Source: Promicromonospora sukumoe 327MFSha3.1 (GTDB lineage: Bacteria; Actinomycetota; Actinomycetes; Actinomycetales; Cellulomonadaceae). From it: DNA of 64,000 nucleotides. The notes below the pieces were generated by a model. That model saw nothing but the letters and a program-made list of their open reading frames with translations, ran no database searches and was not told the origin of the DNA. Shown here in pieces: positions 1-64,000 of the stretch. The stretch is taken from positions 806,001 to 870,000 of the forward strand of contig NZ_ARQM01000011.1 in assembly GCF_000385135.1 (NCBI RefSeq), read 5' to 3'. The number at the start of each line of letters is the position of its first letter. The first letter of the stretch is position 1. The position numbers were made by a program, and so were the translations under genes.

Positions 1-982
1 ACAGCACGAAGCCGTGCATCCCCTGGCCCTTGTTGTCCACGCCCGCGCCCCACCAGGCGTCGTCCATAAGCGCGAGCGCGCCGCCGGCGTCGGCCCCGGC
101 CTCGATGCCCGTGCCCTGGTCGTCCTCGGACGCGGCGCTCCAGCCCGGCACGCCGTGGTGCCGCTCGCGCCACCGGGTCCTGTGGGCGAACCCGCCCGCG
201 CCGAGCACGACGCCGCCGGTGACGCGCACGGCGCGGCGGGCCTGCGGCATCCCGACGACGGCGCCCACCACGGCGCCGTCCTCCACCAGCAGCTCGGTCA
301 GCGGCGTGCTCAGCCGCACCTCCGTGCCCTGCGCCCGCACGACCTCCATGAGGGAGCAGGCCAGCGCGGCCCCCATCCCGACCTGCTTCTTGCCGGTGAC
401 CAGGCCGCCCAGCACGCGGAACACCAGCCGCGCCCCGCGCACGAAGCCCGACGGCGTGGACCAGGCCCGGCCCAGCTCGTAGAAGTCGTCGTTCATGACC
501 GCGAGCGGCACGCCGTCCTTGACGCGGGACCGCTCGATCCAGTCGCCGAGCCGCCGCGTGTCGTACGGCCGGGGCTCGATGGACCGGCCGATCTTGCCGC
601 CGGGCCGCTCGGGGTAGTAGTCGGGGTACTTCTGCGCGGCCGACCAGCGCACGCCGTGCCCTTCCAGCGCGGTGACCAGCTCGTCGACGGTGTCGACGAA
701 CGCCTCGCGCCGGGCGGCCGAGCTCGCGGGGCCGACGTCGCCGATCGCCTCCTGCATGTACGTCAGCGCCTCCGCGCGGGAGTCGGCGATCCCCGCGCGC
801 CGCATCACCGGGTTGTCCGGCAGCCACAGCCCGCCGCCGCTCCGCATCGTGGTGCCGCCCCACCGGGCGGACGACTCCACGACCAGCACCTTCGCCCCGG
901 CGTCCGCGGCGGCGATCGCCGCGCTGAGCCCGGCGGCGCCCGTCCCGGCCACCAGTACGTCGACCACTTCCTCGTGCGTCAT
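1..982 (-). CDS. FAD-binding dehydrogenase (KstD/fumarate-reductase flavoprotein type), 3' part missing
   Basis: The gene enters the window from the left edge, so its C-terminus lies outside. The ATG at 982 gives an N-terminus MTHEEVVDVLVAGTGAAGLS, a Rossmann dinucleotide-binding GxGxxG turn for FAD, ending in an acidic residue about 20 residues later. It continues with WGGTTMRSGGGLWLPDNP and a YPDYYPE..GG segment, seen in FAD-dependent oxidoreductases related to 3-ketosteroid delta-1-dehydrogenases and fumarate reductase flavoprotein subunits. About 327 residues are visible of a family usually 500-570 long. The substrate cannot be assigned; no steroid-catabolic genes are nearby. It is divergent from the purH riboswitch unit. 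Confidence 0.8.
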   Translation of the reverse strand, partial: MTHEEVVDVLVAGTGAAGLSAAIAAADAGAKVLVVESSARWGGTTMRSGGGLWLPDNPVMRRAGIADSRAEALTYMQEAIGDVGPASSAARREAFVDTVDELVTALEGHGVRWSAAQKYPDYYPERPGGKIGRSIEPRPYDTRRLGDWIERSRVKDGVPLAVMNDDFYELGRAWSTPSGFVRGARLVFRVLGGLVTGKKQVGMGAALACSLMEVVRAQGTEVRLSTPLTELLVEDGAVVGAVVGMPQARRAVRVTGGVVLGAGGFAHRTRWRERHHGVPGWSAASEDDQGTGIEAGADAGGALALMDDAWWGAGVDNKGQGMHGFVL

Positions 983-1097
983 CGCGCGATCCCTCCGGTC
1001 CTTACCGGACTCCGTTGTCCGGTTGGTGCACAAGGTACTCCCGCGCCCCGGTCGCGGCGCAAGACCCAGGACCGTTCCCGGACCCGGTTAGACTGCT

Positions 1098-1180
1098 CGC
1101 GGCCGTGACTGGCGAGGGTGGGTCACCACCGGGGAGCGGCCGAGCGACCCGTGATGCGCGCCGCCCGCCTGGGTGCCAGG
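1098..1180 (+). ncRNA. ZTP (pfl) riboswitch upstream of purH
   Basis: The sequence carries the conserved pfl/ZTP core: GTGACTGGCG, then a GGTG/CACC hairpin (1117-1127), then CCACCGGGGAGCG, a variable spacer, and the 3' element CCGCCTGGG-like (1161-1173). GGCCG (1101-1105) pairs with CGGCC (1137-1141) as P1, and GGCG (1111-1114) can pair with CGCC (1166-1169) as the pseudoknot. The class senses ZMP/ZTP, purine intermediates that accumulate when 10-formyl-THF is short. PurH consumes ZMP (AICAR) directly, so feedback-induction of the downstream gene makes sense. Confidence 0.9.
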
Positions 1181-1214
1181 GTTTTCCACGAGGCTACTTC
1201 CGAGGAGAACCGCC

Positions 1215-2867
1215 ATGTCCGGCGCCCCGTCCACCCCTGACGTCCAGCTCACCGACGACTCGCAGCGCCCCGTCCGGCGCGCCCTGCTGAGCGTCTACGA
1301 CAAGACCGGCCTGATCGAGCTCGCCACCGCGCTGCACGACGCCGGCGTCGAGCTGGTCTCGACCGGCTCCACCGCGTCCAAGATCGCCGACGCGGGCATC
1401 CCCGTCACCCCCGTCGAGGACCTCACCGGCTTCCCCGAGTGCCTGGAGGGCCGGGTCAAGACCCTGCACCCGCGCGTGCACGCCGGCATCCTGGCCGACA
1501 CCCGCAAGCAGGACCACCTCGACCAGCTCGCGCAGCTCGACATCGCGCCGTTCGAGCTCGTCGTCGTCAACCTCTACCCGTTCGCCGCCACCGTCGCCTC
1601 GGGCGCCGGGCCGGACGCCGTCGTCGAGCAGATCGACATCGGCGGGCCGTCCATGGTGCGCGCCGCCGCCAAGAACCACCCGTCGGTCGCCGTGGTCGTG
1701 GACCCGGCCGCATACCCGGCCGTGGCCGACGCCGTCCGGGCCGGCGGGTTCACCTACGCCCAGCGCAAGGCGCTCGCTGCCGCCGCGTTCGTGCACACCG
1801 CCACCTACGACGTCGCCGTGGCGTCCTGGATGGGCTCGGTCGTCTCCCCGACCGACGTCGTCGAGGCCGCCGACGGCCCCGTGTCGACCGGCTTCCCCGC
1901 CTGGGTCGGCGGCACCTGGGAGCGCGCCGACGTGCTGCGCTACGGCGAGAACCCGCACCAGCGCGCCGCCCTCTACACCCGCGGCGACGGCGTCACCGGC
2001 CTGGCCCAGGCCGAGCAGCTGCACGGCAAGGCCATGAGCTACAACAACTACGTGGACGCCGACGCCGCGTGGCGCGCCGCCTGGGACCACGAGGGCCCCG
2101 CCGTCGCGATCATCAAGCACGCCAACCCGTGCGGCATCGCGGTCGGTACCGACATCGCGCAGGCGCACGCCCGGGCGCACGCGACCGACCCGGTCAGCGC
2201 GTACGGTGGCGTGATCGCCGCGAACCGCACCGTCACGGTCGCCGCCGCGCGCCAGATCGCCCCGGTGTTCACCGAGGTCGTCGTGGCCCCCGGCTTCGAG
2301 CCCGAGGCGCTGGAGATCCTCCAGGCCAAGAAGAACATCCGCCTGCTCGTGGTCCCCGAGGCGCCGGCCGGCGCCGTCGAGACGCGGCCGATCTCGGGCG
2401 GGCTGCTCATGCAGGCCACCGACCGCTTCCAGGCCGACGGCGACAGCCCGGAGAACTGGACGCTGGCCACCGGCGAGGCCGCCTCGCCCGAGGTGCTCGC
2501 CGACCTCGCCTTCGCCTGGAAGGCCGTGCGGGCCACCAAGTCGAACGCGATCCTGCTGGCCAAGGACGGGGCTGCGGTCGGCATCGGCATGGGCCAGGTC
2601 AACCGCGTGGACTCGTGCCGCCTCTCGGTCGAGCGCGCCAACACCCTGGCTGACGGCGAGTCCGGCCCCGTCGAGCGGGCGCGCGGCGCGGTGGCGGCGT
2701 CCGACGCGTTCTTCCCGTTCGCGGACGGGCTCCAGGTGCTGCTCGACGCCGGGGTCACCGCCGTCGTGCAGCCGGGCGGCTCGATCCGCGACGAGGAGGT
2801 CGTCAAGGCGGCCGAGGCGGCCGGCGTCACGATGTACTTCACGGGCACGCGCCACTTCGCGCACTGA
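1215..2867 (+). CDS. purH: Bifunctional AICAR formyltransferase / IMP cyclohydrolase
   Basis: This enzyme catalyses the last two steps of de novo IMP synthesis: formyl transfer from 10-formyl-THF to AICAR (ZMP), then ring closure. The 550-residue length is normal. The N-terminal MGS-like cyclohydrolase domain (about 20-170) starts with [13 protein letters not shown] and contains STGSTASKI and the [15 protein letters not shown] signature. The AICAR transformylase domain follows, with LRYGENPHQ and the catalytic IIKHANPCG segment. The ATG at 1215 is chosen because GAGGAG lies about 8 nt upstream; an in-frame GTG at 1173 falls inside the riboswitch 3' end. It is a single-gene unit under the ZTP riboswitch, ending in the palindrome at 2899-2959. 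Confidence 0.97.
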
Positions 2868-2898
2868 TCCGAGGCGGCGCCCTCCGGGGCGGACGTTA

Positions 2899-2959
2899 CT
2901 CAGCCGGGTGGGTAACGGAGAGCTAGCAGTGCTACCTCTCCGTTACCCACCCGGCTGAG
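2899..2959. terminator. Long palindrome, bidirectional terminator between purH and a convergent gene
   Basis: Perfect 24-bp arms (2899-2922 and 2936-2959, starting CTCAGCCGGGTGGGTAACGG) with a 13-nt loop. It lies between the 3' ends of convergent purH and the flavoprotein gene. There is no T tract, so a hairpin-only terminator is inferred. Confidence 0.75.
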
Positions 2960-3003
2960 CTGTGCTTGCCCCGCGGCGACCGTCGGTGCACGGCGGCTCG
3001 GAG

Positions 3004-4404
3004 TCAGGGTCGGAAGACGGCGTCCTTGAGCTTGACCGTCGGGTCCAGGGCGCGCTCCAGGTCGACCGTCAACGGCACCCCGCGGTTCATCAGCTTCCGG
3101 ACCTGGCCCACCTCGCGCGGGGAGTCGACCAGCAGCACCGCCCGGACGGTCGCCACGCGGTGGCCCTCCGGGGTGCGGCGCGGGTGCCGGTCCAGCGCGT
3201 TCTCCAGGTAGAGCGCCGCCCAGCCGCCCGACGCCGTGGGCGTGCCGCGCAGCACCACCTCGTCGAACGGCGACGGCACCCCGAACAGCGCCAGGTCGTG
3301 CCCGAGCTGCTGCGAGAACACGTATGGCGCGTGCGAGGTGATCGGGGCGAGCCCCAGCCGTTCGCGCACGTGCTCGGGCTCGGCGGCCCGCTCGTCGAGC
3401 CCCAGCAGGGCCCGGACGGTGACCTCGGGGTCGTGCAGCGCGGCCGACCAGTGCCCGCCCGGCACCGGCCCGAACACCGGGTGCTCGCGTGTCGCGATGT
3501 CGCCCACCGCCCAGACGCGGCGCAGCGCGTCGAGGTGCAGCCGGCCCGCGGGGTCGGTCGGGGAGTGCAGGCCCGTCAGCCGGCCGGCCCGGTTGACCCG
3601 GAGCCCGCCGTTCGACTCCAGCGGCAGGGAGCCGGCCAGCCAGCCCGACGCCGGACGCGCGCCCACGGCGGCCAGCACCAGGTCGGCCTCCAGCACGCGG
3701 CCGTCGGCGAGGACGACGCTGCCACCGCCGGGCGTGTCGCCGGCCGGTCCGGGCAGCACCTTCTCGACGGCGACGTCCGTGACCAGGGTGACCCCGGCGG
3801 CGTCGTACCAGGGCGCCAGCAGGCCGCCCACGTGGCGGCCGAGCTGCCGCTCCAGCGGCACGGGGCCCGCCTCGACGACGGTGACTTGTGCACCCGCGCC
3901 GGCGGCGACGCCTGCGACCTCCGCGCCGATCCAGCCGGCGCCGACCACCACGATCCGCGTCCCCGGGACGGCGGCGGCGCGCAGCCGCTCGGCGTCACCG
4001 GCGGTGTGCAGGGTCATCGCGGCGTCCCAGCCCGCCGGGCGCAGGGGCGCGCTCCCGCAGGCGAGCACCACGGCGTCGGCCATGACGTCGTCGCCCGACG
4101 CCGTCCGCACCACCACCTGCTCGCGGTCCGCCTCCAGGCGCGTCGCGGGGTCGGCCAGCCGCAGGTCGTCGACGAGGGCCGGGAGGTCGATCCCGAGGTC
4201 GTCGGCGAGCCAGACCGGCTCGGTGCGCTTGAGCAGCTCCTTGGACAGCGGCGGGCGGTCGTACGGCGGCAGGCCCTCCGCGCCCAGCACCGTGAGGTGC
4301 CCCTCGAAACCGTGCTGCCGCAGGGCGGCGGAGGTCTGCGCGCCCGCCAGCCCCGCACCCACGACGACCACGCTGCTGGGGACCTGACCTGGAGTCGACG
4401 GCAT
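3004..4404 (-). CDS. FAD-dependent pyridine nucleotide-disulfide oxidoreductase, ferredoxin-reductase-like
   Basis: A flavoprotein of about 466 residues with two nucleotide-binding folds. The FAD site is VVVVGAGLAGAQ near the N-terminus, followed by YDRPPLSKELL, characteristic of ferredoxin/rubredoxin reductases. The NAD(P)H site is VVVGAGWIGAEVA near residue 155, and the second FAD motif is VWAVGDIAT. This family passes electrons from NAD(P)H to ferredoxins of P450 or dioxygenase systems; no partner is adjacent, so the physiological acceptor is unknown. A GTG at 4413 is possible, but a TACCGT -10 box at 4412-4417 overlaps it and sits 7 nt before the ATG at 4404, favouring a leaderless start there. 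Confidence 0.88.
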   Translation of the reverse strand: MPSTPGQVPSSVVVVGAGLAGAQTSAALRQHGFEGHLTVLGAEGLPPYDRPPLSKELLKRTEPVWLADDLGIDLPALVDDLRLADPATRLEADREQVVVRTASGDDVMADAVVLACGSAPLRPAGWDAAMTLHTAGDAERLRAAAVPGTRIVVVGAGWIGAEVAGVAAGAGAQVTVVEAGPVPLERQLGRHVGGLLAPWYDAAGVTLVTDVAVEKVLPGPAGDTPGGGSVVLADGRVLEADLVLAAVGARPASGWLAGSLPLESNGGLRVNRAGRLTGLHSPTDPAGRLHLDALRRVWAVGDIATREHPVFGPVPGGHWSAALHDPEVTVRALLGLDERAAEPEHVRERLGLAPITSHAPYVFSQQLGHDLALFGVPSPFDEVVLRGTPTASGGWAALYLENALDRHPRRTPEGHRVATVRAVLLVDSPREVGQVRKLMNRGVPLTVDLERALDPTVKLKDAVFRP

Positions 4405-4411
4405 GGACCTC

Positions 4412-4417
4412 ACGGTA
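4412..4417 (-). promoter_or_regulatory. -10 box of leaderless flavoprotein gene
   Basis: TACCGT on the minus strand, 7 nt before the ATG at 4404, the geometry of actinobacterial leaderless promoters. No clear -35 is seen. Confidence 0.5.
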
Positions 4418-4501
4418 GCTCGCAGGCCGCCAACCTGGGAATGTGCTCTGTATCAGGTTGCAAGCAGGTCACGGTCCTGCAGAATCGCGACGTTTCGGTT
4501 G

Positions 4502-4507
4502 TACCCT
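4502..4507 (+). promoter_or_regulatory. -10 box of leaderless DUF3017 gene
   Basis: TACCCT ends 6 nt before the GTG at 4514 and supports that codon over later in-frame ATGs. Confidence 0.5.
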
Positions 4508-4513
4508 CGTCCC

Positions 4514-4963
4514 GTGGATCTCAGCGAGATGCGGACTGCCCCTGGCGCACCGGGCGGTGCCACGACCCTCCTCGAGCCGGGCTCGGCGGGAACGGCTACG
4601 CTCGAACGCACCGGACGGGCCGACCTGATGACGGCCACCACGACGACCAGCCAGGAGCTCGACCGCAGTGAGCCAGCCAGCGGCGAGGACTCCGACATGA
4701 GTCCGGCCGAGCCGCAGCGCAGCAACCTCGCGATCTGGCTCGTCCTCGCAGGTGTCGGCATCTCCGTGCTGCTCGGCATGGTCGCCGGCGCGCGCGCCGG
4801 GGCGATCGGCATCGGGGTGGTCCTCGTGGTCTGCGCGATCTTCCGCGCGGTGCTCGACAGCCCCGTCGGGCTCGTCATCCGGACCCGGACCGTCGACATC
4901 ATCCTGTACGGCGCGACCGCCGTGCTGATCGGCGTCCTCGCCGTGGCGACGCCGAGCATCTGA
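4514..4963 (+). CDS. DUF3017 small membrane protein
   Basis: The C-terminal 85 residues match the actinobacterial DUF3017 pattern: three hydrophobic helices starting SNLAIWLVLAGVGIS, then IGIGVVLVVCAIFRAVL and TVDIILYGATAVLIGVL. The function is unknown. The family is often found next to folD or purine genes, consistent with its place near purH. The start is uncertain. GTG 4514 (149 aa) is preferred because a TACCCT box precedes it by 6 nt; ATGs at 4529, 4628 and 4697 would remove part of a low-complexity N-terminus without touching the conserved domain. It is divergent from the flavoprotein gene, with 109 bp between the starts. Confidence 0.75.
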   Translation: MDLSEMRTAPGAPGGATTLLEPGSAGTATLERTGRADLMTATTTTSQELDRSEPASGEDSDMSPAEPQRSNLAIWLVLAGVGISVLLGMVAGARAGAIGIGVVLVVCAIFRAVLDSPVGLVIRTRTVDIILYGATAVLIGVLAVATPSI

Positions 4964-4987
4964 CCTTCCCGCCAGGCCCTCCCGGCC

Positions 4988-5020
4988 GGTCGTCCCGCCC
5001 GGTCTTCCCGGCGGACGACC
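4988..5020. terminator. Imperfect hairpin between convergent genes
   Basis: GGTCGTCC (4988-4995) pairs with GGACGACC (5013-5020), with further GC pairing inside. It lies between the DUF3017 stop and the convergent membrane-protein stop, so it is a likely shared terminator. Confidence 0.45.
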
Positions 5021-5044
5021 TGCCCGCCCGTGGCGCGGCCGCCG

Positions 5045-6451
5045 TCAGCGGGCCGCGCCCTCCAGCGAGCCCGTCACGGGCTGCTCCGACTCGACCACGC
5101 ACAGGATGCGACGGTCGCCCTCGGCCCAGCTCTCCTCGGACGGCGCGATCGGCCAGTAGAGCAGCTCCGACTGGGCCCACTGCAGCCCCACGTACTTCGT
5201 GAACTGCGGGTAGCAAAAGGCGTCGGCGGCGTCCCACAGCGCCTGCTGCGTGGGGGCCTCGCCGTTCTTCGCGAGGCTGTCCTCCGCGGTCGTCTCCGCG
5301 TAGATCTCGCCGCCGTGCGCGGTCGTGCAGGGCACCACCGGGATCCGGTACAGCGTGGTCTGGCCCGACGTCGCGGCCGTGTCGATGCAGTCGCCCACCT
5401 GCAGGTCGGGGATCTCGGCCCCGGCGGTCGCCGAGGTGTCCGCGTCAGGCGTCGGCTCCTCGGACGGCGCGACCTGCCCGCCGGCCTCCTGGGTCGGCAG
5501 CGGCTCCAGACCGTCCGCCGGGTCCTCGGCGTAGGGGTCGGCGTACGGGTCCGTCGTCGCGTACGGGTCGACGGTCGGGCTCGGGGACGACGTCGGCGCG
5601 GTGAGCGCGGGACCGTCGTCGGGCAGCGTGATGCCGAGCGGGCCCGCCAGGGCCGGCGGCACGAACGACTTCGCGGTCGAGACCAGCCCGGGCGGCAACG
5701 ACGACGCGTAGGTGGGGGCCGCCACTGCGGCGATCCCCAGGCCGACGACGGCGAGCACGCCCACCGTGACCGCGCCCAGGGAGAAGTCGAGGGTGCGCAC
5801 CGACGACTTCTTCGCGCGGCGCACGTTGCCGGTGCCGTTGGCCTCGGCGGTGCGCATCGAGTGCACGAGCGCCGGGATCGCGAGCGGCCAGAAGAGCAGG
5901 AACGCCGCGACCACCCAGCCGGTGCGGGTCGGGTAGGGGAGCTCGTTCGGGTCGGCGTCGTCGTCGCCGGCGATGGGCCCGGGCTCGGCGGTGGTGTCAG
6001 GCTTCTCATCCGCGCCGGCCTCGTCGCCGGTCTTCTCGTCCGGACCGGCCTCGTCGTTGCCCTCGCCTGAACCGGACTCGTCGTCGCCCGCGTCCGGACC
6101 GGACTCGACCTCGGTCTGCTCGTCCGTGCCGGGCTCGGCGTCGTCGGGCTCGGCGTCGCGCCGCCTCCTGCGGAAGCCGCCCCATCGCTTACGGGCCTTG
6201 CCGGGCTCCTTGCCGGCCGCGTCCGGCTCGGCGTCGTCCGGGTTCTCCTCGGACACGTCCGACGCGGCGCCGTCGACCTCTGCCTCGGTGTCGTCAGCGT
6301 CCGACGCGGTGCCGTCCGCGTCCTGCGCCGCGTCTCCCGGCTTCTCCTCGGGTCGCTCCGACGGTGCCTCGGGTGCGTCGTCGGACGTCTTCCGCGGTTC
6401 GGGGCCGGCCGGTTCCGTCGCGCCGTGCGAGGTCTGCGTGCTGTCGGCCAT
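5045..6451 (-). CDS. CD225-like membrane protein with septum-formation-type C-terminal domain, long acidic N-terminus (paralogue 3)
   Basis: A 468-residue protein. Residues 1 to about 165 are a very acidic Asp/Glu/Ala/Pro-rich low-complexity region broken by a basic RRRRR patch. It is followed by a CD225/dispanin-like unit (GWVVAAFLLFWPLAIPALVH, then a second hydrophobic helix) and a Pro/Thr/Asp linker. The C-terminal domain begins LQVGDCIDTA with VVPCTTAHGGEIY and further cysteines, like the septum-formation family domain. The GDC..VxxC..H..E pattern is shared with the next two genes upstream, so this is one of three tandem paralogues. Topology suggests a cytoplasmic acidic N-terminus and an extracytoplasmic Cys domain. 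The ATG at 6451 has TACGAT 8 nt upstream. Confidence 0.75.
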   Translation of the reverse strand: MADSTQTSHGATEPAGPEPRKTSDDAPEAPSERPEEKPGDAAQDADGTASDADDTEAEVDGAASDVSEENPDDAEPDAAGKEPGKARKRWGGFRRRRRDAEPDDAEPGTDEQTEVESGPDAGDDESGSGEGNDEAGPDEKTGDEAGADEKPDTTAEPGPIAGDDDADPNELPYPTRTGWVVAAFLLFWPLAIPALVHSMRTAEANGTGNVRRAKKSSVRTLDFSLGAVTVGVLAVVGLGIAAVAAPTYASSLPPGLVSTAKSFVPPALAGPLGITLPDDGPALTAPTSSPSPTVDPYATTDPYADPYAEDPADGLEPLPTQEAGGQVAPSEEPTPDADTSATAGAEIPDLQVGDCIDTAATSGQTTLYRIPVVPCTTAHGGEIYAETTAEDSLAKNGEAPTQQALWDAADAFCYPQFTKYVGLQWAQSELLYWPIAPSEESWAEGDRRILCVVESEQPVTGSLEGAAR

Positions 6452-6510
6452 GGTCCCGGATCGTAGCGGTGCGGGCTTTCCGGGCGAAAGGCGCGCTTCA
6501 CCCCGTGGCT

Positions 6511-6552
6511 GCTCCTCCGGCTCCGGGGTGCGCACCCCGGAGCCGGAAGAGC
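6511..6552 (-). terminator. Palindrome after paralogue 2
   Basis: 20-bp arms (6511-6530 and 6533-6552) with one mismatch and a 2-nt loop. It begins 4 nt after the stop of the gene at 6556-7410 and separates it from the third paralogue, so a terminator is likely. Confidence 0.65.
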
Positions 6553-6555
6553 GGC

Positions 6556-7410
6556 TCATCGTTCGCTGACGCGAGCGGTCAGGTCGTCGGCGTCGGACTC
6601 GGCGAAGCAGCTCAGCTGCCGGTCCAGCGCGCGCCAGTCCCACGGATCCGGTGCCGTGTGCCAGAAGTGCAGGCCGGAGTCCTCGGCGGTCGTCCCGGTA
6701 GCGCTCTCGAAGGCCGCGCGACAGGTCTCGTCCGCGTACCGGGCCATCACGGCCGGACCAGGGAAGGCGGGTTCGGTCACGCCGTCGGTCTGGCCGAACG
6801 CGTCGCTGGGCACGTGCGTGAGCCGGTAGAGCTCCCCGCCGTGCGGTTCCGCGCACCGCACGACCTCGACGGTGCGCACCACGTCGGTCAGCCCGTCGGT
6901 GAGATAGCAGCTTCCCTCGCTCAGCTCCCGTACCGAGGTCCCGTCGATCGGGCCGGAACCCGGCTGGTCGTCGTCGACGTACCGGGTGGACGTCGCCGCG
7001 TCCGCGGCGATCTCCACGTCCTCGAACCAGAAGCCCAGGGCGACGACGCCGGCCAGTCCACCGACGGTCAGCAGACACGTCAGCGCGATGTAGAAGACGA
7101 GGCCGGCGATCCCGATGCGCCGGGCCTTCGCGCCCTCGGCCGCGAAGGTCTGCCGGTCGCCCGCGCCGAGCGCGGCCGTCGCCCGCTGGGTGTGGGGGTA
7201 GGCGGCCACTCCGAACGGCCACCACGCGAGGAGCGCGACGATGCTCCAGCCCGCTCCGGTGGACGGCTCGGCCGGCGGCCGCGGCAGGGGTTGGTACGAC
7301 GTGGGGGCGTCGTAGGGCGACCTCGCCGGGGCGTAGGGGTCCGGAGCGGGCCCGGGCCCGGGCGGACCGGGCGGGCCGGGCGGCGTCAGGGGCGGGAGCT
7401 GGTCGCTCAT
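6556..7410 (-). CDS. CD225-like membrane protein with septum-formation-type C-terminal domain (paralogue 2)
   Basis: A 284-residue protein with a Pro/Gly-rich N-terminus (PPLTPPGPPGPPGPG), then WSIVALLAWWPFGVAAYPHT and a GDRQTFAAEGAKARR loop before a second membrane helix. This is the two-helix CD225/dispanin layout. The extracytoplasmic domain carries EGSCYLTDGL, VEVVRCAEPHGGELY and later cysteines, aligning with the neighbours' GDC...C..H..E pattern. The ATG at 7410 overlaps the upstream stop as ATGA, so it is translationally coupled to paralogue 1. Function unknown; a cell-envelope or division role is inferred only from the domain name. Confidence 0.75.
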   Translation of the reverse strand: MSDQLPPLTPPGPPGPPGPGPAPDPYAPARSPYDAPTSYQPLPRPPAEPSTGAGWSIVALLAWWPFGVAAYPHTQRATAALGAGDRQTFAAEGAKARRIGIAGLVFYIALTCLLTVGGLAGVVALGFWFEDVEIAADAATSTRYVDDDQPGSGPIDGTSVRELSEGSCYLTDGLTDVVRTVEVVRCAEPHGGELYRLTHVPSDAFGQTDGVTEPAFPGPAVMARYADETCRAAFESATGTTAEDSGLHFWHTAPDPWDWRALDRQLSCFAESDADDLTARVSER

Positions 7411-8162
7411 GAGCTCGCTCCGACCTCGAAGAGCCCGGGGTAGTCCGCGAGCTCACCACGCATCGGGGTGTCCACCTGGACGAAGCAGACGGCCCTGCGC
7501 AGGCCGTCGCCCCAGTCGTCCCAGGTCGGTTCGATGGTCCAGACGGGGGAGTCTGCCGAGAGGGAGGCGCCCGAGTACTCCTCGTACCGCGGCGCGCAGT
7601 CGTACCACGCCCAGTCGGAGACCTCGCTCGTGCCCGGGAACTCGCCGTCGCCGAGATCGGTCACGGCGATCACCTGCGCGTCGTGCAGCCTGCTGCACGG
7701 GATCACGTCGACCCATCCCCAGGCCGTCTCCCAGTCGGGGGCCATGAAGCAGTCGCCGGCACGGGCCGTGAGCGGGTCGATCGTGATCGGTTCCCTCTTC
7801 GGTGCGGCAGCGGTCCGGTAGGAGCCAGGGGCGGGCTCGGCCGCCGCGGTGTCGATGCCCTCCGCCTTGAGCGAGTCGGTCGCCATCGGCGTGAGGATCA
7901 GCCCGAGGGGGACGTAGAGCATGAGCGTGCCCGCGTACAGGGCGCCACCGATCAGGACCCCGAGCCGTGCGCGGTTCCGGGCTCGGTGCGCCTCGCGCTG
8001 CGCGGTCCAGACGTCGCCGGCCCCGAGCGCGCCGGCGGCGCGGTTGGCGGCGAGCACCGCGGCGATCGCCAGCGGCCAGAACAGGATGATGCATGCGGTG
8101 ATCCAGCCGCGGTGCACGGGCACCCGCAGGTCTTCGGGCCGGATCGAGGGTGGGGCGGTCAC
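7407..8162 (-). CDS. CD225-like membrane protein with septum-formation-type C-terminal domain (paralogue 1)
   Basis: A 251-residue first gene of the tandem set, starting at GTG 8162. It has a short N-terminus, GWITACIILFWPLAIAAVLA, the conserved GDVWTAQREAHRARNRARLG loop, a second helix, then ARAGDCFMAPDW and VDVIPCSRLHDAQV. The Cys residues and His after the PC motif correspond to those in the two downstream paralogues, while the tails differ. No CDD search could be run; family naming rests on motif recall. It overlaps the next gene by ATGA. Confidence 0.72.
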   Translation of the reverse strand: MTAPPSIRPEDLRVPVHRGWITACIILFWPLAIAAVLAANRAAGALGAGDVWTAQREAHRARNRARLGVLIGGALYAGTLMLYVPLGLILTPMATDSLKAEGIDTAAAEPAPGSYRTAAAPKREPITIDPLTARAGDCFMAPDWETAWGWVDVIPCSRLHDAQVIAVTDLGDGEFPGTSEVSDWAWYDCAPRYEEYSGASLSADSPVWTIEPTWDDWGDGLRRAVCFVQVDTPMRGELADYPGLFEVGASS

Positions 8163-8286
8163 GGCGGGATGTCTATCAGGCGTTTCGCGCAGACATGGCC
8201 GATGTGACCGGATCGTGAGGCGACTTCACCCTGGCGGCACGGCGACCGCCGTCGGTGGCACCGATCCGGGAGTGGTCGGAGTCCCG

Positions 8287-8340
8287 GTACGACGCAGGGG
8301 CCGCACCTCCCCTACGGAAGGTGCGGCCCCGGCGTCGTAC
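8287..8340 (-). terminator. Long palindrome downstream of the aquaporin gene
   Basis: 22-bp arms (8287-8308 and 8319-8340, GTACGACGC..GGGGCCGCACCT) with one mismatch and a 10-nt loop, 15 nt past the aquaporin stop. Confidence 0.7.
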
Positions 8341-8355
8341 GGGTGCGGCGAGGGG

Positions 8356-9333
8356 TCAGGCCTTCTCGTCGCTCTTCTTCTCCGGCTCGGGGGCCGGCTC
8401 TGCCTCGGCGGGCTTCTCCGCGGACTCCTCCGTGGCGGCGGCAGGTGCGGCGGCCGGGGTCGGCTCCTCCGCGACGACCTCGGTCGCCTCGTCGTCGTCC
8501 TCGTCCTCGTCGGCCTCGTCGAGCTCGAGCTCCTCCGGCTCGACCGAGGCGAAGGCGCGGTAGAACAGCGCGGCGAGCGCGGCGCCGACCAGCGGGGCCA
8601 GCCAGAACAGCCAGAGCTGGCGGCCGGAGCCGTCGCCGCCCCAGTTGTTCGCGAAGAGCGCGGCGGCGGTCGAGCGGGCCGGGTTCATGCCGGCGTTGGT
8701 GACGAACCACGACACCAGGGTCAGCGCGGCGATGGCGCTGCCCACGGCGACGGGGGCGTAGGTGATGCGGCTGCGGCGGTCGTTGACGCCCAGGTACACG
8801 CCCACGAGGATCGCCGAGATGATGACCTCGACCAGCAGCGCCGGCAGCCAGTCGAACTGCGCCTGGCCCTGCGTCTGCAGGTAGAGCGGGGAGTGCTGCG
8901 AGAAGCCGTTCACGGCGGCGTCGAACGCGTCGGAGGTGTTCTCCTTGCCGAGCAGCGCGAGCAGCGGCTGCGGGACGGTCGCGAACAGCACGGCGGCGGC
9001 CAGGATCGCGCCCACGAGCTGCGCGCCCCAGTAGCTGAACATGGCGCTGACCGTGATGCGGCCGCTGAGCCAGGAGCCCAGCGAGATCGCCGGGTTGAAG
9101 TGCGCACCGGAGACACGGCCGACGGTCGCGGCACCCGCGATGTAGGCGAACGCGCCGCCGAGGGCCACGCCGAGCCCGCCGACCGTGTTCAGCGGGCTGT
9201 AGACGAGCACACCCACGATCACGAGCGTCAGCAGGAACGTGCCGAAGGTCTCGGCGAGCAGGCGGGAGAGCAGGCTGGGCGACCGCTCCTCGACCTCGGT
9301 GACGCCGCTGGTCGCGGCGAGGTCCTGGGACAT
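8356..9333 (-). CDS. MIP family aquaporin with acidic C-terminal tail
   Basis: A membrane channel for water or small solutes. There are six hydrophobic helices and two half-helix pore motifs: HFNPAISLG (NPA at 80-82) and GMNPARS (NPA at 217-219), with Arg220 in the selectivity-filter position typical of water-selective channels. The core ends near residue 262. A tail of about 60 residues follows that is almost entirely Glu, Asp, Ala and Pro with a Lys-rich end, which is unusual for this family. The ATG at 9333 is preceded by AAGGAAC at good spacing; an upstream in-frame extension to 9459 has no family similarity. The gene is divergent from mdh, with a long AT-richer intergenic stretch (9334-9542). 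Confidence 0.9.
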   Translation of the reverse strand: MSQDLAATSGVTEVEERSPSLLSRLLAETFGTFLLTLVIVGVLVYSPLNTVGGLGVALGGAFAYIAGAATVGRVSGAHFNPAISLGSWLSGRITVSAMFSYWGAQLVGAILAAAVLFATVPQPLLALLGKENTSDAFDAAVNGFSQHSPLYLQTQGQAQFDWLPALLVEVIISAILVGVYLGVNDRRSRITYAPVAVGSAIAALTLVSWFVTNAGMNPARSTAAALFANNWGGDGSGRQLWLFWLAPLVGAALAALFYRAFASVEPEELELDEADEDEDDDEATEVVAEEPTPAAAPAAATEESAEKPAEAEPAPEPEKKSDEKA

Positions 9334-9335
9334 GA

Positions 9336-12914
<3,579 letters not shown>

Positions 12915-12930
12915 CGCCCGCTCTCTCGTG

Positions 12931-12976
12931 CGTGTCAGACCCTCAGGTCACCCGGGTGACCTGAGGGTCTGACACG
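12931..12976 (+). terminator. Perfect 46-bp loopless palindrome after icd
   Basis: Two perfect 23-bp arms meet at 12953/12954 around CCCGGG. The arm core TGTCAGACCC.CAGGTCACC recurs at 57274-57315 with a compensated base change. It lies 16 nt past the icd stop. Confidence 0.7.
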
Positions 12977-13035
12977 TCGGAGTGACCTTGGTCGCTCCTG
13001 TGGAAAAAGAGGCGGGGAGTGTCGGTGCCTGGACG

Positions 13036-13041
13036 TAGCCT
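13036..13041 (+). promoter_or_regulatory. -10 box of the ABC exporter gene
   Basis: TAGCCT lies 9 nt before the ATG at 13051, giving a transcript with almost no leader. Confidence 0.4.
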
Positions 13042-13050
13042 CAGGAAACG

Positions 13051-16000
13051 ATGATCGACGCACCCCGCACCCCCGAGACCACGCCCGTTCCCGAGGCGTC
13101 GCCTCGTCCTGCGCCGACGCCGCCGACCGACCCGGCCCGCCGGCTCGACTGGCGCCGCCTGCGCGGCCCGGCCGCGGTCGTCGCCCTGCTCGCGCTCACC
13201 GCGGGCGCCGTCGGGCTCGCGCTCGGCACCGTCGCGGCCGGCCGGCTGGCCGCCGACGCGACGGTCGTCGGGCTGGTCCTGCTCGCCGTGTGCGTCGTCG
13301 GCGGTGCGGTGTTCGACGGCGTCGGCCAGGTGACCTGGGCGAGCGTCGTGGACCGCGCCGAGGGCAAGCTCCGCAGCGACCTGCTCAGCGCGGCGCTGCG
13401 GCAGCCGCTCGCCACGCTCTCCGAGCAGGCGGTCGGCGAGGTGCTCGACCGGGTCGACGACGACACGCACGCCGTCGGCACCCTCGTGCGCCGCCAGCTC
13501 TGGGGCGCCGGCCGCACGGTGGTCGGCGTCGTGCCCATGTGGATCATCGCGGGCATCACCTGGTGGCCCGCCTGGCTGCTGTTCCCGGTGCTGGGCGGCA
13601 TCGTCGCCCTGCTCACCCGGCCCCTGCTCGGCGAGATCGCGCGCCGCAAGGTGATCGAGGAGGCCGCCTGGACCGACCACGCCGCCGCCTTCGAGGAGGC
13701 GGTCGCCGCGCGGAACGACCTGCGCACCAGCCTCGGCCAGGCGTTCGCCGTGCGCCGCGTCGCGCAGCTCTCGGCGATCGTCCACGAGAAGTTCCGCGCG
13801 GTGGTGCGCGTCGAGGAGCGCCTGCTGCGGCGGGCCGGCCTTGTCATGTACGCGCTGCTCGCCGGCACCGCGGTCACCTGCGCGGTCGTGGCCGCCGGGG
13901 GTGGTCTGTCGGTGCAGCAGCTCGTCACGCTGTTCCTGGTCACCGCGATGTTCGTGGGGCAGATGGACAACCTGGTGCACCACCTCCCGGACATCCAGGA
14001 GGGCCTCGGCGCGGTGCTGCGCATCCGGCAGATGCTGGAGGTCGAGCCCGAGCCCGAGGGCGGCGACGACCTCCCCGAGGGGCCGCTCGGCCTCGAGCTG
14101 CGCGACCTGACCTTCGCCTACGACGAGGGCACGTTCGCCCTGAGCGGCGTGGACCTCGTGGTCCCCGCCGGCGAGACCGTGGCCCTCGTGGGCCGTACCG
14201 GCTCCGGCAAGTCGACGCTGGCCGCGCTGCTGTCGCGCGCCGTCGAGCCGGAGCGGGGCTCGGTGTTCCTCGGCGGCGCCGACGTGCGCGACCTGGACCT
14301 GCAGAAGCTGCGCGGCGCCGTGGGCGTGGTCACCCAGCGCACGGAGATCATCGCCGGCACGCTCGCGGAGAACATCGCGCTGTTCGCCGACGTGCCGCGC
14401 GCCGACATCGAGGCGGCGGTCCGCGAGCTCGGCCTGACCGACTGGACCGCCGGCCTGCCCGACGGCCTCGACACGCTCCTCGGCCCCGGCGGCACCACGC
14501 TGTCCGCGGGGGAGGAGCAGCTCGTCGCGTTCGCGCGGCTGCTCGTGCGGCACGTGCAGCTCGTCGTGCTCGACGAGGCCACGGCTCGCATGGACCCGCT
14601 CACCGAGGCCCGCGTGGTCGCCGCGTCCGACCGGCTGCTCTCGGGCCGCACCGGCGTGCTCATCGCGCACCGGCTCGGCACCATCGAGCGCGCCGGCCTG
14701 GTGGCGGTGCTCGACCACGGCCGCGTTGTGCAGCAGGGCCCCCGGGCGCGGCTCGCCACCACGCCCGGACCGTTCCGCTCGCTGCTGGAGGCCGGCGCGA
14801 GCGATGGCTCGCTGGACGAGTCGGCGGCCGAGCCCACCCTGGCCGTCGCCGCCGAGGCGCGCGCCGGCACGACCGACACGGTCGCGCCCGACGCCGTCGC
14901 GCCCGACGCCGCCGCGCCCGACAGCGGCACCGCCAACCCCGACGCCACCCCCGACGCCGTCGGCGGCCGCCGACGGACCGGCACCCCGCCCGACCTGACC
15001 CCGCCCGGCGACGGCCCGAGCCTCGCGCGCGGCGTCCTCCACGCGCTGTTCGTCCGCCCGAAGTGGGGCATCTTCGGCGCGGTCCTGTTCCTGCTGGCCA
15101 GCCTCGTCGCGGCGCAGGGCGCCGTCAGCGGCTTCCTGTGGGGCCGCACGGTCGAGGTCGTCGGCACCGGCGAGCTGCCCGTCGGCCTGCTGGTCGCGCT
15201 CGCCGTGCTGCTGCTCCTGCAGCCGCTGTTCATCTCCCGCGCGCTGGGCGTGTACCCGCGCTGGTGGGTCGAGGTGCTGCTGCGCATCCGGATGTCGGTC
15301 ATGCACGGGCAGACCCGGCAGTACCGGCTGCCCGCCACCCCGCCCGGCGAGGTGGTGGCCCGGTCCATGGACGCCGACCGGTTCGTGCGGTACGCCGACC
15401 GCTGGGTCGACTTCGTCAACGGCCTCGCGATCGTGGCGGTCACGGCCCTGATCAGCGGCACCTGGACCGCCGGCGCCGTGCTGCTCGCGGTCATGGTGGT
15501 CTCCGCCGCGGCGTCGGCCATCGGCCGGCCCATCGCGGGCCGCTCCGCCGCCGGGTCCTCGGCGGCCCGGGCGCGGTTCGGCCGCGCCCTCGTCTCGGCC
15601 CTCGACTCGGCGCGCACGGTGAAGCTCGCCGCCCGCACGCCCGACGTGCGCCGGCACCTCGGCGAGGTGGACTCGGGGCGCGTCAAGGCCGCGATCTTCG
15701 AGCACCGGGTGCAGGCGGTGCTGGACTCGGTGCCGCTGGTGACCCTCTACATCGGCGTCGTCGTCGCCTGGGGCTTCCTGCTGACGAACCGGTGGGACCT
15801 GGCCACGACGCTGCTGGTCGCCAACGCCGTGACCGGCTTCGCCTGGTTCGGCGTTGTGGCCGGCGCCGTGGTCACCGAGGCGCCCGGCACCCGTGCCTGG
15901 CAGGTCGCGACCGCCCGGTTCGCCGGCGGCGCCGACCTGGTCTCCCGCCAGCAGGGCGTCGACCTCGTGACGGGTGTGGCACCCGCACCGGAGCCGTCGC

Positions 16001-16692
16001 CCCGCGAGCCCCTGGACCGCCTGGAGCTGCGCGGCCTCACGGCGGTGCACGACGACGGCACGATCGGCGTCTCCGACGTCGACCTCGAGGTACGCCGGGG
16101 CGAGCTCGTGCTGCTGCTTGGCCAGGTCGGCTCGGGCAAGTCGTCGCTGCTCTCGGCACTGGCCGGGCTCATGGAGCACACCGGTGACGTCCGGTGGAAC
16201 GGCACCGAGGTGACCGACGCCCAGGTCTTCCTGCGCCCGGGCCAGGTGGCGCACGTGGCCCAGGTGCCGCGCGTGCTGTCCGGCTCGTTCTCGGACAACG
16301 TGCAGCTCGACCACGCCCGCGACATCGACGGCCCGGTCCGGGGCGCGCGCCTCGAGCAGGACATGCGCGACGCCGGCGGCCCGCACGCGCTCGTGGGGCA
16401 CCGCGGCGTGCGGCTGTCCGGCGGCCAGGTGCAGCGGCTCGCGCTCGCGCGGGCGCTGGCGGCGGACACCGAGCTGCTGCTGGCCGACGACGTCTCCAGC
16501 GCCCTGGACGCCTCGACCGAGATCGAGCTGTGGGCCGCCCTGCGCGAGCGGGGCACCACGGTGGTCGGCGCCACCTCCAAGCGGGCGGCCCTCGCCCGTG
16601 CCGACCGGGTGGTAGTGCTGGTCGACGGCGCCGTGGCCGACGTCGGCCCGTGGGCGGGTCTCGCCCCGCGCTGGAACCACCTCGCGGGCTGA
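13051..16692 (+). CDS. Fused ABC exporter, two TMD-NBD halves in one chain, asymmetric ATP sites
   Basis: A 1213-residue TMD-NBD-TMD-NBD exporter. Half 1 has membrane helices in about 40-320 and an NBD with Walker A GRTGSGKST (381-389), degenerate signature LSAGE (484-488), Walker B VVLDEAT with catalytic Glu509, and H-loop His540. A low-complexity APDA-repeat linker (about 600-650) joins half 2. The second NBD has Walker A GQVGSGKSS (1024-1032), canonical LSGGQ (1122-1126), Walker B LLADDVSS with Asp1147 replacing Glu, and Ser1176 in place of the H-loop His. Thus site 1 (NBD1 Walker plus NBD2 signature) is intact and site 2 is degenerate, as in heterodimeric bacterial exporters. Substrate unknown; lipid, drug or peptide export is possible. 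Confidence 0.9.
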   Translation: MIDAPRTPETTPVPEASPRPAPTPPTDPARRLDWRRLRGPAAVVALLALTAGAVGLALGTVAAGRLAADATVVGLVLLAVCVVGGAVFDGVGQVTWASVVDRAEGKLRSDLLSAALRQPLATLSEQAVGEVLDRVDDDTHAVGTLVRRQLWGAGRTVVGVVPMWIIAGITWWPAWLLFPVLGGIVALLTRPLLGEIARRKVIEEAAWTDHAAAFEEAVAARNDLRTSLGQAFAVRRVAQLSAIVHEKFRAVVRVEERLLRRAGLVMYALLAGTAVTCAVVAAGGGLSVQQLVTLFLVTAMFVGQMDNLVHHLPDIQEGLGAVLRIRQMLEVEPEPEGGDDLPEGPLGLELRDLTFAYDEGTFALSGVDLVVPAGETVALVGRTGSGKSTLAALLSRAVEPERGSVFLGGADVRDLDLQKLRGAVGVVTQRTEIIAGTLAENIALFADVPRADIEAAVRELGLTDWTAGLPDGLDTLLGPGGTTLSAGEEQLVAFARLLVRHVQLVVLDEATARMDPLTEARVVAASDRLLSGRTGVLIAHRLGTIERAGLVAVLDHGRVVQQGPRARLATTPGPFRSLLEAGASDGSLDESAAEPTLAVAAEARAGTTDTVAPDAVAPDAAAPDSGTANPDATPDAVGGRRRTGTPPDLTPPGDGPSLARGVLHALFVRPKWGIFGAVLFLLASLVAAQGAVSGFLWGRTVEVVGTGELPVGLLVALAVLLLLQPLFISRALGVYPRWWVEVLLRIRMSVMHGQTRQYRLPATPPGEVVARSMDADRFVRYADRWVDFVNGLAIVAVTALISGTWTAGAVLLAVMVVSAAASAIGRPIAGRSAAGSSAARARFGRALVSALDSARTVKLAARTPDVRRHLGEVDSGRVKAAIFEHRVQAVLDSVPLVTLYIGVVVAWGFLLTNRWDLATTLLVANAVTGFAWFGVVAGAVVTEAPGTRAWQVATARFAGGADLVSRQQGVDLVTGVAPAPEPSPREPLDRLELRGLTAVHDDGTIGVSDVDLEVRRGELVLLLGQVGSGKSSLLSALAGLMEHTGDVRWNGTEVTDAQVFLRPGQVAHVAQVPRVLSGSFSDNVQLDHARDIDGPVRGARLEQDMRDAGGPHALVGHRGVRLSGGQVQRLALARALAADTELLLADDVSSALDASTEIELWAALRERGTTVVGATSKRAALARADRVVVLVDGAVADVGPWAGLAPRWNHLAG

Positions 16693-16709
16693 TCACCTCG
16701 CGGGCTGTA

Positions 16710-16762
16710 CGGCGCGCGGGCAGACTCGTTGCCGCACGGGCGATGAGTCTGCCCGCCCGCCG
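16710..16762 (+). terminator. Palindrome after the ABC exporter gene
   Basis: 18-bp arms (16710-16727 and 16745-16762) with one mismatch and a 17-nt loop, 17 nt past the stop. Confidence 0.55.
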
Positions 16763-16813
16763 TCGTCGGACCGGGGGAGAGCCGCGGTGCGGCACCGACC
16801 GAGGAGATCCCCC

Positions 16814-17425
16814 ATGGCGAAGATCGTGTCCAGCCTGTTCGTGGCGCTCGACGGCGTCGTCGAGCCGGACAAGGGCAACTGGCACTTCCCGTACTTCAAC
16901 GACGAGCTCGGCGCGGCGGTCGACGAGACGCACAACACCGACGTCTTCCTGTTCGGGCGGGTCACCTACGACTCGTTCGCCGGCGCCTGGCCGGAGCGCG
17001 AGGCTGCGGGCGGCGAGGACGCCGGGTTCGCCAAGCGGATCGGCGACATCCGCAAGATCGTCGCGTCCCGCAGCCCGCTCGACCTCACCTGGCGCAACTC
17101 CGAGCAGCTCCAGGGCGACCTGGTCGAGGCCGTCACCGCGCTGAAGAACGACCCGTCGATCCAGAAGATCGGCCTGTCCGGCTCGATCTCGGTGGTGCGC
17201 CAGCTCCTCGACGCCGGTCTGCTCGACGAGCTGCACCTGTTCGTGCACCCGGCCACCGCGGGCGGGGGCCTCAAGCTGTTCCAGGACGGCGACCCGTCCC
17301 GGCCCATGAAGCTCCTCTCCGCGACGCCCTTCCGCACGGGCCTGCTGCACCTGGTCTACACGCCGGACCCGAACCCGCCGACGGGCGGCTACGAGGAGGC
17401 CGTGGGCCAGCTCCCCGACGAGTGA
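16814..17425 (+). CDS. DHFR-fold family protein (RibD C-terminal type)
   Basis: A 203-residue protein of the dihydrofolate-reductase-like superfamily with the RibD C-terminal fold. It starts KIVSSLFVALDGVVE, then DVFLFGRVTYDSF, IGLSGSISVVRQLLDAGLLDELHLFVHP and a C-terminal LLHLVYTP strand. Stand-alone members of this group are NADPH-binding reductases of unknown substrate; no riboflavin or folate gene is adjacent. The ATG at 16814 follows GAGGAG by 7 nt. It is convergent with the MFS gene, whose stop lies 16 nt away. Confidence 0.85.
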   Translation: MAKIVSSLFVALDGVVEPDKGNWHFPYFNDELGAAVDETHNTDVFLFGRVTYDSFAGAWPEREAAGGEDAGFAKRIGDIRKIVASRSPLDLTWRNSEQLQGDLVEAVTALKNDPSIQKIGLSGSISVVRQLLDAGLLDELHLFVHPATAGGGLKLFQDGDPSRPMKLLSATPFRTGLLHLVYTPDPNPPTGGYEEAVGQLPDE

Positions 17426-17441
17426 CGGCGCGGAGCCGCCG

Positions 17442-18920
17442 TCAGCGCGGCGGCTCCACCCGGTGCGGCAGCACGAACACCAGCAGGAACGCCACCACGG
17501 CGAGGCTCGCGCTGGTCGCCATCGCCAGGGTCGCGCCGTGCGCGAAGACGTCGGCGACCACCTCCGGCGTCGGGCGGCCGGGCGGGAAGGTCAGGGCTCC
17601 GAAGAGGACCGAGCCGACCACGGCGATGCCCGCCGCCGAGCCGATCCGCTGCATGGTGCCGATGACGCCGGACGCCGCCCCGGCCTCGTCGCGGTCCACG
17701 GTGGCGACGATGAACTGGGCGTTCGGCGCGATGAACAGGCCGCTGCCGATGCCGCCGATCAGCAGCGGGCCCGCCAGGTGCCAGTGGGTCAGGTCGCCGG
17801 TCGGCACCAGCCAGAGCACGAGCCACACCGAGACGAGGCTGACGGCGACCATGCCCGTGCCGATCACGAGCACGGTCCGGCCCAGGCGGTGGGACAGCCG
17901 CTCGCTCTGCGACGCGCCCGCGATCGAGCCGATGGCGAACGGCACCGACACCAGGCCCGAGGCCAGGGCCGAGTGGCCCAGCCCGGACTGCCAGAAGATC
18001 GAGATGGTGAAGAAGATGCTGGTGAACGCGGCGAAGTAGACCAGCGCGAGGATCACGCCGCCGGTGAACGCGGGGTGCGAGAACAGGTGCGGCGGCACCA
18101 GCGGGCTGCCGCTGCGGGCCGCGACCCGGCGCTCCCAGAACGCGAACGCGACGAGCAGCAGCAGGCCGCCCGCCAGGGACGTGAAGGTCCACCACGGCCA
18201 GCCGGCGTCCTCGCCCTCGATGAGGGGCACCAGGATCGCGACCAGCGCCACCGAGACCAGCAGCAGCCCGACGACGTCGACGCCGCGCGCTGCGCCGCCG
18301 ACCACGATCCGGGGCAGCAGGGCGACCGCGGCGGCCACGGCGATCACGCCGAACGGCAGGTTCACGAAGAAGATGGACCGCCAGCCCTCGTTCTCGCCGA
18401 ACGCCTCGATGAGCAGGCCGCCGACGATCGGCCCGAGCGCCGTCGAGAAGCCGATGGCCGCGCCCATCACCGCGAACGCCTTGCCGCGGGTGCGGCCGGT
18501 GAACATGAGCTGGATCAGTGCCGTGACCGCCGGGAAGAAGATGCCGCCGCACAGGCCCTGGACCACGCGCGCCACGATCAGCTCGGTGGCCCCGTTGGCC
18601 AGACCGCACCAGAGGCTGGCGAGCGTGAACCCGGCCAGGCCCACGATGAACACCCACTTGTGGCCCACGCGGTCGCCCACCCGGCCGGCGGGGATCAGAG
18701 CCAGGCCGTAGGCCAGGGCGTACCCGGAGATGATCCAGGAGAGCGTGCCCTCCGAGGCGTCCAGCGAGAGCCGGATGGTCGGCAGTGCGACGTTGACGAT
18801 GGTCGTGTCCAGCAGGGCCATCGAGACGCCCAGGATGAGCACCGCGAGGGCCATCCAGGAGCTACGCGGGGGTGCGTCGGTGTTGTCGCCCGCGGCCGCG
18901 GGCACGGGGGAGGTGGTCAC
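17442..18920 (-). CDS. MFS transporter, DHA2 (EmrB/QacA) drug:H+ antiporter type
   Basis: A 492-residue membrane protein with about 14 predicted helices. Hallmarks are MALLDTTIVNVALPTI in helix 1 (proton-relay Asp), motif A GRVGDRVGHKW after helix 2, VVQGLCGGIFFPAVTALI, and the antiporter motif GFSTALGPIVGGLL in helix 5. These place it in the drug-efflux DHA2 family. Neither substrate nor dedicated regulator is visible. The start is GTG at 18920, with TAGGCT exactly 7 nt upstream and no Shine-Dalgarno, so the mRNA is probably leaderless. Its promoter overlaps that of the divergent GNAT gene. Confidence 0.92.
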   Translation of the reverse strand: MTTSPVPAAAGDNTDAPPRSSWMALAVLILGVSMALLDTTIVNVALPTIRLSLDASEGTLSWIISGYALAYGLALIPAGRVGDRVGHKWVFIVGLAGFTLASLWCGLANGATELIVARVVQGLCGGIFFPAVTALIQLMFTGRTRGKAFAVMGAAIGFSTALGPIVGGLLIEAFGENEGWRSIFFVNLPFGVIAVAAAVALLPRIVVGGAARGVDVVGLLLVSVALVAILVPLIEGEDAGWPWWTFTSLAGGLLLLVAFAFWERRVAARSGSPLVPPHLFSHPAFTGGVILALVYFAAFTSIFFTISIFWQSGLGHSALASGLVSVPFAIGSIAGASQSERLSHRLGRTVLVIGTGMVAVSLVSVWLVLWLVPTGDLTHWHLAGPLLIGGIGSGLFIAPNAQFIVATVDRDEAGAASGVIGTMQRIGSAAGIAVVGSVLFGALTFPPGRPTPEVVADVFAHGATLAMATSASLAVVAFLLVFVLPHRVEPPR

Positions 18921-18927
18921 AGGTACG

Positions 18928-18937
18928 AGCCTAGGGT
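18928..18937. promoter_or_regulatory. Overlapping divergent -10 boxes (MFS and GNAT)
   Basis: Minus-strand TAGGCT (18933-18928) sits 7 nt before GTG 18920. Plus-strand TAGGGT (18932-18937) sits 6 nt before ATG 18944. The two hexamers share 2 bp, so polymerases could not occupy both at once. Confidence 0.55.
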
Positions 18938-18943
18938 GGCGTC

Positions 18944-19390
18944 ATGGAACTGACCTTTCGTGAGGCGGCCCTGGCCGACCTCGAACGCGTCGTCGAGCTC
19001 ATCGCCGACGACGCCGTCGCCGCCACCCGCACCGGCACCTACGGCGCACCCCACGTCGCGGCCTTCGAGGCCATCGCGGCGAGCCCGGACAACGAGCTGG
19101 TCGTCGCCGAGTCCGGCGGCGAGGTGGTCGGCGTCATGCAGCTGACGTTCATCCCCGGCATCTCTCGCAACGGCGCCTCCCGGCTCCTGGTCGAGGCCGT
19201 CCGGGTGGACAAGGCGTACCGGGGCCAGGGCATCGGCCGCCTCCTGATGGAGCACGCCCACGAGCGCGGCCGGGAGCGCGGTTGCGTGCTGGCCCAGCTC
19301 ACCTCGGACAAGCAGCGGCCCGACGCCCACCGGTTCTACCGCAACCTCGGCTACGAGCAGTCGCACGAGGGGTTCAAGCTGCCGCTCTGA
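18944..19390 (+). CDS. GNAT family N-acetyltransferase
   Basis: A 148-residue single-domain acetyltransferase. The acetyl-CoA pyrophosphate-binding motif is YRGQGIGRLLMEHA near residues 88-101, preceded by the VEAVRVDKA strand, and the C-terminal part has HRFYRNLGYEQSHEGFKL. The acceptor substrate is unknown; members with this ending commonly acetylate small amines or amino acids. The leaderless start at ATG 18944 is supported by TAGGGT. Divergent pairing with a drug-efflux pump suggests a shared detoxification response, but only by position. Confidence 0.88.
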   Translation: MELTFREAALADLERVVELIADDAVAATRTGTYGAPHVAAFEAIAASPDNELVVAESGGEVVGVMQLTFIPGISRNGASRLLVEAVRVDKAYRGQGIGRLLMEHAHERGRERGCVLAQLTSDKQRPDAHRFYRNLGYEQSHEGFKLPL

Positions 19391-19407
19391 TCCCACCCGG
19401 CCCCACT

Positions 19408-19428
19408 CTTGCTGCAACGTTCTGCAAG
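19408..19428 (-). promoter_or_regulatory. Candidate maltose-regulator operator upstream of the pullulanase gene
   Basis: On the minus strand the segment contains two TTGCAG direct repeats four bases apart (TTGCAGAACGTTGCAG), resembling the CTTGCAG repeats described at Streptomyces amylase promoters bound by MalR/Reg1. It is centred about 70 nt before the start. Confidence 0.45.
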
Positions 19429-19486
19429 CGTTACAGTCGCGCTCGGATCACATTTCGGGGTGTTCCGGACGACGAAGGGGTCATCC

Positions 19487-24922
<5,436 letters not shown>

Positions 24923-24937
24923 GCGGCGGCTCACCAG

Positions 24938-24980
24938 GCGGGCGGCGGCCGTAACTCGTGGAGTTACGGCCGCCGCCCGC
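24938..24980 (+). terminator. Palindrome after the pullulanase gene
   Basis: Perfect 20-bp arms (24938-24957 and 24961-24980, GCGGGCGGCGGCCGTAACTC) with a 3-nt loop, 15 nt past the stop. Confidence 0.75.
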
Positions 24981-25023
24981 ATGCTGAGTACCCGCTCACG
25001 TGTCTCCGCTGAACAGTGACGGG

Positions 25024-25037
25024 TGACAGCGCTGACA
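25024..25037. promoter_or_regulatory. LacI-family-like operator upstream of the sugar importer
   Basis: TGACAGCGCTGACA has the central CG-dyad AGCGCT form of LacI-type sites such as TGGGAGCGCTCCCA (CebR/CelR), with one mismatched pair. It lies 18 nt before a possible -35, TTGACT, at 25056-25061. Confidence 0.4.
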
Positions 25038-25138
25038 ATTCGTCGGCGGTGGACCTTGACTCGGGCCCGCCTGGGGTGAATCGTGTGCGTCAGTTGGCCC
25101 GGCGGCGTTGCCGGGTTCGCACGACGCAAGGGAGCTTC

Positions 25139-26488
25139 ATGCGCACGGCACGATTCCTCATCGCACCCGTCACGGCAGCGGCACTCGCCCTCTCGCTCGG
25201 TGCCTGTGGCTCCGGCGGAGGCGGCTCCGACGGCTCCACGATCAAGATCGCCTACCAGAAGTTCGGCAACTTCACGCAGGCCGACGAGCTGTTCAAGGAC
25301 GTCAAGGCCGACTACGAGAAGGCCAACCCGGACATCACCGTCGAGCTCGTGCCGATCGAGGCGCAGCAGAACGACTACTTCACCAAGCTCGCCCTCATGA
25401 ACCGGTCGCCCAGCACCGCCCCGGACGTCATGTACGAGGACACGTACATGATCAAGTCCGACGTCGAGGCCGGCTACCTCCAGCCGCTGGACGACTACCT
25501 CGCGGAGTGGGACGAGTGGGACCAGTTCGTCGACAGCGCCAAGGAGGCCGGCGCGGGCGACGACGGCAAGACCTACGGCGTCTCCATGGGCACCGACACA
25601 CGCGGCCTGTGGTTCAACAAGGACGTGCTCGCCAAGGCGGGCCTGCCCGAGGACTGGGCGCCCAAGTCGTGGGACGAGCTGCTGGAGGCCGCCCGGGCGA
25701 TCAAGGAGTCGGACCCGGACGTGGTCCCGTTCAACATGTACTCCGGCAAGCCGCAGGGTGAGGCCGCCGTGATGCAGGGCTTCGAGATGCTCCTGTACGG
25801 CACCGGCGACACCCTCTACGAGGACGGCAAGTGGGTGCTGGGCTCGCAGGGCTTCGTCGACAGCCTCGACTTCATCACCACCGTGTTCACCGAAGGCCTG
25901 GCGCCGACGCCGCAGCAGGCGCTCGACACCAACATCGGTAACACCGTGCAGGCCGAGTGGCTGCCCGAGGGCAAGGTCGGCATCGCGCTCGACGGCTCCT
26001 GGGTGGCGGGCAACTGGCTCGAGTCCGGCGTCGCGCCGTGGCCCGAGTGGTCCGAGAAGATGGGCACCGCGCCCATGCCCACGCAGGACGGCGCCGCGCC
26101 CGGCGCGGTCAGCATGTCGGGCGGCTGGACCCTCGCGATGGGCTCCGGCTCCAAGAACCCGGACGCCGCGTTCGAGTTCATCTCGATGGCGCTGAACCGC
26201 GAGAACTCCCTCTGGTTCGACGTCGCGAACAGCCAGATCGCCGTCCGCACCGACGTCGCCGAGGACCCGGAGTACACCAAGACGAACCCCACCACGGAGT
26301 TCTTCACGGACCTGGTCGACGTGACCAACTTCCGGCCCGCGACGTCCGACTACCCGAAGGTCTCCAACGAGATCATGGTCGCGATGGAGGCCGTGATGAC
26401 CGGGCAGCAGACGCCGGAGGAGGCGGCCGCCGCCTACGACGAAGCGGTGATCGGCATCGTCGGCGAAGAGAACACGGTCCAGGGCTGA
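25139..26488 (+). CDS. Sugar ABC transporter extracellular solute-binding lipoprotein
   Basis: A 449-residue family-1 binding protein. It has a lipoprotein signal with lipobox LGAC (Cys about 23), a Gly/Ser linker, and a bilobal body with IKIAYQKFGNFTQ, TAPDVMYEDTYMIKSDV, TRGLWFNKDVLAKAGLP, GEAAVMQGFEMLLYGTG and a C-terminal TPEEAAAAYDEAV helix. It captures oligosaccharides outside the membrane for the two permeases that follow. Maltodextrin is the natural guess because the pullulanase is immediately upstream, but specificity is not readable. ATG 25139 follows AAGGGAG; in-frame upstream codons to 25016 lie in the promoter region. Confidence 0.92.
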   Translation: MRTARFLIAPVTAAALALSLGACGSGGGGSDGSTIKIAYQKFGNFTQADELFKDVKADYEKANPDITVELVPIEAQQNDYFTKLALMNRSPSTAPDVMYEDTYMIKSDVEAGYLQPLDDYLAEWDEWDQFVDSAKEAGAGDDGKTYGVSMGTDTRGLWFNKDVLAKAGLPEDWAPKSWDELLEAARAIKESDPDVVPFNMYSGKPQGEAAVMQGFEMLLYGTGDTLYEDGKWVLGSQGFVDSLDFITTVFTEGLAPTPQQALDTNIGNTVQAEWLPEGKVGIALDGSWVAGNWLESGVAPWPEWSEKMGTAPMPTQDGAAPGAVSMSGGWTLAMGSGSKNPDAAFEFISMALNRENSLWFDVANSQIAVRTDVAEDPEYTKTNPTTEFFTDLVDVTNFRPATSDYPKVSNEIMVAMEAVMTGQQTPEEAAAAYDEAVIGIVGEENTVQG

Positions 26489-26492
26489 CCTG

Positions 26493-27368
26493 ATGGCCGT
26501 CACGTCCCGCGGCGTGGCGCGAGTGGTTCCGCTCGCGCCCGCCGTCGTCCTGCTCGCCCTGTTCATGCTGGGCCCCGTGGTCTGGTCGTTCTACGGCTCG
26601 TTCACCAACGCCGCCCTCACCGGGCCTGCCGCCCTGAGCCCGGAGTGGATCGGGTTCGACAACTACACGGCGCTGGTCGGCGACCCCGACTTCCCCAAGT
26701 CGCTGTGGCTGACCGTCGTGTTCGTGTTCCTGTCCGCCGTCGTCGGGCAGAACGTGATGGGCATCCTGCTGGCCGGCCTGCTCCGTTCGGCGGTCAGGCC
26801 GGTGCGGTCGATCGCCTCAACGGTGGTCGTCGCCGCGTGGGTGCTGCCCGAGATCGTCGCGGCGTTCGCCGCGTACGCGTTCTTCCACTCGGAGGGCACG
26901 CTCAACACGCTGCTCGGCGGCATCGGCATCACCGGTCCCGACTGGCTCTACTCCACCCCGATGCTCGCGGTGATCCTCGCCAACATCTGGCGCGGCACGG
27001 CCTTCTCGATGATGGTCTACTCGGCCGCCCTCGCGGAGGTGCCGCCGGAGCTCACGGAGGCCGCCCAGCTCGACGGGGCCAACGGGCTGCAGCGGCTCAC
27101 CTGGGTGACCCTGCCCGTGATCCGGCGCAGCATCTCGACCAACCTGATGCTGACCACGCTGCAGACGCTGTCGGTGTTCACGCTCATCTACGTGATGACC
27201 GGCGGCGGGCCCGGCACGGACAGCTCGACCCTGCCGATCCTGGCCTACCAGGAGGCGTTCAAGTTCGCGCAGGTCGGCTACGGCACGGCCATCGCGACCG
27301 TGATGATCATCGTGGGCGGGATCTTCTCCGTGATCTACATCCGCGCGCTCCGACCGGAGGTGGACTGA
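26493..27368 (+). CDS. Sugar ABC transporter permease (MalF type)
   Basis: A 291-residue inner-membrane permease with six helices. The cytoplasmic EAA loop is ELTEAAQLDGANGLQRLTWV, which contacts the ATPase. It starts 4 nt after the binding-protein stop, and its stop overlaps the next start as TGATG. No ATP-binding subunit follows, as in many actinobacterial sugar importers that share one MsiK-type ATPase encoded elsewhere. Confidence 0.92.
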   Translation: MAVTSRGVARVVPLAPAVVLLALFMLGPVVWSFYGSFTNAALTGPAALSPEWIGFDNYTALVGDPDFPKSLWLTVVFVFLSAVVGQNVMGILLAGLLRSAVRPVRSIASTVVVAAWVLPEIVAAFAAYAFFHSEGTLNTLLGGIGITGPDWLYSTPMLAVILANIWRGTAFSMMVYSAALAEVPPELTEAAQLDGANGLQRLTWVTLPVIRRSISTNLMLTTLQTLSVFTLIYVMTGGGPGTDSSTLPILAYQEAFKFAQVGYGTAIATVMIIVGGIFSVIYIRALRPEVD

Positions 27369-28252
27369 TGACGGACACTCTGACGAGGCCCGCGGCGCCG
27401 GCCCGGAGCGGGCTCGGCACGCTGGCCGCGCCCCGCGGCACGGCCACCAAGGTGGCCGCCAACGTGGTGCTGCTCGTGATCGCGCTGTGCTTCGTGCTCC
27501 CGATGGCCTGGGTGCTCGTGGCGTCGTTCGACGCGGAGGCGACCCTCTCCTTCGGGCTGCCCGACGCCGTGACCACCGCGAACTTCGCGGCGATCATGAC
27601 GCCGGAGCTCACCTGGCTGCCCCTGTGGAACGCCTTCGTGCTGTCCGCGGGGTCGGGGGCCATCACGGTGGTGGTCGCGGTGCTCGCGGCGTACCCGCTG
27701 TCGCGCTACCGCATGCGGTTCGGCAAGTACTTCCTGTACTCGGTGCTGTTCGGCACCTGCCTGCCGATCACGGCGATCATGGTCCCGGTGTACGCGCTGT
27801 TCGTGCAGCTCAACCTGCTCGACTCGCTGCCCGGGACCATCTTCTTCATGGCGGCGACGTCGCTGCCCATGGCGATCTGGATGACCAAGAACTTCATGGA
27901 CTCGGTGCCGATCTCGCTGGAGGAGGCCGCCTGGACCGAGGGCGCCTCCGCCATGCAGGCCCTGCGCCGCGTGGTGCTGCCGCTCATGCGGCCCGGCATC
28001 GCCGTAGTCTTCATCTTCGTGTTCGTGCAGGCGTGGGGGAACTTCTTCGTCCCGTTCGTGCTGCTGCTGTCCCCGGAGAAGCAGCCGGCGGCCGTGAGCA
28101 TCTTCGCGTTCTTCGGCCAGTACGGGTCGGTCGCCTACGGGCAGCTCGCCGCGTACTCGCTGCTCTACGCGGCGCCGGTGCTCGGCCTGTACGTGCTGGT
28201 CACCCGCATCTCGGGCTCGGCCTTCGCCCTGGCGGGCGCGGTCAAGGGCTGA
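27368..28252 (+). CDS. Sugar ABC transporter permease (MalG type)
   Basis: A 294-residue partner permease. The EAA loop is SLEEAAWTEGASAMQALRRV, with a conserved MAIWMTKNFMDSVP segment before it and six hydrophobic helices. The ATG at 27368 shares a base with the upstream stop, so the two permeases are translationally coupled and will be made in equal amounts. The operon ends at the palindrome at 28296-28357. Confidence 0.92.
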   Translation: MTDTLTRPAAPARSGLGTLAAPRGTATKVAANVVLLVIALCFVLPMAWVLVASFDAEATLSFGLPDAVTTANFAAIMTPELTWLPLWNAFVLSAGSGAITVVVAVLAAYPLSRYRMRFGKYFLYSVLFGTCLPITAIMVPVYALFVQLNLLDSLPGTIFFMAATSLPMAIWMTKNFMDSVPISLEEAAWTEGASAMQALRRVVLPLMRPGIAVVFIFVFVQAWGNFFVPFVLLLSPEKQPAAVSIFAFFGQYGSVAYGQLAAYSLLYAAPVLGLYVLVTRISGSAFALAGAVKG

Positions 28253-28295
28253 GGCACGGGGCGACCGCGGCCGCCGCCGGCCGTCGCCCTCCGGC

Positions 28296-28357
28296 CGCCG
28301 AACGTAGGTTTGGTCGGCTCATGGAGCGCCATGAGCCGACCAACCCTACGTTCGGCG
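28296..28357 (+). terminator. Long palindrome ending the sugar-importer operon
   Basis: 29-bp arms (28296-28324 and 28329-28357) with one mismatch and a 4-nt loop. The outer part, CGCCGAACGTAGG..TGGTCG, is shared with the palindrome at 36197-36252. Confidence 0.75.
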
Positions 28358-28436
28358 TCTCACTCGTCCGAGGTCTTGCGGCCTCGCAGCCAGCTAGTAA
28401 TATTGAGAGCGCGAGGGGCAGTAGCCCCGAGAAGTG

Positions 28437-28473
28437 AGCCCGAGAGCCTTCCGGACGGTCGGTGTCTCGGGCT
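28437..28473 (-). terminator. Hairpin downstream of the orphan gene
   Basis: AGCCCGAGA (28437-28445) pairs with TCTCGGGCT (28465-28473), 20 nt past the stop at 28493. A smaller GGGGC/GCCCC hairpin at 28415-28428 follows. The surrounding TAGTAATATT stretch is markedly AT-rich for this window. Confidence 0.5.
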
Positions 28474-28492
28474 TCGCGCTGTCCCCGTGCGA

Positions 28493-29053
28493 TCAGGCGT
28501 GGATCTCGTCGAGCACGAGAGGGCGCACCTTCGCTCGCCACGACTGGTCCCGGTTCCAGGCCCAGGCGATGGCGTCCGCGGCCCAGAGCAACGGTTCTTC
28601 GTGTCGCTCCCGGTGGTCGTAACGAACGTCGGTCTTGTGCAGCTCCTCGAAGAGCCACCGCTTGTCGTCGGGTACAAGCGTCCGGTCCGTCTCAAGCACG
28701 AGGAAAGACGCCTCCTTCTCGACGCACGTCCTGGCGAGAGCCCTGACACAGAGTTCCCGTGGTGTCTGCGGCGTCCGCCGGTCCGGTGCCGACACTATGA
28801 GCGCGCACACATCCAGCTCGACCAGCGTGCGTAGGACGGCGTCACGGATGGCATCTCGTTCCGAGACGAAATGGATGCTTCTCTGTCCGGGCCGCCGAAG
28901 TGCTCGCAGCGCGCTCCGTAGACGCGACACAGCACCCGACGCGACGAAGACAGCGACGAGCAGAAAACCCTTGGCCTTGGACTCGTCGACGTACACCTGT
29001 GCCCTGCGCGGTGGCTCGCGTACCAGGTCCGTGCTGGTCAACACCGACTTCAA
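28493..29053 (-). CDS. Small protein resembling DUF3800, unknown function
   Basis: A 186-residue protein. QVYVDESKAKGFLLVAVFVASG near the N-terminus matches the YxDES start of DUF3800 proteins, a family with RNase-H-like features often found in mobile or defence contexts. Later segments RSIHFVSERDAIRDAVL and RHEEPLLWAADAIAWAWNRD fit that family loosely. Composition is visibly less GC-biased than its neighbours, and both flanks are AT-rich, suggesting acquisition. The first start codon is TTG at 29053 (GGGGAC upstream); GTG 29044 is an alternative. No partner gene is adjacent. Confidence 0.55.
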   Translation of the reverse strand: MKSVLTSTDLVREPPRRAQVYVDESKAKGFLLVAVFVASGAVSRLRSALRALRRPGQRSIHFVSERDAIRDAVLRTLVELDVCALIVSAPDRRTPQTPRELCVRALARTCVEKEASFLVLETDRTLVPDDKRWLFEELHKTDVRYDHRERHEEPLLWAADAIAWAWNRDQSWRAKVRPLVLDEIHA

Positions 29054-29199
29054 GAAAGGTCCCCGTTCGAACGCCAGTGCGCCAAATAGCTAGCCCGTGG
29101 CGTGTGCTTCTGGCCTCGACAGGGGACAACTCTATGTCTGGAGCGCCGAATTGGCCCGTCGAAGGGGACTGCTTCCCGCGGCTCGTTCGACCCAGGCGG

Positions 29200-30060
29200 T
29201 CAGCGGAAGACCACCGTGCGGCGGCCGTCCATCAGGACCCGGCGCTCCGCGTGCCAGCGCACCGCGCGGGCCAGGGTGCGGCGCTCGACGTCCTCGCCGA
29301 TGCCCACCAGGTCCTCGACCGTGCGGGAGTGGTCCACGCGCTCGACGTCCTGCTCGATGATCGGGCCCTCGTCGAGGTCGCCGGTGACGTAGTGCGACGT
29401 GGCGCCGATGATCTTGACGCCGCGGTCGTGCGCCTGCCGGTACGGGCCGGCGCCCTTGAACGACGGCAGGAACGAGTGGTGGATGTTGATGATCTGCCCG
29501 CTGAGGTCGCGGCACAGGTCGTCGGACAGGATCTGCATGTACCGGGCGAGCACCACGAGTTCGGCGTCGGTCTCCTTGACCAGGCCGCGCAGCGTCGCCT
29601 CCGCCTCGGCCTTGGTGTCCTTGGTGACGGGCACGTGGTGGAACGGCTTGCCGTAGAAGGCGGCGATGTCCTCCAGGTCGCGGTGGTTGCTCACCACGCC
29701 GACGACGTCGATCGGCATGCGCTGCGACCGCTCGCGGTAGAGCAGGTCCACGAGGCAGTGCGCCGCCTTGGAGACCATGAGCAGCGTGCGGATACGGCGG
29801 CCGACGACGTCGAGCGTCCACGTCATCCGGAACGCGCCCGCCACCTGCGTCATCGCCGCGGTGAGCTCGTCGCGCGACGCGGCGGACTCGACCTGCACGC
29901 GCATGAAGAACAGGCCCGACGCCGGGTCGCCGAACTGCTGCGACTCCGTGATGTTGCCGCCGTGCTCCGCGAGCATCCCCGCCACCGCGTGCACGATGCC
30001 CGGCTGGTCCGGGCAGGACAGGGTGAGGATCCAGTGGGTGGCTGCGCTCGCGTCGTTCAC
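29200..30060 (-). CDS. purU: Formyltetrahydrofolate deformylase
   Basis: Hydrolyses 10-formyl-THF to formate and THF, balancing the one-carbon pool. The 286-residue protein has an N-terminal ACT domain (WILTLSCPDQPGIVHAVAGML to about 90) and a C-terminal formyltransferase-like domain with VVGVVSNHRDLE, LARYMQIL, the catalytic INIHHSFLPSFKG (Asn and His) and ATSHYVTGDLDEGPII (Asp). The start is GTG 30060 with TAGCCT 6 nt upstream, indicating a leaderless transcript. That box includes the stop codon of the preceding GNAT gene. It opposes purH and folD in folate flow but carries no ZTP riboswitch. Confidence 0.95.
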   Translation of the reverse strand: MNDASAATHWILTLSCPDQPGIVHAVAGMLAEHGGNITESQQFGDPASGLFFMRVQVESAASRDELTAAMTQVAGAFRMTWTLDVVGRRIRTLLMVSKAAHCLVDLLYRERSQRMPIDVVGVVSNHRDLEDIAAFYGKPFHHVPVTKDTKAEAEATLRGLVKETDAELVVLARYMQILSDDLCRDLSGQIINIHHSFLPSFKGAGPYRQAHDRGVKIIGATSHYVTGDLDEGPIIEQDVERVDHSRTVEDLVGIGEDVERRTLARAVRWHAERRVLMDGRRTVVFR

Positions 30061-30066
30061 GCGGTC

Positions 30067-30072
30067 AGGCTA
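30067..30072 (-). promoter_or_regulatory. -10 box of leaderless purU
   Basis: TAGCCT, 6 nt before GTG 30060. Its TAG is also the stop codon of the upstream GNAT gene. Confidence 0.5.
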
Positions 30073-30666
30073 ACCCGCCACCGCCTGCGGCAGCCCGCCC
30101 TGTCCGAGCTCGCGGCGCATCACCCAGCGCCGTCGGCCGCCGCTCACGCCGCCGGTCTCGGCCGCGCGGGTGAAGCCGGCCGCCTCGAACATGCGCACCG
30201 TGCCCACGTAACCGCTGATCACGTCGACGCGCTCGGGGCCGACGTCGACCGGGTAGCCCTCGAACACCTCGGCCCCGTGCGCCCGCGCGTGCTCCACGGC
30301 GCCCGCCAGCAGGTGGTGCATGAGCCCCCGCTTCCGGAACCCCGCGCGCACGACGAAGCACACCGCCGACCAGGCGTCCCGCTCGTCGACGAACGGGATG
30401 GTGCGGCTGTTCATCAGCCGCCGGTAGGTGGACCGGGGCGCGATCGAGCACCAGCCGGCCACGACGTCGTCGACGTACGCGAGCACGCCCGGGCCGGGCT
30501 CGGTGGCGCACTCGTCGCGCATGTAGCCGGGCCGATCCTCGTTCGGCACCCGGCTGTCCCGGTAGGCCATGCACCAGCAGCCCTTGCCGCCTGGCTTCTT
30601 GACGCCCACGACCTCGTAGAAGTCGTCGTACCGCCCCACGGCGGGCCGTACCTCGATGCGTTCCAT
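30070..30666 (-). CDS. GNAT family N-acetyltransferase
   Basis: A 198-residue acetyltransferase. It begins RYDDFYEVVGVKKPGGKGCWCMAYRDS, a Cys-Trp-Cys stretch seen in a small actinobacterial GNAT subgroup, then VVAGWCSIAPR, WSAVCFVVRAGFRKRGLMHHLLAGAVEHAR (acetyl-CoA motif RKRGLM) and FEAAGF. The substrate is unknown. The leaderless start is ATG 30666 with TAGGTT 6 nt upstream. It is followed immediately by purU (9 nt). Confidence 0.85.
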   Translation of the reverse strand: MERIEVRPAVGRYDDFYEVVGVKKPGGKGCWCMAYRDSRVPNEDRPGYMRDECATEPGPGVLAYVDDVVAGWCSIAPRSTYRRLMNSRTIPFVDERDAWSAVCFVVRAGFRKRGLMHHLLAGAVEHARAHGAEVFEGYPVDVGPERVDVISGYVGTVRMFEAAGFTRAAETGGVSGGRRRWVMRRELGQGGLPQAVAG

Positions 30667-30672
30667 GCCCCG

Positions 30673-30678
30673 AACCTA
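30673..30678 (-). promoter_or_regulatory. -10 box of leaderless GNAT gene
   Basis: TAGGTT on the minus strand, 6 nt before ATG 30666. Confidence 0.5.
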
Positions 30679-30690
30679 CGCCGAGCCACC

Positions 30691-30734
30691 GACACGCCCG
30701 ACCGGACCGTGGTCGTCGTCGACTCGGGCGTGTC
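30691..30734. repeat. Inverted repeat between divergent GNAT genes
   Basis: GACACGCCCGA (30691-30701) and TCGGGCGTGTC (30724-30734), perfect 11-bp arms 22 nt apart. It lies between two divergent starts rather than at a 3' end, so an operator is more likely than a terminator. Confidence 0.4.
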
Positions 30735-30754
30735 ACCTCTGACACGATGGACCC

Positions 30755-31264
30755 ATGAGCAACTCCACCACGACGATCGCCCTGGTCGAGGACGACCATG
30801 CGGGCGAGCTCCTCACGCTGCGCCGCGCCGCGTTCGTCACCGAGGCCCAGCTGTACGACGACCCGCACATCCCGCCGCTGACCCAGACGCTCGCGGAGCT
30901 CCGGGAGGACCTCGCGCGGGACGACGTGGTGACGATCGGCGCGTGGGAGGGCCACCGGATGATCGGCTCGGTGCGCGTCGAGATCGAGGGTGAGAAGGCC
31001 ACCCTCGGCCGCCTCGCCGTGGCCCCGGACAAGCAGGCCCGCGGCATCGGCACCGAGATGCTGTTCGCCGTGCTCCCGTACCTGCCGGAGCAGACCACGG
31101 AGATCTGGGTCTTCACCGGCAAGGACTCCAAGCAGAACCTCGCGCTGTACACCAAGCACGGGTACGAGGAGCAGTACGACAAGGCCGCGGGCGACCTGAC
31201 CTACACCTACCTGCGCCGCGTGCTCGGCGCCGCGGGCGCGCAGCCCGTGTCGCAGGAGAAGTAG
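30755..31264 (+). CDS. GNAT family N-acetyltransferase
   Basis: A 169-residue acetyltransferase with RAAFVTEAQLYDDPHIPPLTQT, VGSVRVEI-type strand (IGSVRVEIEGEKATLGRLAVAP), the acetyl-CoA motif KQARGIGTEMLF, and LALYTKHGYEEQYD near the C-terminus. The HGYE ending is typical of small-molecule GNATs; the acceptor is unknown. CACGAT lies 6 nt before ATG 30755, a weaker leaderless-type box. Its stop is only 1 nt from the convergent PPOX stop, so the two units share a terminator region. Confidence 0.88.
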   Translation: MSNSTTTIALVEDDHAGELLTLRRAAFVTEAQLYDDPHIPPLTQTLAELREDLARDDVVTIGAWEGHRMIGSVRVEIEGEKATLGRLAVAPDKQARGIGTEMLFAVLPYLPEQTTEIWVFTGKDSKQNLALYTKHGYEEQYDKAAGDLTYTYLRRVLGAAGAQPVSQEK

Positions 31265-31265
31265 C

Positions 31266-31658
31266 TCAGAAGCCCCACGCGTGGAAGGACTCGATCTCCA
31301 TCCACGCGTCGACCCGCGGGTTCTCGCGGTTCGGGTACGGCTTGCCGCCGTAGTGGACCGAGAGCCGGTCGATGCCCGCGAGGCCCTCGTCGGGCGTGAT
31401 CGTCACGCGGCCCTGGAGGCTGACGTGCCGGTACCAGCTCTCGCCGTCGAGCACCGTGAGCGAGACCCGCGGGTCCGCCCGCAGGTGCTCCAGGCGCTTG
31501 CGGGTGCCGTCGAGGTTCAGCAGCACGCGCCCGTCCTCGTACAGGTACCAGGTGGCGACGGACACGGGCGCGCCGTCGGGCCGGACGGTCGCCATGACGG
31601 CGTGGTTCGGGCGCTCGAGCATGGTCGCGATGTGCTCGGGTACCGGGGGCTTGGCCAC
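31266..31658 (-). CDS. PPOX-class (pyridoxamine-phosphate-oxidase fold) probable F420-dependent enzyme
   Basis: A 130-residue split-barrel protein starting PPVPEHIATMLERPNHAVMATVRPDGAP, then WYLYEDGRVLLNLDGTRKRLEHLRADPRVSLTVLD and the C-terminal RVDAWMEIESFHAWG. This matches the TIGR03618-type PPOX family whose actinobacterial members bind F420 or flavin. Substrate unknown. The GTG at 31658 is chosen because AAGGAG precedes it at ideal spacing; the open frame continuing upstream to 32858 is a shadow of the flavin oxidase on the same strand in another frame. Confidence 0.88.
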   Translation of the reverse strand: MAKPPVPEHIATMLERPNHAVMATVRPDGAPVSVATWYLYEDGRVLLNLDGTRKRLEHLRADPRVSLTVLDGESWYRHVSLQGRVTITPDEGLAGIDRLSVHYGGKPYPNRENPRVDAWMEIESFHAWGF

Positions 31659-31696
31659 TGTGTGCTCCTTCGACGTCGGGTGTCCGCCGCAGCCAA

Positions 31697-32830
31697 TCAG
31701 GTATCGCGCCCCGGGCCAAGTGCGCCGGGCTGTGCGAGGCGGTCCGGCCCGGTCCGGACGCCCCGCGCCGTCGCCGCGGCCCAGCGGTGCGTGAGGCGTA
31801 CGCCCTCGAGCTGGGGGAACGTCGTGAGCAGGTGCTCGGCGAGCCGGCGGGCGGTCTCCGGCTGGTTCTCGTGCGCCCGGGACATCCGGCCACCGGCGGG
31901 GCGGACGGCGTACCCCCCGAACACGATCCGGTCGTCGTCCGTCAGGCGGTAGCGGTGGGCCGCGTCCGCGAGCCCCTGCCGCCCGCGCCAGCCCAGCGCC
32001 GCCAGCAGCCCGGCGTCCAGCGGCTCGGTCGCGACCGCGTGCTCGTACACCGCCGCGGCCTGCCGTCGGTGGCGCCGCAGCAGGGGCGGGAACGCGCCCG
32101 TCCCGAGCACCACGCGTTCGGCCCGGACCGACGCCTCGCCCGCGGGCGAGGTCGTCCGCAGGGCGACAGCGCCCCGCGCGGGCACCGCCAGCCGGACCGC
32201 CCGGGTCTCCTCGAAGATCTCGACGCCGAGGGCGCTCGCCGCCCGCGCCAGCTCGGCGGCCAGCCGAGCCGGGTCCACGAGCGCGCCGCCTCCGGGTCGG
32301 ACCAGGCCGGCCTCGTAGGTGGGGCTGGCGATCTCGGCGCGCACCTTGGCCCGGTCCAGGTACGTGTGCGGCACGCCCGCGACGGCGGCAGCCACGGCGG
32401 CGTCCTGCAGCTGGTCGATCTGGTGCGGTTCGACGGCGAGGTCGACGACGCCGGTGCGCTCCCATCCGCAGTCCAGGCCGAGCCCGGTCACGGCGACGTC
32501 CATGGCTGCCAGGTTCTCGTGGCCCAGGGGCGCCGTCACCAGCCCGGTGTCGCGCCCGGAGGCGGCCCAGCCGACCGACCGGCCCTCGAGCAGGAGCACC
32601 CGCGCGCCGGGGTCGCGCTGCTTGATCCCCAGCGCTGTCCACAGGCCGGTGCAGCCGCCGCCGACCACCACGACATCGGCTCGCGCGGAGGCCGACAGGC
32701 GCGGGTACCGGTCGGGGGTGCCCAGGTCGTCCTGCCAGAAGACCGCTTGCCGGGTCCTTGCCAGAGCGTGGTCGACGACGGATCTGGCCGGAACATTGCG
32801 CTCGAAAACGGTCTGCTGCAGGCGCCCCAT
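31697..32830 (-). CDS. FAD-dependent oxidoreductase (DAO family), C-terminally short, possibly non-functional
   Basis: A 377-residue D-amino-acid-oxidase-like flavoprotein: ADVVVVGGGCTGLWTALGIK (FAD motif), GWAASGRDTGLV, DPARLAAELARAA and RLTDDDRIVFGGYAV. Such oxidases usually run to about 460 residues and continue after the THRW motif into a glycine-rich FAD-binding segment. Here LTHRWAAATARGV shifts into an atypical Arg/Pro/Gly tail and stops. The final beta strand and FAD contact are therefore missing, pointing to a deletion or frameshift, and no remnant was found in the 38 nt before the PPOX gene. The leaderless ATG 32830 has TAGATT 6 nt upstream. Confidence 0.7.
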   Translation of the reverse strand: MGRLQQTVFERNVPARSVVDHALARTRQAVFWQDDLGTPDRYPRLSASARADVVVVGGGCTGLWTALGIKQRDPGARVLLLEGRSVGWAASGRDTGLVTAPLGHENLAAMDVAVTGLGLDCGWERTGVVDLAVEPHQIDQLQDAAVAAAVAGVPHTYLDRAKVRAEIASPTYEAGLVRPGGGALVDPARLAAELARAASALGVEIFEETRAVRLAVPARGAVALRTTSPAGEASVRAERVVLGTGAFPPLLRRHRRQAAAVYEHAVATEPLDAGLLAALGWRGRQGLADAAHRYRLTDDDRIVFGGYAVRPAGGRMSRAHENQPETARRLAEHLLTTFPQLEGVRLTHRWAAATARGVRTGPDRLAQPGALGPGRDT

Positions 32831-32836
32831 GTCGCA

Positions 32837-32842
32837 AATCTA
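32837..32842 (-). promoter_or_regulatory. -10 box of leaderless flavin oxidase gene
   Basis: TAGATT on the minus strand, 6 nt before ATG 32830. Confidence 0.5.
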
Positions 32843-32903
32843 GCCAATGACCGATCAATGCCGGTTTCGGCCGGGTGAGCGTCTGGTGACGCCGCAGGCG
32901 GCG

Positions 32904-33701
32904 CTACCTGCCGCCGAGGCAGACCGTCTCGAAGCTGCGGGAGGCGTCGAAGCCGAGCTCCAGCTTGTCCTTGGTGCCCTCGGGGCACTCCATGCCGCTG
33001 ACGATCAGGCCGGTGACCTTCTGCGCGCCCCTCGACGCGCAGGCGAGCTCGGCGCCCTGGCTGTCCACGCAGTCGCCGGTCACGAGCTGTCCGCCGCCGT
33101 TGCCGGGGTCCCCGGGGTGGTCGTCGGACAGGTTGCGGGCGCACACGCCCTGCGTCTCGCCGCCGGCCTGGCCGTCCTTCTGGAAGACGACGTCGGTGCC
33201 GTCCGGGCAGTGCAGCTGCGCCACCGACACCGCGTCCTGGATGTCGAGGATCGTGACCGTGGCCTCAGGGTCCTCGCAGGGCAGCGGGAGGTAGGCCTTT
33301 CCCCCCGCGGTGGCCTCGGGCGACGGGTTCGGCCCGGCGCAGGAGTCGACCGCCCAGGACGCCGCCACCGTCTCGTCGCCGCTGTCGGGCCCGAAGAAGT
33401 GGATGCCCACCGCGATGATCACGCCGGCCGCCACGAGGAACGCGACGACGGACCAGATCTTGTCCCGCCGGGTGCCGCCGCGGCGCTCGCCGCCGCCCTT
33501 GCCACTCGGCCGCTGCTCGGGTGCGGCGGGCGCCGGCTCGGCCGCCGGCCGGGCCGGGAACTGGCCGGTCCGGGGCTGGAACCCGCCGGACCGCTGGACC
33601 GGTTCGAACTGGACGGACCGTCGTCCGGGCTGGGCCTGGTGGGCGCGCGGTTCTGGCTGGTGTTCCGGAACACCTGCGTCCGGTGACACGGGGGAGGGCA
33701 T
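32904..33701 (-). CDS. Membrane-anchored extracytoplasmic protein with two Cys-rich repeats (LppU/SCO3897-like)
   Basis: A 265-residue protein. A Pro/Gln/Arg-rich cytoplasmic N-terminus (1 to about 78) precedes a single membrane helix (IWSVVAFLVAAGVIIAVGIH, about 81-101). The rest is extracytoplasmic and contains two similar units: VDSCAGPNP...LPCEDPEATVTILD...CPDGTD and TGDCVDSQG...ACASRGAQKVTGLI...CPEGTKD. This duplicated Cys pattern resembles the LppU/SCO3897 group of unknown role. ATG 33701 has TACTGT exactly 6 nt upstream, so it is probably leaderless. It is divergent from the glyA riboswitch unit. Confidence 0.7.
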   Translation of the reverse strand: MPSPVSPDAGVPEHQPEPRAHQAQPGRRSVQFEPVQRSGGFQPRTGQFPARPAAEPAPAAPEQRPSGKGGGERRGGTRRDKIWSVVAFLVAAGVIIAVGIHFFGPDSGDETVAASWAVDSCAGPNPSPEATAGGKAYLPLPCEDPEATVTILDIQDAVSVAQLHCPDGTDVVFQKDGQAGGETQGVCARNLSDDHPGDPGNGGGQLVTGDCVDSQGAELACASRGAQKVTGLIVSGMECPEGTKDKLELGFDASRSFETVCLGGR

Positions 33702-33707
33702 GGCGGC

Positions 33708-33713
33708 ACAGTA
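33708..33713 (-). promoter_or_regulatory. -10 box of leaderless membrane-protein gene
   Basis: TACTGT on the minus strand, 6 nt before ATG 33701. Confidence 0.5.
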
Positions 33714-33837
33714 GCGACGTCGGCGTGAATAGCAAAAGGTCTCAGGTACTTTCGTTGCAATCCCGGGGTTTCTTGCGAATGGCCGCTGAACGGCGGGCGC
33801 CGGGCACCGGTTTCGACCGCCGCTGCTACGATCTTCG

Positions 33838-33912
33838 GGTCGCGACTGGCGTCAGGTGGATCACCACCGGGGAGCGACGAGTCATGCCGACGACGGGTCG
33901 TTCGCCTGGGCC
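33838..33912 (+). ncRNA. ZTP (pfl) riboswitch upstream of glyA-folD
   Basis: Second copy of the pfl core: CGCGACTGGCG, the hairpin GGTGGATCACC, CCGGGGAGCGA (pairs with TCGC to close P1), a spacer stem, and the 3' element TTCGCCTGGGCCC (33901-33913). About 100 nt of possible expression platform remain before the glyA ATG at 34014. It would switch on glycine/serine-folate metabolism when ZMP/ZTP rises. It fills most of the otherwise gene-free 33702-34013 stretch. Confidence 0.9.
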
Positions 33913-34013
33913 CTGGGTCACCTCGTGGAAGGTGTGCGCCCGGGCCGTCCGGCACGGTGCGTGTGCCATCCGCCGCCGTCCGACAATCCCCGTCCCGCAT
34001 GAATCGAGGAGCT

Positions 34014-35294
34014 ATGAGCGCATCGACTCCCGACCCGCTCGCCACCCCGCTCGCCGAGCTCGACCCCGAGATCGCCGCCGTCCTTACCGGTGAGCTGGCC
34101 CGCCAGCGCGACACGCTCGAGATGATCGCGTCCGAGAACTTCGTGCCGCGTGCCGTCCTGGAGGCGCAGGGCTCGGTCCTGACCAACAAGTACGCCGAGG
34201 GCTACCCGGGCCGCCGCTACTACGGTGGCTGCGAACAGGTGGACATCGCGGAGAACCTCGCTATCGCCCGTGCCAAGGACCTGTTCGGCGCCGAGCACGC
34301 CAACGTCCAGCCGCACTCCGGCGCCCAGGCCAACGCCGCGGTGCTGCACGCCCTGATCAACGCGGGCGACAAGATCCTCGGCCTCGAGCTGGCCCACGGC
34401 GGCCACCTCACGCACGGCATGCGGATCAACTTCAGCGGCAAGCTGTACGACGTCGGCGCCTACGGCGTGGACCCGCAGTCCTACCGCATCGAGATGGACG
34501 AGGTCCGCAAGAAGGCGCTGGAGCACCGCCCCGACGTCATCATCGCGGGCTGGTCCGCCTACCCGCGGCACCTCGACTTCGCGGCGTTCCGCGAGGTCGC
34601 CGACGAGGTCGGCGCCAAGCTCTGGGTCGACATGGCGCACTTCGCCGGCCTGGTGGCCGCCGGGCTGCACCCGTCCCCGGTGCCGCACGCCGACGTCGTC
34701 TCCTCGACCGTGCACAAGACGATCGGCGGGCCGCGCTCCGGCTTCATCCTCTCCAAGGAGGAGTACGCCAAGAAGATCGACTCCGCCGTCTTCCCGGGCC
34801 AGCAGGGCGGCCCGCTCATGCACGTGATCGCCGCCAAGGCGGTCTCGTTCAAGGTCGCGGCGACCGAGTCGTTCAAGGACCGCCAGGAGCGCACGCTCCG
34901 TGGCGCCTCGATCATCGCCGAGCGCCTCTCGCAGCCCGACGTCGCCGCGGCCGGCGCGTCCGTGCTGACGGGCGGCACCGACGTGCACCTGGTGCTCGTG
35001 GACCTCCGCAACTCCCAGCTCGACGGTCAGCAGGCCGAGGACCTCCTGCACGACGCCGGGATCACCGTGAACCGCAACGCCGTCCCGTTCGACCCGCGGC
35101 CCCCGCGTGTCACCTCGGGCCTGCGCATCGGCACGCCGGCCCTGGCCACGCGCGGGTTCGGCGACGCCGAGTTCACCGAGGTCGCCGACATCATCGCGAC
35201 GGCCCTGAAGGACGGCGCCGCGACCGACGTCGACGCCCTCTCCGCGCGGGTCGAGAAGCTGACCGCCGCGTTCCCGCTCTACCCGGGGCTCTGA
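34014..35294 (+). CDS. glyA: Serine hydroxymethyltransferase
   Basis: Interconverts serine plus THF and glycine plus 5,10-methylene-THF, the main source of one-carbon units. The 426-residue PLP enzyme has [37 protein letters not shown], the PLP-lysine motif [14 protein letters not shown] (Lys235) and [21 protein letters not shown] 34014 follows GAGGAG; the in-frame codons upstream to 33957 belong to the riboswitch platform. It is the first gene of a two-gene operon with folD under a ZTP riboswitch. Confidence 0.97.
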
Positions 35295-35298
35295 GCCG

Positions 35299-36183
35299 AT
35301 GACCGCACAGATCCTGGACGGCAAGGCCACGGCCGCGTCGATCAAGGCGGAGCTCAAGGACCGCGTGACGGCGCTGCGCGACCGCGGCGTCATCCCCGGC
35401 CTCGGCACGCTGCTGGTCGGCGAGGACCCGGGCTCGCAGTGGTACGTGGCGGGCAAGCACCGCGACTGCGCCGAGGTGGGCATCGCGTCGATCCGGGAGG
35501 ACCTCCCGGAGACCGCGACGCAGGACGAGATCGAGGCCGCGGTGCGCCGGCTGAACGAGGACCCGGCCTGCACCGGGTACATCGTGCAGCTCCCGCTGCC
35601 CAAGGGCATCGACACCAACCGCGTGCTGGAGCTCGTCGACCCCGACAAGGACGCCGACGGCCTGCACCCCACCAACCTGGGGCGCCTGGTGCTGCGGGTC
35701 AACGAGGACGTCACGTCCTCGCTGCCCTGCACGCCGCGCGGCATCATCGAGCTGGTGGAGCGGCACGGCATCAAGCTCGCGGGCAAGGAGATCGTGGTGC
35801 TCGGCCGCGGCGTCACCGTGGGCCGCCCGATCGGTCTGCTGCTCACGCGGCGCGCCGTGAACGCGACGGTCACCCTGACGCACACCGGCACGCAGGACCT
35901 CGCGGCGCTGGTCCGGCGGGCCGACGTCGTCGTGGCCGCCGCGGGCGTCAAGGGCATCGTGTCCGGCGACATGGTCAAGCCGGGCGCCGTGCTGATCGAC
36001 GTCGGCGTCTCGCGCGAGACCGACCCGGAGACGGGCAAGTCGCGTGTCGTCGGCGACGTCTCGCCCGAGGCCGCCGAGATCGCGGGCTGGGTGTCGCCCA
36101 ACCCGGGCGGCGTCGGCCCGATGACCCGCGCGATGCTGCTGGCCAACGTGGTGGAGTCGGCGGAGCGCTCGCTGGTCCCGTGA
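35299..36183 (+). CDS. folD: Methylenetetrahydrofolate dehydrogenase / methenyl-THF cyclohydrolase
   Basis: Converts the glyA product 5,10-methylene-THF to 10-formyl-THF, the donor used by PurH. The 294-residue length is normal. Motifs are [20 protein letters not shown] (catalytic Lys53 in the family's YxxxK arrangement), [13 protein letters not shown], the NADP-binding [13 protein letters not shown] and [10 protein letters not shown]. It starts 4 nt after the glyA stop, so it is cotranscribed and shares the riboswitch. The unit ends at the 36197-36252 palindrome. Confidence 0.97.
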
Positions 36184-36196
36184 CCTGATCTGCCGC

Positions 36197-36252
36197 CGAA
36201 CGTAGGAATGGTCGCTCTCTCAGCACTGAGAGGGCGACCATTCCTACGTTCG
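36197..36252 (+). terminator. Long palindrome ending glyA-folD
   Basis: 27-bp arms (36197-36223 and 36226-36252, CGAACGTAGGAATGGTCGC) with one mismatch and a 2-nt loop, 13 nt past the folD stop. Related to 28296-28357. Confidence 0.75.
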
Positions 36253-36372
36253 ACCCCGGCCGACGGCGGGACGCCGGCGGGTGAACTGGCCTGCGATGAG
36301 TTGCGGGGCGGCGCGGCGTCTGAAGAGTTGATGTCGGGGCCGCTGCGGCCCCGACCGACTCAGGAGGACATC

Positions 36373-36855
36373 ATGGTGAGCGTTCGGACCCATCTCTGGT
36401 TCGGGAACAACAAGGCCGGCGAGGCCGCCGCCTTCTACGCCGAGCACATCCCCGGCTCGTCGATCGAGCGCGTGGTCAAGGCGCCGGAGAACGCCCCGGG
36501 CGCCGAGGCCGGCACCGACTTCGTCGTGGAGTTCACCGTGGCCGGGCAGCCCGTGATCGGCCTGAACGCCGGACCGCACCGCACGCTCGACGAGGCGTTC
36601 TCGTTCTACCTCTCGGTCGAGGGCCAGGCCGAGGTCGACCACTACTGGGACGTCCTGACCGCCGACGGCGGCGAGCCCGGCGCGTGCGGCTGGTGCACGG
36701 ACAAGTTCGGGGTGTCCTGGCAGGTGATCCCCAAGGAGCTCGAGCGGCTCAGCGGCTCGTACACGACGCCCGCCGAGATCGCCACGATGAACGCCATGCT
36801 GCAGATGGGCAAGATCGACGTCGCGGCCCTGCAGGCGGCGCACGACGGCGCATGA
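36373..36855 (+). CDS. VOC-superfamily protein (PhnB/3-demethylubiquinone methyltransferase-like)
   Basis: A 160-residue protein of the PhnB-like glyoxalase/bleomycin-resistance fold: THLWFGNNKAGEAAAFYAEHIPGS, VEFTVAGQPVIGLNAGP, AFSFYLSVEGQAEVDHYWDVL and FGVSWQVIPKEL. Actinobacterial copies are common stand-alone genes of unknown substrate; despite the family name, ubiquinone methylation is not implied. ATG 36373 follows an excellent AGGAGGA site. Confidence 0.88.
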   Translation: MVSVRTHLWFGNNKAGEAAAFYAEHIPGSSIERVVKAPENAPGAEAGTDFVVEFTVAGQPVIGLNAGPHRTLDEAFSFYLSVEGQAEVDHYWDVLTADGGEPGACGWCTDKFGVSWQVIPKELERLSGSYTTPAEIATMNAMLQMGKIDVAALQAAHDGA

Positions 36856-36891
36856 CGCACCCGTGATCGGGGGCGTGTCAGGGGCTCCGGT

Positions 36892-36897
36892 TAGGCT
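36892..36897 (+). promoter_or_regulatory. -10 box of leaderless exonuclease III gene
   Basis: TAGGCT, 6 nt before the GTG at 36904. No Shine-Dalgarno is present. Confidence 0.5.
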
Positions 36898-36903
36898 GCC
36901 CCG

Positions 36904-37728
36904 GTGCCCCTGATCGTCGCCACCGCCAATGTCAACGGGATCCGAGCCGCCGTCCGCCGCGGCATGGAGTCCTGGATCGCCACTCGCACCCCGGACGTGC
37001 TCCTGCTGCAGGAGGTGCGCGCCCCCGACAAGCTCGTCCGCGAGGTGCTCGACGGCTGGCACGTCGCCCACGCGGAGAGCGAGGTCAAGGGCCGCGCCGG
37101 CGTGCTCGTCGCGTCCCGCCTGCCGCTCGGTGAGGTCCGCACGGGCCTCGCGGCCCACGGCAAGGACGGCGCCGCCGAGGAGGGCGCCGACACCGGCCGC
37201 TGGGTCGAGGCCGACATCAGCCTGCCCGACGGCGGCACCTTCACCGCGATCTCCGCCTACCTGCACTCCGGGTCGACCAACCCGGGCCAGGAGCACACCA
37301 TGGTCGCCAAGTACGCCTACCTGGAGAAGGTCACCGCGCGCCTGGCGCAGCTCGCCGAGGCGCCCACGCCCGCCGTCGTCGCGGGCGACCTCAACATCGC
37401 CCACCAGAACGTGGACATCAAGAACTGGAAGGGCAACCAGAAGAGCGCCGGATTCCTGCCCGAGGAACGTGCCTACGTGACCCGCTGGCTCGACGAGCAC
37501 GGCTGGACCGACCTGGGCCGCCACCACGCGGGCGACGGCCCAGGCCCGTACACCTGGTGGTCCTGGCGGGGCGCCGCGTACGACAACGACTCCGGCTGGC
37601 GCATCGACTACCAGCTCGCCAACCAGGCGCTCGCGGGCGCCTGCCGCAAGGTCGAGGTCGACCGGGCGCCCACCTACGCGGAGCGCTGGAGCGACCACGC
37701 CCCGGTCGTGGCGACCTACGAGCTCTAG
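36904..37728 (+). CDS. xthA: Exodeoxyribonuclease III / AP endonuclease
   Basis: Cleaves DNA 5' to abasic sites and trims 3' blocks during base-excision repair. A 274-residue EEP-fold enzyme with TANVNGIRAAVRRG, the metal ligand Glu in LLLQEVRA, GDLNIAHQNVD (Asp and Asn), RIDYQLAN and the catalytic WSDHAPVVA. Start GTG 36904 is leaderless. The stop overlaps the convergent permease stop by 4 nt, so no intergenic terminator exists between them. Confidence 0.93.
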   Translation: MPLIVATANVNGIRAAVRRGMESWIATRTPDVLLLQEVRAPDKLVREVLDGWHVAHAESEVKGRAGVLVASRLPLGEVRTGLAAHGKDGAAEEGADTGRWVEADISLPDGGTFTAISAYLHSGSTNPGQEHTMVAKYAYLEKVTARLAQLAEAPTPAVVAGDLNIAHQNVDIKNWKGNQKSAGFLPEERAYVTRWLDEHGWTDLGRHHAGDGPGPYTWWSWRGAAYDNDSGWRIDYQLANQALAGACRKVEVDRAPTYAERWSDHAPVVATYEL

Positions 37729-38909
37729 TACCGGATCGCGTCGATCACCTTGACCCGCACGGCGTAGATCGCCGGGATCAGCCCGGCCAGCGCGCCGATC
37801 CCGACGGCGCACGCCATGCCCACCAGCGCGGCGTCGAACGGGAAGCCGGGCAGGTCGTCGAGCGGCCGGCCGAAGATGCGGTCGATCGGGATGTTCTTGA
37901 TCACGGCCACCGCGATGACCACGCCGACCACGCCCGCCACGGTGGTGGCGACCACCGACTCCATGAGCACGCCGAAGAACACGCGGCCGCTGGTGGCCCC
38001 GAAGGACCGCCGGATGCCGATCTCCCGGATGCGGTAGCGCACGGTGACGAGCGCGATGTTGAGCAGCCCGAGGCCGCCCAGCAGCAGCGCGAAGCCGCCG
38101 ACGCCGAGCACCAGGTACTGGAGCACGCGGTCGATCACCACCGCGTCGGCCATCGGCTGCTGCACCTCGAACCGGACGCCCGCCGCCGCCAGGTCGCGGG
38201 GCAGCACCTCGGCGAACCGGTCGGCGAGCTCCGGTGGTACCCAGAACCGGTAGTTGTCGGCCATCACCCGGTCGGGGAACCAGCGCACGGCCTGGTCGAA
38301 CAGCATCATGGCGCGCGGGCCCTCGTCGTTCCACTGCACGGGCACCACACCGATCACCGTGGCGGCCACGGGCGACTCGCCCTCGAGCACGACCTTCGGG
38401 TGCGTGGTCACGGGGGCGCCCCCGGCGTAGGCGTCCAGGAACGCCTGGTTCACCACGAGCACCGGGGCCAGCCGCTCGGCGTCGGACTCCGTGAACCAGC
38501 GGCCCGCGTCGAGGTCCTGGCGGGTGATGGTCCCGCTGTCGGCGTCGACGGCCGACCAGTCCACGTAGGTCCCGCTGTCCCCGCCGTGCACCGCGAGGTC
38601 CATGGTCGCGCGCACGGAGTGGTAGGAGATCTTGTGCCGTTCGGCGACGGCGTCGACGACCGCGTCCGTCTCGGCCGCCGTCATCGCGCCCTCGGTCGGA
38701 CCCATCGACCACGCCTCCAGCGTGGTGTCACGGCCCGACATGCGCTCGTTCTGCTCCTGCATGGCCTGGCCGAACATCGTCACGGCGGCCGTGATGCCGG
38801 TGATCGCGGTGACGGCGCAGGCGACGCCGACCAGCGCGAGCAGCACGCGGACCTTGTGGATCCGCAGCTCGTCCCAGGCCTCGACGATCGCGCCCACGAA
38901 CCCGGTCAT
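37725..38909 (-). CDS. ABC transporter permease, FtsX/MacB type
   Basis: A 394-residue protein with one N-terminal helix (VRVLLALVGVACAVTAITGI), a large extracytoplasmic domain (about 50-255) and three C-terminal helices with GGLGLLNIALVTVRYRIREIGIRRSFGAT, the FtsX-like signature. This is the MacB-type topology used for extruding peptides, toxins or lipoproteins. It is the last gene of a three-gene operon: its ATG overlaps the ATPase stop as ATGA. Confidence 0.9.
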   Translation of the reverse strand: MTGFVGAIVEAWDELRIHKVRVLLALVGVACAVTAITGITAAVTMFGQAMQEQNERMSGRDTTLEAWSMGPTEGAMTAAETDAVVDAVAERHKISYHSVRATMDLAVHGGDSGTYVDWSAVDADSGTITRQDLDAGRWFTESDAERLAPVLVVNQAFLDAYAGGAPVTTHPKVVLEGESPVAATVIGVVPVQWNDEGPRAMMLFDQAVRWFPDRVMADNYRFWVPPELADRFAEVLPRDLAAAGVRFEVQQPMADAVVIDRVLQYLVLGVGGFALLLGGLGLLNIALVTVRYRIREIGIRRSFGATSGRVFFGVLMESVVATTVAGVVGVVIAVAVIKNIPIDRIFGRPLDDLPGFPFDAALVGMACAVGIGALAGLIPAIYAVRVKVIDAIRY

Positions 38910-39643
38910 GCGGGGAGTCCCGCGGTCTCGGCCACGGCGGCGGGTGCGTCGAGGTGGATGGGTACCAGCACGCCGTCGGCCAGCCGGAACTGCCGGTCGG
39001 CGCGGGCCGCGATCGCGAGGTCGTGCGTGATGGTCACCAGCGCCGCCCCGGTCTCGCTCGCGGCGTCGTCCAGGAGGGTCATGATCGCCTGCCCGGTCTC
39101 GACGTCGAGGGCGCCGGTGGGCTCGTCGGCGAGGATCACGCGCGGCCCGCGCACCAGGGCGCGGGCGATGGCGACGCGCTGCTGCTCGCCGCCGGACAGC
39201 TTCTCGGGCCGCGTGTCGAGGCGCTCGCCCAGCCCGACGCGTTCGAGCGACTGCGAGGCGAGCCGGGTGCGGTTCCAGAACTGCCTGCCGCGCGCGTACA
39301 GGAGGGGCGCGGCCACGTTCTCCAGGGCGGTCCGCCCCTGCAGCAGGTTGAACTGCTGGAACACGAAGCCGAAGTCGTCGCCGCGGCGCCGGGCCAGGGC
39401 CCGGCTGCGCAGCCGGCCCACGGGCTCGCCCTCCAGGAGGTACTCGCCGGACGTGGGGGAGTCGAGCAGGCCCAGGATGTTCAGCAGGGTGGACTTGCCG
39501 GTGCCGGAGCGGCCGACGATCGCCACGTGCTCACCGGGACCGACCGTCAGGTCGACCCCGCGGAGGATCTCCAGCGTGCTCCCGTCGGGGAGCTCCACGT
39601 GCCGGGTGACGCCCTGCAGGTCGACGAGCGGGATCCCGGTCAT
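38906..39643 (-). CDS. ABC transporter ATP-binding protein (LolD/MacB-like)
   Basis: A 245-residue ATPase with Walker A GRSGTGKST, Q-loop FVFQQFNLL, signature LSGGEQQRVAIARAL, Walker B VILADEPTGALD and H-loop THD. This is the MacB/LolD/FtsE group that pairs with FtsX-fold permeases. Start ATG 39643 overlaps the adaptor stop (ATGA), and its own stop overlaps the permease start the same way, so three subunits are made by coupled translation. Confidence 0.93.
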   Translation of the reverse strand: MTGIPLVDLQGVTRHVELPDGSTLEILRGVDLTVGPGEHVAIVGRSGTGKSTLLNILGLLDSPTSGEYLLEGEPVGRLRSRALARRRGDDFGFVFQQFNLLQGRTALENVAAPLLYARGRQFWNRTRLASQSLERVGLGERLDTRPEKLSGGEQQRVAIARALVRGPRVILADEPTGALDVETGQAIMTLLDDAASETGAALVTITHDLAIAARADRQFRLADGVLVPIHLDAPAAVAETAGLPA

Positions 39644-40728
39644 CCGAAGCACTCCTCCTCGAACGCCCGCACGGCGTCCATGTCGCCGTCCATCGCCGCC
39701 TGGTCGTAGGCGGCGCTGTCGTCGCAGTCGACGCCGCCCTCCGTGCCGTCGTCGACGGGCGTGAACTCCAGGATCTGCTCGCCGGCCTTCAGGCCCTTGG
39801 TGACCTCGACCTGGAGGCCGTCCGTCAGGCCCAGGGTCACGTCGCGGGGCTCGGGCTCGGCGCCTTCCTCCTTGACGACCCACACGCGGCCGGTCTGCGA
39901 GGTGCCGAGCACCGCGGAGATCGGCACCACGACGACGTCCTTCGCGTTGCCGTTCGTGATCTCGATCTCGGCGCCCAGGCCGGAGAACGCCTTGACCTTG
40001 CGCGGGATGGAGCAGTGGACGGCGCCCGTGGCAGCGTCGGGGGCGCCCGCCATGGGGACCTCCATGCCGGCGGACTCGCCACCCGACTCGCCGGCGGGTG
40101 CCTCGCCGATCGTCAGCCCGGTGCAGGTGAACGGCGCGGGCCCGCCCTTGAGCGTCACCTGCGCCTTGCCGGTGGCCCCGACCAGCCGGTACTGCTGGTC
40201 GGCGGTGAGCGTGCCCGACACGGACAGGGTGCCGGGGGAGACGGTGCCGATGACCTCGCCGACCGTGACCGCCTGGTCCTTGAGCACCGTGATGTCCACG
40301 GTGCCGGCGACCGGGGCGAGGGCCGAGGTCCAGGTGACCTTCGGCTCCTGCTCGGTGACGGTCTCCTCGCCGGTCTCCGCGTCGACGTCGACGACCGGGT
40401 CGACGAGCTCCTCGCTCTTGATCCACAGGACGCGGGTGTCCTTGCCGACCTTCGCGTCGTCGACCTCGATCTCGGCGATCACGCCGTCCGCCGTGGCCTT
40501 GATCTCGACCGGCGGGTCGGTGACCACGGACGCGGGCACGGTGACCGCGTTGGTGACGGAGCCCTTCTCGACGGGGATCACCGCCTCGGTGATCTCGCCC
40601 GTGGGCTGCAGCGCGTCGGGCGGGTCGAGCTCGGCGCCCTTGAGCGCCAGGACCACGAGCGCGGCGGCGATCACGGCCCAGATGACGATCCGGGCGGTGG
40701 GGAATACGTACTGGCGGACAGCACCCAC
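39640..40728 (-). CDS. HlyD/MacA-type efflux adaptor
   Basis: A 362-residue adaptor with an N-terminal helix (IVIWAVIAAALVVLAL), then barrel-sandwich halves (PPVEIKATADGVIAEIEVDDAKVGKDTRVLWI and LAPVAGTVDITVLKDQAVTVGEVIG) and a C-terminal VVVPISAVLGTSQTGRVWVV strand set. The long coiled-coil hairpin of Gram-negative adaptors is absent, as expected without an outer-membrane channel. The C-terminus is acidic with two Cys. GTG 40728 follows GAGGAG. It is the first gene of the MacA-MacB-like operon. Confidence 0.85.
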   Translation of the reverse strand: MGAVRQYVFPTARIVIWAVIAAALVVLALKGAELDPPDALQPTGEITEAVIPVEKGSVTNAVTVPASVVTDPPVEIKATADGVIAEIEVDDAKVGKDTRVLWIKSEELVDPVVDVDAETGEETVTEQEPKVTWTSALAPVAGTVDITVLKDQAVTVGEVIGTVSPGTLSVSGTLTADQQYRLVGATGKAQVTLKGGPAPFTCTGLTIGEAPAGESGGESAGMEVPMAGAPDAATGAVHCSIPRKVKAFSGLGAEIEITNGNAKDVVVVPISAVLGTSQTGRVWVVKEEGAEPEPRDVTLGLTDGLQVEVTKGLKAGEQILEFTPVDDGTEGGVDCDDSAAYDQAAMDGDMDAVRAFEEECFG

Positions 40729-40832
40729 GGGGGCTCCTCGCGGCGGGGACGGGTGGCAGCCTGCTGGACATTAATGCAGGTACCGCCCCGGAGGGGATGA
40801 AAGTACGGGGTGAAGCCAAGCCTTTGCGAGGA

Positions 40833-40864
40833 AGGGCCCCGCACCTGACGGTGCGGAGCCCTTG
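40833..40864 (-). terminator. Hairpin downstream of galK
   Basis: 14-bp arms (40833-40846 and 40851-40864) with one mismatch and a 4-nt loop, 23 nt past the galK stop. Confidence 0.65.
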
Positions 40865-40887
40865 CGCGGGATCGGGTAGGGCGCCGC

Positions 40888-42120
<1,233 letters not shown>

Positions 42121-42127
42121 GTGTCTG

Positions 42128-42133
42128 ATTATT
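42128..42133 (-). promoter_or_regulatory. -10 box of leaderless galK
   Basis: AATAAT on the minus strand, 7 nt before GTG 42120. It suggests galK can be transcribed independently of the upstream beta-galactosidase gene. Confidence 0.45.
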
Positions 42134-42205
42134 GCCTCCTGTGCGCGCCGGCCCCACCCGCCGGTCAGGCAGCGAGACCGGCGCGCCCAGGATCGGGACG
42201 CGGGC

Positions 42206-44284
42206 TCAGGCCTCCTGGCGCAGCACGCGGACCCCTCCGGCGGGCACGTCGGCGTCGCCCACGACCTCCTGCCCGGTGAGCAGATCGGTTGCCAGACCGG
42301 TCAGCGGCAGCTTCACGTCGCCGTCGGTGTGGTTGATCGCCACGGTCCAGGAGGCGCCGTCGCCGTGCCGGCGCACCACCTCCAGCCCCTCCACCGTGCC
42401 CGACGCCGCCAGACCCGCGCCCGCGTAGACGTCGGCCATGACCGTGGACAGCGCGTCGACGTCGAGCGCGGTGGACACGTACCAGCCCGTGCCCGCGCCG
42501 TGCCGGTGCCGGGTGATGGCCGCGCCGCCCGGCTTGGGGCCGTCGGTGTAGGTGCCGACGGGCTCGGCGCCGTCCAGCACCAGGTCGTCCGCCCAGACCG
42601 TGCCCGTGAGGTCGGTGGTGTCGTTGGTCGCGGCGCCGGCCCCCGCCGCACCGGCGCGGTAGGCGACGGTGAGCGCGTCGTCGGCGCGCAGCGGCAGGAA
42701 CTCCTCGACCCACACGCCCAGCGCCTCGCGCAGCGGGGCCATGAAGCCGCCGGGGTGCACGGCGTCGTGCTCGTCGACGATGCCGCTGAAGTAGCTCACC
42801 AGCAGCGAGCCGCCGCCCTCGACGTAGGCGGTGAGGTTGGCGGCGTCCTCGGCCCGGAGCAGGTACGACGCCGGGGCGACGACCAGCTTGTACCCCGACA
42901 GGTCCTGCCCGGGGCGGACCAGGTCGACCGTGTGGCCGTCCCGCCAGAGCCGGTCGTAGTAGGCGTCGACGCGCTCGCGGTGCCGCGCGCCCTCGCTGGG
43001 CCGGAACTCCAGGTCCTGCGCCCAGAACGACTCGTAGTCCCAGACCAGGGCGACGTCGGCCCGGACGCGGGAGCCGCGCAGCTCGGCCAGTCGGCCCAGG
43101 TTCGCGCCCAGCTCGGTGACCTCGCGCCACACCCGCGAGGCGGTACCGGCGTGCGGCAGCATCGCGGAGTGGAACTTCTCCGCGCCGGACCGGGAGGCGC
43201 GCCACTGGAAGAACATGACCGCGTCCGCGCCGCGACCCAGGTGGGCGAGCGAGTTGCGGGCCAGCTCCCCGGGCCGCTTGGCCACGTTGCGCGGCTGCCA
43301 GTTCACGGCCGACGTCGAGTGCTCCAGCAGGAGCCACGGCTTGCCGCCCGCGACGGACCGCGTGAGGTCGGCGGCCAGCGACAGTCCCACGTACCCGCGC
43401 GGGTCGGCGGCCCGGAGGTAGTGGTCGTTCGAGACGAGGTCGACCTCCTTGCCCCACGCGAACAGGTCCGTCCAGGGGCAGCTCGCGGCCATGAAGTTGG
43501 TGGTCACCGGGGCTGTCGAGTGCTCGCGGACGGCGTCGCGCTCGGCGATGAAGCAGGCCCGCAGGGCGGCGTCCGAGAACCGCGCGAAGTCGAGCTGCTG
43601 GGCCGGGTTGACCGCCTCCGGGGCGGCCGCCGGGACCTGGACGTGCTCCCAGTCGGCGTAGTGCTGACCCCAGAAGGCCGTGCCCCAGGCGGCGTTCAGG
43701 GCGTCGAGGGAGCCGTACCGCTCGCGCAGCCACTCGCGGAACGCGCGCTGGGCGTGCACGGAGTAGTCCAGCGCCACCGGCGCGCCGTACTCGTTGTGCA
43801 CGTGCCAGCCGGCCAGCGCGGGGTGCTTGCCGTACCGCTCGGCCAGCGCCGTGGAGATGCGCAGCGCGGCCTCCCGGTAGGCGGGGGCCGTGGGCGCCAT
43901 GAGCCCGCGGCCGCCCGGCCCCATCGGGGTGCCGTCCCGGTCGACCACCCGGGCGTCGGGGTGCGCCGCGTACAGCCAGGCCGGCGGGGCCGCCGTCGGC
44001 GTGGCGAGCAGGATGCGGACCCCGCCGTCGTGCAGCAGGCCGATGATGCGGTCCAGCCAGCCGAAGTCGAACTCGCCCGGCCGCGGCTCCAGCAGCGCCC
44101 AGCTGAAGATGCCGAGGCTGACCAGGTTCACGCCCGCCTCGTTCATGAGCCGGACGTCCTCCGCCCAGACCTCCTCGGGCCACTGCTCGGGGTTGTAGTC
44201 GCCGCCGTAGCTGATCTGGTCGACGCCGGTCAGCCAGCCGTCGAATTGCGGTCCGGGCGTGAAGCTGCTTCCGGTGGTGGGCAT
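42206..44284 (-). CDS. GH42 beta-galactosidase
   Basis: A 692-residue intracellular enzyme without signal peptide, hydrolysing beta-galactosides. The TIM barrel starts SYGGDYNPEQWPEEVWAEDV; acid/base Glu165 is in WHVHNEYG and nucleophile Glu321 in LLLEHSTSAVNW. The trimerisation domain (about 390-610, VVAPASYLLRAEDAANL) and a C-terminal beta domain follow, the complete GH42 A-B-C layout. ATG 44284 follows GAGAGGA. With galK downstream, the locus turns imported galactosides into galactose-1-phosphate; no dedicated transporter is adjacent. Confidence 0.95.
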   Translation of the reverse strand: MPTTGSSFTPGPQFDGWLTGVDQISYGGDYNPEQWPEEVWAEDVRLMNEAGVNLVSLGIFSWALLEPRPGEFDFGWLDRIIGLLHDGGVRILLATPTAAPPAWLYAAHPDARVVDRDGTPMGPGGRGLMAPTAPAYREAALRISTALAERYGKHPALAGWHVHNEYGAPVALDYSVHAQRAFREWLRERYGSLDALNAAWGTAFWGQHYADWEHVQVPAAAPEAVNPAQQLDFARFSDAALRACFIAERDAVREHSTAPVTTNFMAASCPWTDLFAWGKEVDLVSNDHYLRAADPRGYVGLSLAADLTRSVAGGKPWLLLEHSTSAVNWQPRNVAKRPGELARNSLAHLGRGADAVMFFQWRASRSGAEKFHSAMLPHAGTASRVWREVTELGANLGRLAELRGSRVRADVALVWDYESFWAQDLEFRPSEGARHRERVDAYYDRLWRDGHTVDLVRPGQDLSGYKLVVAPASYLLRAEDAANLTAYVEGGGSLLVSYFSGIVDEHDAVHPGGFMAPLREALGVWVEEFLPLRADDALTVAYRAGAAGAGAATNDTTDLTGTVWADDLVLDGAEPVGTYTDGPKPGGAAITRHRHGAGTGWYVSTALDVDALSTVMADVYAGAGLAASGTVEGLEVVRRHGDGASWTVAINHTDGDVKLPLTGLATDLLTGQEVVGDADVPAGGVRVLRQEA

Positions 44285-44411
44285 GGAGGGTCCTCTCGCG
44301 GTGGAGCTGGTGGAGCTCGGCCGACGGCCGTACGTCGTACCAGGACAACCGTAGGTCCTCCGGGTGGCCGGGGGAATACGCTTCCCGACGGCGTCCGGCG
44401 CACCGCGCAGC

Positions 44412-45401
44412 TCACCCCCGGATCGCGGCCAGCACCTCCTGCTCCTCGTCCCGGGTCAGGCCGGTGACCTTGGCGTCCGGGGTGTCGCGCAGCCACGCCA
44501 GGGTGTCACGGGCGGTGTCGGCGAACGGCCGGATCCGCAGCCCCGCCGCCAGCGAGGACGTCACGTCGTGGGTCATGAACCCGCCCTCCACGAGGTCGCC
44601 CGCCCAGAACGGGATCGACCGGGGTCCGGACCACGGGTTCACCTCGTGCTCGGCGAGGGCCTGCGGGGCGACCGCGACGAGCTCCGGGTCCGCGCCCGCG
44701 CCGTCGGCCACCTGCGCGAGCAGCTCGGCGCGGGGGAGGGGCGGGCAGACGGCGTCGAAGTCGCCCGTCGTGCCGCGCTCCGCCGCCGTGACGATCCAGT
44801 CCGCGAGGTCGCGGACGTCGACGAGCTGGACCGGGTCGTCCACCGGCTCGGGGACCAGCACCGGCAGGCCGTCGTCGGCCGCCTGGGCGAACCGGGCGGG
44901 CCAGTAGGTGAACCGGCCGCTCGGGTCGCCCGGTCCGACGATCAGGCCGGGCCGGATCACGAGGGCCGACCCTGCGCCCGAGCGGACGATGTTCTCGCAG
45001 GCCACCTTCATGGCGCCGTACACCTCGGGGCCGGAGGCCGGGTCCTCGTCGGTCTCGATCGGGTCCAGGAGCGGGAGGGTGGCGGGGGTGCCGCCCACGG
45101 TCGCCGTGTCGGCGTAGACGTTGACGGTCGAGACGAAGGTCCAGTGCGCGTCCGGGAAGGCCGCGACGGCGCGGCGCACGTGCGAGGGGATGCGGGAGAC
45201 GTCGACGACGGCGTCGAACGTCGTGCCCGTCAGCTCCCCGGGCACCTCGTCGGCGCGGTCCCAGCGCACCAGGGTGGCGCCGTCGGGCACGGTGCCGCTC
45301 AGACCGCGTGCCGCGCACACGACGTCGTGGCCACGGGCCACGGCGGCCGCCGCGACGGCGCGGGACAGGAAGACGGTTCCACCGAGCACCAGGATTCGCA
45401 T
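44412..45401 (-). CDS. NAD-dependent epimerase/dehydratase (atypical SDR)
   Basis: A 329-residue extended SDR with N-terminal RILVLGGTVFLSRAVAAAAV (Rossmann GGTxFLS variant), DAVVDVSRIPSHV, VSTVNVYAD, an active-site YGAMK (Tyr and Lys) and VIRPGLIVGPGD. The GGTxFLS variant occurs in reductase-like epimerases such as CSP41-type proteins, so the substrate need not be a nucleotide sugar. Despite lying next to the galactose genes it is not an evident GalE. ATG 45401 is where similarity begins; in-frame GTG 45410 is possible. Confidence 0.85.
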   Translation of the reverse strand: MRILVLGGTVFLSRAVAAAAVARGHDVVCAARGLSGTVPDGATLVRWDRADEVPGELTGTTFDAVVDVSRIPSHVRRAVAAFPDAHWTFVSTVNVYADTATVGGTPATLPLLDPIETDEDPASGPEVYGAMKVACENIVRSGAGSALVIRPGLIVGPGDPSGRFTYWPARFAQAADDGLPVLVPEPVDDPVQLVDVRDLADWIVTAAERGTTGDFDAVCPPLPRAELLAQVADGAGADPELVAVAPQALAEHEVNPWSGPRSIPFWAGDLVEGGFMTHDVTSSLAAGLRIRPFADTARDTLAWLRDTPDAKVTGLTRDEEQEVLAAIRG

Positions 45402-45498
45402 GGTGCCCACCGAACCGCATCGGGGGCTCCGGGGCACCGTTATCTGCTCCTGGCGAATCTCCGCCGGGCGTAGCGCGGGATCGGGCGGGCCGCCATCC

Positions 45499-45562
45499 CC
45501 TTCGAGGCCTAAGTTTCTTCGCTTTGCGACTGCTGAAAGCGAAGAAACTTAGGCCTCGAAGG
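45499..45562 (-). terminator. Long palindrome after the Mrp gene
   Basis: Perfect 27-bp arms (45499-45525 and 45536-45562, CCTTCGAGGCCTAAGTTTC) with a 10-nt loop. Unusually AT-rich arms for this window. It is the main content of the 246-nt gap 45402-45647. Confidence 0.75.
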
Positions 45563-45647
45563 CGAGGGGGCAGCCCAGCCCCGGTTCGGAGGGGAAACCG
45601 GCCGCGCCGGCACGCGAGCCTCCGCGAGCCGCCCCGCCGGCCCTACG

Positions 45648-46787
45648 TCACGCCGGGTTGATCCCCAGCTGCATCCCCGCCAGCCCCCGCTTGCGGCTGG
45701 CGAGCGCCGCCGCGACCTCGCGGAGTACCTTCGCCCCGGGGGAGTCGGGCGCCGTCAGGACGACGGGGGTGCCGGCGTCCCCACCCTCACGGACGGCGAC
45801 GTCGAGCGGCACCTGGCCGAGCAGCGGCACGTTCTTGCCGATCACCTGGGTGAGCCGCGCCGAGACCTGCTCGCCGCCGCCCTCGCCGAAGATCGGCAGC
45901 CGGGTGCCGTCGGGCTGCTCCAGCCACGACATGTTCTCGACCACGCCCACCACCCCCTGCGACGTCTGGGCCGCCACCGACCCGGCGCGCTCGGCGACCT
46001 CGGCGGCCGCGGCCTGCGGCGTCGTGACCACGAGGATCTCCGACGACGGCAGCAGCTGCGCCACCGAGATCGCGATGTCGCCCGTGCCGGGCGGCAGGTC
46101 GAGCAGCAGCACGTCCAGGTCGCCCCAGAACACGTCCGCGAGGAACTGCTCCAGCGCGCGGTGCAGCATCGGCCCCCGCCAGACCACGGGCTGGCCCTGC
46201 GGCACGAACATGCCGATCGAGACCACCTTGACCCCGTGGGCGATGGGCGGCAGCAGCATGTTGTCGACCCGCGTCGGCTGCCGGTCCACGCCCAGCATCC
46301 GGGGGATCGAGAAGCCGTAGATGTCGGCGTCGATCACACCGACCGACAGGCCGTCGGCGGCCAGCGCCACCGCGAGGTTCGCCGTGACGGACGACTTGCC
46401 CACGCCGCCCTTGCCGGACGCCACCGCGAACACCTTGGTCATCGAGCCCGGCTGCGAGAACGGGATCACGGGGTCGCCCGCGCCGCCGCGCAGCTTCGAC
46501 CGCAGCGAGGAGCGCTGCTCGGCCGTCATCACGCCCAGGTCGACGTCGACCCCGGCCACGCCCTCGACCGCCGTCGCCGCCGCCGTCACGTCCTTGACCA
46601 GCGTCGACTTCATCGGGCAGCCCGCTACGGTCAGGTCCACGCCCACGGTCACCGCCCCGCCGTCGCCGACCGAGACCGACCGGACCATGCCCAGGTCGGT
46701 GATGGGCCGCCGGATCTCTGGGTCCAGCACGCCGGTCAGCGCGTCGCGGACACGAGCCTCGAGCGTGGGGGAGTCGACTGAGGTCAT
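45648..46787 (-). CDS. Mrp/NBP35-family Fe-S cluster carrier ATPase
   Basis: A 379-residue protein with an N-terminal MIP18/DUF59 domain (1 to about 95; LDPEIRRPITDLGMV, AGCPMKS) and a C-terminal deviant-Walker ATPase: VASGKGGVGKSS (Lys126 and Lys131), DADIYGFSIPRMLG, LLLDLPPGTGDI and VVENMSW. This family stores and transfers Fe-S clusters to apo-proteins. The paired Cys often seen near the C-terminus is not evident, as in several actinobacterial members. Leaderless ATG 46787 has TAAGAT 6 nt upstream. Confidence 0.93.
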   Translation of the reverse strand: MTSVDSPTLEARVRDALTGVLDPEIRRPITDLGMVRSVSVGDGGAVTVGVDLTVAGCPMKSTLVKDVTAAATAVEGVAGVDVDLGVMTAEQRSSLRSKLRGGAGDPVIPFSQPGSMTKVFAVASGKGGVGKSSVTANLAVALAADGLSVGVIDADIYGFSIPRMLGVDRQPTRVDNMLLPPIAHGVKVVSIGMFVPQGQPVVWRGPMLHRALEQFLADVFWGDLDVLLLDLPPGTGDIAISVAQLLPSSEILVVTTPQAAAAEVAERAGSVAAQTSQGVVGVVENMSWLEQPDGTRLPIFGEGGGEQVSARLTQVIGKNVPLLGQVPLDVAVREGGDAGTPVVLTAPDSPGAKVLREVAAALASRKRGLAGMQLGINPA

Positions 46788-46793
46788 GAATCG

Positions 46794-46799
46794 ATCTTA
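46794..46799 (-). promoter_or_regulatory. -10 box of leaderless Mrp gene
   Basis: TAAGAT on the minus strand, 6 nt before ATG 46787. Confidence 0.5.
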
Positions 46800-46892
46800 G
46801 GCGGGCCCCGGACCGGCCCACGCCGGGGTCCTTGCAGTGCCCGTCAGTTGGTAACGGTACGCTGCGTCACCACCAAGGGTGAGGAGGCCCCC

Positions 46893-48815
46893 ATGACCGA
46901 GCCACGCGTCCCGGCGCGAGTCCGGCGTGTCGCCTCGGAGGGCCAGGCGCGCGAGCTCGCGACCGAGCTGCAGCGCCAGGGTCGCCCCTGGCCGGTGGTC
47001 GTCATCTCCACCCCGGCCGGCCACGACGCCCCCTTCGTGGACCCCCAGCGGGTGCTCGACGACGTGGCCGGGCTCGCCGAGGTCGTCGTCATCCCGACGG
47101 GCGACGTGTCCTGGGAGTTCTCGTCGGGCATGCCGCCGGACACGCAGGTCTACGGCGGCGCGTCCCGGGTCTACGGTACCGACCTGGAGTGGGTGCACCA
47201 GCCGCGGCGCTCGCCGCTGCACTTCGCCTACTCGAGCGACGAGGACGCGCGCGTGCGCGACCGGCTGGTCAGCGACGTCATGCGGTTCGCGGTGCGCGCC
47301 GGGATCGTCGGCGCGGCCCGCAGCGCCCCGGGCGCGACGCCCGTCGAGGGCACCGTGCTGGGCGTGCTCGGCACGCGCGCCCTGGTCAGCACCGACGACG
47401 GCGGCCAGGCCACCGTCGCCGAGGAGCTCGTCCTGGCCGACGTCCCCCTCGCCCGGGTGCTCGCCCCGGGCATGCGGGTCGCGGGCGCGCTCGACCCGGC
47501 GCGCCGCCTCCTCGACGTGCGCGGCATGCTGCCCGACGTCGCCGCCCTCCGCCGGGCGGTGCACACCACCTACCGGGTGGGCCAGGTCGTGCTGGGCCGC
47601 GTGGAGAGCGTCGAGGACGAGGCCGTGCGCATCGCCCTGGCGCCGGGCGTCCACGTGCGGGTGCGCCGCGCGGAGATCACCGGCAACGACCTGGACCTGC
47701 TGGGCGACCTCTTCACGAAGGGCGAGGTGATCGCCGCCCGGCGCGTGCCCGCCCCGCTCGACGGCCTGGCCCTGCGGCTGGACGACGTCGACGAGTCCCA
47801 GGACGAGCCCGTCCCCGCGATCGCGCTGCTGGACGGCGGGCCGCCGTGGCTCCAGCCGCCGGAGCCGGAACCGGACTCCGAGCCGGAGCCGGAGCTGCCG
47901 CGGATCGACGGACCCGTGGTGCTGGGCTCGATCGGTCCCGCCGGACGGCCCACGCCCGGCGACCTGTTCGGCCTGCGCCCGACGTCCGCATCGACACCGG
48001 CCCCGGCCCCGACGAACGGCCAGACCGACGGCCGCCGCAAGCCCACCCCCGGCGACGTCGCCGCCTTCCACGCCGGCGCCCACGACACCCTGCCCTCGCC
48101 GACGACGTCGGAACCTGAGCCGGAGCCGGCCGGCAAGGCCGCCCGTGACCTCAGCCTGTCCCTCGACGCCGCGCGGTCCCGGGTGGCGTCGCTGGAGAAG
48201 GAGCTCCTGGACGACAAGGTGCGGCGGCACCAGGTCGAGCTGGAGGTGGACCGCCTGCTGGGCCGCGTCGGCGAGCTCACCGAACGGCTGGAGCGGAACG
48301 AACGGCGGGCGGAGCAGCAGGCCACAGCCCTGCGCAAGGCCCGGCAGGAGGCGGCGCGCCTGCGCCACCGGCTCGGCGACGCCGGCGTGGAGGTGCCCGA
48401 GGAGCGGTACTTCGCCGACGACGAGGAGCAGCTCCGGTTCGAGGTGCTGACCGAGTGGGCCCGCGCCATCCCCGCGGCCGAGAAGGCCGGCCGCCCCCTG
48501 GCCGGGTACACGCTCGGGCCCCGGTTCCTCGCGTCGCTGACCGAGGTCGAGGGCATCAGCCGGGACCGCGTCGTCTGGACGCTCGTCATGGTGCTGACCG
48601 GCCTGGCGCAGGACATGAACGGCCTGCAGGTGCACCGCCTGCGCACCGGCGCCGGCGGCGACGACCCCGTCCGGCACCGGGACGACGGCGCGGTGTGCTG
48701 GCGAGTGTCGCTGCAGGTCAACACGCCGTCGGCCCGCCGGTTGCACTACTGGAAGCTGCCGGGTGGCACCTATGAGCTGTCGCGCGTGGTGCTCCACGAC
48801 GACGTGGAGCCCTGA
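46893..48815 (+). CDS. 640-aa protein: Rossmann-like N-domain, S1-like barrel, coiled coil, conserved C-domain; function unknown
   Basis: Not assigned to a named family. Residues about 10-125 form an alternating hydrophobic domain (WPVVVISTPAGHDAPFVD, EVVVIPTGDVSWEFSSGMPP, QVYGGASRVYG). At about 228-285, RVGQVVLGRVESVEDEAVRI followed by a basic strand looks like an S1/OB RNA-binding barrel. A Pro/Glu/Asp-rich linker (about 310-410) leads to a coiled coil (about 415-495, Glu/Arg/Leu heptads). A C-terminal domain follows, with RYFADDEEQLRFEVLTEWA, RDRVVWTLVMVLTGLAQDMNGL and RRLHYWKLPGGTYELSRVVLHDD. No membrane segment or signal is seen. An RNA-related role is inferred from the S1-like part only. 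ATG 46893 follows GAGGAGG. Confidence 0.7.
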   Translation: MTEPRVPARVRRVASEGQARELATELQRQGRPWPVVVISTPAGHDAPFVDPQRVLDDVAGLAEVVVIPTGDVSWEFSSGMPPDTQVYGGASRVYGTDLEWVHQPRRSPLHFAYSSDEDARVRDRLVSDVMRFAVRAGIVGAARSAPGATPVEGTVLGVLGTRALVSTDDGGQATVAEELVLADVPLARVLAPGMRVAGALDPARRLLDVRGMLPDVAALRRAVHTTYRVGQVVLGRVESVEDEAVRIALAPGVHVRVRRAEITGNDLDLLGDLFTKGEVIAARRVPAPLDGLALRLDDVDESQDEPVPAIALLDGGPPWLQPPEPEPDSEPEPELPRIDGPVVLGSIGPAGRPTPGDLFGLRPTSASTPAPAPTNGQTDGRRKPTPGDVAAFHAGAHDTLPSPTTSEPEPEPAGKAARDLSLSLDAARSRVASLEKELLDDKVRRHQVELEVDRLLGRVGELTERLERNERRAEQQATALRKARQEAARLRHRLGDAGVEVPEERYFADDEEQLRFEVLTEWARAIPAAEKAGRPLAGYTLGPRFLASLTEVEGISRDRVVWTLVMVLTGLAQDMNGLQVHRLRTGAGGDDPVRHRDDGAVCWRVSLQVNTPSARRLHYWKLPGGTYELSRVVLHDDVEP

Positions 48816-49294
48816 CCGCGCTCCTTCTCGTCCAGCTCCTCCAGGAGGTTGCGGATCTCGGAGCGCACGAAGTCGCGCGTCGCGACCTCCGACAGGGCCA
48901 GCCGCAGCGCCGCCATCTCCCGGGCCAGGTACTCGGTGTCGGCGAGGTTGCGCTCGCCGCGCTGCCGGTCCTGCTCCGCGGTGACGCGGTCGCGGTCGTC
49001 CTGCCGGTTCTGCGCCAGCAGGATCAGGGGCGCGGCGTAGCTGGCCTGCAGCGAGAGCATCAGGGTGAGCGCCGTGAACCCGTTGGCCGCGCTGTCGAAC
49101 CGCAGGTCCTCCGGGGCCCAGATGTTCCACGCGAGCCAGAGCAGGCAGAACACCGTGAGGTAGATGAGGAACCGCGGCGTGCCGAGGAACCGCGCGATGG
49201 CCTCGGTGGCCTTGCCCACGGCCTCCTCGTCGAACCGGAACCGGGGGACGATGCCGCGGCGCTGCGCGAGCGGGGTGTCGAGACGGTCAGGCAC
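48770..49294 (-). CDS. DUF1003 membrane protein
   Basis: A 174-residue protein with two membrane helices (FLIYLTVFCLLWLAWNIW and LTLMLSLQASYAAPLILLAQN) and the following QNRQDDRDRV segment that defines DUF1003, plus a charged helical tail. It commonly sits beside MgtE-N/CBS proteins, as here, suggesting an ion-related role. Its 3' end overlaps the convergent 640-aa gene by 46 nt, so the Ser/Thr-rich C-terminus is encoded antisense to that gene. It overlaps the upstream MgtE-like gene by 8 nt. Confidence 0.88.
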   Translation of the reverse strand: MPDRLDTPLAQRRGIVPRFRFDEEAVGKATEAIARFLGTPRFLIYLTVFCLLWLAWNIWAPEDLRFDSAANGFTALTLMLSLQASYAAPLILLAQNRQDDRDRVTAEQDRQRGERNLADTEYLAREMAALRLALSEVATRDFVRSEIRNLLEELDEKERGQGSTSSWSTTRDSS

Positions 49295-50615
49295 GGTTCG
49301 CCCCCCGTCGCGTGGGGGTCCGGCGGGCCGACGGCGCGGGCGGCGCGGACTGCGCGGCGATCGCCTCCATCCGCTCGTCGTCGCTGCCGCGCCAGTCGTC
49401 CGGGAGGATGTGGTCCAGCACGTCGTCGACCGTGACCACCCCCAGCAGGCGGCGCTGCGCGTCCAGCACCGGCAGGGCGAGCAGGTCGTACGCCGCGAGC
49501 AGGCGCGTCACCTGACCCACCGACGCGTCCGGGGTGAGCCACTCCGTCTCCGTGTCCAGCATGGACGCCACGGCCGCGTGCGGGGGCTCCCGCAGCAGCC
49601 GCTGGAAGTGCGCCACTCCCAGGAACCGCCCCGTCGGGGTCTCCAGCGGCGGCCGCACCACGAACACCAGCGAAGCCAGCGCAGGCGGCAGCTCCTTCCG
49701 CCGGATCTGGGCCAGGGCCGTGGCGATCGTGTCGTCCGCCCCCAGGATCACGGGCTCCGTCGTCATCAGGCCGCCCGCCGTGTCCTCGGCGTACTCCAGC
49801 AGCCGCCGCACGTCGGCCGCCTCGTCCGGCTCCATCAGGTTCAGGAGCTGGGCCGCCTGCTCGTCCGGCAGCTCGTTCAGCAGGTCGGCGGCGTCGTCCG
49901 GCTCCATGACCTCCAGGACGTCGGCCGCGCGGTCCCGGTCCAGGCCCGACAGGATGGAGACCTGTGCGTCCTCCGGGAGCTCCTCCAGCACATCGGCCAG
50001 CCGCTCGTCGTCCAGCGCGAGCGCGATCTCCAGCCGGCGCGCCGTGCCCAGGTCCCGGATCACGTCCGCGAGGTCCGCCGCGCGCATGTCCTCGTACGCC
50101 TCCAGCAGGCGCGCCGCGCCCTGCTCGGGCGACCGGCTGGTGAGGTCCTGCACCGCGTCCACCGGCACCGTCAGGGTGGAACCGCGCCGGAACGGGCCCG
50201 ACCCCCGCGCCGAGCGCCGCCGCACGAACAGCTGGTCCACCAGCCAGTCCCCGGTGCGCTGCTGCGCGATTGACACGTCCTCGATCGTCACCTCGCCCGA
50301 ACCGTCCTTGAGCTGCACGCGCCGGTCGAGCAGCTCGCCCAGCACCACCGACTCCATGGCCCGCTGCTCGAACCGCCGCATGTTCACCAGGCCGGTGCTG
50401 ATCACCTGACCCGCGTCGATGCTGGTCACGCGGGTGAGCGGCAGGAACACCCGGCGCCGTCCCGGGACCTCGACCACCAGCCCCACCGCGCGCGGCGCGC
50501 CCTTCGCCCGGACCAGCACGACGACATCACGGACCCGGCCCACCTGGTCCCCGATCGGGTCGAAGACCAAGGTCCCGGCCAGACGTGCGACGAAAACCCT
50601 GGTGCTGGCGCTCAC
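49287..50615 (-). CDS. MgtE N-terminal domain and CBS-pair protein without transport domain
   Basis: A 442-residue cytosolic protein. A PRC-barrel-like N-terminal part (1 to about 145; VARLAGTLVFDPIGDQVGRV) precedes the MgtE_N helical superhelix (about 150-275; ADLADVIRDLG, LADVLEELPEDAQVSIL, DDAADLLNELPDE) and two CBS domains (about 280-410). The membrane channel of MgtE is absent, so it is a Mg2+ or nucleotide sensor/regulator rather than a transporter. The DUF1003 gene follows with an 8-nt overlap. GTG 50615 has TAGGCT 7 nt upstream, supporting a leaderless start. Confidence 0.9.
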   Translation of the reverse strand: MSASTRVFVARLAGTLVFDPIGDQVGRVRDVVVLVRAKGAPRAVGLVVEVPGRRRVFLPLTRVTSIDAGQVISTGLVNMRRFEQRAMESVVLGELLDRRVQLKDGSGEVTIEDVSIAQQRTGDWLVDQLFVRRRSARGSGPFRRGSTLTVPVDAVQDLTSRSPEQGAARLLEAYEDMRAADLADVIRDLGTARRLEIALALDDERLADVLEELPEDAQVSILSGLDRDRAADVLEVMEPDDAADLLNELPDEQAAQLLNLMEPDEAADVRRLLEYAEDTAGGLMTTEPVILGADDTIATALAQIRRKELPPALASLVFVVRPPLETPTGRFLGVAHFQRLLREPPHAAVASMLDTETEWLTPDASVGQVTRLLAAYDLLALPVLDAQRRLLGVVTVDDVLDHILPDDWRGSDDERMEAIAAQSAPPAPSARRTPTRRGANRA

Positions 50616-50622
50616 GCTGGTC

Positions 50623-50628
50623 AGCCTA
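50623..50628 (-). promoter_or_regulatory. -10 box of leaderless MgtE_N/CBS gene
   Basis: TAGGCT on the minus strand, 7 nt before GTG 50615. Confidence 0.5.
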
Positions 50629-50659
50629 CGACCCGCGTGGGGGCGTCGCTCCTCGCCGT

Positions 50660-50678
50660 TATCGTCCAGGTAGGGGAG
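50660..50678 (+). promoter_or_regulatory. -10 and ribosome-binding site of the YflT-like gene
   Basis: TATCGT (50660-50665) places transcription start near 50672. GGGGAG (50673-50678) is then at the extreme 5' end, 9 nt before ATG 50688 but only 3 nt before ATG 50682. Confidence 0.4.
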
Positions 50679-50687
50679 ACTATGAGC

Positions 50688-51554
50688 ATGAGCATGTCTC
50701 GCCCGGGTGCCGTCCCGAAGGTCCCGACCCTGCCGGCCGGTGACGAGGTCGCCGCGTACTCCACCTACCTGGAGGCGCAGAAAGCGGTCGACTACCTCTC
50801 CGACAACAAGTTCCCCGTCGAGAACGTCACCATCGTGGGCACCGACCTGCGCATGGTCGAGCGGGTCACCGGACGCCTGACCTACGGCCGGGTGGCGCTC
50901 GCGGGCGCCCTCTCGGGCGCGTGGTTCGGTTTCTTCGTCGGCCTGCTGCTGACGCTGTTCTCGGCCTCGTCCGGTTTCCAGGTCATGCTCGCCGGCATCG
51001 CGCTCGGTGCCGGGTTCGGCCTGCTCTTCTCGATCCTGTCCTACGCGTTCACGGGCGGACGGCGCGACTTCACGTCGTCGTCGCAGATCGTCGCCGCGAC
51101 CTACGCGATCCTCTGCGCCCACGAGCACGCGAGCGACGCCCGGGCCATGCTGGTGCAGTCCCCGAGCGGCCTGGGCAAGGCGCGCGGTGCGGCGTCCGTC
51201 GGGTCCCCGGCCGTGCCGGCGCAGCCCGGTGCCCCGGCCGCGCAGGCCCCGGCCGCTGCGCCGACCGCGCCCGCCGCGCCCCGGACGCCGGACCCCCGCT
51301 GGGTCACGCCGTCCGGTGAGCCCCGGTACGGCGCGATGCGGCCTGGTGCTGGTGCTGGTGCTGGTGCGCCGGCCCCGGCCGATGCGCCGGTCCCGCCGTC
51401 GGACGCCCCGGCTGCTCCGGGTGCCGAGGGCGCTCCGGCCCAGCCGCCGGTCCCGCCGTCGGACAACCCGTCCGACCCGCCGGCCGATGCCGAGGACGCT
51501 CCGAAGCCCCACCAGGACAACCCGTACGCGCCGCCGTCGGACGACCAGAAGTAG
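50688..51554 (+). CDS. General stress protein, YflT domain, two membrane helices and Pro/Ala-rich tail
   Basis: A 288-residue protein. The N-terminal YflT/GspM-type domain (AAYSTYLEAQKAVDYLSDNKFPVENVTIVGTDLRMVERVTG) is followed by two Gly-rich helices (LAGALSGAWFGFFVGLLLTL and VMLAGIALGAGFGLLFSIL). After about residue 160 the chain is a Pro/Ala/Gly-rich tail with repeats such as VPPSDAPAAPG and VPPSDNPSDPP. It probably sits in the membrane as a heat/general-stress protein; the exact role is unknown. Three in-frame ATGs (50682, 50688, 50694) compete; 50688 gives the best ribosome-site spacing. It is divergent from the MgtE-like gene. Confidence 0.8.
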   Translation: MSMSRPGAVPKVPTLPAGDEVAAYSTYLEAQKAVDYLSDNKFPVENVTIVGTDLRMVERVTGRLTYGRVALAGALSGAWFGFFVGLLLTLFSASSGFQVMLAGIALGAGFGLLFSILSYAFTGGRRDFTSSSQIVAATYAILCAHEHASDARAMLVQSPSGLGKARGAASVGSPAVPAQPGAPAAQAPAAAPTAPAAPRTPDPRWVTPSGEPRYGAMRPGAGAGAGAPAPADAPVPPSDAPAAPGAEGAPAQPPVPPSDNPSDPPADAEDAPKPHQDNPYAPPSDDQK

Positions 51555-51574
51555 GGGCGCTCCGCTCCGGGCAC

Positions 51575-51642
51575 TGACTTCGGTCGGTTGTCTTGAGACC
51601 GGTCACTCAACCGACCGGTCTCAAGACAACCGACCGAAGTCA
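51575..51642 (+). terminator. Long palindrome after the YflT gene (twin of 52847-52914)
   Basis: Perfect 29-bp arms (51575-51603 and 51614-51642, TGACTTCGGTCGGTTG...) with a 10-nt loop, 20 nt past the stop. Its arms match the palindrome at 52847-52914 except for one base pair changed on both arms. Confidence 0.75.
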
Positions 51643-51679
51643 TTTTCGAGCCGTGCAGGGGACCGAACTCATCACGGGC

Positions 51680-51765
51680 GGCAGGGTCGCGCCACCAAGG
51701 TGAGCTGGCCTGGAGCCCCCGCCGACGGCGCGCCAACAAGGTGAGCTGACCTAAGAGACCCTGCC
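51680..51765. repeat. Direct and inverted repeats in the gap before the AbiEi/DUF559-like gene
   Basis: GCGCCACCAAGGTGAGCTGG and a near-copy with two changes (51689-51711 and 51730-51752) stand in direct repeat, bracketed by GGCAGGGTC (51680-51688) and GACCCTGCC (51757-51765). These and the palindrome fill the 323-nt gap 51555-51877; no gene is seen there. Confidence 0.5.
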
Positions 51766-51877
51766 GACGGCCCGCCAACGCTTCGAGCGCGACCACAGGT
51801 CCCGCAGAGCGGCGTTCGTGCACAGTTCCGCCCGCGCGTCGCCCGCGGGCCCCTGTCCGTGAGGCACCGTCGAGGGC

Positions 51878-52837
51878 ATGGTCGACGTAGAGATCCCGAG
51901 AGTCGCGCTCGCGCTGGAGCAGGACCGCAACGCCCTGGCCACGGCCGCCCGCAAGGGCGACGTCGTCCGGATCCGGCGCGGCGCGTACTGCACGCCCGAC
52001 GACCTGCGGGTCGACGGCGCCGCCCGCGCCCGCGAGGACCGGAACCGGGCGCTGGCCCGCGTGCGCGCCCTGGACTCCCAGCTCCGGGTCGAGCACGTGT
52101 TCAGCCACGCGTCGGCCGCGCTGCTCCACGGCTGCCGCGTCTGGCGGAACCCGCGCGAGACGCACGTCTACCAGCGCTATCGCGCGTCGGGTCACGCCTC
52201 GGCCGACGTGCGCCGACACTCCTGGACGCTCGCCCCCGACGACGTCACCGACGCGGCCGGACTGCCGGTCACCACGCTCGAGCGCACCGTCGTCGACTGC
52301 GCGCGGGCCATGCACCCGCTCGAGGGCCTGGTCGTCGCCGACTCCGCGCTCGCCTCAGGGGCGGAACGCGATGCGCTGCTCGACGTCCTCGCGGCGGGCG
52401 CCGGCCATCGCGGAGCCCGGAGGGCCCGGCTCGTGATCGAGCTGGCCGACGCCGGCGCCCAGTCGGCCTGGGAGACGTGGACCCGGTACGAGCTGCTCCG
52501 CGCCGGGCTGCCGCGGCCGACGACCCAGCTGCCGGTCGAGACCGATCGCGGGCTCTTCCACACCGACCTCGGGTACGGGCAATGGGCCCTGGGCATCGAG
52601 TTCGACGGCCAGGTCAAGTACCGGCCCGACGGCGTCCGACCTGGTCATGATCCCGCGCAGGAGTACCTGCGCGAGAAGGCGCGGGCCGAGGCGATCCGCC
52701 GGGCCGGGGTCACGATCGAGCACGTCACGGCCGCGGACAAGCGCGACGTCCGAGCGCTGCTCGCCAGGCTGACCAGTCACCTCCCGCCGGAGGTGGTCCG
52801 CGCCGCCCGCCCGGACCCATGCTTGCCCCCGAGCTGA
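51878..52837 (+). CDS. AbiEi-antitoxin-like N-domain plus DUF559/Vsr-like nuclease-fold C-domain
   Basis: A 319-residue protein. The N-terminal region (about 15-45; LEQDRNALATAARKGDVVRIRRGAY) resembles the winged-helix AbiEi antitoxin domain. The middle has FSHASAALLHGC and TTLERTVVDCARAM, common in AbiEi-like proteins. The C-terminal segment LGIEFDGQVKY...EYLREKARAEAIRRAGV matches the DUF559/very-short-patch-repair PD-(D/E)xK fold (Glu, Asp, Lys in EFDGQVK). No AbiEii-type toxin is adjacent. Such orphan genes are frequent in actinobacteria; a DNA-linked or defence role is plausible but unproven. Twin palindromes flank it on both sides. Confidence 0.75.
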   Translation: MVDVEIPRVALALEQDRNALATAARKGDVVRIRRGAYCTPDDLRVDGAARAREDRNRALARVRALDSQLRVEHVFSHASAALLHGCRVWRNPRETHVYQRYRASGHASADVRRHSWTLAPDDVTDAAGLPVTTLERTVVDCARAMHPLEGLVVADSALASGAERDALLDVLAAGAGHRGARRARLVIELADAGAQSAWETWTRYELLRAGLPRPTTQLPVETDRGLFHTDLGYGQWALGIEFDGQVKYRPDGVRPGHDPAQEYLREKARAEAIRRAGVTIEHVTAADKRDVRALLARLTSHLPPEVVRAARPDPCLPPS

Positions 52838-52846
52838 TGGCAGAAA

Positions 52847-52914
52847 TGACTTCGGTCGGTTGCCTTGAGACCGGTCGGTCGAATGACCGGTCTCAAGGCA
52901 ACCGACCGAAGTCA
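52847..52914. terminator. Long palindrome between convergent genes (twin of 51575-51642)
   Basis: Perfect 30-bp arms (52847-52876 and 52885-52914) with an 8-nt loop, 9 nt past the AbiEi/DUF559-like stop and 20 nt from the aminopeptidase stop, so it serves both. Confidence 0.75.
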
Positions 52915-52934
52915 GTTGGTGCACTCCAGCAGGC

Positions 52935-54476
52935 TCAGCGCAGCGACGCCATCCAGGCCTCGACGTCCTCCGGGCGGCGGGGCAGCGCCGCCGAGAGGTT
53001 CTCGTACCCGTCCTCGGTGACCAGCACGTCGTCCTCGATGCGCACGCCGATGCCGCGCCACTCCTCCGGCACGGCCAGGTCGTCGGCCTTGAAGTACAGC
53101 CCCGGCTCGATGGTGAACACCATGCCCGGCTCCAGCACGCCGTCGAGGTAGAGCTCGCGGCGCGCCTGCGCGCAGTCGTGGACGTCCAGGCCCAGGTGGT
53201 GCGACGTGCCGTGCACCATCCAGCGGCGGTGCTGCTGGCCGTCCTCGTCGAGCGCCTCGGCGGCGGTGACGCCGTCGGGCAGGAAGCCCCACTCCTCGAG
53301 GCGCGCCGCGATGACCTCCATGGCCGCCGCGTGGATGTCGCGGAACTTGGTGCCCGGCTTCGCGACGGCGAACGCGGCGTCGGCGGCGTCCAGCACCGCC
53401 TGGTAGATCTTGCGCTGGACGTCGGTGTACTCGCCGTCCACGGGCAGCGACCGCGTGACGTCGGCGGTGTAGAGCGAGTCGACCTCGACGCCGCCGTCGA
53501 GCAGCAGCACGTCGCCGGACCGCACCTCGCCGTCGTTGCGGATCCAGTGCAGGGTCGTGGCGTGCTCGCCCGAGGCCGCGATGGTCTCGTAGCCCACGGC
53601 GTTGCCCTCGAGCCGGGCGTGCCCGTCGAAGGTGGTCTCGACGACGCGCTCGCCGCGGCGGTGCTCCTTGGCGGCGGGCAGCGCGCGCACGACGGCCTCG
53701 AAGCCCTCGATGGTGCGCGTGACGGCCTCGCGCATCTGCGCGATCTCGTACTCGTCCTTGACCAGGCGCAGCTCGGAGGTGGCCTCGACGAGCACGTCGT
53801 CGGAGACGATCTGCTCGTCCTCGGTCTCGCCGGCCTCCAGGCGGAGCTCCTCGACGAGGGCCTCGATCGCGTCGTCCGCGCCGCTCACCACGAGCAGCCG
53901 GACGCCGCCGTCGCCCACGTCCTTGGCCAGGGCGTCGCCCAGCTCGTCGATGTGGCGGGCCTCGATGCCGGTCAGCGTCTCGATGTCGGCCAGCGACGGG
54001 CGGGCGCCCACCCAGAACTCGCCGTAGCGCGCGTCGGCGTAGAACTCCTCGTTGTCGCGCGGGGCCAGCGGCCGCACGTAGAGCACGGCGTGGTGGTTCG
54101 AACCGGCGTCGCCGGCGCCGTCCTCGACCGGGTGCAGCACGAGCACGGCGTCGGGCTCGCGGTCCGTGCCCAGGCCGGTGAGGTGCGCGAACGCCGAGTG
54201 CGGCCGGAACCGGTAGTCGGTGTCGTTCGAGCGCTGCTTGAGCGAGCCGGCGGGGACCACGAGGCGGGCGCCGGGGAAGCGCTCCGAGAGCGCGGAGCGG
54301 CGGGCGACGGTGAACGGCGCGGCGTCCGACGGCGTCAGGCCGAGCTCGGCGCGCGGGGCCCACTGCGACATCACGAAGTTCTTGAACGCGGTCGAGGCGG
54401 GGCGGTGCGAACGGTTGGAGCCGCGGTCCGCGGTTCCCTGCTCGTCAGGCTGCGATGGGGTGGTGGGCTCGCTCAT
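52935..54476 (-). CDS. Xaa-Pro aminopeptidase (M24B, aminopeptidase P)
   Basis: Removes N-terminal residues before proline. A 513-residue protein with the AMP_N domain (about 60-200; FRPHSAFAHLTGLG) and a pita-bread catalytic domain with metal ligands in LLLDGGVEVDSLYTADVTRS (two Asp), the HGTSHHLGLDVHD His, TIEPGLYF (Glu) and GVRIEDDVLVTEDG (Glu). It lacks a signal peptide. ATG 54476 lies inside the upstream hydrolase gene: the two overlap by 32 nt in different frames, so translation is probably coupled. Confidence 0.94.
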   Translation of the reverse strand: MSEPTTPSQPDEQGTADRGSNRSHRPASTAFKNFVMSQWAPRAELGLTPSDAAPFTVARRSALSERFPGARLVVPAGSLKQRSNDTDYRFRPHSAFAHLTGLGTDREPDAVLVLHPVEDGAGDAGSNHHAVLYVRPLAPRDNEEFYADARYGEFWVGARPSLADIETLTGIEARHIDELGDALAKDVGDGGVRLLVVSGADDAIEALVEELRLEAGETEDEQIVSDDVLVEATSELRLVKDEYEIAQMREAVTRTIEGFEAVVRALPAAKEHRRGERVVETTFDGHARLEGNAVGYETIAASGEHATTLHWIRNDGEVRSGDVLLLDGGVEVDSLYTADVTRSLPVDGEYTDVQRKIYQAVLDAADAAFAVAKPGTKFRDIHAAAMEVIAARLEEWGFLPDGVTAAEALDEDGQQHRRWMVHGTSHHLGLDVHDCAQARRELYLDGVLEPGMVFTIEPGLYFKADDLAVPEEWRGIGVRIEDDVLVTEDGYENLSAALPRRPEDVEAWMASLR

Positions 54477-55323
54477 GCCCCCCAGTGTTCCACGCAGCCC
54501 GCCCGAAGTCGGCAAGGGCCCGGGTGAGCACCCGGTTGAACGCGTTGGGGGCATCGGTGTTGACGGGGTGCCCCGCCTTCGGCAGCACGACGAGCGCGCC
54601 GTCGCGGGCCGCGGCGAGGTGCCGCTGCTCCTCGATGCGCATCCTGTCGTGCGCGCCGTTGACGAACCAGAGCGGGACCCGTGCGGCTCGCACGTTCGCG
54701 ATCGACGACATGCTCGCGAGGTCCGTCAGCGCGTCCGTGACGACGTCCCAGGTGGGGCGGTGCATCTCGGCGGTCTGCTGCGGGGCGATCTCGAGCCGGC
54801 GCAGGTCCGCGCCGCCGGGGGCGCTCTGCAGCGAGCCGAACGGCATGGCCTCCACGGCGAGCTGCATCCGGTGTACGGCCGGGTGGACCACGCGCCCGCG
54901 CAGGCGGCGGGAGAGATAGACGGCGTTCGCCACCCTCCGCGAGATGTCGCGGTAGAGCCGGACGGGCTTGCCCTTGGGATCGGCCGTGCAGCCGGCGGCC
55001 AGCACGCCCACGAGACGGTCGGTGGTGTCGGGCCGTGCGGCCCAGGCCAGGGACGTGTAGCCGCCCAGGGACAGGCCGACCAGGGCGACAGGTCCGGCGG
55101 GGAGCGACTCCACGGCCTCGTCGACGGCCTCGAAGGCGCCGGCCATGCTGAACCGGTCGTTGCGGCGCGAGCCGTGGGCGGGGAGGTCGACGGCGACGGC
55201 CGCGTGGCCGGCGGCGCGCACGTGCTCGATCTGGTGCTCCCAGATCGCGCCGGAGGCGCGCATGCCGTGGACGAAGACGACGCTCGTGGGGTTGTGGGGC
55301 TGGGTCTCGCGGTTGGTGCTCAT
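54445..55323 (-). CDS. Alpha/beta hydrolase
   Basis: A 292-residue alpha/beta-fold hydrolase. VVFVHGMRASGAIWEHQI holds the oxyanion HG; the nucleophile is Ser85 in LVGLSLGGY; the acid is Asp in FVNGAHDRM; and the His is in KAGHPVN. There is no lid domain signature that points to a substrate. ATG 55323 follows GAAGG at fair spacing. It overlaps the aminopeptidase P gene by 32 nt at its 3' end, forming a two-gene operon, and is divergent from the PHP gene. Confidence 0.88.
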   Translation of the reverse strand: MSTNRETQPHNPTSVVFVHGMRASGAIWEHQIEHVRAAGHAAVAVDLPAHGSRRNDRFSMAGAFEAVDEAVESLPAGPVALVGLSLGGYTSLAWAARPDTTDRLVGVLAAGCTADPKGKPVRLYRDISRRVANAVYLSRRLRGRVVHPAVHRMQLAVEAMPFGSLQSAPGGADLRRLEIAPQQTAEMHRPTWDVVTDALTDLASMSSIANVRAARVPLWFVNGAHDRMRIEEQRHLAAARDGALVVLPKAGHPVNTDAPNAFNRVLTRALADFGRAAWNTGGHERAHHPIAA

Positions 55324-55471
55324 CTTGCCTTCGATGATGCGTTATCGGCGCGGGCGCGTGGCGTACGACGGCGGCGCATGGCGTGAACGTGCTGTGTGGG
55401 CTTGCCGCCGCGCCGTCGCGGGCGTGCTGCACCTCACCACGCCCCGGGCCTCCGGGGGCCCCGGGGATCTC

Positions 55472-55477
55472 TACCCT
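55472..55477 (+). promoter_or_regulatory. -10 box of leaderless PHP gene
   Basis: TACCCT, 6 nt before GTG 55484. Confidence 0.5.
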
Positions 55478-55483
55478 TGTGGA

Positions 55484-56332
55484 GTGATCGACCTCCACAC
55501 GCACTCCACGGCGTCCGACGGCACCGACTCGCCAGCGCGCCTGGTGGAGGTCGCCGCGCGCGCCGGCATCGCCACGCTCGCCATCACGGACCACGACACG
55601 ACGTCGGGCTGGGCCGAGGCCGCCGACGCCGCCGGCCGGTTCGGCGTCGGCCTGGTGCGCGGCGCCGAGATCTCCGCGATCGCCCGGACGGCGGGCTGGG
55701 GCACCGGCGTGCACCTGCTGGCCTACCTGCACGACCCGGCGCACCCCGACCTGCTCGCCGAGACCGAGCGCACGCGCGCCGACCGCGAGTCGCGGGCCCG
55801 GCGCATGGTCGACCTGCTGGCCGAGGACTTCCCGATCACCTGGGACGACCTGCTCGCCCAGACCAAGCCCGGCACCACGCTCGGCCGCCCGCACCTCGCG
55901 GACGCGCTGGTGGCGGCCGGCGTCGTCCGGGACCGGGACGAGGCGTTCGCGACCATCCTGCGCCCGGGCACCAAGTACTACGTGGGCCACTACGCGCCCG
56001 ACGCCGTCGCCGCGGTCCGCGCCGTCCGCGCGGCCGGCGGCGTGCCGGTCTTCGCGCACCCGGGTGCCGACGCCCGCGGCCGGATCGTCCCGGACTCGAC
56101 GATCGAGGAACTCGCGGCGGCCGGGCTCGCGGGGCTCGAGGTGGACCACCGGGACCACACGCCCGACACGCGCCGCCGGCTGCGCGAGGTCGCCGAGTCG
56201 CTGGGCCTGCTGGTCACGGGGTCGAGCGACTTCCACGGGGCGGGCAAGCAGAACCGGATCGGCGAGAACACCACCGCCCCCGGCGTGCTCGAGGCGATCG
56301 CCGCGCAGGGAGCCCTGGAGGTGCTCCGTTGA
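55484..56332 (+). CDS. PHP-domain phosphoesterase (YciV/RnaAM-like)
   Basis: A 282-residue PHP metal-dependent phosphoesterase: IDLHTHSTASDG (HxH), ITDHDT, GAEISA, FAHPG and SSDFHGAGK, the full ligand set. Homologues such as E. coli YciV/RnaAM hydrolyse 3',5'-nucleoside bisphosphates or shorten RNA 5' ends. GTG 55484 is the leaderless start; the open frame upstream to 55145 is antisense to the hydrolase gene. Its stop overlaps the MarC TTG start. Confidence 0.9.
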   Translation: MIDLHTHSTASDGTDSPARLVEVAARAGIATLAITDHDTTSGWAEAADAAGRFGVGLVRGAEISAIARTAGWGTGVHLLAYLHDPAHPDLLAETERTRADRESRARRMVDLLAEDFPITWDDLLAQTKPGTTLGRPHLADALVAAGVVRDRDEAFATILRPGTKYYVGHYAPDAVAAVRAVRAAGGVPVFAHPGADARGRIVPDSTIEELAAAGLAGLEVDHRDHTPDTRRRLREVAESLGLLVTGSSDFHGAGKQNRIGENTTAPGVLEAIAAQGALEVLR

Positions 56333-56964
56333 GCTGGTTCGACGTCGCGCTGTTCACCGAGGTGTTCGTGACGCTCTTCGTGATCATGGACCCGCCGGGA
56401 ACGGTGCCGGTGTTCCTCGCGCTCACGTCGCGCATGACGGCGCAGGACCGCAAGCGGGCCGCGCGCACCGCGATCTTCGTGGCGTTCGGCGTGATCGTCG
56501 TCTTCGCGCTGTTCGGCCAGCTCCTGCTGGAGCACATGGGCATCTCGCTGGCGGCGCTGCAGGCGTCCGGCGGGCTGCTCCTGCTGCTGGTGGCGCTCGA
56601 GCTGCTGATGGGCAAGATGGACGCGGGCGAGACCGAGTCCGGCGGCTCCACCAAGAACGTGGCGCTGGTGCCGCTGGCCACGCCGCTGCTGGCCGGGCCG
56701 GGCACGATCGTCGCGACCATGGTGTTCGTGCAGCAGGGCGTCAGCGCGGGGGAGTCGCCCGTGGGGCACTACGCCTCGATCGGCGTCGGCATCGTGGCGG
56801 TCTGCGTGTGCACGTGGGCGGCGATGCGGTTCGCGGGGCTGGTGCACCGCGTGCTCAAGGACTCCGGCGTCACCCTGGTCACCCGCATCGCGGGTGTGCT
56901 GCTCGCCGCGATCGCCGTGCAGATGATCGCCAACGGCGTCATCGAGTTCGTGCGGACGGTCTAG
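56329..56964 (+). CDS. MarC-family integral membrane protein
   Basis: A 211-residue protein with six hydrophobic helices: TEVFVTLFVIMDPPGTVPVFLAL at the start, VALVPLATPLLAGPGTI in the middle, and RIAGVLLAAIAVQMIANGV at the end, matching MarC (UPF0056). Transport function has never been demonstrated for the family, and the old link to antibiotic resistance is not supported. The start is TTG 56329, overlapping the PHP stop (TTGA), so expression is coupled. The stop is 1 nt from the convergent DUF1905 stop. Confidence 0.92.
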   Translation: MSWFDVALFTEVFVTLFVIMDPPGTVPVFLALTSRMTAQDRKRAARTAIFVAFGVIVVFALFGQLLLEHMGISLAALQASGGLLLLLVALELLMGKMDAGETESGGSTKNVALVPLATPLLAGPGTIVATMVFVQQGVSAGESPVGHYASIGVGIVAVCVCTWAAMRFAGLVHRVLKDSGVTLVTRIAGVLLAAIAVQMIANGVIEFVRTV

Positions 56965-56965
56965 C

Positions 56966-57271
56966 TCAGACGTCGATCGTCTCCAGGGCGACGCGCACCG
57001 GCTTCGCCGGGGCGAGGCCCTCGGCCTCCCGCACCTTCTTCTTCATCGGCAGCACGTAGCCGCCGTCGCTGTCGCTCGGGAACACGGACGTGGTCCACGT
57101 GGTCTTCCCGACCGTGACGCGCACCCGGATCGACCCGAACCCGCGCGGGGGCAGCGGGAGGTCGGCCAGCTCGTCGGACTGCTCCGGCGGCACGGTCACG
57201 AACCACCAGGAGTCGGTCCGGGCCTGCCACTGCCACAGGGGTGCGGCGAACTCGATCTGCACCGTCCCCAT
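56966..57271 (-). CDS. DUF1905 domain protein
   Basis: A 101-residue beta-barrel-like protein: EFAAPLWQWQARTDSWWFVTVPPEQSDEL, RGFGSIRVRVTVGKTTWTTSVFPS, then GGYVLPMKKKVREAEGL and a VRVALETI strand, the DUF1905 consensus. Function unknown. ATG 57271 lacks a Shine-Dalgarno and lies only 2 nt after the palindrome at 57274-57315; an in-frame GTG at 57262 is the alternative. It is downstream of the DEAD-box helicase on the same strand. Confidence 0.85.
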   Translation of the reverse strand: MGTVQIEFAAPLWQWQARTDSWWFVTVPPEQSDELADLPLPPRGFGSIRVRVTVGKTTWTTSVFPSDSDGGYVLPMKKKVREAEGLAPAKPVRVALETIDV

Positions 57272-57273
57272 AC

Positions 57274-57315
57274 TGTCAGACCCACAGGTCACCGGGGTGA
57301 CCTGTGGGTCTGACA
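57274..57315 (-). terminator. Palindrome between the DEAD helicase and DUF1905 genes
   Basis: Perfect 20-bp arms (57274-57293 and 57296-57315, TGTCAGACCCACAGGTCACC) with a 2-nt loop. It is the same family as 12931-12976, with a T:A to A:T swap on both arms. It ends the helicase gene and touches the DUF1905 start. Confidence 0.7.
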
Positions 57316-57320
57316 CATCC

Positions 57321-58979
57321 TTAGGAGTCGGCCTGGGTGCCGTCCGCCGGGCGGCCGCCGCGCGTGCGGCGGCGGTTGCGGCTCCGACGACGGCGCTGGC
57401 CGTCCTCGTCGCCGGCCGACGCCGGACGGTCGGCCGCCGGGCCGCTGTCGCCCGCGGCGGCACGGGGCTCGCCGTGCGAGCCGCCCTGGCGCGGTCCGCC
57501 GGAGCGGCTGCCACCCGAACGGCCACCGCCGGAGCGGCTGCCGCCCGACCGGCCGCCGCCCGAGCGCGAGCCGCTGTTGCGCTTGCCCGTCTCGCCCAGG
57601 TCCTCGAGCTCCTCGGCGTCCAGGCCGGCCAGGTGCTGCGCGGAGCGCGGCAGACGGCCCTTGGTGCCCTCGGGGATGTTCAGGTCGCTGAACAGGTGCG
57701 GCGAGGTGGAGTAGGTCTCGACCGGCTCGGGGAAGCCGACGTCCAGCGCCTTGTCGATGAGCGACCAGCGCGGCACGTCGTCCCAGTCGACGAACGTGAC
57801 GGCGGTGCCCGTGTTGCCGGCGCGGCCGGTGCGGCCCACGCGGTGCAGGTAGGTGCGCTCGTCCTCGGGGCACTGGTAGTTGACCACGTGGGTCACGTCC
57901 TCGACGTCGATGCCGCGGGCGGCGACGTCGGTGGCGACCAGCACGTCGATCTTCCCGTTGCGGAACGCGCGCAGCGCCTGCTCGCGGGCGCCCTGGCCCA
58001 GGTCGCCGTGGATGGCGCCGGCGGCGAAGCCGCGCGACTGCAGCTCCTCGGCGACCTTGGCGGCCGTGCGCTTGGTCCGCGCGAACACGATGCTGCGGCC
58101 GCGGCCCTCGGACTGGAGCAGCCGCGCCAGCACCTCGACCTTGTCCAGCGCGTGGGCGCGGTACACGACCTGCTTGATGTTCTTGACGGTCGCGCCCTCG
58201 TCGTCCGGCTCGGCGGCGCGGATGTGCGTGGGCTGCTTCATGTAGCGGCGGGCCATCGAGACGACGGCACCCGGCATGGTCGCGCTGAACAGCATGGTGT
58301 GCCGCTGCGCGGGGGTGCGGGCCAGGATCTTCTCGACGTCGGGCAGGAACCCGAGGTCGAGCATCTCGTCGGCCTCGTCGAGCACCACGGTCGCCGCGCG
58401 CAGCAGCGTGAGGTGCCCCTGGTTGAGCAGGTCGATCATGCGGCCGGGCGTGCCCACCACGACGTCGACGCCGGACTTCAGCGCCTCGATCTGCGGCTCG
58501 TAGGCGCGGCCGCCGTAGACCTGCACGATGCGGACGCTGCGCTTGGCCGACGCGGTGCCCAGGTCGTTCGCGACCTGGACCGCGAGCTCGCGGGTCGGTA
58601 CCACGACGACCGCCTGCGGCTTGCCGGGGGCGACGAGCTCGTCGTAGCCCGCCTCGCCCGGGGCCACGACACGGTGCAGCAGCGGGACGCCGAAACCGAG
58701 CGTCTTGCCGGTACCGGTCTTGGCCTGGCCGATGATGTCGTGCCCGCTCATCGCGACAGGCAGCGTCATGGCCTGGATGGGGAACGGGTGGGTGATGCCC
58801 GACTCCTGCAGCGCGGCGACGATCTCGGGGCGGACGCCGAAGTCCGCGAACGTCACGTTCTGCGCCTGGATGGCGGACGGGGTGGAGTAGTCGGGCCCCG
58901 AGGCCACGGTGGGCTCGGGGTCGGTCACGGAGGCCGCGCTCGCGGCCGGGGTGTCTGTGGTAGTCACTGGCGCCTTCAT
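57321..58979 (-). CDS. DEAD-box RNA helicase with RGG-like tail
   Basis: A 552-residue ATP-dependent RNA helicase. Q-motif (TFADFGVRPEIVAALQESGITHPFPIQ), Walker A AKTGTGKT, PTRELA, DEAD box VVLDEADEML, SAT, ATDVAARGIDV and HRVGRTGRAG are all present. The C-terminal 100 residues contain RSGGGRSGGSRSGG repeats and an Arg-rich RRRRSRNRRRTRGG end, which bind RNA nonspecifically. This RhlE/CsdA-like type aids ribosome assembly or RNA decay. Start ATG 58979, or GTG 58967 with AAGG 6 nt upstream. A long gene-free leader precedes it. Confidence 0.93.
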   Translation of the reverse strand: MKAPVTTTDTPAASAASVTDPEPTVASGPDYSTPSAIQAQNVTFADFGVRPEIVAALQESGITHPFPIQAMTLPVAMSGHDIIGQAKTGTGKTLGFGVPLLHRVVAPGEAGYDELVAPGKPQAVVVVPTRELAVQVANDLGTASAKRSVRIVQVYGGRAYEPQIEALKSGVDVVVGTPGRMIDLLNQGHLTLLRAATVVLDEADEMLDLGFLPDVEKILARTPAQRHTMLFSATMPGAVVSMARRYMKQPTHIRAAEPDDEGATVKNIKQVVYRAHALDKVEVLARLLQSEGRGRSIVFARTKRTAAKVAEELQSRGFAAGAIHGDLGQGAREQALRAFRNGKIDVLVATDVAARGIDVEDVTHVVNYQCPEDERTYLHRVGRTGRAGNTGTAVTFVDWDDVPRWSLIDKALDVGFPEPVETYSTSPHLFSDLNIPEGTKGRLPRSAQHLAGLDAEELEDLGETGKRNSGSRSGGGRSGGSRSGGGRSGGSRSGGPRQGGSHGEPRAAAGDSGPAADRPASAGDEDGQRRRRSRNRRRTRGGRPADGTQADS

Positions 58980-59227
58980 CTCTAGCGGCGCGGTGGGCCC
59001 TCGTGGCCCGGCGATCGCGCCTTCGTGCGGCAGCCGATCGTGAAAATCATCGCGCGCCGGGCAGGGGGCCCAGGCTGCGCGTCCTGTCGGCGGCCTCGCA
59101 GGGAGGCCGGAGAAAGGCTCGGGGGTCGGAACGTGACGACCGGGCAACCGATGTACAGCATTGATGGTACGCGCACGATGTTTCGCGGTGGTTAGCGAAA
59201 CGCGTCCTGCGCCCTGTTAGTAATGAA
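58980..59227 (-). other. Gene-free leader upstream of the DEAD-box helicase
   Basis: About 250 nt with no credible ORF. It contains a GTTTCGC/GCGAAAC inverted repeat (59180-59201, 8-nt loop), several GC hairpins, and a pyrimidine-rich GATTTTCACG patch near 59040-59050. A long structured 5' UTR, possibly autoregulatory as for other RNA-helicase genes, is possible but unproven. Confidence 0.35.
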
Positions 59228-59273
59228 CGCCACGTGACGGAGGGCCCTCGCGGGCGCCGTCCGCCACGTGGCG
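59228..59273 (-). terminator. Palindrome after the DUF3107 gene
   Basis: CGCCACGTGACGG (59228-59240) faces CCGTCCGCCACGTGGCG (59257-59273); the pairing has a small bulge. It lies 17 nt past the DUF3107 stop. Confidence 0.6.
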
Positions 59274-59289
59274 TCGGGGTGCTGCGGGC

Positions 59290-59511
59290 TCAGACGGCGC
59301 CGAAGCCGACCTTGCGCTGCTCCTCGGAGCCGATCTCGACGTAGCCGATGGCGCTGCCGGGGATGATCACCCGGCGGCCGCGGGCGTCGGTGAGCTCGAG
59401 GGGGCCACCGGTCAGGGCCTTCTTGACGGCCGTCGCGACGGCGTCCGCGCTCTCTTCCGTCTCGACCACGACCTCGCGCGTCAGGTTCTGCACACCGATG
59501 GTGACGTCCAC
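59290..59511 (-). CDS. DUF3107 protein
   Basis: A 73-residue protein starting MDVTIGVQNLTREVVVETEESADAVA and ending in IIPGSAIGYVEIGSEEQRKVGFG, an actinobacterial DUF3107 with a compact beta-alpha-beta pattern. Function unknown; it is often found near DNA-repair helicase genes, as here. GTG 59511 follows GGAG at 6 nt. Confidence 0.88.
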   Translation of the reverse strand: MDVTIGVQNLTREVVVETEESADAVATAVKKALTGGPLELTDARGRRVIIPGSAIGYVEIGSEEQRKVGFGAV

Positions 59512-59642
59512 GTTTACTCCAGTTCGGTCGGGGATTGCGCCGGGTGCCCGGGGGTCCGGGGACCCGGCCAGTCGATCCTAGCCACGCACCGGCGCGGTCG
59601 GCCCGCGGTTTCGCCGTGAGCCGATCCGGGTGCGGTGCGTGG

Positions 59643-59648
59643 CACGAT
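59643..59648 (+). promoter_or_regulatory. Possible -10 box of the DUF3152 gene
   Basis: CACGAT, 7 nt before GTG 59656. It is weaker than the TANNNT boxes of other genes here and favours GTG 59656 over ATG 59647, which it overlaps. Confidence 0.3.
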
Positions 59649-59655
59649 GGTCGGC

Positions 59656-60567
59656 GTGAGCAGGTCCACGCAGAACCCGCGGCGCGCCATGGTCGTGCTC
59701 GGCGTCTGCCTGGCCGTCGGGCTCGGTGGAGGCATCGCCGCGACCATGGGCGCCGAGCCGGACGCGTCCGCCGCCGCCGTGGCCGGCGCGGTCGAGGACA
59801 GCCTGGGCGTCGAGGCGGCCGACGCCGTCCGCGACGCCTACGAGTCCGCCCGGTCGGGCAACCGGTCGGCGCCGCCCGCGCCCGCCGTCCCGCTGGAGGC
59901 CGAGGCGGCCGCGGGCGCCTCGCCCGACGCCGACGACGCGACCCGGTCGGTGCCGTCGACGGGCAAGTCGGACCCGCCGGAGCCGGCCGGCCCCGAACCC
60001 GGCTCGGGGCTGATCGGTACGCCGGTCGAGGTGGAGCCGAAGCTGTCCGGCGAGCTCGTGGTGGCGGAGGGGTCCCGCAGGGCGCCTGCCGAGGGGAAGG
60101 TCTGGCGGGTCCAGGTCGCGGTCGAGAAGGGGCTGCCGGTGGACCCGGAGGTCTTCGCCGAGGCCGTGCTGGCGACGCTGAACGATCCCCGCGGCTGGAA
60201 CGCCGCGGACGGTTCGACGTTCGCCTGGACCGAGACCGACGACTACGACGCGCGCGTGGTGCTCGCGAGCCCGGGTACCACCGACCGGCTCTGCCTGCCG
60301 CTGGACACGATCGGCGAGCTGTCCTGCGGCATCCAGGAGACCGCGGTGCTCAACTTCGGGCGCTGGGCCACGGGGTCCGACGCCTGGACGGACGTCTCGC
60401 GCTACCGGCAGTACCTCGTGAACCACGAGGTGGGGCACGTGATCGGGTACCACCACGACCTCTGCAAGGGCAAGGGCGAGCGCGCGACGGTGATGGTGCA
60501 GCAGACCAGGACCACGCGCGGCTGCATCCCGGAGCCGTGGCCCGCGCCGGACGTGGGCAAGGAGTGA
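59656..60567 (+). CDS. DUF3152 membrane-anchored putative metallopeptidase
   Basis: A 303-residue protein with one N-terminal helix (MVVLGVCLAVGLGGGIAATM), an Ala/Pro/Asp-rich stalk to about residue 130, then an extracytoplasmic domain. NHEVGHVIGYHHDLC contains a complete metzincin-style zinc site (HExxHxxGxxH), with RVQVAVEKGLPVDPEVFAEAV before it and two Cys pairs likely disulfide-linked. DUF3152 has no established substrate; the intact zinc motif suggests an active peptidase. It lies between DUF3107 and the adnA-like gene, all in a DNA-repair-type neighbourhood. Confidence 0.85.
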   Translation: MSRSTQNPRRAMVVLGVCLAVGLGGGIAATMGAEPDASAAAVAGAVEDSLGVEAADAVRDAYESARSGNRSAPPAPAVPLEAEAAAGASPDADDATRSVPSTGKSDPPEPAGPEPGSGLIGTPVEVEPKLSGELVVAEGSRRAPAEGKVWRVQVAVEKGLPVDPEVFAEAVLATLNDPRGWNAADGSTFAWTETDDYDARVVLASPGTTDRLCLPLDTIGELSCGIQETAVLNFGRWATGSDAWTDVSRYRQYLVNHEVGHVIGYHHDLCKGKGERATVMVQQTRTTRGCIPEPWPAPDVGKE

Positions 60568-60661
60568 CGTTCCCCGGCGCACCGGGGGATGAATCGGGCA
60601 TTCGTGACGCACCCGCGCGGGGCGTCGGGGAGTGTCAGTGGCTCGTGGTTCGATCGTCCGC

Positions 60662-63600
60662 GTGACACCGACCCTCACCCTCGCACCTCGGCTGGCGCCG
60701 CCCGGGACCCGTCCCGACAGCGCCACCTCAGTGCCGCTCGACGACAGCCAGGAGGCTGCCGTCGAGTCCGCGCTCAGCCGGCCCGCGACGCTGGTCCTGG
60801 GCGCGCCCGGGTCGGGCCGGACCACGGTGACCTGTGAGGTGGCGGTCCGGGCGCTCCGGTCCGGCGTCAAGCCCGAGCGGGTGCTGGTCCTCGCGTCGTC
60901 GCGCCGCGCCGCCGCCCGCCTGCGCGACGAGGTCGCGGCCCAGGCCGGGCGCACGGTCGGCGCCCCCATGGTGCGCACGGCGTCGTCGGCCGCGTTCGCG
61001 GTGCTCCGCACCCGCGCCGCGGCGCTCGGGCAGCCCACCCCCACCCTGGTCTCCGGCCCGGAGCAGGACCTGGTGCTGGCCGAGCTGCTCGCCGGGCACG
61101 TGGCGGGCGAGGGACGGCCGCTCCGGCTGCCGCCCGGCCTGCCCGAGGAGTCGCTGGGTCTGCGCGGCCTGCGCCAGGAGCTGCGCGACCTGCTGATGCG
61201 CGCGGCCGAGCGCGGCCTCGGGCCGGTGGAGCTCGACGAGATGGGGCGGGCGAACGACCGTCCCGAGTGGATCATGGCCGCCCAGCTGTACGAGGAGTAC
61301 CTCGACACCATGACGCTGCGGCTCGCCACGCCCGACGCCGGGCCGCGCTACGACCCCGCCGTCGTGATCGACGAGGCCGCCGAGTCCCTGCGTGCCTGGG
61401 AGGCCGAGGTGCCGGGCACCCCGCGCCCCACCTGGGACCTGGTCGTGGTGGACGACTACCAGGAGGCCACCGCGGCGACGGTCCGCCTCCTGCGCGTGCT
61501 GCACGACGACGGCGCGCGGCTCGTGCTGCTGTCCGACCCGGACTCGGCCGTCCAGACCTTCCGCGGCGCCGCGCCGGGCCTGACGGGGCGGGCCGCCGCA
61601 CCCGCGGGCCCGGGCCGGGCCTTCGGCGCGTTCGACGCCGAGACGGTCGTGCTCAGCACGGTCTGGCGGCAGCGGCCGGAGCTGCGCGCGGTGACACGCG
61701 CCGTGACCAACCGGATCCCGGTGTCGGCGAGCGCGCTGCACCGTCGCGCCCCGGCGCGGCCGGAGGAGGAGGCCGCCGACGCCGACGCACCCCCGGCCGT
61801 CCAGGTGGCCGTGCTCTCGGGCGCCGCCCAGGAGGCGGCATGGATCGCGCGCGAGCTGCGCGCCGAGCACCTGCTGCGGGGCACCCCCTGGGACCGCATG
61901 GCGGTGATCGCGCGCAGCGGCTCGCGGTTGGGGGCGCTGCGCCGCGAGCTGGTCTCGGCGTCGGTGCCGGTGGCGCTGCTCGGCTCGGACCTGCCGCTGC
62001 GCGACGAGCCCGCCGTGGCGCCCCTGCTGGCCGCCGTGAAGACGTGCGCGGGAGCGCCGCGCGGCAGCCTGGAGGCGCTGATCGCGTCGGAGCTGGACGG
62101 CGACGAGCCCGTGCTCGACCCGGAGACGGCGGCGCTGCTGCTCATCTCGCCCATCGGCGGGCTCGACGCGGTGGCCCTGCGGCGGCTGCGCCGCGCGCTG
62201 CGGGCGGAGGAGCTGTCGGCGGGCGGCGGCCGCACCTCGGACGCGCTGCTGGTCGAGGTGCTCGCGGACCCGGCGCGCGCGGCCCTGCTGCCTACGCAGG
62301 TGCGGCGCGGGCCGCTCGCGGTGGCCCGCGTGCTCGCCGCCGGCCGCGAGGCGGCGGGGGAGCCCGGTGCCACGGCGCAGACGGTGCTCTGGGCGGCCTG
62401 GGCCGCCACGGGGCTGGCCGAGCGGTGGAGCGCCGCCGCGCTGACCGGCGGGCCCGCAGGCCTGCGTGCCGACCGGGACCTCGACGCCGTGCTGGCGCTG
62501 TTCCGCGCGGCCGAGACCTTCGTCGACCGCATGCCGGGTGCGCCCGTCGGCGCGTTCGTCGACTACCTGGCCTCCCAGGACCTCCCCGCCGACTCCCTGG
62601 CGGCCTCCGCGCAGGGCGCGGGCGCCGTCGAGGCGCTGACGCCCCCGGGCGCGGCGGGCCGGGAGTGGGACGTGGTGGTCGTGGCCGGCGTGCAGGACGG
62701 CGTGTGGCCCGACCTGCGGCTGCGCGACTCGCTGCTCGGCTCCCAGGCGCTCGTCGAGCTCATCGCCGGCCGCTCCGAGGACGGCCGGGTGGTGGGCGCC
62801 GAGGCCAGGCGCCAGGTGCTCACCGACGAGCTGCGTGCCTTCGCGGTCGCGGTCTCCCGGCCCCGGCGCCGGCTGCTCGTCACCGCCGTCGAGGACACCG
62901 AGGAGGCACCGAGCGTGTTCTGCGACCTCGTGTCCCCCCGGGACGACGGCGGCGACGGCCCGGACCCGCGGCGGGTCCCGGTGGGCCCGCCGCTCGACCT
63001 GCGCGGTGTCGTGGCCGCGGCGCGCTCGGAGCTGGTGCGGGCGTCGGCGGGCGGGGACGGGCCGGCGCCCGGCAACCAGCCCGCGGCCGCGCTGCTGGCC
63101 GACCTGGCCGCCGCCGGCGTCGCCGAGGCCGACCCGACCACCTGGTACGGCGTGGCCGGCGTCTCCAGCGAGGTGCCGCTGTGGGGGGCCACCGACACGG
63201 TGACCGTGTCGCCGTCCAAGGTCGAGACCGTGACCACGTGCGCCCTGCGCTGGGCCTTCGAGGCGGCGGGCGGCACCAAGCCGGACGCCACCCACCAGAC
63301 CCTCGGCACGCTGCTGCACTCGATCGCGCAGACGCACCCGAAGGGCTCGCTCACCGACCTGAAGCAGGAGCTGGACCGCCGCTGGCCCGAGCTCGCGCTG
63401 CCCGACGGCTGGCCGTCGCTCCAGCTGCGCAAGCGCGCTGAGCGCATGGTGGAGCGGCTCGCGGACTACCTGGGCGACGCGGGCGAGCCGCTGCTCGTCG
63501 AGGCCGACTTCGACCTGCGGGTGGGCCGCGCCCGGCTGCGCGGCCAGGTGGACCGCGTCGAGGACGCGGGCGACGGCAGCGTCACCGTGGCCGACCTCAA

Positions 63601-63946
63601 GACCGGCAAGACCGCCGCCAGCAAGGACAAGGCGGCGGAGAACCCGCAGCTCGGCGCCTACCAGCTCGCCGTCGAGGAGGGCGCGCTCGACCTGCCCGAC
63701 GGCACGGTCAGCAAGGGCGCGAGCCTGGTCTACGTCGGCACCGAGACGGTCTCGGCGAGCGTGCGCAACCAGCCCGCGCTCGCCCCCGACGAGAACGGCG
63801 GGAGCTGGGCCCGCGACACCGTCGAGGGTGCGGCCGACACGATGGCCGCCGCGAGCTTCGCGGCCAGGAACAACGACCTCTGCGAGATGTGCGTGGTGCG
63901 CCGGTCCTGCCCGCTGCAGCCCGAAGGACGGAAGGTGGTCGAGTGA
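60662..63946 (+). CDS. adnA: UvrD/RecB-family helicase-nuclease, AdnA-like subunit
   Basis: A 1094-residue protein with an N-terminal UvrD-type motor and C-terminal RecB-type nuclease, first of a GTGA-overlapping pair, as adnA-adnB of mycobacterial double-strand-break resection. The motor looks vestigial: Walker A is GAPGSGRTT with Arg53 replacing the catalytic Lys, and motif II is VVVDDYQ (Asp264, Asp265). The nuclease is intact: GQVDRVE (Asp964), VADLKTGK (Asp978, Lys980) and QLGAYQLAV. Four cysteines (860, 1074, 1077, 1083) form an AddB-like Fe-S clamp. GTG 60662 is preferred; GTG 60632 adds ten atypical residues. Confidence 0.88.
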   Translation: MTPTLTLAPRLAPPGTRPDSATSVPLDDSQEAAVESALSRPATLVLGAPGSGRTTVTCEVAVRALRSGVKPERVLVLASSRRAAARLRDEVAAQAGRTVGAPMVRTASSAAFAVLRTRAAALGQPTPTLVSGPEQDLVLAELLAGHVAGEGRPLRLPPGLPEESLGLRGLRQELRDLLMRAAERGLGPVELDEMGRANDRPEWIMAAQLYEEYLDTMTLRLATPDAGPRYDPAVVIDEAAESLRAWEAEVPGTPRPTWDLVVVDDYQEATAATVRLLRVLHDDGARLVLLSDPDSAVQTFRGAAPGLTGRAAAPAGPGRAFGAFDAETVVLSTVWRQRPELRAVTRAVTNRIPVSASALHRRAPARPEEEAADADAPPAVQVAVLSGAAQEAAWIARELRAEHLLRGTPWDRMAVIARSGSRLGALRRELVSASVPVALLGSDLPLRDEPAVAPLLAAVKTCAGAPRGSLEALIASELDGDEPVLDPETAALLLISPIGGLDAVALRRLRRALRAEELSAGGGRTSDALLVEVLADPARAALLPTQVRRGPLAVARVLAAGREAAGEPGATAQTVLWAAWAATGLAERWSAAALTGGPAGLRADRDLDAVLALFRAAETFVDRMPGAPVGAFVDYLASQDLPADSLAASAQGAGAVEALTPPGAAGREWDVVVVAGVQDGVWPDLRLRDSLLGSQALVELIAGRSEDGRVVGAEARRQVLTDELRAFAVAVSRPRRRLLVTAVEDTEEAPSVFCDLVSPRDDGGDGPDPRRVPVGPPLDLRGVVAAARSELVRASAGGDGPAPGNQPAAALLADLAAAGVAEADPTTWYGVAGVSSEVPLWGATDTVTVSPSKVETVTTCALRWAFEAAGGTKPDATHQTLGTLLHSIAQTHPKGSLTDLKQELDRRWPELALPDGWPSLQLRKRAERMVERLADYLGDAGEPLLVEADFDLRVGRARLRGQVDRVEDAGDGSVTVADLKTGKTAASKDKAAENPQLGAYQLAVEEGALDLPDGTVSKGASLVYVGTETVSASVRNQPALAPDENGGSWARDTVEGAADTMAAASFAARNNDLCEMCVVRRSCPLQPEGRKVVE

Positions 63947-64000
63947 TCGGGCACGAGCCGGAGATCCGCCTGTCGGCCCGCGCCATCGCGCGGCTGCTCG
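63943..64000 (+). CDS. Second UvrD-like helicase-nuclease (AdnB-like), 5' end only
   Basis: The GTG at 63943 overlaps the previous stop (GTGA) and opens MIGHEPEIRLSARAIARLL, which runs off the window. The start resembles the N-terminus of the partner helicase in actinobacterial two-helicase operons. Only 19 residues are visible, so the call rests mainly on context. Confidence 0.55.
   Translation, partial: MIGHEPEIRLSARAIARLL

What the first reader, a model, noticed from the sequence alone, without database searches (positions are those of the whole stretch)
2899..57315. Family of long covarying palindromes at gene ends
Seen directly: at least twelve intergenic palindromes with arms of 18-30 bp, mostly perfect (e.g. 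2899-2959, 8287-8340, 12931-12976, 24938-24980, 28296-28357, 36197-36252, 45499-45562, 51575-51642, 52847-52914, 57274-57315). All sit just 3' of genes and none has a T tract. Three pairs share sequence: 12931/57274, 28296/36197 and 51575/52847. In two pairs the copies differ by a base pair changed on both arms (T:A to A:T; T:A to C:G), so the fold is conserved while sequence drifts. This exceeds ordinary hairpin terminators and suggests a dispersed palindromic element recruited as terminator, or palindrome maintenance by intra-arm gene conversion.
Basis: partly seen in the sequence, partly recalled or inferred. Interest (0 to 1): 0.72.

Follow-up and report, generated by a model that had tools for sequence, protein, structure and literature searches.

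The report
Hairpin repeats swapping at gene ends
Many genes in this actinobacterium end in long, almost perfect DNA hairpins that belong to a dozen or so repeated families, and sister species sometimes carry a hairpin of a different family at the same gene end, which points to small mobile hairpins that replace one another where transcription is likely to stop.

Summary
All 13 long palindromes of the window are intergenic, 3-85 nt 3' of a gene. In an 864-kb sample of the same contig 125 of 133 are non-coding, and 100 of those fall into 12 multi-copy families. They occur at 0.50 per convergent, 0.19 per codirectional and 0.04 per divergent gap. Arms covary between copies and orthologues. The two families searched outside the genus (F5, strict F2) are nearly confined to it; copy number varies widely within it (0-176 for F1).

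New here: against a sister species, 8 of 43 gaps with palindromes in both hold clearly different ones, read by eye. Palindromes also sit inside remnant arms of others (15 cases, about 0.45 expected; 13 same-family, 2 cross-family). In one series F12 is intact in three relatives, reduced to outer arms around F2 in one, and replaced by F2 here. A 67-68 bp insertion has no target duplication, and no REP transposase (PF01797) was found in 13 of 13 genomes.

Best reading: mobile REP-like hairpins that serve as U-poor terminators and replace one another. Termination and the copying enzyme are inferred, not shown.

The parts
2899..2959 (.). palindrome, arms 30, loop 1; small family with C11:155297 and 379658; convergent gap after purH
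   Evidence: in G006 the same gap holds an F2 and an F3 palindrome instead
6511..6552 (.). palindrome, arms 21, loop 0, single copy in the sample
8287..8340 (.). palindrome, arms 22, loop 10; small GC-rich family (3 in own sample)
10541..10594 (.). F2 palindrome (GGTCGAGCTTGTCGAGACC arms), 8 nt after the malate/lactate dehydrogenase-type gene
   Evidence: strict F2 pattern 41 copies in own genome, 1 copy in 1 of the other 393 genomes of the class
12931..12976 (.). F1 palindrome (TGTCAGACnnnCAGGTCAC arms), 16 nt after the monomeric isocitrate dehydrogenase gene
   Evidence: F1 pattern counts
16709..16763 (.). imperfect palindrome, arms 25, loop 5, single copy in the sample
24930..24988 (.). palindrome, arms 28, loop 3; single in own sample, a longer version in G006
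28296..28357 (.). palindrome, arms 29, loop 4; CGAACGTAGG family
36197..36252 (.). palindrome, arms 27, loop 2, 13 nt after folD; G006 keeps a related one, G007 and G003 carry unrelated palindromes at the same gene end
45499..45562 (.). F3 palindrome (GAGGCCTAAGTTTCTTCGCTTT arms), arms 27, loop 10
51575..51642 (.). F5 palindrome, perfect arms 30, loop 8; MFE -61.2 kcal/mol, z -14.7
52847..52914 (.). F5 palindrome, perfect arms 30, loop 8, convergent gap; several relatives carry F5 nested inside older F5 arms in this neighbourhood
57274..57315 (.). F1 palindrome, perfect arms 20, loop 2, 5 nt after the DEAD-box helicase gene; other palindromes at this gene end in relatives

Best explanation
These are small mobile hairpins: palindromes of about 40-100 bp in a dozen or so sequence families that spread, mostly as intact units, to gene ends. 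There they serve, in the transcript, as long U-poor terminator or 3'-end hairpins. Because one hairpin does the job as well as another, a newly arrived palindrome can take over a gene end; it lands beside or inside the older hairpin, whose arms then decay. Shown here: families, gene-end bias, near-restriction of F5 and strict F2 to the genus, large copy-number differences, different palindromes at orthologous gene ends, concentric nesting, one clean insertion, no target duplication, no PF01797 transposase, paired substitutions. Inferred: that the hairpins end transcription (about 0.75), that they move within the genome (about 0.85), and the route. My best guess for the route (about 0.3) is breakage at the tip of an extruded hairpin followed by end-joining capture of another hairpin fragment. 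The alternative is an unidentified transposase. Perfection of the arms is kept by selection on the RNA hairpin together with template-switch repair between the arms.
For: Families: 100 of 125 non-coding palindromes in the own sample fall into 12 multi-copy clusters. Over the genus set, 215 of 298 fall into 14 clusters of 3 or more, one of which (cluster 8) is a single orthologous site. Placement: 52 for 104 convergent, 67 for 344 codirectional and 5 for 114 divergent gaps; codirectional median 20 nt after the upstream stop. 124 of 140 own palindromes (score 14 or more, codirectional or convergent) lie within 60 nt of a stop. Density: 11.0 palindromes (score 20 or more) per 100 kb here, 1.4 in 80 named actinobacterial loci. 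Restriction: F5 in 12 of 13 genus genomes and 1 of 16 others. Strict F2: 41 copies here, 1 in the other 393 genomes of the class. F1: 176 in G006, 34 here, 0 in three genomes. Turnover: own against G006 (about 91% identical, collinear): 30 gaps same, 13 different, 15 own only, 10 G006 only. By eye 8 of the 13 are unrelated palindromes. C11:479788 has F2 here, F6 in G006, F1 in G010. Nesting: inverted remnants of 10 bp or more flank 14 of 298 (2.0 expected); 13 bp or more, 6 (0 expected). Known outer arms on both sides: 15 against about 0.45. F12, F2 inside F12 arms, F2 alone at one gene end. Insertion: F4 at C11:528663, absent in five relatives that align through the gap, no target duplication; none overall. 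Transcript level: sense-strand G.U 39 against A.C 18 (own, p 0.0075), convergent control 12 against 16; more T downstream. Paired changes 18 against 1.1.
Against: No transcript data: termination is not shown, and most lack a U tract. No enzyme identified; end joining is plausible only because Ku is present in 13 of 13 genus genomes, which discriminates nothing. 25 of 125 own palindromes are single-copy and may be ordinary hairpin terminators. Of the 13 'different' gaps, 2 are the same family (C11:490307, window 36183) and 3 more are single-copy or doubtful; 2 of 5 are diverged versions of one element; some 'only' calls are decayed copies. Of the 15 nested cases, 13 are within one family: 8 are F5 in F5, mostly at what look like two orthologous gene ends, and the F2 and F6 cases may be tandem arms; only 2 are cross-family. 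The G.U excess could partly reflect strand-biased C-to-T mutation. The other genomes show it weakly (34 against 22, p 0.14), and the pooled convergent control leans the other way (24 against 38, p 0.098). One-sided changes (51) outnumber paired ones (18). Arms are less diverged than flanks against G006 (0.067, 0.134) but not against G010 (0.089, 0.072). F2 and F6 also occur as single arms (own: 31 isolated, 23 paired; 12 and 5), and in G010 F1 has 7 isolated against 5 paired.
Confidence: 0.62

Rival explanations
1. Non-autonomous transposons: each family is moved by an unidentified transposase that recognises its outer arms and inserts without duplicating the target, as REPs are thought to be moved by RAYTs.
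For: Mostly whole-palindrome units, species-specific amplification, a clean insertion without duplication. In F12 the 16-nt outer arms are shared between copies while the inner 23-24 nt is nearly unrelated and of nearly fixed length, as expected of a recognised end and a free spacer (the copies were selected by an arm pattern).
Against: No PF01797 in 13 of 13 genomes. The F5 search of the whole own genome showed no pair of separated arms. Isolated arms of F1, F3, F4, F5 and F7 in about 1.7 Mb of samples number 17 against 122 paired, and the examples printed are mostly decayed palindromes. A dozen families would need a dozen enzymes or one that reads shape. Other transposase families were not searched.
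Confidence: 0.35
2. Ordinary long GC-rich hairpin terminators, whose sequence likeness is inheritance or coincidence.
For: Gene-end placement; long palindromes also occur in other actinobacterial loci, often just after the isocitrate dehydrogenase gene; U-lacking hairpin ends are described in Streptomyces (PMC8269248, passages).
Against: 100 of 125 belong to sequence families at unrelated loci; density is about 8 times that of 80 other actinobacterial loci; different palindromes at orthologous ends and nesting.
Confidence: 0.05
3. The arms stay perfect only because of template switching or conversion between the arms; there is no selection on the RNA.
For: Perfect arms of 30 bp exceed what a terminator is usually said to need (recalled). 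Template switching is published as able to create stems and restore their pairing (PMC8794818, abstract). Paired changes are in excess.
Against: Sense-strand excess of G.U over A.C mismatches in codirectional but not convergent gaps. The paired changes seen are mostly single scattered pairs, not copied tracts. Gene-end placement itself needs another cause.
Confidence: 0.15
4. Uptake-sequence pairs: a DNA-uptake or similar drive keeps the arm sequences alike, and inverted pairs double as terminators, as in Haemophilus.
For: Same placement and same idea of shared arms (PMC5217627, passages).
Against: Isolated arms are rare for F3, F4, F5 and F7 and for F1 in own and G006, whereas uptake sequences are mostly single (recalled); many families in one genome. 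F2 is the exception (31 isolated, 23 paired in own).
Confidence: 0.04
5. Binding sites for a chromosome-structuring protein (gyrase, a nucleoid protein) placed where convergent transcription builds up supercoils.
For: Convergent bias; E. coli REPs are targeted by gyrase (PMC3733652, Discussion part 1).
Against: A dozen families of different sequence; sense-strand mismatch bias; replacement of one family by another.
Confidence: 0.08

Closest known systems
REP / BIME elements with RAYT transposases (GTAG and CGTC super-families)
   Same: Dispersed palindromic repeats between codirectional and convergent genes, G.T pairs in stems, patchy distribution among species, families from tens to thousands of copies (PMC3733652, passages and Discussion part 1; PMC2817692, passages).
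   Different: Stems of 16-48 bp instead of 5-13; no conserved tetranucleotide tag in the flanks of clusters 1-6; no PF01797 gene in 13 genomes; a dozen or so families in one genome; exchange of families at orthologous gene ends and concentric nesting. CGTC REPs are also reported to lack a dedicated transposase (abstract passage).
I-shaped / U-lacking hairpin terminators of GC-rich bacteria
   Same: Stable hairpin shortly after the stop codon, U-poor (PMC8269248, passages).
   Different: Those are not described there as sequence families; these are repeated and replace one another.
Uptake-sequence terminators (USS, DUS)
   Same: Gene-end hairpins built from a repeated sequence in inverted orientation (PMC5217627, passages; PMC2267715, passages).
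   Different: Arms here occur mostly as pairs in most families, and there are many families.
MITEs
   Same: Short non-coding repeats with inverted ends and species-specific copy number (recalled definition).
   Different: No target duplication, no interior beyond a short loop, no partner element with the same ends found.
Stem-loop sequence families of Cozzuto et al. 2008
   Same: General class of repeated stem-loop families (PMC2267715, passages).
   Different: That survey covered 40 genomes, with Corynebacterium and Mycobacterium among them; the passages I saw mention neither exchange at gene ends nor nesting.

Membership tests
REP/RAYT system | IS200/IS605-like tyrosine transposase (PF01797) in the genome | tested here: not met
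   0 of 13 genomes, control positive in 5 of 14; own genome
REP/RAYT system | GTAG or CGTC tag at one end | tested here: not met
   flank columns of clusters 1-6 only; no column above 70%, no shared tag
REP/RAYT system | intergenic, codirectional or convergent placement | tested here: met
MITE | target-site duplication | tested here: not met
   flank repeats of 2, 3, 4, 5 bp: 130, 41, 17, 5 observed, 135.3, 48.6, 16.4, 5.0 expected, of 215; the three 6-7 bp repeats are tandem copies at one G011 gap; single insertion without one
MITE | autonomous element with the same ends | tested here: inconclusive
   none for F5 in the own genome; others only in about 1.7 Mb of samples
Intrinsic hairpin terminator | stable hairpin shortly 3' of the stop codon | tested here: met
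   5 of 13 window palindromes folded
Intrinsic hairpin terminator | U tract after the stem | tested here: not met
   4 or more T of 8 in 14.8% of 108 family members, above the 1.9% control but a minority
Intrinsic hairpin terminator | transcripts end there | not testable with these tools
   no RNA data
Uptake-sequence terminator | the arm also abundant as single copies | tested here: not met
   own sample, F1, F3, F4, F5, F7: 2, 0, 1, 1, 0 isolated against 28, 19, 9, 10, 6 paired; exceptions F2 (31 against 23), F6 (12 against 5) and F1 in G010 (7 against 5)
Rfam families | match at gathering score | tested here: not met
   only two ZTP riboswitches in the window

The most novel reading that the evidence does not exclude
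Hairpins replace hairpins by shape, not sequence. Any long perfect palindrome can be copied into the broken tip of another, by a host repair route (hairpin cleavage plus end joining), so unrelated families spread without a transposase of their own and gene ends are rewritten from the inside out.
Probability: 0.25. Interest if true: 0.85.

Novelty: new variant of a known kind. Interest (0 to 1): 0.64.

Why it matters
If true, terminators in these bacteria are not merely tuned sequences but a niche occupied by competing mobile hairpins. That would offer a natural experiment on how 3' ends evolve, a test of whether paired substitutions in stems come from selection or from template switching, and a case of mobile palindromes that may need no transposase of their own. 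A practical result would be a supply of candidate two-way terminators for actinobacterial engineering.

Tried and rejected
RAYT as mover: rejected by PF01797 searches. Target duplications: none; the excess of 6-7 bp repeats in cluster 2 proved to be three tandem copies at one G011 gap. Uptake-sequence reading: rejected for most families. Rfam: nothing at the palindromes. An insertion sequence with family arms as ends: none seen for F5 in the own genome or for eight families in the samples. Idea that F12 inner segments are made anew at each copying: not decidable, because copies were picked by an arm pattern and only 12 orthologous pairs were found among 20 of 21 and 20 of 27 fetched loci. Ku as a discriminating marker: present everywhere. 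Naming the genus: no named record was found; synteny with Myceligenerans indicum points to Promicromonosporaceae. Literature: 10 searches listed no title on these families or on exchange of palindrome families at gene ends; only open-licence PMC text was searched, and seven papers were opened, none read whole.

Mistakes: one search used a mis-spaced F1 pattern and its counts are not used (repeated correctly). One search crashed and was rerun.
Full report
OBSERVATION. The window lies in contig C11 (806001-870000) of a 6.25-Mb, 18-contig genome; GC is 69-77%. An independent scan finds 13 palindromes of score 15 or more (1 per pair, -2 per mismatch), all intergenic; the repeat finder lists them among its 25 longest. 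Gene positions come from my own codon-usage gene caller, not from an annotation. By these calls each palindrome lies 3 to 85 nt after the stop of a gene. The claimed paired differences are there: 12931 against 57274 (T:A to A:T) and 51575 against 52847 (T:A to C:G), the latter with different loops. The five that I folded give -37.7 to -64.3 kcal/mol, z -7.0 to -14.7.

SCALE. I sampled 864 kb of the same contig (C11:1-800000 plus the window). It holds 133 palindromes of score 16 or more, 8 of them mostly coding; one Markov shuffle holds none. They number 52 for 104 convergent gaps, 67 for 344 codirectional and 5 for 114 divergent ones (1 unassigned). In codirectional gaps the median distance to the upstream stop is 20 nt and to the downstream start 97 nt. 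Of 125 non-coding palindromes, 100 fall into 12 multi-copy clusters of 21, 19, 19, 9, 8, 6, 5, 4, 3, 2, 2 and 2; 25 are single. Family members in the own sample are 37-101 bp long, median 58 (104 of score 14 or more). I call the main ones F1 (TGTCAGACnnnCAGGTCAC), F2 (GGTCGAGCTTGTCGAGACC), F3 (GAGGCCTAAGTTTCTTCGCTTT), F4 (GGTCGGTAGAACGTCAGGTGGTCGG), F5 (ACTTCGGTCGGTTG...GACCGGTC), F6 (GCGAGGTAGAAC units), F7 (GTGCGCTTCTACCCAG) and F12 (GAGTGCTGGGTATTTG; seen in relatives). The density of palindromes of score 20 or more is 11.0 per 100 kb, against 1.4 in 80 named actinobacterial loci around the isocitrate dehydrogenase gene.

TAXONOMIC SPREAD. Only F5 and F2 were searched outside the genus. F5 matches at E 0.001 or less in the own genome, in 11 of 12 other genomes of the genus and in 1 of 16 genomes outside it; G007 has none and G008 one match. 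A strict F2 pattern has 41 copies here and 1 in the other 393 genomes drawn from the class. Strict F1 counts over 13 genus genomes: 176 (G006), 51 (G007), 34 (own), 11, 9, 5, 3, 2, 2, 1, 0, 0, 0. Strict F12: 55 (G006), 27, 21, 20, 12, 11, 8, 2, 2, 1, and 0 in own, G005 and G008. Amplification looks lineage-specific. Synteny with Myceligenerans indicum places the organism near Promicromonosporaceae; the genus could not be named.

DIFFERENT PALINDROMES AT THE SAME GENE END. At the end of the DEAD-box helicase gene (window 57272-57320), own, G006 and G007 carry F1; G005, G012 and G004 a weaker F2-type; G002 an F5-type; G009 another palindrome; G003 and G001 weak others (score 13); G011 and G008 were not covered. 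After folD (36184-36330), own, G007 and G003 carry three unrelated palindromes, while G006 keeps one related to own. Over about 374 kb collinear with G006 (about 90-92% identical), gaps with a palindrome of score 14 or more in at least one genome divide into 30 same, 13 different, 15 own only and 10 G006 only; 158 gaps have none, and 27 plus 4 could not be placed. Read by eye, 8 of the 13 hold clearly unrelated palindromes (at 2 of these the own one is single-copy in the sample; at C11:521364 the left anchor also differs); 2 (C11:490307, window 36183) are the same family; 3 are doubtful or single-copy on both sides. Against G010 (95.4% identical over 109 kb): 8 same, 5 different, 8 own only, 2 G010 only, 47 none, 29 unplaced; 2 of the 5 are diverged versions of one element. 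At C11:479788, own has F2, G006 F6 and G010 F1.

NESTING. At C11:527196, F12 is intact in G010, G007 and G004 (and apparently G011, where the cut runs through it). In G006 an F2 palindrome sits between the outer 9-10 bp arms of F12, and in own there is F2 alone. Six of the 13 genomes (G003, G005, G012, G002, G008, G009) gave no usable alignment, and G001 has only a 31-bp gap without a palindrome. At C11:471452, F2 sits in the loop of a local hairpin that G010 has without it. Across 298 palindromes, the 50-bp flanks carry inverted remnants of 10 bp or more in 14 cases (2.0 expected from re-paired flanks) and of 13 bp or more in 6 (0 expected). Outer arms of named families lie on both sides in 15 cases, against about 0.45 expected. 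Thirteen of these are same-family (8 F5 in F5, mostly at what look like two orthologous gene ends; 3 F2; 1 F1; 1 F6, which with F2 may be tandem arms); 2 are cross-family, F5 and F2 inside F12 arms. Independent events are therefore fewer than 15.

A CLEAN INSERTION. In the divergent gap at C11:528663, own has a 67-68 bp F4 palindrome that is absent in G010, G006, G007, G011 and G004, with the same flanking letters and no target duplication. G001 has a different, palindrome-like sequence there (read by eye); the other genomes did not align through the gap. Over 215 family members, flank repeats of 2-5 bp occur about as often as in re-paired flanks; the three 6-7 bp repeats are tandem copies at one G011 gap.

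COVARIATION AND LEVEL OF SELECTION. Between orthologous palindromes of own and G006 (30 compared, 4 skipped; 721 pairs) there are 18 paired changes (1.1 expected), 51 one-sided and 5 unpaired double changes; arm divergence is 0.067 against 0.134 in the flanks. Against G010 (8 compared, 207 pairs): 7 paired (0.55 expected), 19 one-sided, 2 double; here arms are not less diverged than flanks (0.089 against 0.072). Where transcription direction is known, mismatches on the sense strand are G.U 39 against A.C 18 (own, p 0.0075). The convergent control is 12 against 16 (own) and 24 against 38 (pooled, p 0.098); the other genomes give 34 against 22 (p 0.14). Pooled over all sampled genomes, codirectional gaps give 73 against 40 (p 0.0025), orthologues not removed, and ignoring strand 61 against 52. 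The eight bases after the hairpin on the sense strand hold more T (1.73 against 1.20) and 4 or more T in 14.8% against 1.9% (108 codirectional family members). This fits a hairpin that acts in the transcript; strand-biased mutation remains a caveat.

MOVER. PF01797 is absent in 13 of 13 genomes; other transposase families were not searched. Isolated arms of F1, F3, F4, F5 and F7 number 17 against 122 paired over own, G006 and G010, but F1 in G010 has 7 against 5, and F2 (own 31 against 23) and F6 (own 12 against 5) are often single. Ku is present in 13 of 13, which permits but does not support an end-joining route. SbcCD-type cleavage of hairpin tips is recalled, not tested.

KNOWN THINGS. REP/RAYT elements share placement and abundance but not stem length, end tag or transposase (PMC3733652: passages and part 1 of the Discussion; PMC2817692: passages). 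U-lacking hairpin ends in Streptomyces are described (PMC8269248: passages). Inverted repeats enriched after E. coli stop codons are mostly parts of intrinsic terminators (PMC6060812: abstract). Template switching can keep stems paired (PMC8794818: abstract and start of the introduction). Uptake-sequence terminators: PMC5217627 (passages) and PMC2267715 (passages). Ten searches of open-licence PMC text (listed in Tried and rejected) listed no title on these families or on family exchange at gene ends; subscription papers were not searchable.

VERDICT. The finding is real and larger than reported: a new variant of the REP-like kind, with exchange of families and inside-out nesting as its unusual features. 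Termination and the copying route are the open steps.

Noticed in passing
window 1095-1181 and 33832-33918 (+): Two ZTP riboswitches (47.5 and 57.5 bits), ahead of purH and of the glyA-folD pair.
   Followed up: no
G011 ortholog of the gap window 51555-51877 (L168): Three F5 palindromes in tandem at 217-bp spacing in one gap, with shared flanks.
   Followed up: partly
G004 and G012 loci L253-L292: F12 copies share 16-nt outer arms but their inner 23 or 24 nt are nearly unrelated between paralogues, while most orthologous pairs keep them (one pair, L258/L274, differs at 12 inner positions).
   Followed up: partly
L108 and L124 (Curtobacterium), L085 and L135 (Nocardioides): Other genera show recurrent palindromes of their own (GGAGGCGCGG in Curtobacterium, GTGAGGCAGGTTC and CGCCGAGTCGGC in Nocardioides), so gene-end families may be more general in actinobacteria (read by eye).
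   Followed up: no
window 51878-52837 (+): A gene with weak AbiEi-antitoxin matches lies between the two F5 palindromes.
   Followed up: no
G007 whole genome: G007 has an Xaa-Pro aminopeptidase 97% identical to that of the own genome but no F5 match, although G006 has 64 match rows: a whole family absent or lost in one close relative.
   Followed up: no
G001 ortholog of the gap at C11:528663 (L206): A different palindrome-like sequence (GCAGTTGCTGCCAG arms) lies near the spot where own has its F4 insertion (read by eye).
   Followed up: no
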